Below, piece after piece: positions 1 through 64,000 of a DNA stretch of 64,000 bases; the stretch's first letter is position 1, and the number at the start of each line of letters is the position of its first letter. Source of the DNA: Antedon mediterranea. Lineage: Eukaryota; Echinodermata; Crinoidea; Comatulida; Antedonidae. The stretch covers positions 4,441,001-4,505,000 of the forward strand of contig NC_092680.1 of assembly GCF_964355755.1 (NCBI RefSeq), given 5' to 3'. The notes under the pieces were generated by a model that saw only the letters and a list, made by a program, of their open reading frames with translations, was not told the DNA's origin and made no database searches. A program made the position numbers and the translations under genes.

Positions 1-214
1 AAGAATATTTACGACCAAACTATATGAATAAAAATGTTACCAAACGTAATAGTAAAACTCGTTCTTACCAGCGAAATATTGACAGTGATATCAATAGTAA
101 CCCGTTAAAACTATTTTCTAGGAAATGTTAATATTTAATTTATTTGTTTTATTTTCTATTGGACAAATCGCACGGAAAACATCTCATAGATATGACATTA
201 AGATCTCGTTCTCC

Positions 215-385
215 CATAACCTAGAGGATCATGGGGCGTAGCAGATGAGATACAGTGCAGTAAGTCCTTCCATATAGGGGAATTAGGGGATACGATACTC
301 AGGCATAAGCATGGTCTCCCAGTGGTTATCACCTATCCGGGCTGGCGGAGTTTTGCTGGATGGCCATCGTTTGTTCTCCTGAACC
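215..385 (+). repeat. Dispersed repeat family I
   Basis: GGGGCGTAGCAGATGAGATA, GTCTCCCAG and CCGGGCTGGCGGAGTTTTGC followed by TGGATGGCC recur in reverse at 22916-23040. Confidence 0.5.
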
Positions 386-1150
386 GACACCCTTGTAGTT
401 GATTTTAGTGCCAACTGGGCGTTGCATGCTCTAAAAGGAGTTAAGATAACTAAATGAAAAACAGTCCATCATTTATAAACGCGTTGATGGAATGTTATTC
501 ATTATTAGAGATGATAGGCTGAATTCGAATTCTTTTCTCAAAATTCATTTATAAAACGTGTTGATGAAATTACTTAACGATGTAAAGTAAACTTTTGCCC
601 AAAATGTAGGCGGCATTCAATTTTTTTTCCACGATGGAAGCAACAGGAAATTTAACCGAATGATGCACAAGCATTCTTTTGTAAACAAAGCCATTTTTTA
701 TATATTTAAAAAAAAAAATAATTATCACAACATTGCATGTGCTTATGTCATCATCAAACATGTTCCATTATTAATGTTTGAAATTACACCAATTACATAT
801 TCTTTCGGAATTATTGAAATATAATACATTTAGATACGTGTTGTCATAATATAGCATTAAATAAAGACATATGGGCATAACGGGATATGTTTTAAGTCAA
901 GATATAATTTGTTTTTAAATTACTCATGTTCTTTGATCAGTTTTAGTCTTTAGGGACGAACAAGATAGATTTGACTATAAAGACATCTTAGACCTCTCAT
1001 TCGTCATTATCTAGACAGATATTTCTAACACCTAAGATAGCATATTTCATTTTTGTTTAAAGAATCATAATTTGACATTATTTGTATACGTCAATCTGCA
1101 TTGAAAATTTAACCACTGGCGTACCATTATTTGTGCACAATTGCGTCCAC
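386..1150. other. No gene seen
   Basis: AT-rich sequence with homopolymer runs. The open frame at 570-761 (minus) has no recognisable features. Confidence 0.5.
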
Positions 1151-1152
1151 TA

Positions 1153-1308
1153 AAGCTCTGTCTACACTATCAAACTTTATGTGACAACAAAGTATTATAT
1201 ACGCAAATAATTGTAGTGATATGCTTGGTAGTGATATGACATCATCAGGTCCATATAGGCCTATGGGCACATAACGTTTTTTGAAAAAGTTTGATAGTGT
1301 AGACAGTT
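1153..1308. mobile_element. Family A inverted-repeat MITE
   Basis: Terminal repeats AAGCTCTGTCTACACTATC and GATAGTGTAGACAG with TA at the left edge; the right end is decayed. The core has the TAGTGATATG and ACATCATCA family motifs. Confidence 0.75.
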
Positions 1309-2737
1309 TAGGTAGAAGATACCTTGCTGTAGCTTCTAACTACATCATGGAATGTAAGCCATTGAGGTCACAGTTTGTTTTAAACGATTGTAACATTGAA
1401 GAATATTTAATTTGGAGAACATCTCGTAAAAATGTATGAAACATAAAGATGAATTAAAAAGTTCGCTCACAAAAAAATATTTATTTTTCTTATTAAAGTT
1501 CCAGTTGATAATTGTTTTATTAGTTTACAAGTATCCTTTCAGTGATAAAATCATGAACATGTAGAAATTCACCAGACATTTCTTTTAAGGAAATTGATAT
1601 CGGCTTTTGCCTTTGCAAGTTTCTTGATGGTGAAAGTAAAGTAATTACTGACTTTGTTGTAACTTATAAATAATTCATGTAAGTTACACTATGTTCAATA
1701 AAATATGAGTTAGTGTACGGTCTATAATAGTTTTAGTTCACTCGAAAACGTATGCCTATTTTCTTAGACTCTGTAAATTGTCAGCCCGAAGATATGGTTT
1801 GTATAATTGCAATATGAACTGTAAATAACGCAAGCAATTTAACTTCATTTCATATTGAGGTGTAAAATGCATGAACCTGAAACATAATATCTTGCTGCTG
1901 AGAATTGAAAACACTTACTGCATACTAACCTGAGGGTAAATGTTTATATTATTTAATAGCTAAATGGCCGGCTCAATTAAGTCCATTAGTGGGGTTTGAG
2001 ATATCCGTTTATTTTCAAAAACATGGAGGTATTTAGAAGTAATGTATATTACTCAAAGGTCTCTCAAACATTGAGAAAAACATGTTATAATCTATTTGTG
2101 GTATTACCTTGAAATTGTAAAGGTCGCGTGGTCTTGTAAGTATTTCATACAGCAATTAATTATTAATGTAGGCCTAAGGATATCATAATTCATAATTTTA
2201 ATTGACTTTGCAAGTCCAGTGACTACTACCAGCAGCCTAAACTTGCCCCAAGTCTATAGTTATTTCGATTTTCGAGGCTTGTCGATGTTTGTCTGGAAAT
2301 TAGTTAAGTATAGGTATGAAACGCCATATGTGCCAAAATATTTATCTTTTTACTAATATCAATTGAAAACTCAGTCTGGAACCCAGACTACCAGTAACCT
2401 ACCGTCAGTCGTATATTTATCCAACGACTTCCATTGGTTGACTCGACTAATATAATATCAGCTATATTGATCCAGCGACTTCCCCCAGTAAATATCTCGA
2501 AATTAGGTTACGCAATTAGGCCTAGAACTGTTTAAATACCATAATTGTGAGCCCAAGCCTTTTCTCCTTTTAATTATCATTTACGTTATTTCATAATAGA
2601 ACGATGAAATGAAACGCTTAAAATGATGCAAACACGACTGCGAAATTCGTCATTAAATGTCCATTCCTTCTTATGTTTATTATTGGGAGATATGCACTTG
2701 TATTAGTATTTGTTTTACTTCTCAAATTTAGCATACG
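1309..2737. other. No gene seen
   Basis: AT-rich spacer without convincing frames, splice-bounded exons or repeats. Confidence 0.5.
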
Positions 2738-2772
2738 TTGTTATTACTATGTGACGTCGGAATATGTATATG

Positions 2773-2813
<41 letters not shown>

Positions 2814-2912
2814 CCATTGAGATCCAGCCACTGATACCCACAGCATTGTCATTTTTTTCAGTAATTTGCCTTTGGATTTGTATATATATATATATATATA
2901 TATATTGTTTTT
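2738..2912 (+). repeat. Dispersed repeat with (TA)n, Penelope-like tail candidate
   Basis: ATCCAGCCACTGATACCCAC, AGCATTGTCATTTTTTTCAG, then TTTGGATTTG and (TA)n. The same block occurs in reverse at 20622-20790. Confidence 0.45.
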
Positions 2913-3744
2913 CTTTATTTTTATAATATGCTAATGTAGATACTTGTAAATGGTTCTTGAACTATGGAGAATTTTGTACTCTGTATTCTTTTTCCGAAAT
3001 AAAAAGATGAAATGATATAATGTTGAACATTTTAAATGTTCGCATACTAAATTATGGCATTTCTTTGAAAATAAAATGAGCTAGCCTTAATTTTTTATAT
3101 GGAAATTTAACACGTTACATGCATTAGCTGAGACGTTTTAATTGATTTCTAGTCGAAAACAGTGGTCAGTTGTTAGTTGTCAAAATGTTTTAAATGAATG
3201 AGCAATCACGTATAAGGCGTCGGTTTGCGGTTTGGCGCTAATGGAGAAATAGTACGTTATCGTCACGTAACTAGTCTTCCTCTACAATAGTGTATGCTTA
3301 GCTGTCACTGAATGCCCACTATAACAGGTGATAAGATACTCCGACATGGACTAGTGATGCAAATGAAAACAAATCTACCTTACGTAATACAATTGAAGTA
3401 AGATAAAACGTGTTAAAAATCCAACAAGAAATTACTTACCTGTCGTTGATTATTCGATCGACGTTCGAAAAAAATTAACTGCAGATCTGTTCAAAAAAAT
3501 CTCAGCATTAATGTCAATTGGAAGTTCTAATGGTTGTAACTCAGCTTGTCCTCAAATCGTCACAGTTTGCCGCCAATTGATTCGCAAATTTCTTTATTTT
3601 TTGACTTGAATGTTTTAGCAGAGAGCAAGGAATTAAGATACAAGGATGCATGCATCTCCCTACGGATAAGCGACATGACAACAACAGCGGAATAATAATT
3701 TGGCTTTATTAAAATAAATATCATACTTTTCCATAACTACCCAC

Positions 3745-4170
3745 AAACTGTAAAACTGTAAAAATATACTCACAAAATTTCGTTTAGGAGTGTTAGATTC
3801 GGAAATAGAAAAGGGAAGATGGAACAAAATCCCACTTCAAAACCGTTTATGTAAATTATGCAATATGAATTCTATTGAAGACGAATTTCATTTTATGTTA
3901 GTCTGTCCATATTATTCCGAACTCAGAAACTTATATATTCCTAATTTTTATCACACGTTCCCTTGTAATAAGTTTTATTTTTTAATGTGCAACACTAGAG
4001 TAGTCCAAGATTTAGCAAATTTTGTTTATCTAGCTTACGAAAATAGAAAATATTATTTTGCAACCCAACCAGAAAATATTATTGTATGATTTGTATGTAA
4101 GATATAAGGGCCAGAGGCCTAAATATTGTAGAAATAAAACCCCGTTAGGGGAACGATTGATTGATTGTAA
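3745..4170 (+). pseudogene. 5'-truncated LINE: C-terminal zinc-binding end of reverse transcriptase ORF
   Basis: The frame through 3790-4089 ends with NRLCKLCNMNSIEDEFHF, then MLVCPYYSELR, a CxxC...H...C zinc-binding pattern common at the C-terminus of non-LTR retrotransposon proteins. A 3' UTR with AATAAA-like sequence and a GATTGATTGATTG tail follows. No catalytic domain is present. Confidence 0.7.
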
Positions 4171-4204
4171 ATAATTTATATTTGTTTATAAACTTCTTTT
4201 TTCC

Positions 4205-4490
4205 ATTTTAACAGTGTTACACTGTAAAAATAGTGTTTAAATCTTAAACATCTATAATTGTATACCCACTTTTTCCACACATTTAGCTTTTAAACACGTA
4301 GTTACATGTTTAGCGTGTTTGAAACCTAAACGTGTTTATAGCTATATGTTGTTTTCCTCCACTCTTCTAAAACCTAAACGTGTCTTTATGTTGCTCCACG
4401 TGTTTAACACGTCACTGATATGTTGAGTTGGATACAGACAACATGTTTAGAATGTATTTAGAACCTAAACATGTTCATATTCAAATTTCT
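4205..4490 (+). repeat. Imperfect short repeats around AACCTAAACGTGTTTA
   Basis: Three spaced versions of AACCTAAACGTGT or AACCTAAACATGT, and related CACGTGTTTAACACG. It may be a decayed inverted-repeat element; 43200-43310 has a similar CATACCCACTTT...AACATCTA stretch. Confidence 0.35.
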
Positions 4491-5789
4491 AAAATAACAA
4501 CTTTTATATTTGTTTCCGAGAACTAGAAGGATTATTTCAACAAATTGTTTTACACATTCTCTTTTTTTACAACACAAAACTTTGCAAGATGTTATATTCA
4601 ATATTAAATTTCAGTAATTGTTCCGCTCAATTTACAGCAATTTTATAGTTGGCGTGCAATGAGGTATACCGTGTATGGCCGTGGGCTAAACGATTCATAC
4701 TACATATTAATGACTACTTCGCTTAAAAATCTGTATTTTTTAAGATTGTGATGTATAGCACCAAACTAAAGCTGTAGCCTTTTGACGTTGACTTGGCATT
4801 GGCGCTAAAGATCAATAATATTTTTTCAGTTTCCAGTTAAGCTTGAGGACCAAAAATAATACATTTATACTAGTAACAATTTACATTTATATTTACAGTA
4901 TTACCCTTTATATTGTTTTTATTTTAAGGATGTCTTTGATTAAGGTAAATATTATTTTAAGCACAGGTTTTCTTTTGAGTTTGTTGTGCTTTAATTAGTG
5001 CATAAAAGGTACATAATAGACAAATAACAACATATTATGTTTGTTTATTATGTATAAAAGAATATTATGTTAACAAGTGTTTTCCCATCGGCGCATGCTC
5101 CTTGACGTGCACGACATCAATCAAATTTCAGCCGTTATCTTGTTAAAATTAAACTGTATTTTAATTCATTCAAATGTCTTATAATTATTTGATCAGATGG
5201 TTGTGTGTTTACCGTTGCCTAGTGACGCTGTGTTGAACCATCGATCATATGTATGTCGTTCCTATCAACGTAAATTAACAAACTACGACTACAGGTAAAT
5301 TGTACGTATCCTCACGAGAGAATTTATACATTCATTATGTTTAATTTGTTTATATAAATTTAGTATGATTGCTGTATAGGTTATATTAAAGACTAGGATA
5401 GCAACTAAATTTTTTTATGACAAGGTAAATCTGAAACCATCGCGTCGGTTTAGACAAACATAATTGTGATCCTTACTTGTTAGTATAGGTTGACAACATG
5501 TTCTATTAACGCGTTCCTTGCTGGTTTCCTGTAAACTCTTTAATAATTGAGATAACGCGTTTTTGTAGTGTTGTAACGCAATAAAAACGTACCACGAGAT
5601 TCGTTATAATACTACTTTGGTTATAAATACTTTGGCGGTTCATGATGCAAGCAAAACTTTAACTTCTTTATAAAAAAGACAGAAATCAAACCGAGCTTAT
5701 TGTCAATGCTTGTTTTGATATATGACATGTGACCATTCATCACACACACTCACATACATAAATATTTTAAACAAGAAATCTCCATACCA
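4491..5789. other. No gene seen
   Basis: AT-rich spacer; scattered TATGTTTATTATG motifs only. Confidence 0.45.
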
Positions 5790-6085
5790 CACACATATAA
5801 TAATAATATCCTGGATTTATATAGCGCCTAATGCTAAACATTATTACCCCAGTCATTTTTTTTTTATCAAACACCTATGGAAACATACTCCCATAATGCA
5901 GCTATAGTAATCAGCGCAAAGTTGTCTTGATCTAACCGGGTTCCCATTTATACACCTGGGTGGAGAGAGGCAAACGTAAGTAAAGTATCTTGCCTAAGGA
6001 TACAAGCAGTGAGAGAGTTGGATTCGAACCTTGATCTCACTATCACAGTAGTCGAACGTCCAACCCACTGCGCCACTCGAATCGT
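5790..6085 (-). mobile_element. tRNA-derived SINE (type S2)
   Basis: On the minus strand an A-box-like TGGCGCAGTGGG and a B-box GGTTCGAATCC are spaced as in a tRNA. A conserved body (CTTAGGCAAGATACTTTAC region) follows. The 3' end is GCGCTATATAAATCCAGG plus an ATT microsatellite, so the tail resembles the local LINE family, its likely source of reverse transcriptase. Confidence 0.75.
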
Positions 6086-6835
6086 GTTGTGCTATCACAA
6101 CAGGAAAAATGAACAACATTATGAGGCACGATCTATCGGAAGATCGAGGTATGTCCACTTTCACGTCCTAATAAGAAAATCTAATTAAAATCGCAACGAA
6201 AGTTATTAAATAATTAAACATGACTGCGTTGAATATTTATTATTATACTTTGGAACGCAATTAATGATATCGACTACGCCAATCGAAGTTGGTGATCAAT
6301 GGTTCCCGTTGTCCTTTTTATTACGTCATACCGTGTCCTGGACGCAGACATGTCACGCATCCTAATCACGTGATTAACTTGTATACGAGTACGTATCTCA
6401 TCTTAATTTGATGGGACATTTAATTACTATTTATTATTATTATTTTATTTGATTTCGGAAATGTCAGGCGTTAAATCGATATAACATTTCTTTAAACAAA
6501 AAAGAAGTTCATGGGATTCGAACACCATACATCGACATACATACCATAGTCTAATCCAGTCGACTACACAGATGGATCGACTGTTTCCTAATATCTATGC
6601 GTACTAACATAATATTAATATAGAGATTAGGATTTCAATGTGTTTATAATTTAAAATATAATGGAATACAATGAATGACCAAGAAAATTAATACTAAATA
6701 GACCAACTCACCTAACTGGAGCCCAATGAATCAGCTCAATTTGTTTACACGGCCAGAATTGTTACATTCTCAATTACAGTACTTCTTTTTCATTGATGAA
6801 TTATCTCTGCAGCTTTGAACAGCCATGTGTGAACA

Positions 6836-8382
6836 TCTATATATAAATTTACGTAAGGGCAAAATTCGGTAAATCGCGCCTTACTTTTAGAATTTTTACT
6901 CGATGGTATGTAAAGTTGGTTCGTACTTTCGGTACTGATTTTAACCGCCTGATGTAACCCTGTTTACTAATTAAATTAAGTTAGATAATTAGTTATTGAC
7001 GATTAAAACGAATTTAGGTTCAAAGATTTGCCCCAAATAGGGGTGTTTTCCGATCGTGGTATACACTGTCTAATGGATGTCCATCTTGAAAAATACCCGC
7101 CACAAAAATGCGAGGAGGCTTCGCATTTTTCTATCTCCTCCTACGATAATTGTTTTTAATAGCTGAAAACCGGTTGAACAGTTCGAGTACAGCATCATAA
7201 TGTTGAAGACAGGCCGATTTTCTTTAAAAAATACTATTTTGATACATTTAATATACGTTTTTACAAATGTATTGATTTGTGATGAATGGAACATTCCAAA
7301 TTATTTGGTTTAACCATACAGGTATAGATTTAGATTTATGGGCCTCCTTGGAGAATAAACATAAATAGTATTGCAATGCTGTACAATACTGTTAAGGTAT
7401 TAACCACTTTTGATCGCAATTTGAATCGCAAATGTCTTACTGTGAGTGTTGGTACTGTTAGATGTAATATAAAAATATATACAAATAAACTTTATTACTG
7501 TGAGTGTGGGTAGGCCCTACTGTTAGATTATAAACATATAATATACAAATAAACATTCCAAATTATTTGGTTTAACCATAGAGGTATAGATTTAGATTTA
7601 TGGGCCCCCTTGGAGAATAAACATAAATAGTACTGCAATGCTGTACAATACTGTTAAGGTATTAACCACTTTTGATCGCAATTTGAATCGCAAATTTCTT
7701 ACTGTGAGTGTTGGTACTGTTAGATGTAATATAAAATATATACAAATAAACTTTATTACTGTGAGTGTGGGTAGGCCCTACTGTTAGATTATAAACATAT
7801 AATATACAAATAAATAAACGTTATTACTGACAGTTGCTTCTCAACGTTTGTATTAATTAATAATTTAAAAATATATAAACGTCGTAGTGGTGTATCGTTA
7901 CATGTACTTTACTATTTCAATCGACTATGACAGTGAGAGTTTTAACAAAGTACCGTATTAAATCGTAAATGTTTTACTGTATTTAGTGGTATATTATTTA
8001 TAGGCCTATAAAACATTAAAAACAATATTTCGTTACTGAGTGGATAAGAATATATTTTAAAATGTTTCCTCTTTGTACCTATCTTCTTTCCCCATCCCTC
8101 AACCCTTAATGTTACATACAAAACACAAATTGGGTTTGTTTAAATGAGTCCGAATAAAAAAATTTGTTTCTCTCTCGGAAGTAATTCCCAGGGTGCTAAT
8201 TTTGGTTGACTACATAAATCATTGTGTATATTTATTCGTTTCTGTAAACGACAATGTATTATAGTCCTGCGGTACGTACATTTGAAATCTCCATTTTTTT
8301 CTCGCTGGAAATACTGTGTATTCGAGAACCATCTGTGGGCACGACCTAGATGGTACGCGAGCGAAGCGAGCGTGCCATCTAG
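6836..8382 (+). mobile_element. Non-autonomous Helitron, copy 1
   Basis: Starts TCTATATATAAATTTACG just after an A and ends CCATCTAG just before a T, the TC...CTAG termini and A/T insertion of Helitrons. The 3' end forms a stem: GATGGTACGC pairs with GCGTGCCATC. No helicase frame is present. It carries a 262-bp tandem duplication (7292-7553 and 7554-7812) that copy 2 lacks. It lies downstream of gene A. Confidence 0.75.
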
Positions 8383-9604
8383 TAATGTAAATTTAAAGTA
8401 CCATTGCTAATTGATGAACCTAAAAAGAACGCTCAAGTAGATAGTCAATAGAGTAGCCAATTTAAAGAGCTTACTGACAAATTGTCCAAATTAGGTCTGT
8501 TTTACATATGAAAGAGGGATCCATTATGCCATAATTTGACTTGTTATCATTATTATGTTTATGAAGGTTTTTAACCATGATAATATTCCATTAAGGTAGG
8601 AGCATCATAGTACAATACTCGTATATTTTAGCAAAATAAGTGGAATAGAGGGGGCTATGCTTTTTGCAAAATATGTGAATAATGGAAATATACGCAAACT
8701 TTGTGCGTATTTTGTTATTGCTCCTCAACCCCCACTTTAAAATGTAGTTATTGTCCCATATTCTGTTTAGATTCATTATTTGATTTCCGATGTTCCTGTT
8801 CTTAGAGTTTTCTACAGGTAACGTTCCCCTCCACCGGAGCGTTAAAAGTATCGTAATCCATTCTATTCTCGTAAAATTCATGTTAGGAAAACATCCTTTT
8901 TTAGTTGACACAAATAGCAAAAATTACTGGTTACTCTACCGTATCGGTCTCGGTTCTTTTAATTTATTAATTTAAGATGAAGAGACAGTTGATTCATTTT
9001 GTATTTCTTACAATGCAATTTCATTTTGTTAACCACCTTTGACTTGATAGTTGATGTAGTAATTTGAATTAACACAAGGATAATCATTCAATCCAATTTG
9101 TTTTTCTCTTTATGGACTATTAAGTTTTTTAATCGCGTGAAAGCAAAACCAACTAATAGCACAGCGTGTTAAATAATCATAAATATTCATAGTTTGTTAT
9201 CCCATAGAAATAAATTACATACACGTTTCTATCTTTTCTCAGGTACACGGTATTATCCACCTCAAATTCGTGATTTATTTTAAATATTATTTTGATTTGT
9301 CTTATATGTATAAATTCCCAGTGATACAATTTCATTTTTAAAAACGCACCAGTGAGTCGTTCTCATATGTCGTTAAATCTATCTGGGATACTATGATTTG
9401 AAATATTCATATTTTCTTATTTCAATGCCTACACTTTTACAAGACAATTGTGTGCCCAAAGGTCTTGCGTGAATCAGCTCACACACTTTATAATACATTG
9501 CTTAAATTATTTTGAGAAAGTTGAATGGTTGTGATTTTATCATTGATGTTGATTTTAATGAACAAGTACCAACAGATTTGTGTATAACTAGGCCCTCTTC
9601 TCTA
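8383..9604. other. No gene seen
   Basis: Overlapping small frames on both strands at 8591-8975 show no domain or codon bias; otherwise AT-rich spacer. Confidence 0.45.
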
Positions 9605-9781
9605 AAGCGTGGGTCCCACTAGCGACGCAACACAAGGGACGTAACGCAAGTGAATTGACCAATCACAAGCGATAGCTTATTCGCTTGTGATTTCTAACTG
9701 TCTATAACTTCGCTTGTCATTGGTTAAAACGCTTGCGTTGCGTTTACGTCCTTGCGTTACGTTCTAGTGAGAACTAAGCTT
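9605..9781. mobile_element. Family B inverted-repeat MITE (first of a pair)
   Basis: AAGCGTGGGTCCCACTAGCG at the left and GTTCTAGTGAGAACTAAGCTT at the right edge, with inner CACAAGCGAT...CGCTTGTGAT arms. It shares a TA with the adjoining element. Confidence 0.78.
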
Positions 9782-9783
9782 TA

Positions 9784-9986
9784 AGCGTGGTTTCCACTAG
9801 CGACGCAACGTAGAGACGTATTGACGCAAAGTTCTGTATTGCGTAATCACAAGTAGGAACCGACGACGCAACCGTGCTGCTGCACCGGTGGCTGCACACA
9901 TCGCAGGTTTGATTTCACGCTGGCAGAGGCAAACACAATTATTGAAAGTATTTTCTTACGTTGCGTCGCTAGTGGAAACCAAGCTT
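9784..9986. mobile_element. Family B2 MITE (second of a pair)
   Basis: Same ends as family B (GTGGTTTCCACTAGCGACGC / GCTAGTGGAAACCAAGCTT) but a different core with GTATTGCGTAATCACAAGT and TCGCAGGTTTGATTTCACG. TA flanks both sides. Confidence 0.72.
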
Positions 9987-10458
9987 TACACCGAAGATGT
10001 TTCCCTGTAAAAAGATGAACACAACTGAACTTGTTGGTTCCATCATACACTACATACATGAAAAAAAACATACATTATGTATAACGTTTTATAATAACAA
10101 GTATCAAACATATCCATTGTTTAAGATAATTCTAAGCAATTATAATTAAATTAATTAATTCAGCAACAAAAAATATAAATGTTTTATTTACATTTACAAC
10201 ACAAATAGAATCACATTTCAGATTTGTAAACTGATGAGTGACCAAATGAATAAGAAATCAATTATGAATATATACTACTGTATGTATAATTACAATTATC
10301 GAAATATTTATCAAATTCATTTTATATGCTACAATTCATAACATGGCCACTTTTATATTGGAACAGAATAATTTTAAATTATTATATTTATATACAAGTA
10401 ACAGCTCACAAGTATTAAAAAATAAATACCGAAAAGATTTAGTTTTAAGAAAGTAGTA

Positions 10459-10464
10459 TTTATT
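10459..10464 (-). promoter_or_regulatory. Candidate poly(A) signal of gene A
   Basis: AATAAA on the minus strand only 12 nt after the stop codon. This close spacing would give a very short 3' UTR. Another AATAAA near 10186 could serve instead. Confidence 0.35.
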
Positions 10465-10476
10465 GAACTTTAATTT

Positions 10477-10789
10477 CTACAAGTCTGGCATTGAAACTAG
10501 AGTACTGTCATTTTGAACGACTTGGTATATATAATCATTACTTCGTGTTAGATTTAAGTAATTGCTACTGCCGATGACACATTCGGATCCGTCTTGGTCT
10601 TCGGTTAGACCCGAGTCTGCTCGCTTCATGATGTGCATGGCAGGGATGTCAAAGGAGTAGTTGCTTTCTTTCATCTTATCAGCAGGTACTTCGTACGTTA
10701 CGCATGTCACTGGTTTCGATGGTGCGTGATCACGTCTTAAGCTAGTGTAAGTTCCGTCTGCGCTGTACTCAAGTATTCGTGGAAGACCG
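10477..10789 (-). CDS. Gene A exon 7: cytoplasmic tail and stop
   Basis: Last exon, entered in phase 2 after AATTTTCAG; 103 residues and a stop. The tail holds seven tyrosines, including Y275 (YEVP), Y320 (SNYLNL, fits the S/I/V/LxYxxI/V/L consensus and the YxN Grb2-type pattern), Y329 and Y331 (DYIYQ). It ends in Met-Pro-Asp-Leu. Confidence 0.85.
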
Positions 10790-13700
10790 CTGAAAATTTC
10801 CCACAAACTTAATATTAATTTTAACAATGTAACAAAATATTTAATTTTTAGTAACTTTTATTAAAAGATTATGTTTGTGAAGAAAACTTGCTCGAGCCAA
10901 AACTCGGGCAAGAGAATTGAAAACGAAATGAATACATGATTTTACCTAAAAAATTCAAATATTTCTATAATAAGTTTCTAAAATGAAACTACAGTCACAT
11001 AATAAATTAATTAAAGTAACTTTGGAAGAAAAAAAAACATTACGAGGTAAATAAACACACTCGGATTTCCTAAAGCTCTGTCTACAATATAAAACTTTAT
11101 GTGACAAAAAGTGTGATGTGCTCATAATATGGACATGATGCTGTCACATCCATAACATATCCAAGCATATCACTACCATATTTGTGTACATCACATAAAG
11201 TGTGATAGTGTCGACAGAGCTTTACTGAAGGCTGTTTGAAGATTGTCGCAAAGAGTCATGTAACGATACAAAGAACTAAAATAGTGTGTTTTAGTTTTAA
11301 AAGTTCTTGGTCTGTTATTATAATGATTTCATTTGGATGAAAAGTGCTTGTAATTCGTCAGAACCACGAGCATGCATGAGGTCACGTAGACTTTATCACC
11401 AAATGTCAATGATCTTAATAATGTATAGCCTTAGCATCCTCGTTTCTCCTACAAACATTGTCAATCTTTTAATTAATGTATGTGATTAATGTATCTATGT
11501 TACCGTCTGTATTTACAAACTTAACATCAAAATGTCATCATTCCTATATGTGTTGTTTTTGCTAAAAAGGTTCAAACTTATCTTAATTAAATCTATATTG
11601 GTTAACAATTAGATGTCTTAGCAATTTGATTAATACTCCGCTAATATTATAACATGTGATAAACAGGGTGGAGAATCAATCATGTTTTAAGTAATTCAGT
11701 TGGATCATACATTTAAGTTGTTTGCAAAGACTGTATGTAGATACAGTATATGCTGCTTATTGCTTGGTTCCCTCTAGAACGTAACGCAAGACTAATGCCT
11801 GGTTCTAATGCTTGGTTCCCACTAGCGACGCAACACAATGACGTAACGCAACTCAAGTGAATTGACCAATCACAAGCGATGGCTTATTCGCTTGTGATTG
11901 CTAACTGTCTATAACTTCGCTTGTCATTGGTTAAAACGCTTGCGTTGCGTTGCGTTTACGTCCTTGCGTTACGTTCTAGTGGGAACCAACCATCACTAGC
12001 GATGCAACGTAACGCAACGCCACGACGTATTGACGCAAAGTGCTGTATTGCGTAATCACAAGTGAGTGGAGTTGTGGCTTGGTGGTTATGATGCTTGGCT
12101 ACTACTCCGAGGGTCCTGGGTTCAAGTCCCGTCACATGTCAGGATTTTTTCTAAGGACAAAATTACAACTCCACTCCCAAAGACTTGTAATAAGACTTTG
12201 TTTATGTAGAGCATCTTGTGTATATGTTTGTCTTTTGAACCTCTGATGGTAAGCAATGGCTGGATGGATCACCCTCATTAAATATGGTTTTTAAAAAAAG
12301 TGGGGACCAAGACGCAAAAGTGCTCCAAACATCGTAGGTTTGATTTCACGAAAGCGAGGGAAAACACTATTATTGAATTTTTTTTTTGTAAGTTGCGTAT
12401 GTTGCGTTACGTTGCGTCGCTAGTAGGAATCAAACTTATATGTGGATTTATATGATCCATGCCTTTCCGTAGATATTCAGTACTGTGTGCATTATTGTAT
12501 TTTGTTCAGCGTGTTTTTTTGTTTGCCATAGCAGTTATTCGTGTTTCTCTAACCCTGTGCAACATTGCGCAGGATAACCAATAGATTGATGTAATGAGCT
12601 GATGAAAATGGTCAGTGCTCATGCGCACAATGTATGGATAAGATAGTACCCCCAATAGTACGAACGCTTGCTGGAACAGGGTGCAGATTACAAAAAGGGA
12701 CCACGCTGTGCCAATGTGACGCTGAGCATCAACTAACTATAAACTACTTTCCATAACTAATCGGCGCGCTATACTGCTGTAGAAAATGACATAGGTAGCA
12801 ATGTGAATGCAGCATGGGGGTTCAGTCACAACTGAATGAGCTTTTTAAACAAATATTGTTTAATATGTAGGCTAAACACACACTTTAACCGTCGTAATAT
12901 TTAGATAAATATCAAAAAATGCCATATGACATTTTTATTTCAACTTTTATTGCGAAAAAGAAAAACATATTTTTGCTAAGAAACACTTACAGATCCTAAG
13001 TGGGTACTCAACAGATTTGTGCAATCCCTAGGATAATCTTAATAAAACCCCGTATATTACGTATATCATTATTGATGATACAACGAATCCACTATTCGTA
13101 AGTCGTTTGCAATATAACAGCCTTTTGAGTAGGCCATCCTTTGAAATCGGCGGCGAATTAAGTTACCTATAACACTCAAGAGCTTGCTTTCCCAGTAGAG
13201 ATTATAAAGCCATAACATAGCATAAGATCTTAATATGTTGCATCACTATGTCTTTATGGAGCTCATCATTTATAGGGTGAAAGGTACACTTTATTTTCTA
13301 CAATGTGAACTGACAGTTAACCTAAAACTGTTCGTCATGTGTTTTTTTTTCTTTTCTAAAGAAACAAAATAGACCTACATTTGGAAGATTTATCCCACTT
13401 AAATTTTACCTGATTCTCGTACGTGATTTTATATATGTATAGAGACAATTTACAGAAAGTGAAGTTTCTGACTGCAACCTTTCATTCACATGGGTTACTT
13501 TTATTTCTTATGAGATTTTTATATATTTTTTTCAAGCCAGTCCCGCATTTGCAGTATACTGTACTAAAATCGACTGTACATTTTGGGTAAATAACAAACG
13601 TTAAATACATGGTATATATTTTATTTAGTACTTACCCGTGTCTTTTTGTGTATATTAAAAATGCGACGGCACATACAACAAACACCGTGTTGAGTATACC

Positions 13701-16700
13701 AAGAAGTAAAGAAATAATGGACACAGTTGTCTCACCTGTTTGATAAGAATATGAAATAATATAATATATTGTATTAGGATAATTACATATTTCTTTAATC
13801 ATTGTATTATACATAAAATATTGTTTCATCATAAATAGCGTTAGTACTAATAATTAAAAAATAAACATTGACATTTATTTCGCTTTAAATCTTGGTTCCC
13901 ACTATAGAGCGTAACGCAAGGACGTAAACGCAACGCAAGCGTTTTAACCAATCACAAGCGATGGCTTATTCGCTTGTGATTTCTAACTGTCTATAACTTC
14001 GCTTGTCATTGGTTAAAACGCTTGCGTTGCGTTTACGTCCTTGCGTTACGTTCTAGTGGGAACCAAGCTTTAGATCATTCGCATTAATATTGTCATATCC
14101 ATATCTTTATAAAATAAATTCCCTGGATAAAAAAAATAAATTATACATGTTGTTTGGTTGCTCATTTGATTAGTTTATTTTTCTAGTAATATTAACTAAT
14201 ATCATACTGTTCCTTTATTTCTTTATTAAAGTAAGCCTCATATTAACTTTCCATTAAAACTGACGATGTTTATAAGAATTGTAATATTGATTGGTCAATG
14301 AATGACTATACATAATTTGTTAGATATCCAACATACCAATTATACTGACATTGTTATAAATAATGTCAATTTGATACTTGTACTTACGTGGTTGTAGAAT
14401 TACTGTTGGATGTGCAACGTCTGTGTAAGGCTTTCTTAGAACATCATCTAAAATGGAAATATTTTGGCTTAAGTCAAAATAGATATGTGCTTTAAGTGTA
14501 AAACATAGACTTCTTCCTATCTTCTTTTTAAGTACTACATAAATTACGTAAACAGTGTTCCTTTTGAAAACAAACTTAAGATGATTATTTGCTAAGTAAG
14601 TTTGGTAATTCCAACCCAAATTAGAAAATTGGAGAAATGTATCGTATCTAATAATTAGGCCTATACGAAGGTACTGTAAAAACAGAATACTTGAGTTATA
14701 ATATTTGTTGATTCTTAATGTATACAGTATTATTGTACATGAATGAATGTATGATATGTTTCCGAACATCGGATATAAAGTAACATTGCAATGTGGTAAT
14801 ATTATATGTGCCATGTCAGCACTTTGTCGTACATCTATATATAAATTTACGTAAGGGCAAAATTCGGTAAATCGCGCCTTACTTCTAGAATTTTTACTCG
14901 ATTGTATATAAAGTTGGTTCGTACTTTCGGTACTGATTTTAACCACCTGATGTAACCCTGTTTACTAATTAAATTAAGTTAGATAATTAGTTATTGACGA
15001 TTAAAACGAATTTAGGTTCAACGATTTGCCCCAAATAGGGGTGTTTTCCGGTCGTGGTATACACTGTCTAATGGATGTCCATCTTGAAAAATACCCGCCA
15101 CAAAAATGCGAGGAGGCTTCGCATTTTCCTATCTCCTCCTACGATAATTGTTTTTAATAGCTGAAAACCGGTTGAACAGCTAGAGTACAGCATCATAATG
15201 TTGAAGACAGGCCGGTTTTCTTTAAAAAATGCTATTTTGATACATGTAATACGTTTTTACAAATGTATTGATTTGTGATGAATGGAACATTCCAAATTTT
15301 TTGGTTTAACCATAGAGGTATAGATTTAGATTTATGGGCCCCCTTGGAGAATAAACATAAATAGTATTGCAATGCTGTACAATACTGTTAAGGTATTAAC
15401 CACTTTTAATCGCATATTTGAATCGCAAATTTCTTACTGTGAGTGTTGGTACTGTTAGATATAATATCAACAAATATACAAATAAACTTTATTACTGTGA
15501 GTGTGGGTAGGCCCTACTGTTAGATTATAAACATATAATATACAAATAAATAAACGTTATTACTGACAATTGCTTCTCAACGTTTGTATTAATTAATAAT
15601 TTAAAAATATATAAACTTCGTAGTGGTGTATCGTTACATGTACTTTACTATTTCAATCGACTATGACAGACACAGTTTTAACAAAGTTTTAAATCGTAAA
15701 TGTTTTACTGTATTTAGTGGTATATTATTTATAGGCCTATAAAACATTAAAAACAATATTTCGTTACTGAGTGGATAAGAATATATTTTAAAATGTTTCC
15801 TCTTTGTACCTTCTTCCCCCATCCCTCAACCCTTAATATTACATACAAAACACAAAGTGGGTTTGTTTAAATGAGTCCAAATAAAAAAAATTTACTCATT
15901 TTGTTTCTCTCTCTCGGAAGTAATTCCCAGGGTGCTAATTTTGGTTGACTACATAAATCATTGTGTATATTTATTCGTTTCTGTAAACGACAATGTATTA
16001 TAGTCCTGCAGTACGTACATTTGAAATCTCCATTTTTGTCTCGCTGGAAATACTGTGTATTCGAGAACCATCTGTGGGCACGACCTAGATGGTACGCGAG
16101 CGAAGCGAGCGTGCCATCTAGTATATCAAATTAGAACTAAATGATACTTAATTGTATAGAAAAATAAGTGCGAAAATCTGTTTCTGTCTTAGAACTATTT
16201 TTAGTGTCAAGTGTCAAATTTGACATGATGATATAGATTGTTGTATCATAACATAATGGATTATTTGACACATGTGCTCACATGAGGAAATAGTGTTAAA
16301 AGTACAATGATCTTTAACTGATATGAAATTATCGGACTTGCATAAATATCACTTATGATGCTATTTGTATATGATGCTATATCCCAGCATTACAGGTTTT
16401 ACGTCAGCGCAGTCTATATAGAATAAAAGTCTTCTCATGTTTTGTTACTTACTCTGACGTAAGGTCCTTTGCACCAAATTCAATTTAAGTTTAAAAAAAA
16501 TTGGAAAACGTAAGCCCATGGCTGTTGCACCAAGTTTATTCTAAACAATTTCGGAAAACGTAGGCCCCTGTTACATCAAATTCAATTTAATTTAAACAAA
16601 TTTGAAAAACCTAAGCCCTGTTCCACCAAGTTTATTTTAAGTTAGACAATGACGGAAAGCGTAGGCCCTGTTGCATAAAATTCATTTTAAGTTAAACAAA

Positions 16701-19700
16701 TTCGGAAGTTGTTTTCACCCATGACCCTTTGCCAATATCATGGTGTTCATACGATCGCGATTGCGCTGATTTTAGATGGCTATATACTTAAGACCATCAA
16801 GCTAGATTTCATTTAATCAGCAGTACTCGGTATGCCTACAATCTGATCCTTGATGTACCGGAGAAATCTATTTACAGTTTTGAATCCGATGGTACAATAC
16901 ATCATAGTTTGGCAAAACTCATGACCGCATATCACCTATTAGCGTTCGTAATATATTAGCAATGTAAAGTTACTAATAGGTGTACATTACTATGTACTTA
17001 TTACTACAGTATTTACATATTGTGCTAATAAACAAAATGTTTACGAGGCGTATCGTTGATATTAATGATTTGTCACAGTAAAACTTGTTAAAATATCTTT
17101 TGGATGTCATTTACAGGTCACGCAGATACATATAGATTATGCTTATTATATGCAATTCATTCTAAATTACTGTTGGTCAGTTAATAATAATGCTGTAACT
17201 TCATTACCATCAGTATATCTGTCAGTACGATATCGCACCGGTGGAGATCGGGCTGTATGTATGTTCAGACACATTGTTTTAAAATAATGGAATTTTGTAT
17301 AACACGCCAGGTAGTATATCATTATAATGATTGGTTCCCACTAGGACGCAACGCAACGACGTGAGCCCAGCGCAAGTGAGTTGACCATATAAACAAAGTA
17401 GGACAATCCATCTCTTTTGATTGGTCAAATTACTTGCGTTACGCTTTACGTCTTTGCGTTACGTCCTTACAGTGGGAACTTAGCTTAAAGAAAATACAAC
17501 ACAGTTGGCGCTGTTACTTTAAAATTACCAGTCATAGCATATTGCGTTAAAGATATTTTATTTCATATCATATTATAATGTAAATGAATACGGTAATTAC
17601 TGTGAGTTTGATTTAACAAATCCACAAATTGGATAAAACAATCTTTATTTACCTGTACAGATACCAAAAAACTGTAATTTAAAGAGAAAAATACTCATGT
17701 CTGCCGACCATTGTGTTTTGTTACGTATTTAACCGTTTAATTTATATTCTTATAAAGTGAAATGTTGTGTTCGTTTTGTTTTGTACTGAAGTTAATGTCT
17801 TTATTATAAATGCAAAATGGCCTATTCAAAATTTGTGTGAATTAATCTTTGTTTTTCATAGTTTTGAGGAACAATACATCTTCAACCATTATCAACTGAT
17901 AGGTTAGAAGTAAAATAATTTCTAATTGTTTATACGTTAAGAAAAAAACAAAATGGCAAAATCTTAGGTAACACGTGTGAATGTAGCTTATAAGTTCTGT
18001 CAACATGGGCATATCACTACCATAATTGGACACATCACACTTTTTTATGCCAAACTAGTTTGTATAGTGTAGACAGAGCTTAAGGCTGGTCATTGCACTT
18101 GCATGCCTAAAAAAATGGAAAATTCTTACGTAACACATAAATGTAGCTTAAAGCTCTGTCTACACTATCAAATTACATGTGACAAAAAATGTGATGTGTA
18201 CCATCTTTGGGCACATCGCACATTTGGTCAAACTACTTTGATGTGTAGAAAGGGCTTTAAGATGTATGTGTGTGTACACGTAAGAATGTGCAGATGCATC
18301 AATGCTGTTAATGGATTACCTGTAATCTGACAGAGTAAGCTCTAAAATGTAAGGTTGTTTATATCATTAATTTCGAAGTGTTTTCAGCAACAAATTTAAT
18401 GTCATGTGAAACGGAGAAAAGATAAACTTTGGTTATCAATTATCATTGTGTCGGTAGGTCACACGCATGTCAATTCGAAAATTTAAGTGAAACGACATTA
18501 AAAATACTTGTTGCAGAAATATATTGACTGGTGGCGCTGTTGATAAAGAACACCTACCATATATTATGCCTACGTCATCAATTGCAACTTCGGCGTTTCC
18601 TCTAAATATTACTTCAAACATTATCTAAAAACAAATACATATCATAAGTAAAGATCATTGGTGAGTTTACAGGATGTAATATTACCTTTTTAGTATATTT
18701 GATGAACAGTTTTAATTTTTGTCATAGGAGGCCCCTAAATGAAATAAAGTATCGTCTATGAAAGGAACGGAAATGTACTAGGCACTAGAAAGCAATGAGT
18801 GACGTCATAATTCCCAGTAGACATTGATTATGAATGGTGATAATACAATTGATAACTGATATAGAAGGAGACTGAGAATAAGTGTACATATCAAATAAAT
18901 AAATTATAATACATATTAGTTAGTTTGAAACGATTGGATAGAAGAAGAATGAAGGAAAAAAAATGAAGAGTGTATTTGTAGTAAGCGGACCATAGACATA
19001 AGGGTTTATTTGTTTCATTGTATTTACTGTATTAATTAAAAATCTAAACCCTAAGTAATACGCATTTTATTAATTTGATTTGATTGATTTTTTCAAATCA
19101 CTTTTTTTTCTGTTATCTTGTCATGTATATGTTTTAAAATAAAATAAAAAATTAAATTAAAAAAAAATCGCGGTAATCTATCAAAAAAATCATATCAGAT
19201 TTGAATTATTTGAATTTAGACCTGGTTCATACGCAGATTGGGAAGAAACTTAAATTGAAAAAAATAATAGGCTTATTTATAGAATATTATAAAATATTTA
19301 TTATAAAATGGATACTATACAAGAAATATCAACATTAACAAATAAAAGAATTGTATTGTAAAGATATGTTGTACACTATCACAATTTATGTTTTGATAGT
19401 ATTTTTTTATATGACCATATATGGACATGATGATATCATATCCTTACCATATTTGGGCATATCACTACCATATTTGGGAACATAACACTTTTGAATTTAA
19501 CGTTAACATTCTATCAACTCAACATAACGGAACATTAAATGTGACAAGAGCACAAACCTTAGAAATTAACTTAAATACCAAACATTACAACTGCAAAATG
19601 TCATGTCATGAAGACATCTAATCTGTCTTTCTTTTTTTTTTATCTAAAAATTATCTTTTTTTTCTCTTATTAATCAATTGTGCAGTAGTCATGAGCCTTG

Positions 19701-22700
19701 GACAAACTTTGATGAATATAACAGCTCTCATGTCACTACGACTGTATGGTACTTAACAAGTTGTGACAATACTAATACTTTTTTTTAATTTTGTTTTTCA
19801 GATTTTTTTAATTTAAAAAAAAGCCTAAAATGTGTTCTAAATTTTGGTAAGTTGTTGTGGTTTTTATATAGGCCTAATAATAATAAAATATCCTAAAATT
19901 TGTTCTAAATTGGCGCGCAATTTCAATCGTTTGCGTTTTAGTAACCATACCAGAATGTGTTCATGACTTACAGAATCACAACACTAATCGCCAACCATAG
20001 ATATTATTTCAGGCCTATAAGATGTTTAGCATAGCTTACCTGAAACATAGTTTCCGAATGTAAAATCAAACTTGCTCTGGACCACTGACCGTCCGTTTTT
20101 GTACATGGACGTCTCCAAGATGCTATTGTATTATTTTCTGTTCTGATATTATTTATATGTATTCTTAGCTCACAATCTGAAGATTGTTTAGCTCTTGTGA
20201 AATAGTAAAATTCTAACGTGAAAAAGTCCTGTTTATGCCCCTCCCAAGGTGACTTCAATCGCGCTGTAAACTCGTTTTTATTCGCATTTTTACTTCTCCA
20301 CGTTACGTGCATAAAATGCCCTATAAATTAAATATTTATATATAGTTATGATCACCATAATAACGCCAGATTATTCAGATGTCATCAGTGTTTAATACAC
20401 CTAGACAGGAATGGTTTCTGACTGCCAATAGTCGGTTAGAATCAATCTGGTGACAGCTTCAGAACCTAATGTTTACACTATGCCTTCAACCAAACTCAAA
20501 CTACCGAGACAATTCCAAATACATCTTCCCCATCGTATACATTACGATGGGAAGGCAGGAGTACACAGTTTGTATCTGAAAACCCAACATGTATCAAAAT
20601 AAAAAATAACATATAATTATATACATAAATCCAACGGCAAATTACTAAAAAAATAACAATGCTGTGGGTATCAGTGGCTAGATTTCAATGGAGATACAAA
20701 AAAAAAAAAAAAACTAAATCAAAACGACAAAGTAAAACAGCCAGAAAAGCTTTCGGGCAACACTAGCCCTTCATTAGTGCATAATTATATACACATATAC
20801 AAATAAAATCATTAGTAAGTATAGTTTGGTTTTGCCATCATGTATGGTGACCAATCCTCAGAGGGCAGGGTTCAAGTCCTGTAATAGTATCATGGTCATT
20901 ACAGTGCCTTCGTGTCTACCAAAGCCACATAATTAGATTTAGGAAATATTGTATCATGGCTTATTACCCATCCTGTAATTGGCGTGACGTGTTCTAAATT
21001 AAACAAAAAAATTAAAGTCCATTTGGTTTTTATGATTATAATTAGAAAACCACCGCAGTATATTATCATCTTTGTGAATATCATTAACTTTCTCATCGCT
21101 AAGTAACGTTATCATTTTATCGTATTTACTGATATGATATTTGGAATTGTCAGTTAATATACTAAAATTGGAATGATTATTACAATGCTTTACGTTACGT
21201 AGGTTCGTTAGCTCATGTTTATGTTTTGTCATATTGTATTTTTGTGAAGGTCCCTAATGATCAACTTCGGTTGGATGGACCACCCTCGTAAAATATTGTT
21301 AAAATTCAAAATAAAAATGGTGCGACGCTTTATGCCATGTGCGATACAATACGGTAACACTTTATTGCAATCACCGTAGTAGTTCAAATCAAAATTGAAG
21401 TTTAACAAAGTTCAAAGGAAAACAAAACAATTCTTTTGATAATACTATTTCACCATTTCCTTATACTTTTCCATTGGTTCTACATTTAAATTACCCTTAG
21501 ACATTAGAGACAACTTTATAGCGTTACTAAGTGGTTTTAGATTAATTAGTGTATATGAACAATTTGAGATTTCTGTAAGCCTGGCATGTCAAACGACTTT
21601 TAAACATTGATCCTGGTTTAGTGTACAGGAAAAAGACGCCACCGTAAGATCATTGCCATATCCGGACTTTTATGTGGTTTTAAGAGGTCGATCATGATGA
21701 TGCCACAAGCAAAGTTTTTTTTTGTTTTGACAAAATAAAATGTTAAGCTCTGTCTACATTATCAAACTTTATGTGACAAAATGTGATGGACATGATGATG
21801 TCATATATCACTACCATATGTGGGTATATCGCTACCATATTTGGGCACATCACACTTTTTTGTCAAACTAGTTTGATATTGTAGACAGAGCTTAAAATTC
21901 AAATTAACAAATTACAAAAACCATAAAAAATGGTTTTTTTTTTTATTACTCGACAATTGTAAATAATGTTGTGTTTTATTTTTTATTATGTATTTTTGGA
22001 TGGATGTTTTAAGCCTTGTGTACACTATCAAACAGTATGTGACAAAAACAAATGTGATGTGTCTATATTTATATGGACAAGATGATGTCATATCACTACC
22101 ATATTTGGGGATATGACTACCATATTTGGGCACATCACACTTTTTTTGTCAAACTAGTTTGATAGTGTAGACAGAGCTGTATATCAAATTCAAAATGAAA
22201 ACGATGCATTCAAACCGTTTCCTGTTGTGTGGTCTCCGGATGGAGGTTCATCAATTCCTGCCATCAACAGATCTGCTGTTTTCGTCCTCTTCCAACCAAA
22301 ACTGTTCTTTGCTTTACTGTATCCACACGCTCCGCTGTTTTCAAAATTACAGTATACATTTTGGCCTATTGAATTAAACAAAAACGAACATTATAAAGGT
22401 TGTTATGAGCTTGGTAACGTATTTAAAATGTAACGATGGTTTAAAACCAGATAAGATAGGAATAAAGCTCGTCCCTGATTTAACTAATACATAATAATAT
22501 GTACTAATACATATAATTAATATCCTCGAATTTTCTCGTCATTACATGTTAAAGCTTGGTTCCCACTAGAACGTAACGCAAGGACGTAAACGCAACGCAA
22601 GCGTTTTAACCAATGACAAGCGAAGTTATAGACAGTTAGCAATCACAAGCGAATAAGCCATCGCTTGTGATTGGTCAATTCACTTGTGTTGCGTTACGTC

Positions 22701-24417
22701 CTTGCGTTGCGTCGCTAGTGGGAATCACGCTTTAAGCTTGGTTCCCACTAGAACGTAACGCAAGGACGTAAACGCAATGCAAGCGTTTTAACCAATGGCA
22801 AGCGAAGTTATAGACAGTTAGCAATCACAAGCGAATAAGCCATCGCTTGTGATTGGTCAATTCACTTGTGTTGCGTTACGTCCTTGCGTTGCGTCGCTAG
22901 TGGGAATCACGCTTTACGGCCATCCAGCAAAAAAACCCGCCAGCCCGGAGAGGAGGTAGGCAGCGCTGGGAGATCTGGCGTATGATGAGTACTACTATAT
23001 CGCGTCTGCTACGCCCCTACGACCACCTAGATCATGGGACAAACGAAACGAAACGAATTATTTCATTATTAGAGTTGTTTGGACTTTCTCTTTATACAAT
23101 AAATAAAAACATTGCAATGTTAGAATATCATTTATTTGCCAAACAATTTCCACATTTTCGGAAATACAGTAAAGAAACGTACAGTAATTCCCACACGTTA
23201 TGCGTCACGTTTGACATGGTTCAACGACCATTATTATGACAAAATGTGAAATTAGAATTTTTTTTTTTTCAATTTTGTTGTTGAATATGCCATTTTAATG
23301 TCACGTAATAGTTTATTCATAAAGATTTACCTGAAAAAATATGTAATTTAAAGCAACAAAAAATACTTAAATAGTCAGACAATGGTTTTTGGTTAAAACT
23401 GAAAAATTGCATTCATTTTTTTATGTTTTTTGGGGACAATGCATCTTTAATACCATAAATGAGAAAAAAAAAACTTCCCCGTGACTTTAGATAAAAAGTT
23501 TAAATGGTGTTAATCCGAATGGACATATTTGCAGCAGTAATAACTTTTGCACAAATTAATTTAGTAGTTCTATTTATATATTAATTTTTGAATGTAAATA
23601 GAGCACCTGTTTTTATATTTGAGTCAGACTTGTAGTTTGCAAAAATATGGTATATTTATTTGATGAGCAATGGTATACTACCGAGATTGTATTAATTTGT
23701 ATTTTATTTTACATTACCCAGTACATTTTTCTTAACGTGGATTACAAAAATCAATATAATGTAATACTAAATGATTAAATTGATTTTTTTTTATTTTTAA
23801 CTTGTTTTGTACTTGTATTGTATTTTGTACTTGTATAATATTAATATAGCATTAAGTGTGTTTCTATTTATTTAATTATTATGTTAGTCTGTTACTTCTA
23901 TCTTTCAAATGTCAACCAGTCTGTCGGCCAGTTTTTTCACAATCGCCGTCATTTATTTCTTGACACACGTTTTCATTGAACTTATTTATCATCAAACATT
24001 TCAAACCTAAAGTAGATTAAGTATTTGGATTCTATTCTGTATTTTTAGATCCGACGCACATCTTGAAAACCATAACAAAATGTCATTCAAATCCCTAGAT
24101 ACGGTTTTTTTTTCGTTGACAACACGATTCTCCTCTCCTCTTAAGATTTAGGCTAGATAAATCTATTTGCAATTCAGTGTTAAAACTTAGAAGCTATCTT
24201 AATTGAATTGATAACACAGCCCACGCGGCTTGATACTAACAGTATAGATAATGTTATTAACATGTATACTTTAAGGCGTACGTTTAGTACTGTAGTATGC
24301 TGCTATATAACTGTGTGTTCATAAAAAAGTAGCAAACAAGATCTTACCTGTTGATTGGTGTACCCCGGTAGCTGTTATGGAAAGAAGTAAAAAGTAGCTC
24401 CGTAAACGGATAGCCAT
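10477..24417 (-). CDS. Gene A: single-pass MAM-domain receptor-like protein, 7 exons, 346 aa
   Basis: Minus-strand exons in transcript order: 24417-24348, 22365-22216, 20320-20040, 18624-18558, 14447-14388, 13735-13636, 10789-10477. The coding length is 1041 nt, and every join has GT/AG and a matching phase (1,1,0,1,1,2). Residues 1-23 form a signal peptide (MAIRLRSYFLLLS start). Residues 27-188 are one MAM domain: Cys29 and Cys37, the GHFMHV block at 74-79, Cys123 and Cys146, and the closing FEVIF...AIDDV segment at 170-185. A short stalk (190-212) precedes the transmembrane helix (about 214-238), which is followed by the basic stop KRH. The tail (240-346) has seven tyrosines, including SNYLNL (ITIM-like) and YEVP. 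MAM domains mediate adhesion or dimerisation outside the cell; the ligand here is unknown. The start ATG has A at -3 and G at +4. Divergent paralogue of gene B. Confidence in structure is high; function is inferred from domain only. Confidence 0.88.
11073..11222. mobile_element. Family A inverted-repeat MITE
   Basis: AAGCTCTGTCTAC... and ...GATAGTGTCGACAGAGCTT flanked by TA on both sides. In the last intron of gene A. Confidence 0.8.
11761..11797. mobile_element. Family B MITE left-end fragment
   Basis: TGCTTGGTTCCCTCTAGAAC with ACGCAAGAC then breaks off; next to a full copy. Confidence 0.5.
11808..11990. mobile_element. Family B inverted-repeat MITE
   Basis: TGCTTGGTTCCCACTAGCGA to GTTCTAGTGGGAACCAAC, intact inner arms. 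It directly precedes a B2 element, the same order as at 9605-9986. Confidence 0.78.
11992..12437. mobile_element. Family B2 MITE split by a SINE
   Basis: Left part 11992-12062 and right part 12302-12437 match 9784-9986 piece by piece (GTATTGCGTAATCACAAGT; CATCGTAGGTTTGATTTCACG). The S1 SINE lies between them. Confidence 0.75.
12063..12301 (+). mobile_element. tRNA-derived SINE (type S1) inserted in a MITE
   Basis: A-box-like TGGCTTGGTGGTTATG and B-box GGGTTCAAGTCCC are followed by a body ending GGATGGATCACCCTCATT and an A-rich tail. It is flanked by AAGTG on both sides as a target duplication. It splits the family B2 element at 11992-12437. Confidence 0.8.
13636..13735 (-). CDS. Gene A exon 6: transmembrane helix
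   Basis: 100 nt, phase 1 to phase 2. Encodes a hydrophobic run (VSIISLLLGILNTVFVVCAV) continuing to FLIY, then the basic stop-transfer KRH. The acceptor is CAAACAG and the donor GG|GTAAGT. Confidence 0.87.
13888..14070. mobile_element. Family B MITE, near-perfect palindrome
   Basis: Both halves carry the same arm (CGTAACGCAAGGACGTAAAC...GCGTTTTAACCAAT and its reverse complement), unlike other copies, whose two arms differ. In an intron of gene A between the stalk and transmembrane exons. Confidence 0.75.
14388..14447 (-). CDS. Gene A exon 5: short extracellular stalk
   Basis: 60 nt, phase 1 to phase 1, flanked by CATTTTAG and C|GTAAGT. Encodes about 20 residues (DVLRKPYTDVAHPTVILQP) linking the MAM domain to the membrane helix. 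It is the counterpart of the 411-nt proline-rich exon in gene B. Confidence 0.75.
14834..16121 (+). mobile_element. Non-autonomous Helitron, copy 2
   Basis: Same ends and body as the copy at 6836-8382, very similar along its length, inserted between A and T in intron 4 of gene A. It has a single version of the unit duplicated in copy 1. Small open frames inside are not coding. Confidence 0.75.
16455..16706 (+). repeat. Degenerate tandem repeat, about 58-bp unit
   Basis: Roughly five units of TTGCACCAAATTCAATTTAA...AAATTCGGAAAACGTAGGCC with substitutions. In intron 4 of gene A. Confidence 0.65.
17325..17485. mobile_element. Family B MITE, diverged
   Basis: TTGGTTCCCACTAGGACGC and GTCCTTACAGTGGGAACTTAG ends with an altered core. 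Confidence 0.6.
17996..18082. mobile_element. Family A MITE, internally shortened
   Basis: Left end AAGTTCTGTC jumps directly to GGGCATATCACTACCAT and the intact right end GTATAGTGTAGACAGAGCTT. Part of a local duplication with the next copy. Confidence 0.65.
18150..18261. mobile_element. Family A MITE, shortened copy
   Basis: AAGCTCTGTCTACACTATC at the left; diverged TTTGATGTGTAGAAAGGGCT at the right. The upstream flank repeats that of the copy at 17996. Confidence 0.65.
18558..18624 (-). CDS. Gene A exon 4: C-terminal MAM strand
   Basis: Phase 0 to phase 1, 67 nt. Encodes IMFEVIFRGNAEVAIDDVG, the conserved closing motif of MAM domains. The acceptor is TTTTTAG and the donor G|GTAGGT. Gene B has a 76-nt exon of the same phases in the same place. 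Confidence 0.87.
19360..19505. mobile_element. Family A MITE, degraded
   Basis: Recognisable by GTACACTATCACA and the core TGGACATGATGATATCATA with TTGGGCATATCACTACCAT; the right terminus is lost. Confidence 0.5.
20040..20320 (-). CDS. Gene A exon 3: central MAM domain
   Basis: Phase 1 to phase 0, acceptor TTTATAG and donor CAG|GTAAGC. It completes the GHFMHV block, then ARLKSPW, a beta-strand run FFTLEFYYF, and the cysteine pair in SSDCELRI and WRRPC. These match the order of strands and the second disulfide in MAM domains. Confidence 0.88.
20615..20800 (-). repeat. Dispersed repeat, Penelope-like tail candidate
   Basis: On the minus strand: AATGAAGGGCTAGTGTTGCC, CGAAAGCTTTT, a T run, TCTAGCCACTGATACCCAC, and AATTTGCCGTTGGATTTATG. 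The GAAGGGCTA...CCCGAAAGC motif recalls 3' regions of Penelope-like elements (from memory, not searched). Confidence 0.45.
20841..21305 (+). mobile_element. Older type S1 SINE, internally enlarged
   Basis: It has a B-box-like AGGGTTCAAGTCCT at 20867 and the same 3' end (TGGATGGACCACCCTCGT) near 21273-21290 as the copy at 12063. The extra sequence between suggests decay or a nested insertion. Confidence 0.55.
21746..21892. mobile_element. Family A inverted-repeat MITE
   Basis: AGCTCTGTCTACATTATCAA and TTGATATTGTAGACAGAGCT, TA on each side, two tandem core motifs. Confidence 0.8.
22011..22180. mobile_element. Family A inverted-repeat MITE
   Basis: AAGCCTTGTGTACACTATC at the left and GATAGTGTAGACAGAGCT at the right, 119 bp from the preceding copy and 36 bp from exon 2 of gene A. 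Confidence 0.78.
22216..22365 (-). CDS. Gene A exon 2: first part of MAM domain
   Basis: Phase 1 to phase 1. Encodes the MAM opening CNFENSGACGY with two cysteines and the GWKRT segment, where family members have an aromatic-tryptophan stretch. The acceptor is AATAG and the donor G|GTTTGA, which is weaker than its neighbours, but the frame joins give the expected family motif on both sides. Confidence 0.85.
22552..22732. mobile_element. Family B MITE, tandem copy 1
   Basis: AAGCTTGGTTCCCACTAGAA to CGCTAGTGGGAATCACGCTT. Only about two or three base differences from the adjoining copy; intron 1 of gene A. Confidence 0.82.
22735..22914. mobile_element. Family B MITE, tandem copy 2
   Basis: Same ends and core as copy 1, separated from it only by TA. 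Confidence 0.82.
22916..23040 (-). repeat. Dispersed repeat family I
   Basis: Reverse-strand match to 215-385 with an internal length difference of about 50-60 bp. It abuts the family B MITE ending at 22914. Confidence 0.5.
24348..24417 (-). CDS. Gene A exon 1: signal peptide
   Basis: Encodes 23 residues with a basic start (MAIRLR) and a hydrophobic core (YFLLLSITATGV). It ends in phase 1 at a consensus donor G|GTAAGA. The initiator context (AAA before ATG, G after) is strong. Confidence 0.85.
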
Positions 24418-24761
24418 TTTAAAGATCAGGCGCGTGTTATGTTCAGGCTTCTTCCGGGCTAATGTCGGCGTAAAGTGTATCGGACTGGAGTAGCGCTGCT
24501 TAGAACATTTTCATTTTTGAGTCATAGAATCTTAGTCATTAATAAGGATTTGACCTGTGAACCAATGAACAGAAACAAACATATTTTAAAATGAAAGCTA
24601 ACGGAACCTCTATAACGATTCACATATACTGCAAAAAGTCATAATGTATGTAATAAGAAATAAAACATACCGTACCCCAGATGTGCCATGCCAAGAATTA
24701 AAACTCTATCGGTTTTCCATTGAATTTATCGAATTAATTTGATTATGTGTAGGCTACTCCC

Positions 24762-25090
24762 GCTATTTGATATTGTCATATTTTGACTGAAATGTACTTA
24801 TGATATTATGCAAATGAGATTTGATTTGAATTGAATTTATTTGGAGATTCATTATATATAAATATTAATACTATGTACATTTTGATATTTGTCATATTTT
24901 GACTGAAATGTATTTAAATAAGGTTTGATTTGATTTAAATTGAATTTATTTTGAGAATCATTATATAAATATTAATACTGTGTACATTTGATATTTGTCA
25001 TATTTTGACTGAAATGTATGTATGATAGTATGTAAATGAGGTTTGGATTTGATTTGAATTGAGAGAATCATTAAATTCATTAATATAATA
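24762..25090 (+). repeat. Tandem repeat, about 125-bp unit, near three copies
   Basis: Each unit holds ATTTTGACTGAAATGTA, TTTGATTTGAATTGAATTTA and AATCATTATATAAATATTAA. It lies in the region shared by the gene A and B promoters. Confidence 0.65.
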
Positions 25091-25805
25091 CTACTGTACT
25101 ACTGACATAAAATACATTTGTATAGAACTTGGAGTTTATTTGAAAATAAACGTGGTAACACGTTTTCAATAACGTCATCATCGTCTGTTTTGCTAACCAG
25201 AATTGTACTTCTTTTAACAATTTAATAAATAATTGAGGCCTTGACCAAATCAACGCAAACACAGTGTCATTGTAAAATATGTTTATCTTTGAAATATTAA
25301 TTCAGACTAATAATATCAAAGAAGCGCCCTCTATTTTCAGAGAATCAAAACTGAAAATGAGATGACGAATTAATTAGACGAGGAAATACGGATTGAAATA
25401 GACAAGATAGTCAAATGAACACGTGACACTTCGATATGTTTTATGTGTTAATATTTGAATACATGGTTGATAAAGAACTGTATAGACTGACGGACAAAAC
25501 ATTGTTAGTTATACCAAGTGTATAATATTATTTATATAATGTATTGAGCCACCATTATATCTAAGAGTGTTTTCTCTTTTGTGTGTGGAGGGGGGCGGGG
25601 GGTGTCTAAGAATCTAAGTTTAGCCATAAAGTGTAATCATTATTCTTGTTGTCTGTAAACTTTTTTAAAGCGCCAATGAAAAATAAACGAAACAATTAAT
25701 ACATGAACTATCTTGTATCGTGGAGGAATTATTTACAAATAAATGGTTAAATATTATTTATATATTATTATTATTATGTTTATTAAAATATAATTTACAT
25801 TTTTG

Positions 25806-25990
25806 TTCAATTTGTTGGCAGTAAATTTATAAATCAGTAATAGAAAATTGTTGATTTTTGTTTTGTACTATTTCGTATACACAAATAATAAAAAGTTAAA
25901 CTTTTGTTGCGGTAAATTTGTAAAATCAGTAATAGAAAAACTGTTGATTTTTGTTTTGTACTATTTCATAATATACACATTTTTAATTTT
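25806..25990 (+). repeat. Direct duplication, about 95 bp
   Basis: Two adjacent copies of GTAAATTT(A/G)TAAA...TCAGTAATAGAAAA...TGTTGATTTTTGTTTTGTAC. Confidence 0.65.
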
Positions 25991-27663
25991 GTTTAAACTG
26001 TTTTTGGACTGTAATATGAATTAATAGTTGCATTGAATGACGGGTTTCTCGCATGCTTTGCAGCTGTTTATTAAATACAAAGAGTGGAAACGTTTAAATT
26101 CTCATTGTCATGTGAATGAACACGTGTATGACTCAACATCTACAAAGTTTCTAAAAGAAAAGAAAATAATTATGTGAATTTGCCTATTAGCACAATTTAA
26201 CCAGCTCACGGAATAGTAAAAGTTTAAGTTTTAAATCAGTGAAAAAAAAGAACCTCATCAATCACAAGCACGAAGGCAAGTCAAAGTTCTAGCTGTGCCT
26301 CGACAAAAAAGACAAAAAAAAATATTTCTTATTTCTTCAGGTTATACGGTTTATTTGGTCAAAGGTTTGCACCGATTGGATATTTTTTTTAATCCTGTCA
26401 TGTTAATAGCTTGATCACCTGATTCTCGTACAGTATTATGTATCAATTAATGAATTGTATAATTATTTTTTTAACCACCTTGTCTTTGGTGGCCATAAAA
26501 ACATCAAGTTTTTTCAGAGATCTTCATCATTATCTGGTTCTTCTGAAGTTTTCCACATGATTTCGATCATCATTGCATTTGCATGGACCTATAAATAAGA
26601 CTGTACCATGTTTATTTTTAAATAATCTCTAAAACTATTCTTTATGGCCTGCTTTTTTTCATTGTTTCGGTTGGTCATGTGGTTTGCAGTCAATGTTATC
26701 TTTCGGAAGAGCAATAATCTATAATCAGTAGTCTACACCATTGACGACATCAATGACGCATTTGCAGATACCTCTGCTGCAAGTAGTTCGGCAAATGTTC
26801 ATCACCATCTATTATCTAAATCATTTAATTATTTTTCCAAATTTTTCCAAATAATGTATATGGAACTTTAGGAGAAATAACGAACCCTCTACAGGCCTAC
26901 ACTTTTCATATTGACACTAATAATCATGTTTATTAATAGGCAGACTACTGAAGAATATTTAGCCTGAGTCTGCATAATTTTTTTATCTAAAAAATGAATT
27001 TTTTTTCTTTAAATAAGTTCAGATAAAATATTACCAATCCTTCCTAATCATAAGTCAAATGATATTTCAATGTTAAATTGTATTAATAAATTATTTATTT
27101 TTTGTTTATTATGTTTATAAGCCTGTCCAATAGGCGACGCAAAACTAATATATTTTGTACTGTATTTTTTAAATCTTTGTTTATTTTTGATATAGGTATA
27201 TCCATCTTTAAATATATATATGCAGATTTGTCATAAGTTTATAATTTATATAATGCAATATCCGTAAGCAAATCTAGCATGCATAATATAACATTTCCTG
27301 CCAAGTATGAGTGATTCCATTCTGTCTACGTCACAACCAACTTTAGGGGTAAGGTCAAATTCTTTTTCGACCCGTCGAATATGAGTGTATGACGTCACGA
27401 TGGTGTAATAAACTTGAATTTCCTTCCCAAACTTTGAGTTAGTATTGGTTGTTGTATTTACTGCTATCATATCCCGCATATGCTTTCACTATCTTGGCTC
27501 TAAGCTTCCCAGGATTATATGAGAACTTTTGTATAGTTTTTGTTCATACTATCAATTTATTTCACTTGTTCTTCATTGGCGAACTTCAACAATCGGTGCA
27601 CGTGGAAACTGCATATATGTGTCAAATGCAAACGTATCTAATTGTGTAGGAAATCAAATCACG

Positions 27664-27736
27664 ATGAACACACGGATTTTTACGTACGTTCTTGTAATTT
27701 TGTCTAGCCTGGACTTAACATCTTCAACTTCGACCG
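27664..27736 (+). CDS. Gene B exon 1: signal peptide
   Basis: Encodes MNTRIFTYVLVILSSLDLTS and four more residues, a typical secretory leader. The donor is G|GTACGT in phase 1. The frame stays open about 135 nt upstream but contains no other ATG. Confidence 0.8.
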
Positions 27737-30700
27737 GTACGTATATTAACATCATAAAGTAAAAATACAGTAGGGCTTAACAACCAAACTAAAATCTCGG
27801 ATTGAGTGTCTCTTGAATAGAACGTATTGTTAAAACAATACCCACTCCCCCATCTCTTTAAGTTTCCTTGTGAGGAGAGGTTGTAATTTTAACAAGGACA
27901 TTTGTCTATACGATATTATATTGTTTTAAATCGCCCTTTTGAACGACCTATGCATTAGTTTCATTTCTCACAATCTGAGCTTTTTTGATTACTTGTTTAT
28001 ATAATTCGTATCGGTAACACAATATTGTATTATGCTATATGTACAAGGAATGAACGATACTCTAACTACTTGAACTCTCCACATTAATAATAATCATAAT
28101 TATGTTATGCTCTATTAAGTCTACACATGCATAGATATACCCTTACATGAGTGGATGCCTAATTGGTAACCATTCAACTGTACAATCTTTTCCCAATCAA
28201 ATCAGCACTGCATGATAGAGGTGAGGTAGGCTTTATTATAAATTTTAATTTTCTTTTTCAAACAATTTTACATTCATTGTTTTTATATGTATGACTCATG
28301 TGAATAAAAGTGATTGGTCAAACTTGCTTGTTTGATCAATATATAAGTGTGTGTATTGTGTTTTCTCGCGTTGCTCCATCCATTTGTCAACATACGGAAT
28401 GGATATGAGAGTCGACGAACAGGACACAAAAATACTGTATTTCTATGATATTGTCACCATCACTATGATGTGTTGGTGCACATGAAATATACATACAGGC
28501 CCTAATACATTATTGCATTCATTTCAACAATATACAAAAACCACTTTTGTTCAATATTGAGATAAGGTAATTTAATTAAATTATGAACTTGCAATTTCAA
28601 GTTTGTTCTGATTTTCTTTTCGGTTCATGTCTGACCTGGTTTCAGATTACGACGAACTTAATCCAGTGAAGTGAATTTTTTCTAAGATTATATAATTAAT
28701 AGGCCACAGGGATTATATCATATAATAATGAGGTAGCCTATATATGTCATTTTTCGAAGAAAAAACTAATGTCCACATTGTTATCACCATTCAGTCATAG
28801 TTTAGTACTAATTGTGCACTATTTGTACCTTTCACTTTTTCAAAATATGTCTGGTGTACTGTTTGAAATTGCATAGATAAAGGCTATTCCATTATCAAAG
28901 TAACCATATCTTCATTTAGTATAAAGTCTAAGTTACACATGGTAACTTTGAATGGACAGAACCGATGCATCCCAGCCCTGTAACCCTCATGATACTGCCA
29001 GTTGAACCTTCCACTATTATAATTGAAACTTTAATAACATTTAGAATATTGTTTATTATTTAATTTTTGTTTTGCATGGCGAAGAGTAAAGTTATGTTCG
29101 CGGTAAACCAAAAGGGAATAAAGTATAATTTCAACATTTCGGTTGTTGTGTTCTTCTGTTTCCAAAAGACTGTAGCTTGTATTTTATTTTATTTTATTTT
29201 ATTCAATTTCCAGGTAACATACAAAAATCATAAACAAGGTACGGCAACATTAAATAAAACAGAACAAAAGTACTATCAGCACCTGCGGGTAACCAAAAGT
29301 GGATCAGTTCGAAAGAACTACACTGTCGAGTGGCTTTCCCAACTAATAGTACGAAAAACGCAATAGACAAAAAAACAGAGATAGTCTAGATGAATTCGAT
29401 ATCAGTAATACATTTTTTCAAATCCCTTCTAAACCCCCCCAAAGTTAAACAGGACTTTGTTACGAACTTCATGCGGGATACATTGTAACATAAAATATGG
29501 TTTAAAATATCGAATACGACTTATATCCGTGTTTTCTTTTCTTTTTTTTTTCTAATCAACAAAACAAATCTATAATAAGCATTAGATAGCAGACTGAAGT
29601 ATTAACGTGAACATTAATAATGTAAACACAAATCTATTTTCTTATTTGTTGAACTAAAAATGGAAACTGTTATAATAACATTATCGCAGTTTTTAATGTC
29701 ATTTACAGTTAATAAAATGTCGTTCACGTGTATTTTAATAAGTCATTGTAATCTAAAAATAATGTGTTAAATTGTATAAAGATATCAATTTCGGAATAAC
29801 TTAAAAGGATGTATTAACACTAAACCACAGATGCCGTCTTTATGCAAATAATTAGATGTAATTTTTTTATTTTTAAAAGGGTGAATATTGTAGTAAAGAT
29901 ATATGATTTGCTAAACATGCAACCAAATTTTGTTGATACTGAAACGATTAATGAGGCCAAGTTGAAACAATTTTTTTATTTTGTCAAAAAGAAAAGTGTT
30001 CATTCATTTGAAATTCAGTTTATCCATCTTCTTGAATCGCGCGTAACGTAAAGTGTATAATCATAATTTTGTTTCACGCGTCCACTACAATATTCTTTTT
30101 TTGCGCATGCTCAGAGTTACTAAAAAGCAGACGTATGTACTGAGTTCATATTAGGTATGAATCAGGAGATTAATGATCTAAGTGTCTATTCTTCTACTCA
30201 GTTCTATTCGACTTTTCGTACGGCATTATACTGTATGTCTGAGACAAACCTTTCTCTTACATTTGTTGTTACTGTTTATCTCTCTTAAACTGTTTTCTTT
30301 TTTCTGCAATCCAGCGAGAATCCTTTTCTAAGATTGTTTCAACTTGTGTGAAGCACATAGTGTTTCCTCTTGTGAATGTAACATTAGATGGCATATACAG
30401 AAATAACCATTTTACAACTTTCTAGGAGTTACTGTCATCAAAAGGTCAAGAAGATAGACGGTTGCCAATGAAATATAAACATATTGGCAATCAAACAAAA
30501 ATAAATATTTATAGATTCTATTCGTAGAAAAGCCTGCCATAATTGACATAATCAGTAAAGTCATCAAAGTTATTTTAATTTTCTTATAACACACCTAATA
30601 GATAATTTATAATTAACAAGATTGTTAAATATCAATATAACTTAATTAGTTTAAAAATTAAAAAAAACAGTACTTTCTATATACTATTATAGAATCAGAA

Positions 30701-33700
30701 GAAAAACTTGCAATCATTCCTAATAATCATTTTAAGAAGTTCTAAAGATAAAAGTTATTACGTTGTTCTGTTAACGATTTGTATAGTCTAGATTTAGGTT
30801 TTGGAGAATCAATGAGATTGAAAATTCAAGGACGAATCAAAGACTTTTTGCTAAATGTTGCTAAATGCTAGAAAACCTATTTATAATGCACGCTGGTATA
30901 ATGTACTTTAGCGCGTAAATGTTTAAATGTTCTTTAATATAACATTCCACTATAGATGGCGCTAGTTCGTACGAACATGTGTTTATCATTTTTGGTATGT
31001 CCATTTTCTATTTTCCGTATATTCCTTATTTAAAAGTACCAATATGTAGTTTATAGAAGTATAATATAGATGATAAAGTGTATTGTTCTTTTTAATGTTT
31101 ACAAAATTATTGTCTTGAAGATGTAACCATCCTTGAGTATTTCCACCATTTCTGTTCCTGAAACTATATTGACCAATGAGTCCAGATTTATATATTTTCA
31201 GTTTGAGTTTCATATTTTATTTCACACAAAATATAACACAATACATACATTTAAAAAAATATATAAATGATAAAAAATGTGTGTGGAGATTGCATTAAGC
31301 TAATTTTACTTTAGGTCTGAACTTTCAAATGAACAACTATATACATGTACAAATAGTAATGACTGAAATAAGCAAGAAAAAATACAATTTATGCACTTAT
31401 AAAAAATGTTTAGTGAAAAAAGAAGAGGACAAAAACTAATGTCATCTCTCCACTCTTCTTTTCGTCCTTATCTTCTTCCCATTTCTGGTTGCTATTCTGT
31501 AACTAACTTTGTCCATATATTGTCATTTATTCTTGTAATCTGTCGCGTACCAATCTCCATTTGATTTCTGTAGTTTGTTCTAAAATGTGTATTTTCCTAA
31601 TTCTGGTAAGTTGGATTTTATTCTTTTAGAGTGAGTTGTGTATTCTTCTTTCAATCACCTTTTTTGTCCATGTTTCTGCTCCACTATGTTATTAGAAGAA
31701 TACTCTTAGGTGAATAATGTTGTGTTGAGAACATCAGTTTTTTAACTACTTTCAACTACTAGGTGAATCCCGTGTTCATTCTGAACGTAGGGGAGTGAGC
31801 TTTTAGGAGCTTATTGTACTAAGCCTCGGCATTATGTGGTAGGGTGGCCAGTTCCTTTCCACGCCGCCTTTTTTTCTCCCTAATATTTTCTAGGTACTCA
31901 TTTACAGCTGAGTGGACTTGTCGGGAATTGAACCCGGGTGTATCTGTATGACAGTCAAGTGTCCTAACCACTCGGCTATCCTACTCCAATCCGACTTAAA
32001 ACTAGTACTCTTTTTTCTAAATGACAATGCCTGATCTTGTTTGTTTATGCATTTCATGTTGTTCTCCTGTATTCTCGTCCACGATGATTGATTTTTATTA
32101 TGTTTTTATTCTTCCAGTTTACCAGTGTACTTTTAGTGAACTTGGAATGTGTGGTTTTAAACAATCTACCAATGATCTAATCAACTGGACCAAACAGAAC
32201 ACATTGTCGCAACTTGTATTACCGCCTGCAGGACGTACTATACCAACACGCCAGACAGGTAAGAATGTTGACATGGTCACCTTGATTATCTTGACCTGAT
32301 CAAATGTGTAACACTACTAAACTCAATATCCATGGATTTTCCATCTTAATATGATGCTTGTAAGAACGCAGATTCGTTTTAACATGGATGTATCTGGTAG
32401 TCCATTTACACTAAATGTTCCCTTAAAAGTCCGTTAAAGTAAAACAATAGTAAGGATTCCCCTTAGATGAGATTCAATTCAAAATAACATTTATTTCTTT
32501 CAAATCAAATAACATTCTAAAAACATTACTTTAATTATCGAAAAAATTGTGAGATTGAAAAAAAATGATTTTTTCCCATTTATTATAATAATTACACTGT
32601 ATCTCCAGAGAAGAGTAAAATTACAATTCCACTCTTCCCTGGTATCACAAACAACACAAATAACACAAAAGAAACGCAAACACATAACAGGACAATAAAA
32701 TGGTCACTTTTCATATTAAAGAAAACGTTTATTAAGAAATATGATTATCATATTTAGTTTTTTTTTTCGTCGAAAGGCGAGTGACACTATGCTATGTGTG
32801 GCTTTCTTCTAGAATTATTCCTATAACAATCTTTAGAATTACTTCAAATGTAACATCATGTTGCCAAACAAGAAGAATATTCCATTTCATCATTCATATT
32901 TCACATTTCAATTCCACAACCTTACTTTTCTTCACCAAATTAACCATCATGTCACAAAAGAAGTGCACAGAAACAAAATACAGCTCCACGATGACGTTTC
33001 GTAAATATAAATTTCTATGTCAAGTATAAATATGATATTTTTAATTTCTTACTGCAACCATAATACATTTACTATGTTGTTTCTGGTTCAAGGTCATCCG
33101 AGTTGTCAGGTTTTACAGCAATTTTATAAGTCAAGGTCGTAATTTAAGTAATTAATAAATTCATGTTTTAAATGAAATGCTTAAGTACAAACTACTTGTA
33201 ATGCTCCAATTGGATTGTTAATTTTCATTTGGCGACATACCTGTAAAATATGTTATATTTTAAAGTGATTAGACTTATATTCCTGGGATGTTCAAGGACA
33301 TAGACTTATGTCACAATATAATAATGTTTAAGTAAGTGGGTTGTGTAGAGTCATACTCGACGTATTATTAAGATATCGTTTTCAATTAAAGTTATTATTC
33401 TTTTTTTATTTCAGCTTTATTTACTAAAAAATTATAACCTAACTTAAACTTTATATAACTGACTTGAAGCTGTTTGTTCTTAAGCTACTAGTATGTCTAC
33501 ACTATCAAACTATTTTGACAAAAAATTGTGATGTGCCCAAACACGGTAATGATATGCCCAAACATGCTAGTGATATGACATCATCGTATCCATATATGGG
33601 AACATTACACTCTTTGTCACATAAAATTTGATAGTGTAGACAGAGCTTTAGCTTAATATAATACCAACGTTGCTTTGTATTTAATTTAAGGAACACATCT

Positions 33701-36700
33701 ATGCGCCTGCTACAGAGAAGAACAGCCACGAGAACGATTGGCTTATGTGAATGCGATCATTGAAACACCAATGTATAACATCCTATCCAAGTCTCGAGTT
33801 AGGCTCGTCATGTTTTACTATTTTAAATTAAGAGACCAGAGCGCCCTCCATATTAAGAAAATGGGATATAGGAATGGAAGACCAATTGGAAAAATGATAT
33901 GGACTGGTAATGGAATAACGTTTGGTGTTGGATGGAAAAAGATCGATATTGAATTTTATGCAGAACAGTCATTCAAGGTAATAATTTACCTTTTCTGTAT
34001 ATACAGTATCTTATCTAATACACATATCGAAATATTCATTATACTATAGTTCCAATAAAATAAACAATAAAGAAATAAAAAACAGAAGAAGGAAAAGATT
34101 GATTTACAATTTCAAAATAAATATTGCAAAAGTACCTACAATTTGTGAACATTATTAAGCAAACAAGATATATGACATTTTATTTATACCCTTTATAGCT
34201 TGAATTTGAAGCAGTTGTAACAGCAATAGAATACAATTCTGTGCGAATAGACGAATATTACCTCATGATCCAAGGTAAGATTACATTAAATGAACAAGTT
34301 TTAAAAGTTTTATTATTGAGTATAGAAGAATGTAGTAAATTTAGGTTTTATTGTTTGAGAACATACACTGTTCTATAATCTTTGTACTGTATTTTAATTT
34401 ATTTAAAAAAAATATATTTTTGCACACATGGCGTCTCATACGTATAATATTTGAGCTCAAAATAATACATTCCAGACAAAAATCGAATATTCGACTGGTT
34501 GACTAACATAAAAAAGACAATAAAGACAAACAGGGCTAACTTTTCTACTGAAACACTCGTAATTGATTATAAGCAATCAACATTTCTTCCGTAAATGTGA
34601 CCTGGTTTGATGTTGAGGACCTCTTCTGAAACAACCTTCCGAACTCAAATGACCACTATCCTGTGCCTTATAAATGTAGTTTTCCACCCTTTTACTATAC
34701 AAGTTGTTTGATCTGTTTATTTTGTTTGTATAGATAATAATACACATTGCATAAAGATCCGGTACAAGAGAACACGTTGTGTACATACATACAACATGCT
34801 CCGTATATGTACACACATGATCAGATTATAATGTTTATTTCGATATAAAATAAACGAAAAGTTATCTGAGAAATCAACCTTGCACTTGAAACCTCCATTA
34901 TCATAAAATTGAAAAGCACAGTGTCAATTAAAGTTCATTAGTCATTTTCCGATTCAATAATCTTTAATCAGAAGTAATTCAGCGTTAGAGGGCGCTATGA
35001 TGGAAAAACAGAAATAACGTATCTATTATTTTCGTCATTTAGCGGGTAAAAATTGAAATTTTGAAATGTTTAATAATAAGTTGATTAAAGTTTTTAAATC
35101 AAAGCATATGTCGCTTTAACGATAATACTTCAGTGGTTCTTTATATAAATCTAACTTTATGAGATTCAGCCACTGTTGATGTTAAGCTGTATTGTCAACA
35201 AAGTTTCATTATCAATAACAATAGTTTAAACAAATATTTGATTTATATATGGAAGGTAATAAAATACCGTCAATAATATGTTGGATCCATGTATAAGAAC
35301 CACTTATAACGAATTAGAACATCAGATCTAAAAAGTTATCCTACGTTTAGTTTTTGTGTTATTTATAGTTCGATGTAAAGATAAAATAATTGAAAACGAA
35401 TTTATCTACAAATGTATAAGATCAATTGATTCTACTTGCCTAATTAAAACCATAACAATGGATTTCTGAAAATTGAAAACACGGTTCAAAATTAACAGCA
35501 AAGTGAAAGAATATGCTATCAGACCTTACTAATTTAAACTTTGTCAATTACCATTAGACGCTTGTCCCCTAATCTTTTCGAGTTTAAAAACAGTATTGAA
35601 AAAGATGTCAACGTGCCTGGTCAACTTGTCGTACTGGCAAACGAGTTTGTTCACTCGATGTATTTCTCTCGGGGGTACGAGATTCCACCTTACGATGCCT
35701 CATTTTTCATCTGTGTACGAAACTACGTTATTCTAATTTGTAATGATTTTTACTCAGCTTATTTAAACTCTCCGGATAGCAGTTGTTAGTGTTCTATGGA
35801 AGTATCTAATTGTGTACTCAGGTTGATTTCCGTTGCATTTGTGCAAAGCACTGAGACCAACTAAGTATAATTCATTTTAGTGTGCTTTTTTCATGAGTAT
35901 GTGCTGTACTCATGTGATCTCTCTGCCTAGCAAATGTCTGTCTCTTGAGTCGACTGTACTCCGCGAGGTCACTAAGCACACGCTTAAGTGAGTCGGTCGT
36001 GATCCTCATTATATGTGTACCGCCAAACCAAAACCAGGCGTTTGTCGGCAGCAAGGGATTTCTGTAAAATGCTTCTGAATGTGTAAAACCTATATCTTGA
36101 CCATTTTTAGTTTTTTAAATAATCTTACAGAAAATTTACCGTAGATTCCAAAAATCTAGGTATTTTAAAGAAATTATAAGTATAAATCAATGAAAATAAC
36201 ATTTTAATGAGACCCCCTTTTTCGTCTTTGGTGAAAAAATCAAGTTCTATTCTGTAATTTGTGTCTATTTCTAACCAACTTTTACCTCTTTGATTATGAG
36301 AAGACCCCTTAATGTGTGGTATTTTTAGAAAGCTCGTGAAAAAATCTTTCCAAAGATAAAGGTTGTAGGTCATGTAAAATAATAGTATAGCCAATCAAAC
36401 ACATTCTTTAATAACCTTTTGGTATAAGCAAACCAGTCTTGTTGCTACGGAATCCTGAAACAGGCAATTTGATTGGCTAACAGAGTGGCTCAAGTCATTG
36501 AAGCGTTAAATTTGCCTTTAACAGCTATTCAAAGTACACTGAGGAAGCGGTAAGGTTTTAACAAAACATTCTTACTGTAAAAAACATTCAATATTAATTT
36601 ATACTTGCTATTTATGCATCCTAGATAATAATAAAACAACCTAGAATAGTTTAATGATTTATATAATATGAAAAGTAGAAATATTGGCTTCGCTAGCGAA

Positions 36701-39700
36701 TCGTAAACAACAAGAGGTTAGAAAGTACGAAATGACTTTCTAGCGCGACACACTCAGTTTGGTGAACACAGAAACACTTTTGATCAAAATATTAGGCCTA
36801 GCCTAGGCATAAGATAAGAGATGAACTGTATGCCAGCTTAGTACTCAAGTTAGCCTAGTAAAACCACCTAGCATACCTTGGTCTAGGCCTAGCCCAAAAA
36901 AAAGATTTTTAAATGTGTTTAAAAAAGTTTAATTTAATTTTCCATTCTGTTTTCAGATCTTGATTGGTAATTAATACTGTAATGTATACCAATAGTTTTG
37001 ACAGTGGTGGTGATGCTGTTGCTACTTTCTCTTCTCAAACAACTCCAATAATGGTGATACGGTGCTTAATATAACTTTACAAAAATGACTTTGATTCTGA
37101 TGATACATGACACATGTATTCTATTATGCAACGTAACCCTGAATAAAACCGTGAAATAATTGTATCGAAAAATATGTATGTATTTAAAACTTAAAGACCC
37201 GGCACAAAAGATGATAATACTGTTGTAACACGCAGCCTGAAATGACCAAAATGTTATAATTTAAAGTGTACCAATTGTAAATAAATTTAAACACATCAAA
37301 CACAATCAACTGTCTGTGTATCATTAATTTTGGTTCATTTCTATATGTTGTATTTTATTGTCACTTTATTAATAGTACTTATTTATAGTTATTACAAGCC
37401 TCACACATAACATAAGTTTAGTAAAAAAAAGTTTACTAACGTATGTAGTTATTTGAAGTCTCATTTGACAATGTTAATGTTACTGGATTTCTTTGAAAAT
37501 TTCAATGATTATAGAAAAATGTATTAGTTACATTTGTGCTAAATTTCAAAGTCATAGGTATACTAGAAGTTAGCGTTGTCAAGGTGAACATGAGTCGCTG
37601 TCTGCCAGCACATTTAAACTTCCTGTTTGAACTATTGTTGATCTTTGAATGCATTTTTCACTGCTAAATAAAAATGAATTCTTACTTGTATTTCTTTACT
37701 TATTGTATCATAACTCTAAAAATACTTGACCAAATTGAATAATTTTTTCAGTATTTTAAAGCAAATTATGTGCTCTGTACAAATATCTTTAAAACTCAAA
37801 ATGTCACATTTACGACAAATGCCTGGTTTTGATTTGGCTGTACACATATTGTTACCTACTGTAGGAACTAAACTTACTAGAAAGCTTTCGTTTGATCAAG
37901 TGTCATTGCAGCTAACTCACAAGTAACTTTCATATTTTCAAGAAAACAAGATGGAAGGTGAGGTTGTTTTGTCTTTTGTGTGTTTCTTTTCCAAGTATTA
38001 CGTTGAAACCAAATACTAGTTTTATCCAAGGTTTTATAAGAACAGTTAATACATACAAATCCAAAAGGTTACAGTGAGGTTTTTTTTTATTATACAGGTA
38101 CCGAAGTATATAATTAATTAATTGACCAAATAGAAATATGTTCCGTTTTGGAATCATGCCAAGAAAGTTTATAAAACATTAATTCAATTCAATTAAATCT
38201 AATCGTTTATGTCGCATACATCCACTTTGATTAAACCAAAGGTAGCAAATGTCCAATGTTTTACAATTATTGTATTGTAATTATTACATTTTTGTGGAAA
38301 ATTCAAGATGTCATAAAGCTCTGTCTACACTATCAAACTTTATGTAACAAAATAATGTGGCCATATATGTACATGGGTCATATTTGGTCATATCACTACC
38401 ATTGGGCACATCACACCTTTTTATGTAAAACTAGTTTGATAGTGTAGACAAAGCTTTAGAGTTGACGGTCGTGTGCATGTATTTACATTTATAGCGTATT
38501 TCCCTCTTAAAATAAAACATAGTTTCACTTGAAGATCTTAATTCTTTGTTATAAAGATTACATCCATTTTCTTGATACAATGTTCATAATGTTGTTTTAT
38601 AACGTTGATGCCGTAAGTTTCAAGTATTTTATTTTGTGTGTACTTCGTCAGTTACTTTATACTTAGCATGAGACTGTTTCGTTTTTTTTTTTTTTTCATT
38701 TAAAAATGTTAAAAATAATTGTTAATAAGTAGCCTAACTCCTTCCTAATTTAATTATAAAGATGAATGACAGTATCAAATTGGGTTAAATATAATGAAAG
38801 TATTAAATTGGGTTAGGTATATTATATTCTGTATCACGTTATAATATTTTAGGCTAAATATTTAGAGCCTAATATACGAATGTCTTAGAAAGTAAAAGTA
38901 TTCCCGTGGATCCAAAGTATCAAAGGGATAGGTTAGGAAATTGATACTTGACTTTAGAGTTTATTAAGAATGTTGTAGGATTAAATTTTCATTAAATGTA
39001 TTTCTTAATTTCAAAATATATACTGTACTAATAATACTAAATGTTGTATCTGATATCTGTAGAGCTGTTGTTTTATATTATATTGTTAATTTCGTTGAAA
39101 TAAGTTCTGTGTGATTAACGGTCCAAATTAATACAAATAAGCTAAGGAGTTGGAGTAATTAGTCATTAGTAGATGTATTATTTGATAAATAGAAAAACCG
39201 AATTATTTACTTAAGGGTTTGTCGTAAGTAACAAATAAAAGTATAAAATGTCATCCTAGATTGTAATCCTGCCATATCCGACGCACAATTATGTTGTGAC
39301 TATGAGACTAAGGCATGACATATCCCCCGCAATATCACTACAAGGATATTAATAATGTAAATATTTATAACCTGTTAATGTTGTCTATTGTTCCACTTCA
39401 GTACACGCAAGAGTACCTTTATCATTACTTGGTAATTTCAAGACGTAATCGTTGCTTTTTAAAACTTAAGCTACACTATCTAACTAGTTTGACAATAAAA
39501 GTTTGATGTGCCCAAATATGGTTGTGTATGACATCATCATGTCCATATATGGGCACATCACATTGTTTTGTCACATAAAGTTTAATAGTGTAGACTGAAC
39601 TTTATGAGTATTTGTTCATAGGAAAACATGTGCTATTTCATTGTCAGAAATGATCTTGTGAATAGGCCTATATATCACAATACCATTATTGTTATAACTA

Positions 39701-42700
39701 TAAAATAGTATCAATATTTGGATTACTGGATACGAATATATTTCAACAAGTAAAACTGTTTTAAAGAAGACACTTTACCATGTGATTCATATTTCCTGAC
39801 AGTGACCTCATCAACTTTGCGGCTCGATTACACTCATTGATTAAAATAAACTAGGGTCAGAATATTAATTATGTATACCGTAAACAAAATAATTAGGATT
39901 AGACCATCCAAATATTCTCGTGAAGCAAACATTCTGCCGTACTAAAATTCAATAAAAAAAAATTAAATTAAATAAACTCATTATAGCCTAAATAAACTCA
40001 ATAGCCTAAATAAATTACAATGCATTGTTCCCATTATTACACCTTTGATACTATAATAATAATACTAATAATGATATTTATAATTGTTTTGATATTTCTA
40101 CCATTTACTTTAATGTAAATTTAACTTCACCTTTGCGTTGCGTGCCTCAATAATTAGTTGACGTTATTTCCTATTTTTAAACCAACTGGGAGGAAGTTGT
40201 GTATGCAGTTTGGAATGAATGGAAAGATATGAATATGCTTAATATTTTGATTTTAGTTATCATACAGATACTTACGAATAGGTTACAAAATACAATTGAA
40301 AATGATTATTCGGCATTCACTGTCAAAGAATCCGTAATCAGTATTTCTTCCAAATCAGAGTGTCCGCAACAATTAAGATTTGTAACTTTGCTATTCATTT
40401 TTTGCAAACTCACATAGCTTCTCCACCTCAGTCTTCGCGTGTATGATCATTGTATTTGTATCATAGGGTTATTCAAATTTATAAGATTAACAGTAGTAGC
40501 CCCTGTTTTGTTGAAATATTAGCATTGTTTCTTTTATTTACTGTTTCCTTCAGTTCAACCTGTCGGAAAAAGCTACTTACCGTGCTTACACTTTTGACGA
40601 AAGACCTCAGCAGAATGTTTAACTTCACTTTGACCCTCAATATTTTGTTGTAAAAAACAGAACAACTGACCTATATAAGCTCTTATCAAAGTAAAGCATA
40701 AATATCATAAAGCTATAATCAACCTGATAAAAAAAAGGCTTTGAACTTAACTGTTGAAATGTGTTATCGTAGAAAAATGCATTGAAAGTTTAGAAAAATT
40801 GCAAGCGAATTAATTCCCTGGCCTGGGTTTCATAATTTCAAGCATCAAACGATATCTTCAACAAGGCACGTGTAACCCTTCAGGTGTTTTAAAAGCCTAG
40901 CTATCTATTATTCAATTGAGATTGGTATTTCAATTCAGTGTCGACCGTCTTGTTAGTAAGATAGTGGGGATTTACCCTTGGGGCCACGTGATCTTGTCCA
41001 TTGCCAGTGACAACAACAACGGAATTGAAATGTAAAGAAGATACGATGCTTTTTTTGTCGGGGCATCTAGAGTTGAAGGTGATTCATGCCTTTTGTCTCA
41101 AGTTATTACTTGTATAACATGGTCTATATTAATTAACAAGAGTCATTTAGATTATTTAATATGAAGACAATTAGAGCAGGAAAGAGTGAAATGATTTCAC
41201 TTTTCCCTGGTTGAGGTTCAAGTATTTTTATGATGAAAATACTTTTCAAATAAATGTAATTCAAAACATACTGTACGATGTCATTGTACTATGATACTCT
41301 ACGCAACCAAGCGACTGGTGCACTGGTTTAAAAATAATGAATGTTAGGACATAATATTACTCATGCGAGCCTAACCTCATGCTAATTTACATTGACAGGA
41401 ATGATGTCACTGTTCGCTGTCACGCCCTAATGTTGTATATGTGGACGTAAGAAACAATGACAGAAATATTGTTTTATTAATTTAACTATTATCATTTCAG
41501 TAAACGACACTAGTTTTCCTGGTCAGCCGAGCAAGTTATGTTAAAACATGTTTCTCTTCTTTTTAGTCGCGTTTGCACGCGACTCTACAGCTCACTATGT
41601 CGGTCGAATGGTTAGTTGGTCGGTCGGTAAAAACTAACTCAAATTTGCGCACGCGGCTGCAGCCATGTGTACATGGCTAATTGTTCAGAAAGATTTCCTA
41701 TTATGTATTTATTATATTTATATCTTTAAAAGTAAATAAAAGAGGCAAGCACACGCTAATATGTGTTTGGCGTAAACTATGTCCGTGGTAGTTTATAGGT
41801 TATAGATTTTATAGGGTATATATAATCAGACGGATATATTTATTACAAACTATTGCTATATCAAAGAAGATGTGGTTTACCTACCAGAGGTGTGGCTACT
41901 TAAACGTCATTGTAATGTTTAATCGAATTTCTTGTTTCATTATTACTGTCTCCACTTGAAACAGACTTTATGTTTTGACCAATCAGAGTTGACCTATAAT
42001 AAGTATATAATATGTATTGTTTAAATTAATTATAGAACATAGAAACGAGTAGACACGGGTATCGAAACATACACGTTTTCTATTTCCGTACATCTAAATA
42101 ATGTATAATGTTTTTTGGTGCAAATCAAACTCGGCTGCTCGTATCATTACGTTCACTAACCGTCGCTCTCACATTTCACCTGTTCTTCGAGAACTTCACT
42201 GGCTCCCCATTGACAATCGAATCAAATTTAAAATCTTGCTCCTTACTTTTAAAGCACTTCTTTTCAACCAACCTGCTTACATCCGTCAATTAATCACCTT
42301 TTATGTTCCTGGACGGACTCTTAGATCATCCGATGATTTGTTACTCTCTGTTCCACGCATAGCCACTAAAACCTTTGGTCATAGGTCGTTTTTTTTTGTA
42401 GCACCCACACTCTGGAATTCACTCCCCCCACAAATTAAACACTGCTCTTCTGTTGCCTTATTTAAAAAATTGCTCAAATTTTCGACCACTAACATGCCCA
42501 GCGCCTTTGATTTTGTACCTCGGTCTTTGAATTGACGCTTTATAAATATTGATATAATAATAATAATAATAATATAATAAGTATAGGTTTAATAGTAGCT
42601 TTGAAATCATACTAATGTCTTACTATCTACACTATCAAACTAGTTTGACAAAAAAAGTGTGATGTATGGTAGTGATATGCCCAAAGATGGTAGTGACATG

Positions 42701-45700
42701 ACATTACATTTTTTTGTCATATAAAGTTTGATAGTGAATGTTGTGAGTGTCACCAATCCAAAGGTAAATGGGTCAACAAATAAATAATAAAGAGTGTAGA
42801 CAGAGCTTTATAAATAAGTTTCATCAAAATTAATCATAAATAATTATCGTGTATTGTTGCACAAATATGATATCTGAAGTCATCATCAATCATTTAACAA
42901 TTGTACGATTTTTAAGCAAAATTAAGTGTTTTAAAGGCGTTTATTAATAATTTATTTATTTTATCAGATTCGATGTGAATACACAAACGAAAGTGTCATG
43001 TTGTCGGTTAACCTAGTATCTCTCCGGAAGTAGAACTAATCGAGAGATTAATTAGTATTAGAATTTAAACTTCGATAAGTATTAAACTATCGATCGTATG
43101 TGATAGTTCTAAAAATTATATAGGAAAACGTTGATTGTAATCATTAAAAATATACTTTTATTTTATTAAAAATCACAACATTGGAAAACCTCTCTTAGAT
43201 ATAGAAAGCAATTGTATTTAAACATGTTTTGAACTAATTTAAACACTTTTTTGATAATCCATACCCACTTTGTTGTAAAACATCTAGAAACTATCAACAT
43301 CTTTTAAGGTGTAGATGACTATTATATAAACAACCTGCGGTAAATTAGTTACTGTCTATAGCTTATGTACCCTAAAGTTTACTTCAATTACTACTTCAAT
43401 TATATATAACCCCTGACATCTAAGGTCACGATTGATAGAGCATCTTATTTATTTCTTTACTTGTATGTCTGTTCATTACAATAAAAAGGTACCTGGATCT
43501 TGTTTAAAAATTCCTTTATTATTTTCTCCTTTCCATTTTCCTACTTTTTTCATCCTTTTTTTACAAGTTGCTTAAAAACAAAAATAAAACAGGTAACATG
43601 GCAAAATCAATCATAATGGATATCATTTATTCGTCACTGTTATTGTAGACTATATAATTGATTATGTTGCCTCTGTTAGTAGTTGTCTTGTTCACCTGTT
43701 ATCACTAACCATTCAATTACTGCAATTGTCACGTGGTTGGCAGTAACGGGTACCATTTTCAATTGCATTTCTTTCTTTTTTTGTATAATTATTTTGTATA
43801 GCCTATTTTAGTATATCTTTACACTTATTATAATTAATATAAACAGTATTGAAGATTTAAAACATAAACAAAAGTCATTAATATGTTAGTAGCGTATAAC
43901 TTTCTATTCTCACAAATTGTATTTCTTTTTAAATATTTCAGGGCATATGCATCCAACACAAGGTAATAATAATCCTAATGCTGGCCTTCCACCGTACGGA
44001 CCACAGATTCCAGTTCGACCTCCACCAAGAGTAACAAATCCTCCTCCACCAAGAGTAACAAATCCTCCTCCTCCAAGGGCTCCAGTTCCTCCAAAGCCAG
44101 CACCAAAACCAAAGCCTACTGTGAAACCGGTACCTCCAAGACGTCCTACCGTTGCGCCGCCAAACCGACCTGCAGTCCCACGCCCAGGCCGCCCTACAGT
44201 AAGACCACGATTTACAAATGTTTACCTAGCGACTGATCGGGGACTGGTTCCTGGTGGGTTTTACCCGACAGAAGATACATTTAAAGATAATGATATCCAA
44301 TCTACACAACTAACAACAGTGTTTCTAAAGGAAAATGTTCCATCATTCACACGTAAGTACTTTAAAAAATGCATAATTATATAAGTGATAAGTTAATATT
44401 GATCAATTAACAGTTATAATATAACTAAACAGTTCCTAATATAACTGTGTTTTGTTGTTGTTGACTGTGCCTCTCTGGGTTCGTTGTTTACTGTGCCTCT
44501 CTGGGTTCGTAACATTGTGTGCCATTACCAGTGACTCAACCTTCGTAGCTTTAAAATAATACAAGATTTCAATTTCCTCAACATGTGCCGGTAGGAAAAG
44601 CTAAAGTCTATGATTATAGTACTGTGCACTGCAACTATGATTCATGATTCGTCAAAAATAAAATAATAATAATATTCTGTAAACACAACTGTTGCTTATT
44701 AATATTATCAAATCTTATGCACAAAATTACTAAAAAAAATAAATACAAAATTGTGAGAGTACGATCTATCTGACTTCATTTCTATCTATTACATTTCGTG
44801 TGTACAATTCTCCATTCTGTTCGTAAACCTCAATAAAACGTTCAATGTTCAGACTTTCTTTTTCTACTACCTGTTGTGTTTTGTCTGTAAGGGGATGTTG
44901 TGTCACCTGGTCTTCCGCCGACTGTACATAAATACACCTTGCTCTCAAGTTGATTTTGTATCATGTAATCCACAATCCTCCAATCAAATGACAGAAATAT
45001 ATATAGTTGTTATAATAACTACTCTATATATTATTATACTCTATAAAGTAAAGTATACAATGAATAATCTATATTTATGGCGTAAACTTGAGATAAAGTA
45101 TCGATGCCCAGAATATATACAGCATCTACTGTTGGAATCTAGTAAATAAGGAAATATCCTAATCTATACAGAGCAACATGCCATCAAATTGGGCTTTTCA
45201 AAAAGGATACATATCATTCTAAGAAGAATATTAATTATAACGTAGGAACATAACACTAAACCGTTGTAGTGCATTGCTTTTGCTTTAAAGAATAACCTAC
45301 GCATAGTTAATTTACACATTCTACGCATGTACACATTATAGGTTCTGCCCGTTTCCTCTGCGTATCATCATTGCAAAGATTACAATACATGATAAACTGA
45401 GTCTACACACAGTTTATGAAAGTACATACATTATGCAAAAATAAGCCAATTTTCCTTAGTTTCACTATGAGTTAACTTACATTGGTTTTTTTTGGGGTTT
45501 TTTTTTCAGAGAGTTTGCCTTTAGTCGCTGTAGCAGTAGGGTTAGGCTTATTTCTTGTATTTCTCGTTGTTATGGTTGCCTGGGTGATTAGATGCATAGG
45601 CAGGGTTAACACGTAAGTACCGTAGTAATGTTAATTGTATTGTAATGATGAATGGTCAGTTCCGATGACGACGATGACGACAACGTTGATGATTGTTATT

Positions 45701-46691
45701 ATATAAATAAATATAAATTATAAATATATATTGTTTATTTTATGTCTTTAGGCACAATGTTAATAATAGTAAATTAATCACTGTCCTATCAGATAGGTGG
45801 TCATCTCCCTGAACGATGATGATTGTAAAAAAACAATCTGGTTTTGCCCCTAATAATATACTGGTATTGACAATGGTGCATGGCAGTATATGAATTCGGT
45901 CGGTGAACGTGTTCACACTTTGTTTGTAATACATAACAGCACGCATGTGGATAAAATACATTATTCTTCTTTAAATGGTGACGGAATCATTAAAATACGA
46001 TGTTAAAAAACAAAACTGTGTATTTTACAGACCTGAGTATCTTCAAAAGAAGGCAATGTTACTAAACCAATCAGATAGTATGCGTCTAGCCAATAGCAAA
46101 GAAACGAGTAAGGAAACTAAACGCGATTCTATGACGTCAAACAGATCGAAACGCAGTGGTGGAAGTTCAGTAGGCATATCCCCTGCAACACCAGACGATT
46201 GCACACCAATACCAACACCTACTCCTTCCTCACCTTCACCATCGACCACCAGTGAATATTCGGCTTTTCCAGGATTTACACCTACTCCCAGTGAAATGCA
46301 ATACCAGTGGGTTCCTATGCATAGGTATGAAGACATACTGGAAAAGGACATACAGGAAACCGATAAACGAGGGTTGCGGGCCAAAGAAAACGGAGACGAT
46401 GTGTACCAAAACGCACCGTTGAACAACAGAACAAAAAGAAATTCGAACCCATTACGGACAATTGCGGAGGAGTTAGAAGCCCAGTTCCGTAAACAGGGCG
46501 TTACGTTATTCAAGAAACAAAATGAGAACCTAAAAAATCACGAATACGTGAATAAGAACGCCGCCAGCAACCAAAACACGTACGTCTGTCGGAGTGAAAC
46601 GGACTGGGTTGAAAACTCAATATATGAAACGGGATCAGTTGCGAACAACACGAAAAACTATGAAATATTTTACCGCATGCCAACTCTCTGA
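27664..46691 (+). CDS. Gene B: single-pass MAM-domain receptor-like protein with proline-rich stalk, 7 exons, 583 aa
   Basis: Exons: 27664-27736, 32118-32258, 33691-33977, 34199-34274, 43942-44352, 45510-45612, 46031-46691. The coding length is 1752 nt, with GT/AG at every junction and phases 1,1,0,1,1,2. A signal peptide (1-24) precedes a MAM domain (about 26-192: Cys28 and Cys35, central strands LVMFYYF, closing DEYYLMI). A stalk (193-330) follows with a Pro-rich part near 208-272, including RVTNPPPP twice. The transmembrane helix (334-356) ends at RCIGR, and the tail runs 357-583. The tail has a Ser/Thr-Pro block (PTPTPSSPSPS) and tyrosines in YEDI, YQN (Y488) and YVN (Y535). ATG 27664 is the first ATG in its open frame and has A at -3. 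Paralogue of gene A, transcribed away from it. Extra or alternative exons in the 9.7-kb intron 4 cannot be excluded. Role: probable adhesion or signalling receptor (inference). Confidence 0.87.
31760..31988 (-). mobile_element. tRNA(Asp)-like SINE (type S3)
   Basis: On the minus strand: GCCGAGTGGTTAGGACAC, an anticodon-loop region CTGTCAT (GTC, Asp) and a B-box GGGTTCAATTCCC, then a body with GGAAAGGAACTGGCCACC. Mismatched stems and the non-tRNA body argue against a functional tRNA gene. It lies in intron 1 of gene B. Confidence 0.7.
32118..32258 (+). CDS. Gene B exon 2: first part of MAM domain
   Basis: Phase 1 to phase 1 after TTCTTCCAG. Encodes YQCTFSELGMCGF and the DLINWTKQ segment, aligning with CNFENSGACGY...GWKRT of gene A. 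The donor is G|GTAAGA. Confidence 0.85.
33483..33648. mobile_element. Family A inverted-repeat MITE
   Basis: TGTCTACACTATCAAACTA on the left and TTTGATAGTGTAGACAGAGC on the right, with tandem CCCAAACA(C/T)G core units. It ends 43 bp before exon 3 of gene B. Confidence 0.78.
33691..33977 (+). CDS. Gene B exon 3: central MAM domain
   Basis: Phase 1 to phase 0, 287 nt (gene A: 281 nt). Encodes GTHLCACY, then VRLVMFYYFKLRDQSALHI and a GWKKIDIEF strand. Unlike gene A there is no cysteine in the second half; two cysteines sit close together in CAC instead. The donor is AAG|GTAATA. Confidence 0.86.
34199..34274 (+). CDS. Gene B exon 4: C-terminal MAM strand
   Basis: 76 nt, phase 0 to phase 1, acceptor CTTTATAG and donor G|GTAAGA. 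Encodes LEFEAVVTAIEYNSVRIDEY, the MAM closing segment with I-D before the last strand. Confidence 0.85.
38316..38456. mobile_element. Family A inverted-repeat MITE
   Basis: AAGCTCTGTCTACACTATC and GATAGTGTAGACAAAGCTT with flanking TA; intron 4 of gene B. Confidence 0.8.
39468..39602. mobile_element. Family A inverted-repeat MITE
   Basis: AGCTACACTATCTAACTAG at the left and TTTAATAGTGTAGACTGAAC at the right; the core CCCAAATATGG and TGTCCATATATGGGCACAT are intact. Confidence 0.72.
41566..41690 (+). repeat. Family D minisatellite element, short subtype
   Basis: AGTCGCGTTTGCACGCGACT head, CTCACTATGTCGGTCG, a short GGTC run, and a CACGCGGCTGCAGCCATG tail. Preceded by CTCTTTTT as in other copies. 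Confidence 0.65.
42101..42592 (+). pseudogene. 5'-truncated CR1/L2-like LINE 3' end
   Basis: The frame 42101-42535 encodes RRSHISPVLRELHWLPI...RTLRSSD...APTLWNSLPPQIK...FKKLLK, the well-known C-terminal region of CR1/L2-group reverse transcriptase proteins. A GCTTTATAAATATTG 3' end and an ATA/ATT microsatellite tail follow. It sits in intron 4 of gene B; the catalytic region is absent. Confidence 0.85.
42622..42808. mobile_element. Family A MITE with a 56-bp insertion in its right terminal repeat
   Basis: The right repeat reads TTTGATAGTG, then 56 foreign bases (42737-42792), then AGTGTAGACAGAGC. AGTG is present on both sides as a target duplication. TA follows the element. Confidence 0.78.
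43942..44352 (+). CDS. Gene B exon 5: proline-rich extracellular stalk
   Basis: 411 nt, phase 1 to phase 1, after AAATATTTCAG and before C|GTAAGT. It has Asn-rich then Pro/Arg/Lys-rich sequence with a duplicated eight-residue unit (RVTNPPPP). It then runs into a non-repetitive segment (NVYLATDRGLVPGGFYP). It probably forms an extended spacer holding the MAM domain off the membrane. Confidence 0.82.
45510..45612 (+). CDS. Gene B exon 6: transmembrane helix
   Basis: 103 nt, phase 1 to phase 2, acceptor after a long T run (TTTTTTTTCAG). Encodes LVAVAVGLGLFLVFLVVMVA then WVIRCIGR, a hydrophobic helix with a basic cytoplasmic edge. The donor is AC|GTAAGT. Confidence 0.87.
46031..46691 (+). CDS. 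Gene B exon 7: cytoplasmic tail and stop
   Basis: Entered in phase 2 after TATTTTACAG; 219 residues and a stop. Basic and Ser-rich at the start, then a Thr-Pro/Ser-Pro block, then a charged half with about nine tyrosines, including YEDI, YQN and YVN. It ends in Arg-Met-Pro-Thr-Leu. Confidence 0.87.
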
Positions 46692-47072
46692 ATGCGACTT
46701 TATTATGACTGGTTTTGTATCAGTAGTGCACCATTGGTGACAATGTTCGAACGCTGTGCGTAAAAACAGTGTCGAAGTTGACCATCGGCGGTTCCACTCT
46801 ATCACACCACCACCAATACCGAGTGCAGCGCATGGGTGTGTGTGGATGGGTGCACATTAGTTTCGCCTATTGAGCATGCCAGCAATTATTCTAATTAATA
46901 ATTACGTAACGCAATAATGTTGTATTACCATTGTATAGAGATGATTTTAACTTTACTTATTAACAGTGTCCATTTTGATTGAAATGGTTATCGATTAACC
47001 TATTAATGTATATTATTGACATTGAAAATGAATGTATTTAATGACGAAGTTGACAATTATTGTCTATGGTGT

Positions 47073-47078
47073 AATAAA
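47073..47078 (+). promoter_or_regulatory. Candidate poly(A) signal of gene B
   Basis: AATAAA 382 nt after the gene B stop codon and just upstream of a family A inverted-repeat element that starts at 47101. Confidence 0.45.
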
Positions 47079-47100
47079 GTAAGGCACCTCAATATTCTTA

Positions 47101-47251
47101 AGCTCTATCTGCACTATCAAGAAAAAGTGTGATAAGCCCAAATATGGTAGTGATATACCCAAATATGGTAGTGGTATGGATATCATCATGTCCATATAAT
47201 GGGCGCAACAATTTTTGTTACACATAAAGTTTGATAGTGTAGACAGAGCTT
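47101..47251. mobile_element. Family A inverted-repeat MITE
   Basis: AGCTCTATCTGCACTATCAA and GATAGTGTAGACAGAGCTT flanked by TA. Two tandem 21-bp core units (CCCAAATATGGTAGTG...). Just after gene B. Confidence 0.78.
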
Positions 47252-48409
47252 TAGTGTGGTAGCCATATCACATAAACAAATACTGATGTTTGTATCTTCT
47301 GTTTATACTCACATCATCGTTTACGCCACGTGCTAAAGTATTTTGATTGGCCTGGGCGAATTAGTTAGGCCTACGTCTTAGTAAGAAACATGGAATCTTC
47401 TCCCTCTGAAAATGACGGTGACGTAACTTTTTTTACGTCACGTTATGACATATCATCTTCTTATAATATGAATCGCAACACTTGCATTTTATATTTTTTT
47501 TTAAAGTTCGCTTGAAACCGTTAACCTGTAGAATGTATTAATTTCTTTACAAAAGATTTAACAATGGGAAATTCCCTAATAGTCATATTGTATTGGCGAT
47601 ACAGCTAACGCATTGTGGTCGTTGTATATTGTGTCTACATACAGTATAGTTAGGCTTGTATTGATCAATCATGATAAATACAGTTCCGTAATCTGTTGCA
47701 ATATCGCACATGTGAAAACATACGATTATCAAAAAATTATGGAAATCAGATATCAATGAATTCACCTTTGTTTAATAGCCTCCAATGAGCAGTGTTATAA
47801 CGTAAGGCGCAAAGCCCCAGGTTATCACTTCTTATGTGTGCTCCAACCCTAGGTAGTTGCATTGGGCTACTTATACATACTCTTGGTCCTTTAAGCTCTG
47901 AGATCCTTGTGTCCAGCCAGTGATATACAGTAAATCTACTGACGGCAATGTAATGACATAAAGCCAGGATGACGATCTATTATCGTGTTTTTATCCATCA
48001 CTATACTAGTAGTCATTTTAACAACAATTATTTCGTATATACCTTTATACTAACATGATGATTGCAGGTTGAAATCAATTTATCCACCGATTTATTTTAT
48101 GTTTTGGATTTACGGAAATCAAGATGTATTATATATACAGGGCCTAAATTTCCCGTCACTCGTCATTCATTAAAAATAGGAACCAGGTACCACACAACAA
48201 AAGCAATTGTTGTAACTTACAATAACTTTATTCACAGACTGTATATTCAACCGGGAAATAAAAACACTGTTTAATATTCAGGATAAAAGGTAGCATCGAA
48301 TATGTTGAATAACTTCCTTTTCATTTATTATCTAACGTTGTGATAGACAGAGTCGTCCGACATACCAGTCTTGTACTACCATTTAATTGATATATGAACG
48401 TGAGCTACA

Positions 48410-48416
48410 ATGGAAG
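48410..48416 (+). CDS. Gene C exon 1: 7-nt start of coding sequence
   Basis: ATGGAAG followed by GTGAGA. A at -3 and G at +4 give a strong start context. Phase 1 joins exon 2 in the one frame that opens a signal peptide. Confidence 0.62.
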
Positions 48417-51400
48417 GTGAGATATTGCTTCTAATTTGTATATTTAATTGATAAAGTGTGCTATTGTTCGTTTAAAGTGTAACTAAAGGCCAATTTACAC
48501 AGACGACCGGTAACAGTGATATAAATATAGAATCTATATGTTATTCATTATAGCCATTTGCAAACCACGCGGAGCGGACGAGAGGTTCCCGCTCAGGATA
48601 GATACAGATTCTACGTGGGACAAGCTATGCGGTTTTCCGCTTACCGTTACCGCTCATCTGTGTAAATTGGCCTTAATATGTCATACCTAAACTAAGTAAA
48701 ATGTTTCTGTTGTAATTCGGTTAGGCCTAGGTCCATGGCCTAAACAGTCTCAATATAATACAATTCTTTAACAGTTTTTTTTATCAGCTATTCGTCTCAA
48801 TGTGGCCTAAATCAAGTGATGTTAGCCTCATTACGTTTTATATCATATACTGTATTTCATTTTGACTATAAAGAGGAGCCAATGAGGAGAACGAAAACTA
48901 AACGTACTAATTTTCGCAATAGAACAACAGTTGATTTTTTAAATAGTTCACATTTTGCAAAAGTGATCTCAAGTAAAGCTAAGGATGGGTTCACACGCCT
49001 GAACACATCGGCCATAATAATGGGAATAATGTTTCCTCCTCGTCGACAGCGAAACCCTACCTTTTCTGGTAGGCTATATTCACGTATGGTACATACAATT
49101 GGAAGGGCATGACATGTACTAGGGAGTTGCTAATTAACCCCCATGGTAGGCCTACATGTTATACCCTTCCAATATCATTAAGCATTTCGCCTGTTAAGAA
49201 TATAACACTGTACAACATATACTGTATTTTGTCTATTTCCTTTTTCATTTTTTTGAAATAATCTAATGTTTGACAATTTAATTTAGTGTTTGGTTAGTTT
49301 CCGTGGCAGATAAAATAAAATGAATGCTGAATTGCATTTGATGATAATAGACCCTCCACTAATTTTATCAGTGGTGGAAATGATACTAATTAATTGGTAT
49401 AATGTTTAATTCGTTCACATAATACAATTATTAACTCAATGGCGCAGACATAACTAATAAGGAAATAGAACCGGAAGGGTGTGCTAGTAGATGTAGTTAC
49501 TGATACAAATAATGTAAGAAAACTGAAAATAAAGGAAGAATGTATTTAGACACTTACCGAAAAAGAGGGAGTGGTCCAAATCCTGAGATAGACATCAACA
49601 ACTTGTAGAAAATAAGTCAATGAATGTTAATATTTTGTTGTATGTTAATACACTGTGCCTCAATGGACCCAATCGTTTGTAGTTTACCGTCACCTTTATT
49701 CATTCAATGTTTCATTACATAATTTTTTTAACATTTTTTACCTTTTTTCATTATTTTCTGTTTTTCCTCATTGATATCATAATTCTAACCTTTAGTATCA
49801 TACATTAATACAAAGTGTTTTTTTTTTTTTTAAATCTTCTATTTACTATAACCAATTGTATATTAATTAGAATTCTTAACTACATACATCAAATGCATCA
49901 TGACGTCATCACCTTTACTATACATATTCCTTGATTTAAAGATTACTCTATTTTGCTTAGTATTATTAAACCACAAACATTTTTCTTCTCCACTAACTAA
50001 TAAAAACACCGGAGAAAAAAACAAGTACAACACCCGTGTCCTCTTTATTTATTTTTAAAACTAACATCTAAACATTAATATAATTATTATTATAGCATCA
50101 TTATAATTTTCTGATGTGTTACATCACATGGATGGACATACTACTCGTTTTTTTCGCTCTACTCTACCTCACTCACTCTCACTCGCTCAATCTTTTCATC
50201 TTAACGTGTCTTCCTCTTCTGTGCTTGACATTAAAACTGCCCTTAAGATGTAACCTATAATTTATTACACTTACATTAATTATTATAATAACTATAACAA
50301 TAATCATAATAACAATAATTACAATAATTGAAATAATAACAACTACAGTAGTAATGACTATAATTGTTATGTGTTTAAATTTTAAATGTAAATATGTATA
50401 CTTATGTTTGTATGATGTAGTATGTTTTAGCGGATATTAGCCCTTGATGGCATTTGCAGAAATAAAGAAACTGAATTGAATTGAATTGTTACGATGAATA
50501 AATAATGAGACTTGTTACAAAATATACAGTCTGTTTGCCTACTTTTTAATATAATAATAATAATAATAATAACGTTGAAGCTCAGCTCGAAAACAAAACA
50601 AAAACAGAACAAAATATAATTTATCCGTGGGAAATCAAACCAATCTCAACGCCTATTTACTATAGTTTACAGTATACACACGACGAAGAACAGACTAGGT
50701 GTATGTTGGCTGGCTATTGTTGTTACAATTAGGACTGATTTAATTACACTGCTTCCTTGTGAACACAAATTTAAAAAAAAAACGTTTATTAAATTTAATT
50801 TCCATTTACACTTCCTTGTATTTTGCAAAAAGGCTACACTTGACCTTAAAAACCTTAATTAAAGCCTATATATATATTTTTTAAATGACGTGTTAAATTT
50901 AATTTTCCAGAATGTCCTGATTTTTAACCAAAAAATATAAGGTATCTACCTAGTTTAATATTATTCCACGAAGATGGCGTATTTTTCTACGGCAAAATAT
51001 ACTAAATGCAAGACAATTATTAAACTGTTGATGACAGCAAAGACTAAATAACAAACGAAGATCCACCCAGTAATTACCACACTTGAATATCAATATTTAG
51101 ATGATTTTCTTGTATATTATTAAACATAATACTTTTTTCTTTTCTATTGTGTCTCAGGTCAATTCAAGAAAATACTTTTGTATGGTGCCCTCTCTTTTAT
51201 TGTGTTTTATATCAAAACTGCATATGGAGCTGCGACAGAGGATTACACCATACTTGTCACAGAAACTATTAACACAACGATAGAAACAACTCAAACGTAT
51301 ACGACACTTCCAGATTCAACGCAAGTATCTACATCATATTATTCTGACACAACACAAGCGTCTACAAATGCTTCTACAGAATCAATGACAAATTCTACCA

Positions 51401-54390
51401 TGATGGATAGGTCTACAGCACTAACATCAACGACATCTTCTGCCACAACACAAACGTCTGAAACACCTCTTGACACAACACAAGTATCGACAACGTCTGC
51501 TAGTACAACACAAGTATTGACAACGTCTTCTAACACAACACAAATGGCTGAAACACCTCTAGACACAACACAAGCATCGACAACCTATGCTAGTACAGCA
51601 CAAGCATTGACCACGTCTGCCAACACAACCCAAACGTATACAACACCTTCAACCACAACACAAACTTCTGCAACATCGTCTACAATGACGCAAACATCCA
51701 GAACACCTGCATCTACAACACAGGCATCTACAACATCTAAAACAACACCACCATTTACATCTGCTAAGACAGTACGAATGTCTACATCACTTTCGGGCAC
51801 AACTGAAACATATGCAAGTGCAACAAGTAGTAAAGGGTCAACTGAAGAACAATTGTGGTACAAAAAAGGTGGATTAGCCTGTCAGATTATTAATTTTATT
51901 TTTTTTAAATTTAATATGCCCGACGTCTGTCGTGAACGACAATGTCAAACAGTCTTACAATATTGGGTGAAACTAAGCCAGGACTGTTTACTATTGGCTG
52001 GTCCTATCAATAACCAATGGCAGTGCTATCTTGGCCAGAGGCGAGGAATAAGCCAATATCTCTAAAGGACCTTTCACACCTGTTCCGGCATCGAACGCCA
52101 ATGTTTCGTTTTCACGACGCTCCACGCGGCCAAGCACCAATCGATATGCGCGTAGCCGCGTAAAAACGAAACATTGACGTTCGATTGGATTTGCCGTCGC
52201 CGGACCGGAACCGTGCCGGAGCAGGTGTGAAAGGCCCTTAAGGCAGATACTAGATGCAGAGGCTTTCATAAGAGTCAGCAGTGCTGCTTTCAAAATGTTT
52301 AAAGGGTCTCCATATACATAATAATAATAATATATAATAATATAACAATTTATACAGCGCACATATCCACTAAAAGTGCTCAAGGCGCTAAATTTGAACA
52401 TACATACATAAATTGTCTCTGTTAAACTTTAAAAAATCAAGGTCTAAATTTCAATACAATCTAATAAGGAAAGTAAGCAAACAAATTTAAAATGTTTTTC
52501 TTCAAGATTGGGTAGTTCCCGTGTTTGCGTGTGTCGGAGCCGTGATCCTGGTCATGTTGCTATGCCTTGTTTACCAATGCGGACGTCAAGGAAATATTGG
52601 GTGAGTTTTTCAAAATGTGTGATGTTTTCTTCTATATATTGCTGTTTAGTGTATACGTTTTGACTTATATTGTAGTTTGTTTATTTTTTCGCCTTTTCTT
52701 TAAAGAATTAAGGTGTTTAATGCCTCTTTTTAGTCGCGTGGAAGCGACTCTATAGTTCACTATGTCGGTCGGTCGGTCTGTCTGTCGGTCTGTCTGTCGG
52801 TCTGTCTGTCTGTCGGTCCGGTATCACTATGCGTTTTATCGCTTTCTGACCTTATCTTGATATCAGTTTAATCTAGCTAGGTCAATTTTTCACAGTATAT
52901 TCCTTATGGCCAGGAATCAATGTGGTTATGTTTTCACGGTGCGCAATAAAAAATTACGTGGTCTACGCACGATTTAACGAAATCACGTTTGTAATCATAT
53001 CTTCACAACCATGAATCACAATTAAATAAAATTTGGTACTCATAAATTTCAGGGCATAAATCATCATATGGCAATACAATTACGTGCGTAGCGCATGTAA
53101 CGCATGCGTACGCGCGCTTAACATTTTCAAAATTTATTTTCGATGAAATAAGAGTACATTTCAGGCAATTTTAAGCGTTTACAAAATTGCCATGAGTGCG
53201 CATATTTTTGCGCGCGCACTGCGCGTTAAATGTTATTGCGCACTCTTTTTGCCCGATTTCTGTTTTCTTGACTTACTTTTCAACTCGAAATTACGTTATA
53301 CGAGCACGTCGAAAGTGACAGGCTACGCACGTGTAAATTAAAAAAAAATAAATGTTTTTAAACATTTCAACATTTTTAAACATGTTCAGTAATTTCGGTC
53401 AGTATAGTTCACTATGTCGGTCGGTCGGTCTCTCTGTCTGTCTGTCTGTCGGTCTGTCGGTCTGTCTGTCGGTCCGGTATCACTATGCATTGTAGCACGC
53501 GACTTAATGGCTGTTGGCCTTGTTTTTACTCTTTTTACCATTTTTCGGGAAATAAATATAGTGAATTCTCCCCCCCCCCCCCCCCCAAAGGCTTACTATT
53601 TAATTGTGTTATTATTTACCAGAAAAAAGAAGTGTTTTTAAATGTCTGGATGAATTAATCAATTTCACCAATTACAATACTCTATATTTACATACTTATT
53701 AAATTGAAACTAATTGTTATGAATTTGTTCAAATAATGTAGAAAGCAATTGACGATGATAGGTTCTGGGGAGAGACTGAGACGCTGGTCTCACCGAGTTA
53801 CTCAAACATTCGACACAAACAACCAAGAAGACAGGGACGTGGAAGATGGTCACAACGTCAACATGTCGTCTTTCACCAAACCACAGATCGATACTGCCAA
53901 GGTGGATAAAGAAAAGCTACCAGAAAAGAATAATGAAACCAAACTAGATAGCACTAATGTCCAAAGTACCAAAACAGCAGAACAAGCAAGCGAAGTAGTT
54001 GATATTGAGCACAAGAAGCTTGATAACACCAATGTGAACAATTTAGAAACAGAAGAAGCAAGTGCAGTGGATGATGGTGGTGAGCAGAAGAAACTTGATA
54101 CTACTGATGTCCAAAATGCCGGAACAGAACAAGCACTCGATACTGGCAACACAAAAAGTGCAGGAGATAAAACTTTGGAGAAGTCACCCGTAGAAAGTAA
54201 AAGCATCAATCAAGAAGAAGAAATAAAGCCATCGACTGCTGCGACTCTAAGTGCAGAGACGGACAAACTAATACAACGTGATGACGATGTAAAGTCTGGA
54301 GAAGTAAACACAAGTGCAGAACTTAGCGATGCCACTGATGCTGATGCAGCAAATACTACACACTCGACAGAACATATTTTAGAACTATAA
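48410..54390 (+). CDS. Gene C: mucin-like single-pass membrane protein, 4 exons, 486 aa
   Basis: Exons: 48410-48416, 51158-51868, 52507-52600, 53742-54390. The coding length is 1461 nt, phases 1,1,2. The first coding exon is only ATGGAAG, and the join gives MEGQFKKILLYGALSFIVFY, a good signal peptide. Residues about 28-235 are Thr/Ser-rich with ten-residue units of the form xTTQxSTTSx, expected to be densely O-glycosylated. A Trp/Lys edge (WYKKDW) leads into the helix (about 243-265: VPVFACVGAVILVMLLCLVY). The tail (266-486) is acidic, has no tyrosine, and carries 25-residue KLDxTxV repeats. It follows gene B by 1.7 kb on the same strand and shares the stalk/TM/tail phase series of A and B. 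It may be a cell-surface mucin. The first microexon is the least certain part, although the phase fit and strong start context support it. Confidence 0.82.
48486..48673. mobile_element. MITE family G
   Basis: Terminal repeats AAGGCCAATTTACACAGACG and CATCTGTGTAAATTGGCCT flanked by TA; GC-richer core with inner inverted symmetry (CCGGTAACAGTG / CGTTACCG). In intron 1 of gene C. Confidence 0.7.
50128..50492 (+). pseudogene. Probable LINE 3' end with GAATT repeat tail
   Basis: A short frame (RFFRSTLPHSLSLAQSFHL...VLDIKTALKM stop) resembles the very C-terminus of CR1-like proteins. It is followed by an ATA-rich UTR, GGCATTTGCAGAAATAAAG and a TGAATTGAATTGAATTG tail. It is a remnant in intron 1 of gene C. 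Confidence 0.45.
51158..51868 (+). CDS. Gene C exon 2: signal peptide and mucin-like domain
   Basis: Acceptor GTGTCTCAG. The exon opens with QFKKILLYGALSFIVFY and continues into Thr/Ser repeats built from a 30-bp unit; one 90-bp higher-order copy is visible (ETPLDTTQ...twice). The donor AAAAG|GTGGAT is weaker than most here, but its phase 1 is the one that joins the helix exon. Reading through the donor gives a further 65 codons without mucin character. Confidence 0.82.
52065..52238. mobile_element. MITE family H
   Basis: Terminal repeats AAGGACCTTTCACACCTG and CAGGTGTGAAAGGCCCT, TA-flanked, with further internal inverted repeats (CCAATGTTTCGTTTT / AAACGAAACATTG). In intron 2 of gene C. Confidence 0.72.
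52300..52400 (-). mobile_element. LINE or SINE 3' tail fragment
   Basis: On the minus strand it reads GCGCCTTGAGCACTTTTAGT...GCGCTGTATAAATTG and then an ATT microsatellite, closely matching the 3' end of the LINE at 60105. Located in intron 2 of gene C. Confidence 0.6.
52507..52600 (+). CDS. Gene C exon 3: transmembrane helix
   Basis: 94 nt, phase 1 to phase 2, after TTCTTCAAG and before GG|GTGAGT. Encodes WVVPVFACVGAVILVMLLCL then VYQCGRQGN, a clear membrane segment. Confidence 0.85.
52732..53524 (+). repeat. Family D minisatellite element, long form
   Basis: Starts AGTCGCGTGGAAGCGACT and ends GCACGCGACTTAATGGCTGT plus TGGCCTTGTT. GGTCTGTC-type minisatellites sit near both ends (52763-52825, 53405-53478), each between TTCACTATGTCGG and GGTATCACTATGC. 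The 580-bp middle has no open frame of note. Intron 3 of gene C. Confidence 0.72.
53742..54390 (+). CDS. Gene C exon 4: acidic repeat-bearing tail and stop
   Basis: Entered in phase 2 after AATAATGTAG. A basic juxtamembrane part (ERLRRWSHR) is followed by an acidic, Asn/Thr/Glu-rich stretch. Exact 25-codon units start at 53941 and 54016, and a third diverging unit starts at 54091. No tyrosine or cysteine is present. Confidence 0.84.
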
Positions 54391-55577
54391 ACGTGAATGT
54401 ACGCTTCAACAACGAAATGTTAATCTATTGACGGCTTACTCGATCGGCAGAGGATCTTAACATTACAAAATAATAATAATAATGTGCCTATTATTAAACC
54501 TAGTCTACACTACCAATAACTACTTTAGTTTGTCAACTTGATGAGCAACTTTTAGAGTTTGGGAAGAATCATTTCCCAACGTTTGCTAGTGATGGATCAG
54601 CTGAACATCTTCAGAAAACTGCAAGTTAGGTCATATCAACATGCATCTTCTTGACAAAACTAGTCTGCTGAGATTTGTGAATTCAGTCAATCAAATCCAG
54701 TCTTTGTAGTCATGTGATTCTGCAGGTGGACAAAATAAGTAATAGGAACTGTTGTTCTTAATAAACTTGGTGAACAGTATTAAAGTGTAGTAAACACCGA
54801 TTCACCATTGTTTTGAAGTCGGTGCATTATCACACGCGAATTTTTTTCAGAAAAAAAAATTTCAGATTTATAACGATATTTCAAGTTAATGTTGAAGTTA
54901 CGCAATCTTTTTAAGGGTTATACATTTTGTTTCTAACACAGTCAGTTGAGTTAGTATATTACTCATCGTTTAATGGAGACAATATTTTTATTCTATTATA
55001 GAATGCAAGTTTGAATATGTTCCATTCAATTCTTCGCTTAATAGAATGGATCGCGAAACTCGTGAAAATAGTTATCATTCGTTATTTGTATTTTGGACCA
55101 TCATGCATTTTCTAATTCCAAGTCAAATTAGATTGCCATCCTAAATATGTACAAACTTATTTAATGTTTGTATAAATTCAGCGTGTTTGTAGAGAAAGCA
55201 TGATTATATAACATATGCACAGTAGCAAAGGTTGTTTCGGGACGGTTATACCATGGATGTATTATAACTACATGGTTATTCTCTTCACTATCAGTAGTAC
55301 TTTTATCTATTTAATAACGTTTATAATTACTGAAACTACCGCTATAATAGTGAACGCTAATACTAGAAGTGAGATAAGATAAAAAAAATAAAAACGAGAT
55401 AAAAAATAGTATTTTGATTATATAACATCTTACTTCTCACTTCTACATTCTTCCATTCGGTTTAAGATTATTTATGCAATAATAACTGTACTTCAATTGG
55501 TATATAAACATATATTATAAATAGCGCCACTACATATACTTTATTTATGATAATTTGCTATTTATTATAATATTTAA
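54391..55577. other. Gene C 3' UTR and spacer
   Basis: Includes the AATAAA at 54760. A pair CTAGTCTACACTA (54504) and AAAGTGTAGTAAAC (54784) hints at an old inverted-repeat element, but the arms are short. Confidence 0.4.
54760..54765 (+). promoter_or_regulatory. Candidate poly(A) signal of gene C
   Basis: AATAAA 370 nt past the gene C stop codon. No stronger candidate is nearer. Confidence 0.35.
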
Positions 55578-55899
55578 TAACGATGATAGAGTGGTGGTTG
55601 CTAGCGCAACCAAAAATGCGTTCAACCTGCCCTGAGTGACTCCAACAAGGTCACCAATGGTTTGGAATAGTCTTATTGAATTAGTCATAATATATATAAT
55701 AATTTTCAATAAAAACGAACTAAAATTTCAAAAGATCACTAAATATTTGTTTTTAATAATTTATTTAGTTAAAGTTAAAAAAAATCAAGCTAAGATACAT
55801 AATTTGATAGAAATACAGATCTTTACAGTTTATCAACATTGTAGCGTTGAACGCATGTTTTGGTTGGCTAGCAACCATGCAGCGCTCTCTATCGTTGTG
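55578..55899. mobile_element. Inverted-repeat element family J
   Basis: Arms of about 50 bp: the left (55580-55630) has GGTTGCTAGCGCAACCAAAA and GCGTTCAAC. The right (55843-55897) is its reverse complement with mismatches (GTTGAACGCATGTTTTGGTTGG...CTCTCTATCGTTG). The spacer is AT-rich, without a transposase. Confidence 0.62.
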
Positions 55900-56492
55900 A
55901 CGTCACACCGTGATACTCTATATACCTAGGCGACGTGCGCAGTTTATCCAGAACAGCGTGCGCACGCGCTGCCGTCATGGAAACTATACTATCATAATAA
56001 ACATACTTACACATGGTAGGCCTAACTATAACATTTTTGTATAACGCATTCTTAAAGTTAAAGAAAGGTAAGCTTGGTTTTGTTAAGTATAATTAAATTG
56101 GTGCAACTAAAGCATAATTTAAAAGTTAAACGAACAAATGCAGTTTAAATAAGCTTTTATTCTGCTTCGATTAAAAGTAGTCTCGTAAAAATGCATACAC
56201 GTTTCGTAGATTACGACTAGGACTATGCTTAGGCCTACTTAATTTGTGTCTAGTGTTGCCACTTCCATTATTAAATACTAATATAATGTTACTTTGTACA
56301 GATGTTTTAAATTAATTAATTTAAAAAAAAACAAATATTAAATTTTAAAATATACGTTATAATATATAGCAAGAACATTATCAAGATAGCTGCTAAATTA
56401 AAAGAGGTTTGTGACATTCATTACATTAAAGATTTTGAAATTATATAAATTGTTTATTAATGCTAACATTGTTAAAGCACCACGTTTTTAAA

Positions 56493-56620
56493 GGGGCTTA
56501 GTTCATGACCTCGTTGTGTTCAACACACTTAATTTGACCAATCACAAGCGATTGATTATTCAAACTGTCGCTTGTGATTGGTCAACTCGCTTGAGTGGCG
56601 TCAATTTCTCCGTTGTCTAA
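56493..56620. mobile_element. Degraded family B-like element
   Basis: Retains the inner arms GACCAATCACAAGCGATTG...CGCTTGTGATTGGTCAA; the termini are eroded. Confidence 0.4.
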
Positions 56621-57061
56621 ACATAAGTTGGGGTATTAGCAATGCTGTTGCATAGGTTTCTATTTTTGTTTTTATTTGATTTATTTCAATACCAAGTTAA
56701 CATTAATAAATTCTTATAAACACGGGATACGGATATACCGCAGCACTCTAAATTCTCAAAGTGGGATTTACATCCTGATAGGTCAGCATCGTTAACCCTT
56801 TTTTCAAAGATGATTCATTTTGAATGTGCAAATAAAAAACAAGTTAATTGCATCGAATTAGTAAATGCACTTTTTATGTCGGGTTTTTGTTTTTATCACT
56901 GGTATGTCGCTGGTACTGTTTCAATCCATCTCATTTGTTTTTATTGAGCTCAGTTGTATATTGACGTATTTTTTCATACGCATCCAACAGCGAGAAACTC
57001 GCCAATTACAGGGATAGATAAGTTTTTAAAATTTTAAAATAAGTTTCATTTTAGGCCTAGG

Positions 57062-57180
57062 GGGAGTGGAGATGAAAGAGTTGTGAGTTACAACGCTGTC
57101 ACTAGGTAAGGATTGAACCGTTTACTCTTGGAATTTGAAGGCAAGTACGTTAGCCACCAAGCTATAACTCCACTACTCTT
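57062..57180 (-). mobile_element. Type S1 SINE head fragment
   Basis: On the minus strand: GTGGAGTTATAGCTTGGTGG, a B-box-like CGGTTCAATCC and a closing CATCTCCACTCCC, the same order as the copy at 12063. The 3' half is missing. Confidence 0.6.
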
Positions 57181-57607
57181 AAGGCCTATTAATATTATTC
57201 TTATCTTTTGTTCAATGCAATCTTTGCTTGTTCATGTTGTTTGTAATACGTCAATCTCTGTTAATCATTTACGAAATACCTGAAACAAATTTAGAGTTAT
57301 GCACATTCATTTCATTAACACTCATAACATTATTGACATTGCTATGGAGTGTTCATTTGACATGTCCCGCACCTGTCCCGTTACCGTTATGTTTCGAAGT
57401 ATAATGATTTGACCTTTGAAATCAACAATGTTGTAAATGCGGCCCTTCCTTTTTAAAACCAAAGTCGATTTTTTTCATATTTTCGGTAAATTGGTGTATT
57501 TTTTATAGTCCCCTTCCTATCTGCATCCTCTTTTGTTTTTGTGAGAGGGATATACAATTTATGAAATTATAATTTGATGAGATCCACCGTCATTCATTCT
57601 CGTCCAT

Positions 57608-57765
57608 TCGTGGTTCCCACTAGAACGCAACGTACGGACGTAAGCGCAACGCAATTAATTTGACAATTTTTACAAGCGGTGGACTATTCGAACTGCAGCT
57701 TGACAATTCTCCTGCACGTTTGCACTTGCGCTGTGTACTATATATAGTGTGAACTAAGAAGCTGT
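57608..57765. mobile_element. Degraded family B element
   Basis: Clear left end GTGGTTCCCACTAGAACGC followed by GTAAGCGCAACGCAA; the right side is not conserved. Confidence 0.45.
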
Positions 57766-58015
57766 ATGATGATTAATAATAATATTATAATAACCCTTTT
57801 CGAAAACATTCTTTTAAAGACAAAAAAAAATAACGGTGGCATAGAGAAATAAACAAATATGCATCGATTGTTTTCATCTGATAGAGCCTTTGTGTTATTT
57901 CAGCCAATCACAGAATTGATAGAAAATGCTGATTGTTACTATAATTGTAATCAAGTGAAATACAGCAGTCTGTTGAGATGCTAATACGGAGCATTCTGTC
58001 GTAGTAGCAGACAGC

Positions 58016-58145
58016 ATGAATTGGGGCGTTCTCATTGTTTTAGCTGGGTTTCTACTTCATTTAAACATAATCGGTTACCTGTATAGCTACAATCTACTAC
58101 ATATTCAATTAAAGGAAAGCTTTAATTCAACAGCTACAGAAGCAG
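58016..58145 (+). CDS. Gene D exon 1: signal peptide or signal anchor
   Basis: 43 codons plus one base. ATG has A at -3. The hydrophobic stretch of about 17 residues begins at residue 4. Phase 1 end, as in the first exons of genes A-C. Confidence 0.55.
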
Positions 58146-59634
58146 GTAGGCTTAACATTATGTACTTGTTTTGGCGATATGCGTGTGTTATTATATTGAT
58201 ATTATAATCTACGGATACAAACCCCATCTAAGTTGATTATCATATCATTATACGGACTGGTTAAGCTTAACAGTGATGAAGAAAGTTTGGGGAGGGGAGA
58301 GTGAGCATCAGTTTGTGGCGCCAGCGGGAAACGGTGAGTGGATGGTGTATAGTAAAGGTATTCTGTAGAAAACCGTATGCTAATTTTGTCGTTTATATTC
58401 GTGTGTTGGTCGAGCACGTACAGTACTGCATAGTAGGCCTACGACTGAAACATTTATCGTATTAAGATTCCAAGCATTAGTGTGGAACTTGGTATATCAT
58501 ATTTATTGTAAAAGGAGTGTATATGCCAGGTTTTTTTTTTCTTTGCAATTTCTAATTCAAATCCAACATAATGCCACTGCTATTGTGTCTTTACTTAACC
58601 TCTTAAATCTCAGTATTGTATTGCTATGTCGGGTAGCTTGATTCCCAAGGCCGCAGATGACAACAGACATACGATCTGTGCTGGAGAATTAGGGTTGGGG
58701 GTTAAAATTGAAAATTTCAGACGAGCGAGCACCTGTTGTTGGCTATGGCCCTGATTCCCTACATACTTAGGCCTATACACAATTTTTTTTTTACACTAAA
58801 CGTTAATTTGATGTCCTTTCAAAATCAGTTTGTCCAAAACAATGACCTCACTACATCATGTGCATCACTACCCAATTTTACCCTTCTGAAGATCCTGATT
58901 AGGCATATAACCAGTTTTTCGAAAGTGTGCTTATTTCAAAACACAACTTAAGAAAGGATTAGTTCTTTTTCCAATACATTTTATTTTAAGTTCCATTCCA
59001 TCAGGATAAAAACGCAACTTACTAGTTAATCGCACGTAATTACGTAGGCGCAACGTAAGTTAGTTGACCAATCACAAACCAGTTGAGTGATTGCGTTGCC
59101 CCCTGAGAACCATGCCCAATTACTGTACTAAATTGATTCTTTTAATGATGGAATTTGTATTGAAATCGTTTCCATAGTAGATAGATAGTAATAGCACAAT
59201 GTTTAACAATATTATATGTAAATCGTGTATTTTCTGTATGTATAATTAAGTATTCATTCAATACAATAATTTAATATTTTTTAATTAAACCTTTGTTAAT
59301 AGCGATAATGAGTCAAAACAGGAAAAGCTGACATAGACAACTTTAAAAATGAGAACAGAAATGGAAAACTAGAAAAATAATAGCAAAAAGGTGGCAAAAC
59401 TACACCAATAAAGATGAATATAAATAAATATAATAATAATAATGCCTTACGACTGTCAAGCTCTACATTACATGAACACATTCGAGAGGATTTGATAATA
59501 ATAATTTCCTTTAAAAAAAAGAGACTTTTATGCACAGGTATAGTCAACACTTCATGCTCACGAACTATGTTCCACAATGCCATATCGCATTTAATACACA
59601 ATAGGTCATTTAAATTCAATCAACACGTGAAAAG
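58016..59634 (+). CDS. Gene D (partial): N-terminus of an unrecognised secreted or membrane protein
   Basis: Two exons can be supported. 58016-58145 encodes MNWGVLIVLAGFLLHLNIIG and 23 more residues, ending at GCAG|GTAGGC in phase 1. 59538-59634 follows TTTTATGCACAG, reads in phase 1 (GIVNTSCSRTMFHNAISHL...) and ends at AAAG|GTGAGT in phase 2. The N-terminus may be a cleaved signal peptide, as in genes A-C, or a type II signal anchor with a stem, as in many Golgi enzymes. N-glycosylation sequons (NST, NTS, NRS) are consistent with lumenal exposure. No family is recognised. Later exons were not found and may lie past the broken LINE at 60.1-62.05 kb or outside the window. Confidence 0.5.
59005..59115. 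mobile_element. Degraded family B element
   Basis: AACGCAAC...GGCGCAACGTAAG and TTGACCAATCACAAACC are recognisable; ends are weak. It lies between the two gene D exons. Confidence 0.35.
59538..59634 (+). CDS. Gene D exon 2: unrecognised extracellular segment
   Basis: 97 nt with a good acceptor and donor and one phase-compatible frame. It encodes 32 residues rich in His, Asn and Ser with one Cys. Product unknown; this could still be a chance open frame. Confidence 0.42.
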
Positions 59635-60104
59635 GTGAGTTCATGTTGTTTATCCTTTTCAACAGTAAATATACACTGAGATTATACCAATGTGATAAGT
59701 CACGTTCATCCTACATCTACTGATTAGGTATACGCAATTACTATTAATGTTTATTTTGTTATAAAGTCTAGCCAAAACAACCTGTAATATACTCATTACA
59801 TTAACTATTACACATTGATTTAGTGGAATGATGTGACAGACCAAACGACTTTGTATAACAAGTTCGACATGACAAAGGGTATCATAACAAACAATATCAC
59901 ACACATTCTGTATCGTGGCCTGTAAATTTTTTGTTTGTTTTTAATAAATCAAAATAGTATTATAGCAAAACAAAAACCAAAAAACTGTATGTTGGACAAA
60001 ATGGCCTGGGATTTGCATTTTGGTGTATTTATTTGGAAAAACCGCTTACATGTTTGCTTTTCTTTTTTGTTTATTATTATTGTTTTTATTATATAATAAT
60101 AATA

Positions 60105-62045
60105 ATAATAACAAGATTTTTATAGCGCACATACGACTCAAGAGTGCTCAAGGCGCATTCAAAAAAATAAAACAAATCATACAAATGCCTGACAAATAAA
60201 ATGCAATTTCTTTGGAGGGTCCCCATCCGTTCTCGTTCTGTCGCGGTCCCGGACCCCTACCTAGGTGACCAAACAAAGGAACAGGATACACATTTGCCTT
60301 GCCACAGACGACCGGGTGCTCAGAGACAACAACCAAGACAGAGGCACCCCAAATATAATGCTGGTCAGGAAAAAGTATACTATACAATATTCTAGAACTT
60401 TAAGAAACCTCATGATTTCCTTAATGAATAAATGTGTTTTTAATAATTTTTTAAAAGTATCAACAGTTTTGCAAAATCTGATAGAGCTCGGTAGAGCATT
60501 CCATAGACGAGGAGCAGTAACGGTGAAAGCTCTGTCTCCCCATGAGTGGTGAGACTTAGGTTGATGTAGAAGCAGCGTATCACTAGAACGCAGATTCCGT
60601 CTGGGAACATACAGCCTAGCATGTCAGAAATATATTCAGGAGCCTTGCCATTAATAGACTTAAAAACAAAGAGTAATATTTTAAAAACAATGCGCGGTAC
60701 CTAACAGGAAGCCAATGCAAAGTTTCCAAGGTATTTGATATGTGTGCATATCTTGGTAGTTTTTTAACAACTCGTGCCGCTGTATTTTGAATCAGCTGAA
60801 GCATGTGGAGTTGTTTTTGTGGTAGCCCATATAGCAATGAGTTTCCCATATCCAGTCGTGAAGTGACAAAAAGCATGAACAAGTTGTTTAGCTGCTGCCT
60901 CATTAATAAACTTTCGAATCCTTCGGATGTTTCGTAAGTGAAAAGACGACGTAGAAATAGTTTTTGAGATATGAGATATAGTCATACCCGCATCCATTTC
61001 AACCCCTAGATTTCTAACCTGCCTAGCCGGGTCTATTTGGGTTTCACCAATGTAAATAAAACTTGGTGGCAGTTTTTCCAACTGCAGCTTTGATCCAAAG
61101 AGAATATATTCTGTTTTTTCATCATTTAATTTAAGAAAGTTGTTTTTCATGGATACAATGTTGGAGCAGTTCCAAACAAATGTCAATGTGTGTCATTGTA
61201 GGTTTAAAAGAAATATAAATCTGAGTATCATCATATTTTTTTCAATGTGGGTCGAACATGAGTGACTTTAAGAGACTCTGGGAAAGAACCACTTTCAAGA
61301 GACTTATTTACAATATGTGTGATTAATGGAATAAATGCATAAGTACATTTCTTTATCAGTGAAGTTGGTACCGGGTCAAGTGCACACGATTTTGAGGGAG
61401 AATTTTTGACAGTATTTAGAATTTCCTCCTCACTTGCAGGTTCGAACTGAGAAAGTTGTATGGACCTAGTTAAATCATAAGATTTATTTATATTTATACA
61501 TTTATCAGAAGCAGTTGTAACTTCTGCAGTATTTTCATTTTCTAGTGAATCACGAATTGATTTAATTTTATTTATAAAAAATACAGAAAATCTTTCAGCA
61601 AGAGCTTCATCTGAGACAGACGAAGGAAGGACTGATGACTTGGAACGATGTAAAAGTTTATTTACTAAATCAAAAAGTTTCTTTTGATCACCTGTGCAGT
61701 CACTAACCAGACTAGAGTAATACCGCGTCTTGGCCTTTTCAGTCAGTCCATTTACAATACATCTTTGGTCACAGTATTCCTGTCTATCCTTAAGAAGCTT
61801 TGATTTCATCCACTTACGTTCAAGTTGACGACGTATTTTCCTTTCAGATCGAATTTCATCTGTATACCATGGTTTAGCTTCCTTTTGCCTAATTGTTTTT
61901 TTCTGAACTTGCGCATGTAAATCAAGTACAGCTCTGAGATGAGAATAGTTTTCTACACTATCTTCAAGAATCACACTTACATCGGTTGTATTAGACACAC
62001 ACGCTTGAATGTCATTTTGGAATTTCTTCTTAATATCAATTATTA
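60105..62045 (-). pseudogene. Broken CR1/L2-like LINE with internal deletion
   Basis: Reading the minus strand: linker and N-terminal reverse transcriptase region (61998-61231: PWYTDEIRSERKIRRQLERK, SPSKSCALDPVPTSLIKK, VRPTLKK). The next bases jump straight to the YDDTQIYISFKP part of the catalytic box in another frame, so the core palm is missing. Later parts follow in two frames: NFLKLNDEKTEYILFGSK; VTSRLDMGNSLLYGLPQKQL; GDRAFTVTAPRLWNALPSS near 60550-60460. The 3' end has GCGCTATAAAAATCTTG and an ATT-type microsatellite. It cannot encode an active enzyme. Confidence 0.82.
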
Positions 62046-62088
62046 TTCAAATATCCACAAATCGCAGAGGAAAATTTCTTAAGATTTC

Positions 62089-62412
62089 CATTCCTCTTTA
62101 GATTTTTCAATTCTTTAGTTTTTCTATTCATATTTATAGTCCAAGAGCATTAGTTCATAAGTATAGGCAGACCCGGACATTTCTGGTAACAAGCTAATTT
62201 TTTCAGGAAAGGTCCAGAACTACGGTTGGAACATCATACTAAAAGTCCTGAAAAATCCTCCTTGTGCTCTCCGAGAAATCCAAGATGGCGTCCAAAATGG
62301 CTGCCATTTTAATTAGTCTATAACTTTGTAACCGCTTGTCATAGAGTATTAATTTTGGTGTCAAATAGTTCATAATATATACATTCCTATTTGCTCTAAC
62401 AGAAAATTTTGT

Positions 62413-62481
<69 letters not shown>

Positions 62482-62488
62482 TAGTTTT
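62089..62488. repeat. Array edge, unclassified repeat and (TA)n
   Basis: CTCTTTAG-type units at 62089-62130 abut the LINE end. Then comes about 280 bp with AAGATGGCGTCCAAAATGGC, which looks like dispersed-repeat sequence. A (TA)n run of roughly 55-60 bp lies at 62418-62476. Confidence 0.5.
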
Positions 62489-64000
62489 TCCTTTCCTCTT
62501 TAGTCTTTAGTCGCGTGCAACGCGACTCTACAGCTCACTTATCGGTCGGTCAGTTGGTTGGTCGGTCGGTCGGTGAACACTAACTTGAGCACGCAACTGC
62601 AGCCATGTATATGGCCGTGTTCCATTCCTCTTTAGTTTTTCAATTACTATTTAATTTTTAGTCGTGTGGACGCGACTCAATAGTTCACTATGTCGGTCGG
62701 TCGGTCTGTCGGTCCGGTATCACTATGCGTTTTATCGATTTTCTGTACTTTTTGAACTGTTTTGATGTACATTACTTTTTGAAAGTTCATTTTTTTCTGA
62801 GAGCACGCGACTTATGGCTGTTGGCCTTGTTTCATTCCTCTTTAGTTTTTAGTCGCGTGGAAGCGACTCTATAGTTCACTATGTCGGTCGGTCGGTCTGT
62901 CTGTCTGTCTGTCTGTCTGTCGGTCTGTCTGTCGGTCTGTCTGTCTGTCTGTCTGTCGGTCCGGTATCACTATGCGTTTTATCGCTTTATGACCTTATCT
63001 TGATATCAGTTTAATCTAGCTAAGTCAATTTTTCACAGAATATTCCTTATGGCCAGGAATCGATGTGGTTATGTTTTCACGGTGCGCAATAAAAAATTAC
63101 GCGGTCTACGCACGATTTAACGAAATCACGTTTGTAATCATATCTTAACAACCATGAATCACAATTAAATAAAATTTGGTACTCATAAATTTCAGGGCAT
63201 AAATCATCATATGGCAATACAATTACGTGCGTAGCGCATGTAACACATGCGTAAGCGCGCTTAAAATTTTCAAAATTTATTTTCGATGAAATAAGAGTAC
63301 GTTTCAGGCAATTTTAAGCGTTTACAAAATTGCCATGAGTGCGCAGATTTTTGCGCGCGCACTGCGCGTTAAATGTTATTGCGCACTCTTCTTGCCCGAT
63401 TTCTGTTTTCTTGACTTACTTTTCAACTCGAAATTACGTTATACGAGCACGTCAAAAGTGACAGGCTACGCACGTGTAAATTAAAAAAATATAAATGTTT
63501 TTAAACATTTCAACATTTTTAAACATGTTCAGTAATTTCGGTCAGTATAGTTCACTATGTCGGTCGGTCCGTCTGTCTGTCGGTCTGTCTGTCTGTCGGT
63601 CTGTTTGTCTGTCGGTCCGGTATCACTATGCATTGTAGCACGCGACTTAATGGCTGTTGGCCTTGTTCAATTCCTATTTAGTTTTTCCATTCCTTTTTTT
63701 CCCTTTCCTCTTTTTTTTCTTTCCTATATAGTTTTTTCCTTTCCTCTTTAGTTTTTTCAATTCCTCTTTAGTTTTTAGTCGCATGGACGCGACTCTATAG
63801 TTCACTATGCCGGTCGGTCTGTCTGTCGGTCTGTCGGTCTGTCTGTCGGTCCGGTATCACTATGCATTGTAGCACGCGACTTAATGGCCGTTGGCCTTGT
63901 TCTATTCCTCTTTAGTTTTTCTATTCCTCTTTAGTTTTTTCTTTCCTCTTTAGTTTTTCCATTCCTCTTTAGTTTTTCCATTCCTCTTTAGCTTTTCCAT
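62489..64000 (+). repeat. Array of family D elements and CTCTTTAG 18-bp repeats
   Basis: Short D units at 62515-62640, 62661-62830 and 63776-63901 and a long unit at 62851-63667 are each preceded by ATTCCTCTTTAGTTTTT. From 63668 on, the linker itself is a tandem of that roughly 18-bp unit, still running at the window edge. The long unit is nearly identical to 52732-53524. Confidence 0.75.

Follow-up and report, generated by a model that had tools for sequence, protein, structure and literature searches.

The window analysed here is a stretch of 64,000 nucleotides (C11:4441001-4505000) that contains two divergent genes, A and B. Gene A runs on the reverse strand from position 24417 to 10477, gene B runs on the forward strand from 27664 to 46691, and their start codons are separated by 3,246 bp. 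The initial annotation had proposed two compact, single-MAM transmembrane genes that lie in opposite orientation about 3.2 kb apart, and this description is borne out. Every junction used in our models shows the GT and AG dinucleotides, and splicing leaves an open frame in each gene, giving a protein of 326 residues from the six exons of A and a protein of 583 residues from the seven exons of B (Table 1). Both have the same architecture, in which a signal peptide is followed by a MAM domain encoded on three exons, a transmembrane (TM) exon, and a unique tail. The two genes probably encode genuine receptors, of an ordinary sort.

Table 1. Exon models and other features of the locus, in positions of the window
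Feature	Positions	Strand	Remarks
A signal-peptide exon	24348..24417	-	Ends in phase 1; one of only two such exons found in the window
A MAM exon 1	22216..22365	-	Ends in phase 1; weak donor
A MAM exon 2	20040..20320	-	Ends in phase 0; matches Pfam MAM and the independent profile
A MAM exon 3	18558..18624	-	Ends in phase 1; longer form with weak donor possible
Candidate A stalk ORF	14323..14961	-	Starts in a dispersed repeat; not taken as an exon
A transmembrane exon	13636..13735	-	Phase 1 to 2; one of only two found in the window
A cytoplasmic tail exon and stop	10477..10789	-	Ends M-P-D-L
Stretch between start codons	24418..27663	.	Only two short pieces match elsewhere in the genome
B signal-peptide exon	27664..27736	+	Ends in phase 1
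B MAM exon 1	32118..32258	+	Ends in phase 1
B MAM exon 2	33691..33977	+	Ends in phase 0; found by the independent profile
B MAM exon 3	34199..34274	+	Ends in phase 1
B proline-rich stalk exon	43942..44352	+	Symmetrical (1-1); codon score +0.234
B transmembrane exon	45510..45612	+	Phase 1 to 2
B cytoplasmic tail exon and stop	46031..46691	+	Ends M-P-T-L

Three splice sites in the model of gene A receive weak scores, namely the donor of MAM exon 1 (-2.0), the acceptor of exon 2 (-1.0), and the acceptor of the tail exon (-2.3). The donor used for MAM exon 3 (position 18557) scores 4.5. Beyond this donor, the frame continues with G-R-C and about 30 residues, and reading through it would give a sequence that resembles a usual MAM end followed by a short stalk. 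Because the later phase-1 donors downstream score only -8.4 and -3.7, the shorter form of the exon was kept. A longer third MAM exon, or a tiny stalk exon, is a possible alternative.

The MAM domains of both genes were recovered by several profile searches. When the spliced proteins were compared with the Pfam MAM profile (PF00629), as the initial annotation had suggested, both exceeded the curated cut-off of 26.4 bits: A scores 77.3 bits over positions 1-152 of the 158 in the profile, and B scores 34.5 bits over positions 1-149. The outcome that the initial annotation named as refuting its reading, sub-threshold MAM scores for the two proteins alike, therefore did not occur. The ORF that holds exon 2 of A reaches 30.7 bits with Pfam MAM, and exon 2 of B by itself has no Pfam match. 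We also built a profile from 30 other exon-2 sequences of the same genome, leaving A and B out, and compared it with the 5,292 ORFs of at least 20 aa in 164 kb. This independent profile found exon 2 of A (E 2.6e-7) and exon 2 of B (E 1.3e-4), and no further MAM exon 2 appeared in the 164 kb up to E 10. In PDB searches, the MAM domain of MDGA1 was the best solved relative of both A (5.6e-7) and B (1.3e-9), and A also matched the Spodoptera SR-C MAM structure 8yt7 (8.3e-6); a combined A+B profile matches receptor tyrosine phosphatase mu (RPTP-mu) at 1.7e-5. No Pfam domain besides MAM scored over its cut-off in either spliced protein, and an NCBIfam search of A gave no match.

The two N-terminal cysteines of the first MAM disulfide are present and aligned in A and B. 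The cysteine before the aromatic motif is absent from both, which does not exclude a MAM identity because it is also absent from five of the 30 sampled exons. The terminal MAM cysteine is likewise absent from both proteins as modelled; in A, a cysteine lies just past the donor used. With the second MAM disulfide defined as reported for 8yt7 (the pre-aromatic cysteine and the terminal cysteine), this bond is thus missing from A and B as modelled, and given its loss the surface of their MAM domains may be altered.

Scans of the window also recovered the signal-peptide and TM exons of the two proteins. A search of both strands for a start codon, a hydrophobic segment, and a phase-1 donor returned exactly the two proposed signal-peptide exons, and a search for TM exons (80-130 nt, nine phase combinations) returned only the two proposed. 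The thresholds of both scans were chosen with the candidates known, and the results therefore speak to specificity and are not a blind test. Codon scores were compared with those of a null set of 61 non-coding ORFs, which has a median of -0.193 (90% at -0.022) and whose members are longer than the third MAM exons. MAM exons 1 and 3 and the tail of A, together with all three MAM exons, the stalk, and the tail of B, score above all 61 null ORFs, on a scale that was trained on MAM exons of the same genome and so favours MAM exons. Exon 2 of A (-0.049) and the TM exons (-0.234 and -0.090) fall within the null range. The tails show no excess of tyrosine motifs over shuffled versions (P 0.07 to 1.0). 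Genome searches with the second MAM exons and the tails of A and B returned only the query itself, with a coarse first pass that may miss distant paralogues.

The initial annotation had placed a stalk between the MAM domain and the TM segment of both genes and had given both the intron phases 1,1,0,1,1,2. This order and these phases hold for B. For A, the order stands except for a separate stalk exon, and the phases without that exon are 1,1,0,1,2, leaving the sixth intron unsupported. The top in-phase candidate for an A stalk and most of those ranked next fall within a single ORF (14323-14961), and the remaining candidates are small (for example 15494-15438, of 18 aa). The opening 45-60 residues of the 14323-14961 ORF recur throughout the genome, where 150 of 2,933 candidates match, the ORF itself included, and the matches are mostly confined to these residues. 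The ORF and two pieces of it score between -0.107 and -0.159 per codon, which falls within the spread of the 61 non-coding ORFs. We rejected a stalk exon here because the ORF begins in a dispersed repeat and its codon score is like that of non-coding sequence, a score that is not decisive alone given that A exon 2 and both TM exons share this range.

Gene A splices in frame without a stalk exon because the additional stalk exon of B is symmetrical, and such an exon is free to come and go. If the B stalk exon is disregarded, each of the five A introns has its counterpart in B. The A intron that separates MAM exon 3 from the TM exon contains one copy (14831-16123) of a direct repeat, and the other copy lies at 6833-8384 (95-97% identity).

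The initial annotation also raised a possibly shared promoter, for which a distance of 3.2 kb is long. The stretch between the two start codons has 32 matches in the genome, comprising itself and 31 matches to two short pieces, in a search that skips simple repeats and very common words. A dispersed repeat of roughly 100-190 bp occurs in both orientations in the introns of A and B and nearby (11064-11225, 21743-22194, 33494-33651, 38307-38459, 39460-39607, and 47098-47256). Elsewhere in the window, a long Thr/Ser-rich ORF with a mucin-like look (51130-52062, forward strand) has no Pfam match, and an acidic ORF with internal repeats (53737-54390) has none over cut-off. Two other ORFs (60261-62046 and 42098-42535) resemble fragments of reverse-transcriptase elements, and the latter has no Pfam match over cut-off.

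The significance of the shared intron phases was examined against other MAM exons of the genome (354,431,138 bases, or 354 Mb, in 18 contigs). Our sample is a non-random set of 33 of the 151 MAM matches reported, composed of four array slices and chosen isolated matches; two of its members are nearly identical copies. A phase-1 acceptor lies where the match begins, near profile position 42, in 31 of these 33, and acceptors of the other two phases are present at the same site in 3 and 2 of them. Control positions shifted 30 to 60 bases upstream gave 4 to 7 of 32-33, and positions shifted into the exon gave 10 to 21 of 33. Several sampled exons also share the phase-0 donor of A and B near profile position 131; others continue and end in phase 1. 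A phase-1 start of exon 2 is the common MAM layout among the sampled matches of this genome, and because it is general, it does not single out A and B as belonging together. Among the phases, only those of the TM and tail exons add evidence for kinship between the two genes, and agreement of phases inside a MAM domain offers no evidence of recent duplication.

Large tandem MAM arrays at C7:20.59-20.70 Mb and C11:14.94-15.11 Mb account for much of the list of MAM matches. At other loci (L016, L017, and L028-L030), a MAM exon lies within a dispersed repeat; these include C4:14749300-14751300, C1:2889940-2891952, and C1:9004844-9006856. The MAM-bearing part of a 2-kb repeat query has matches of at least 98% at six places, its own included, and two copies on C1 share a 6-kb block at 99.7%. 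Related repeat units that lack the MAM part are present at many other places. The longest ORF in the one copy that was checked (L029) encodes 133 aa.

With respect to the origin of the pair, the likelier reading, to which we assign a probability of about 0.5, is an inverted tandem duplication of one compact MAM-TM gene, followed by fast divergence, with the symmetrical stalk exon gained or lost along the way. The initial annotation had likewise read the pair as a strongly diverged inverted tandem duplication. In its argument from intron phases, the exon-2 start phase loses its force because it is so general. Other evidence stands: A and B are adjacent and alike in order, their TM exons are of similar kind (100 and 103 nt, with equal phases), and both tails end in M-P-x-L. 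This last resemblance extends to three of four positions; it would have a chance probability of about 7.5e-4 had the motif been specified in advance, but it was picked after being seen. Furthermore, the 164 kb hold no third MAM exon 2, and similarity over the signal peptide and the first two MAM exons amounts to 35.4 bits with composition correction off.

Identity between the two proteins is low, as originally reported (21% and 25% in two comparisons). Several results weigh against this duplication. The tails are unrelated by score (z -0.34). For MAM exon 2, the similarity between A and B relative to shuffles is z 3.3-3.6; 9 of 30 other exons align better with A than B does, and 7 of 30 align better with B than A does. 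For MAM exon 1, it reaches z 9.0-9.2 and is surpassed by 2 of 17 others for each gene, where exon 1 was located by a loose pattern for 17 of the 27 given matches and a few of these are doubtful. B exon 1 scores best with an exon of the array at C11:1.66 Mb (z 12.8). Both genes have closer MAM partners than each other. A and B also do not join in a tree of 32 exon-2 rows, where their end branches are the longest (3.3 and 3.75 vs a median of 0.91). Forcing an A+B clade costs 4.80 log units, and with an AU p of 0.317 the clade is neither supported nor rejected. An inverted duplication is plausible and possible, and the sequences do not establish it.

An alternative is a history in which A and B derive from separate MAM genes of a MAM-rich genome and became neighbours through chance or rearrangement, which we regard as a real possibility at clearly less than even odds. 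MAM exons are common in this genome, as the 151 reported matches attest, and in exon 2 several unlinked MAM exons resemble each gene more than its neighbour does; the nearest partner of B exon 1, in an array, agrees with such a history. However, similarity ranks are weak at the divergence indicated by the long end branches of A and B. According to PMC4545420, MAM domains are short and evolve rapidly, so the ranks are weak evidence, and under separate origins the common compact order would be a coincidence. It is unlikely that the chains were mis-joined, for example by giving B a stalk, TM segment, and tail from another gene or A a MAM domain from a longer protein: the introns are long (the stalk, TM, and tail exons of B follow 9.7 kb after its MAM domain) and A has its three weak splice sites, but the frame is kept at all junctions, the scans find a single signal-peptide exon and a single TM exon for each gene, on the correct strand and in the correct order, and a Pfam search of 10 intron ORFs found no domain over cut-off. 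Taken as a whole, the two are probably real and ordinary genes for compact MAM receptors, in whose original description one exon is unsupported and the argument for paralogy is overstated.

We tentatively propose, at close to even odds, that A and B are real type I single-pass surface proteins and serve as receptors in recognition, adhesion, or endocytosis. What the DNA itself shows is the chain of exons, their open frames, the homology to MAM, and a hydrophobic TM segment; the ligand, the oligomer state, and the signalling are what we infer beyond this. An N-terminal MAM jellyroll would lie near the membrane in A, whereas in B a proline-rich stalk would carry it; one transmembrane helix and a tail that has no recognised domain would follow. 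The MAM domain would bind a partner or ligand, singly or within an oligomer, the tail would recruit adaptors via short motifs, and both proteins would work in the manner of class C scavenger receptors or neuropilins. We give very little credence to the more elaborate idea that A and B form a co-expressed pair, one stalked and one stalkless, of an unnamed compact MAM family with fast-changing ectodomains and a dropped second disulfide, and that the two act jointly to recognise self or microbes in this animal lineage. If expressed as modelled, the genes would show how far a MAM receptor can be reduced, to one domain, an optional stalk on a symmetrical exon, a helix, and a tail. Among the titles and abstract openings examined, we found no invertebrate family that combines a single MAM domain, a TM segment, and a tail.

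Other MAM genes of the same genome resemble A and B in that exon 2 starts at an equal place of the profile and in phase 1, as seen in the sample above. They differ in that many of them lie in large tandem arrays, whereas A and B are alone in 164 kb. Among known proteins, MDGA1 provides the best solved relative of both MAM domains. MDGA proteins are GPI-anchored and carry Ig and FNIII domains, whereas A and B have a TM exon and a tail and no Pfam match to Ig or FNIII. RPTP-mu and neuropilin are, like A and B, single-pass proteins that bear a MAM domain. RPTP-mu has Ig, FNIII, and phosphatase domains, and in neuropilin CUB and coagulation-factor domains precede the MAM domain; A and B differ from them in having no Pfam match to Ig, FNIII, phosphatase, CUB, or FV domains. 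The MAM domain of neuropilin-1 is monomeric according to PMC5104691.

The class C scavenger receptors (Drosophila dSR-CI, Spodoptera SR-C, and shrimp MjSRC) share with A and B one MAM domain, a single TM segment, and an intracellular region, and it is the MAM structure of the Spodoptera receptor that A matches. SR-C proteins differ in having CCP domains (two in MjSRC) and, in insects, also a somatomedin B domain, none of which was found in A or B. CCP has no Pfam match in either spliced protein, and none of the intron segments that are open, of phase 1-1, 90-330 nt long, and furnished with at least four cysteines looked CCP-like by eye. Before MAM exon 1, A has no such cysteine-rich segment and B has one (30244-30345). 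Because CCP was found in neither, A and B are not filed as SR-C. As outlined in PMC5222524, shrimp SR-C recognises virus, its MAM and CCP domains mediate oligomerisation, and its intracellular region recruits beta-arrestin and clathrin, upon which internalisation follows. By analogy, A and B may work like class C scavenger receptors without being members of that class.
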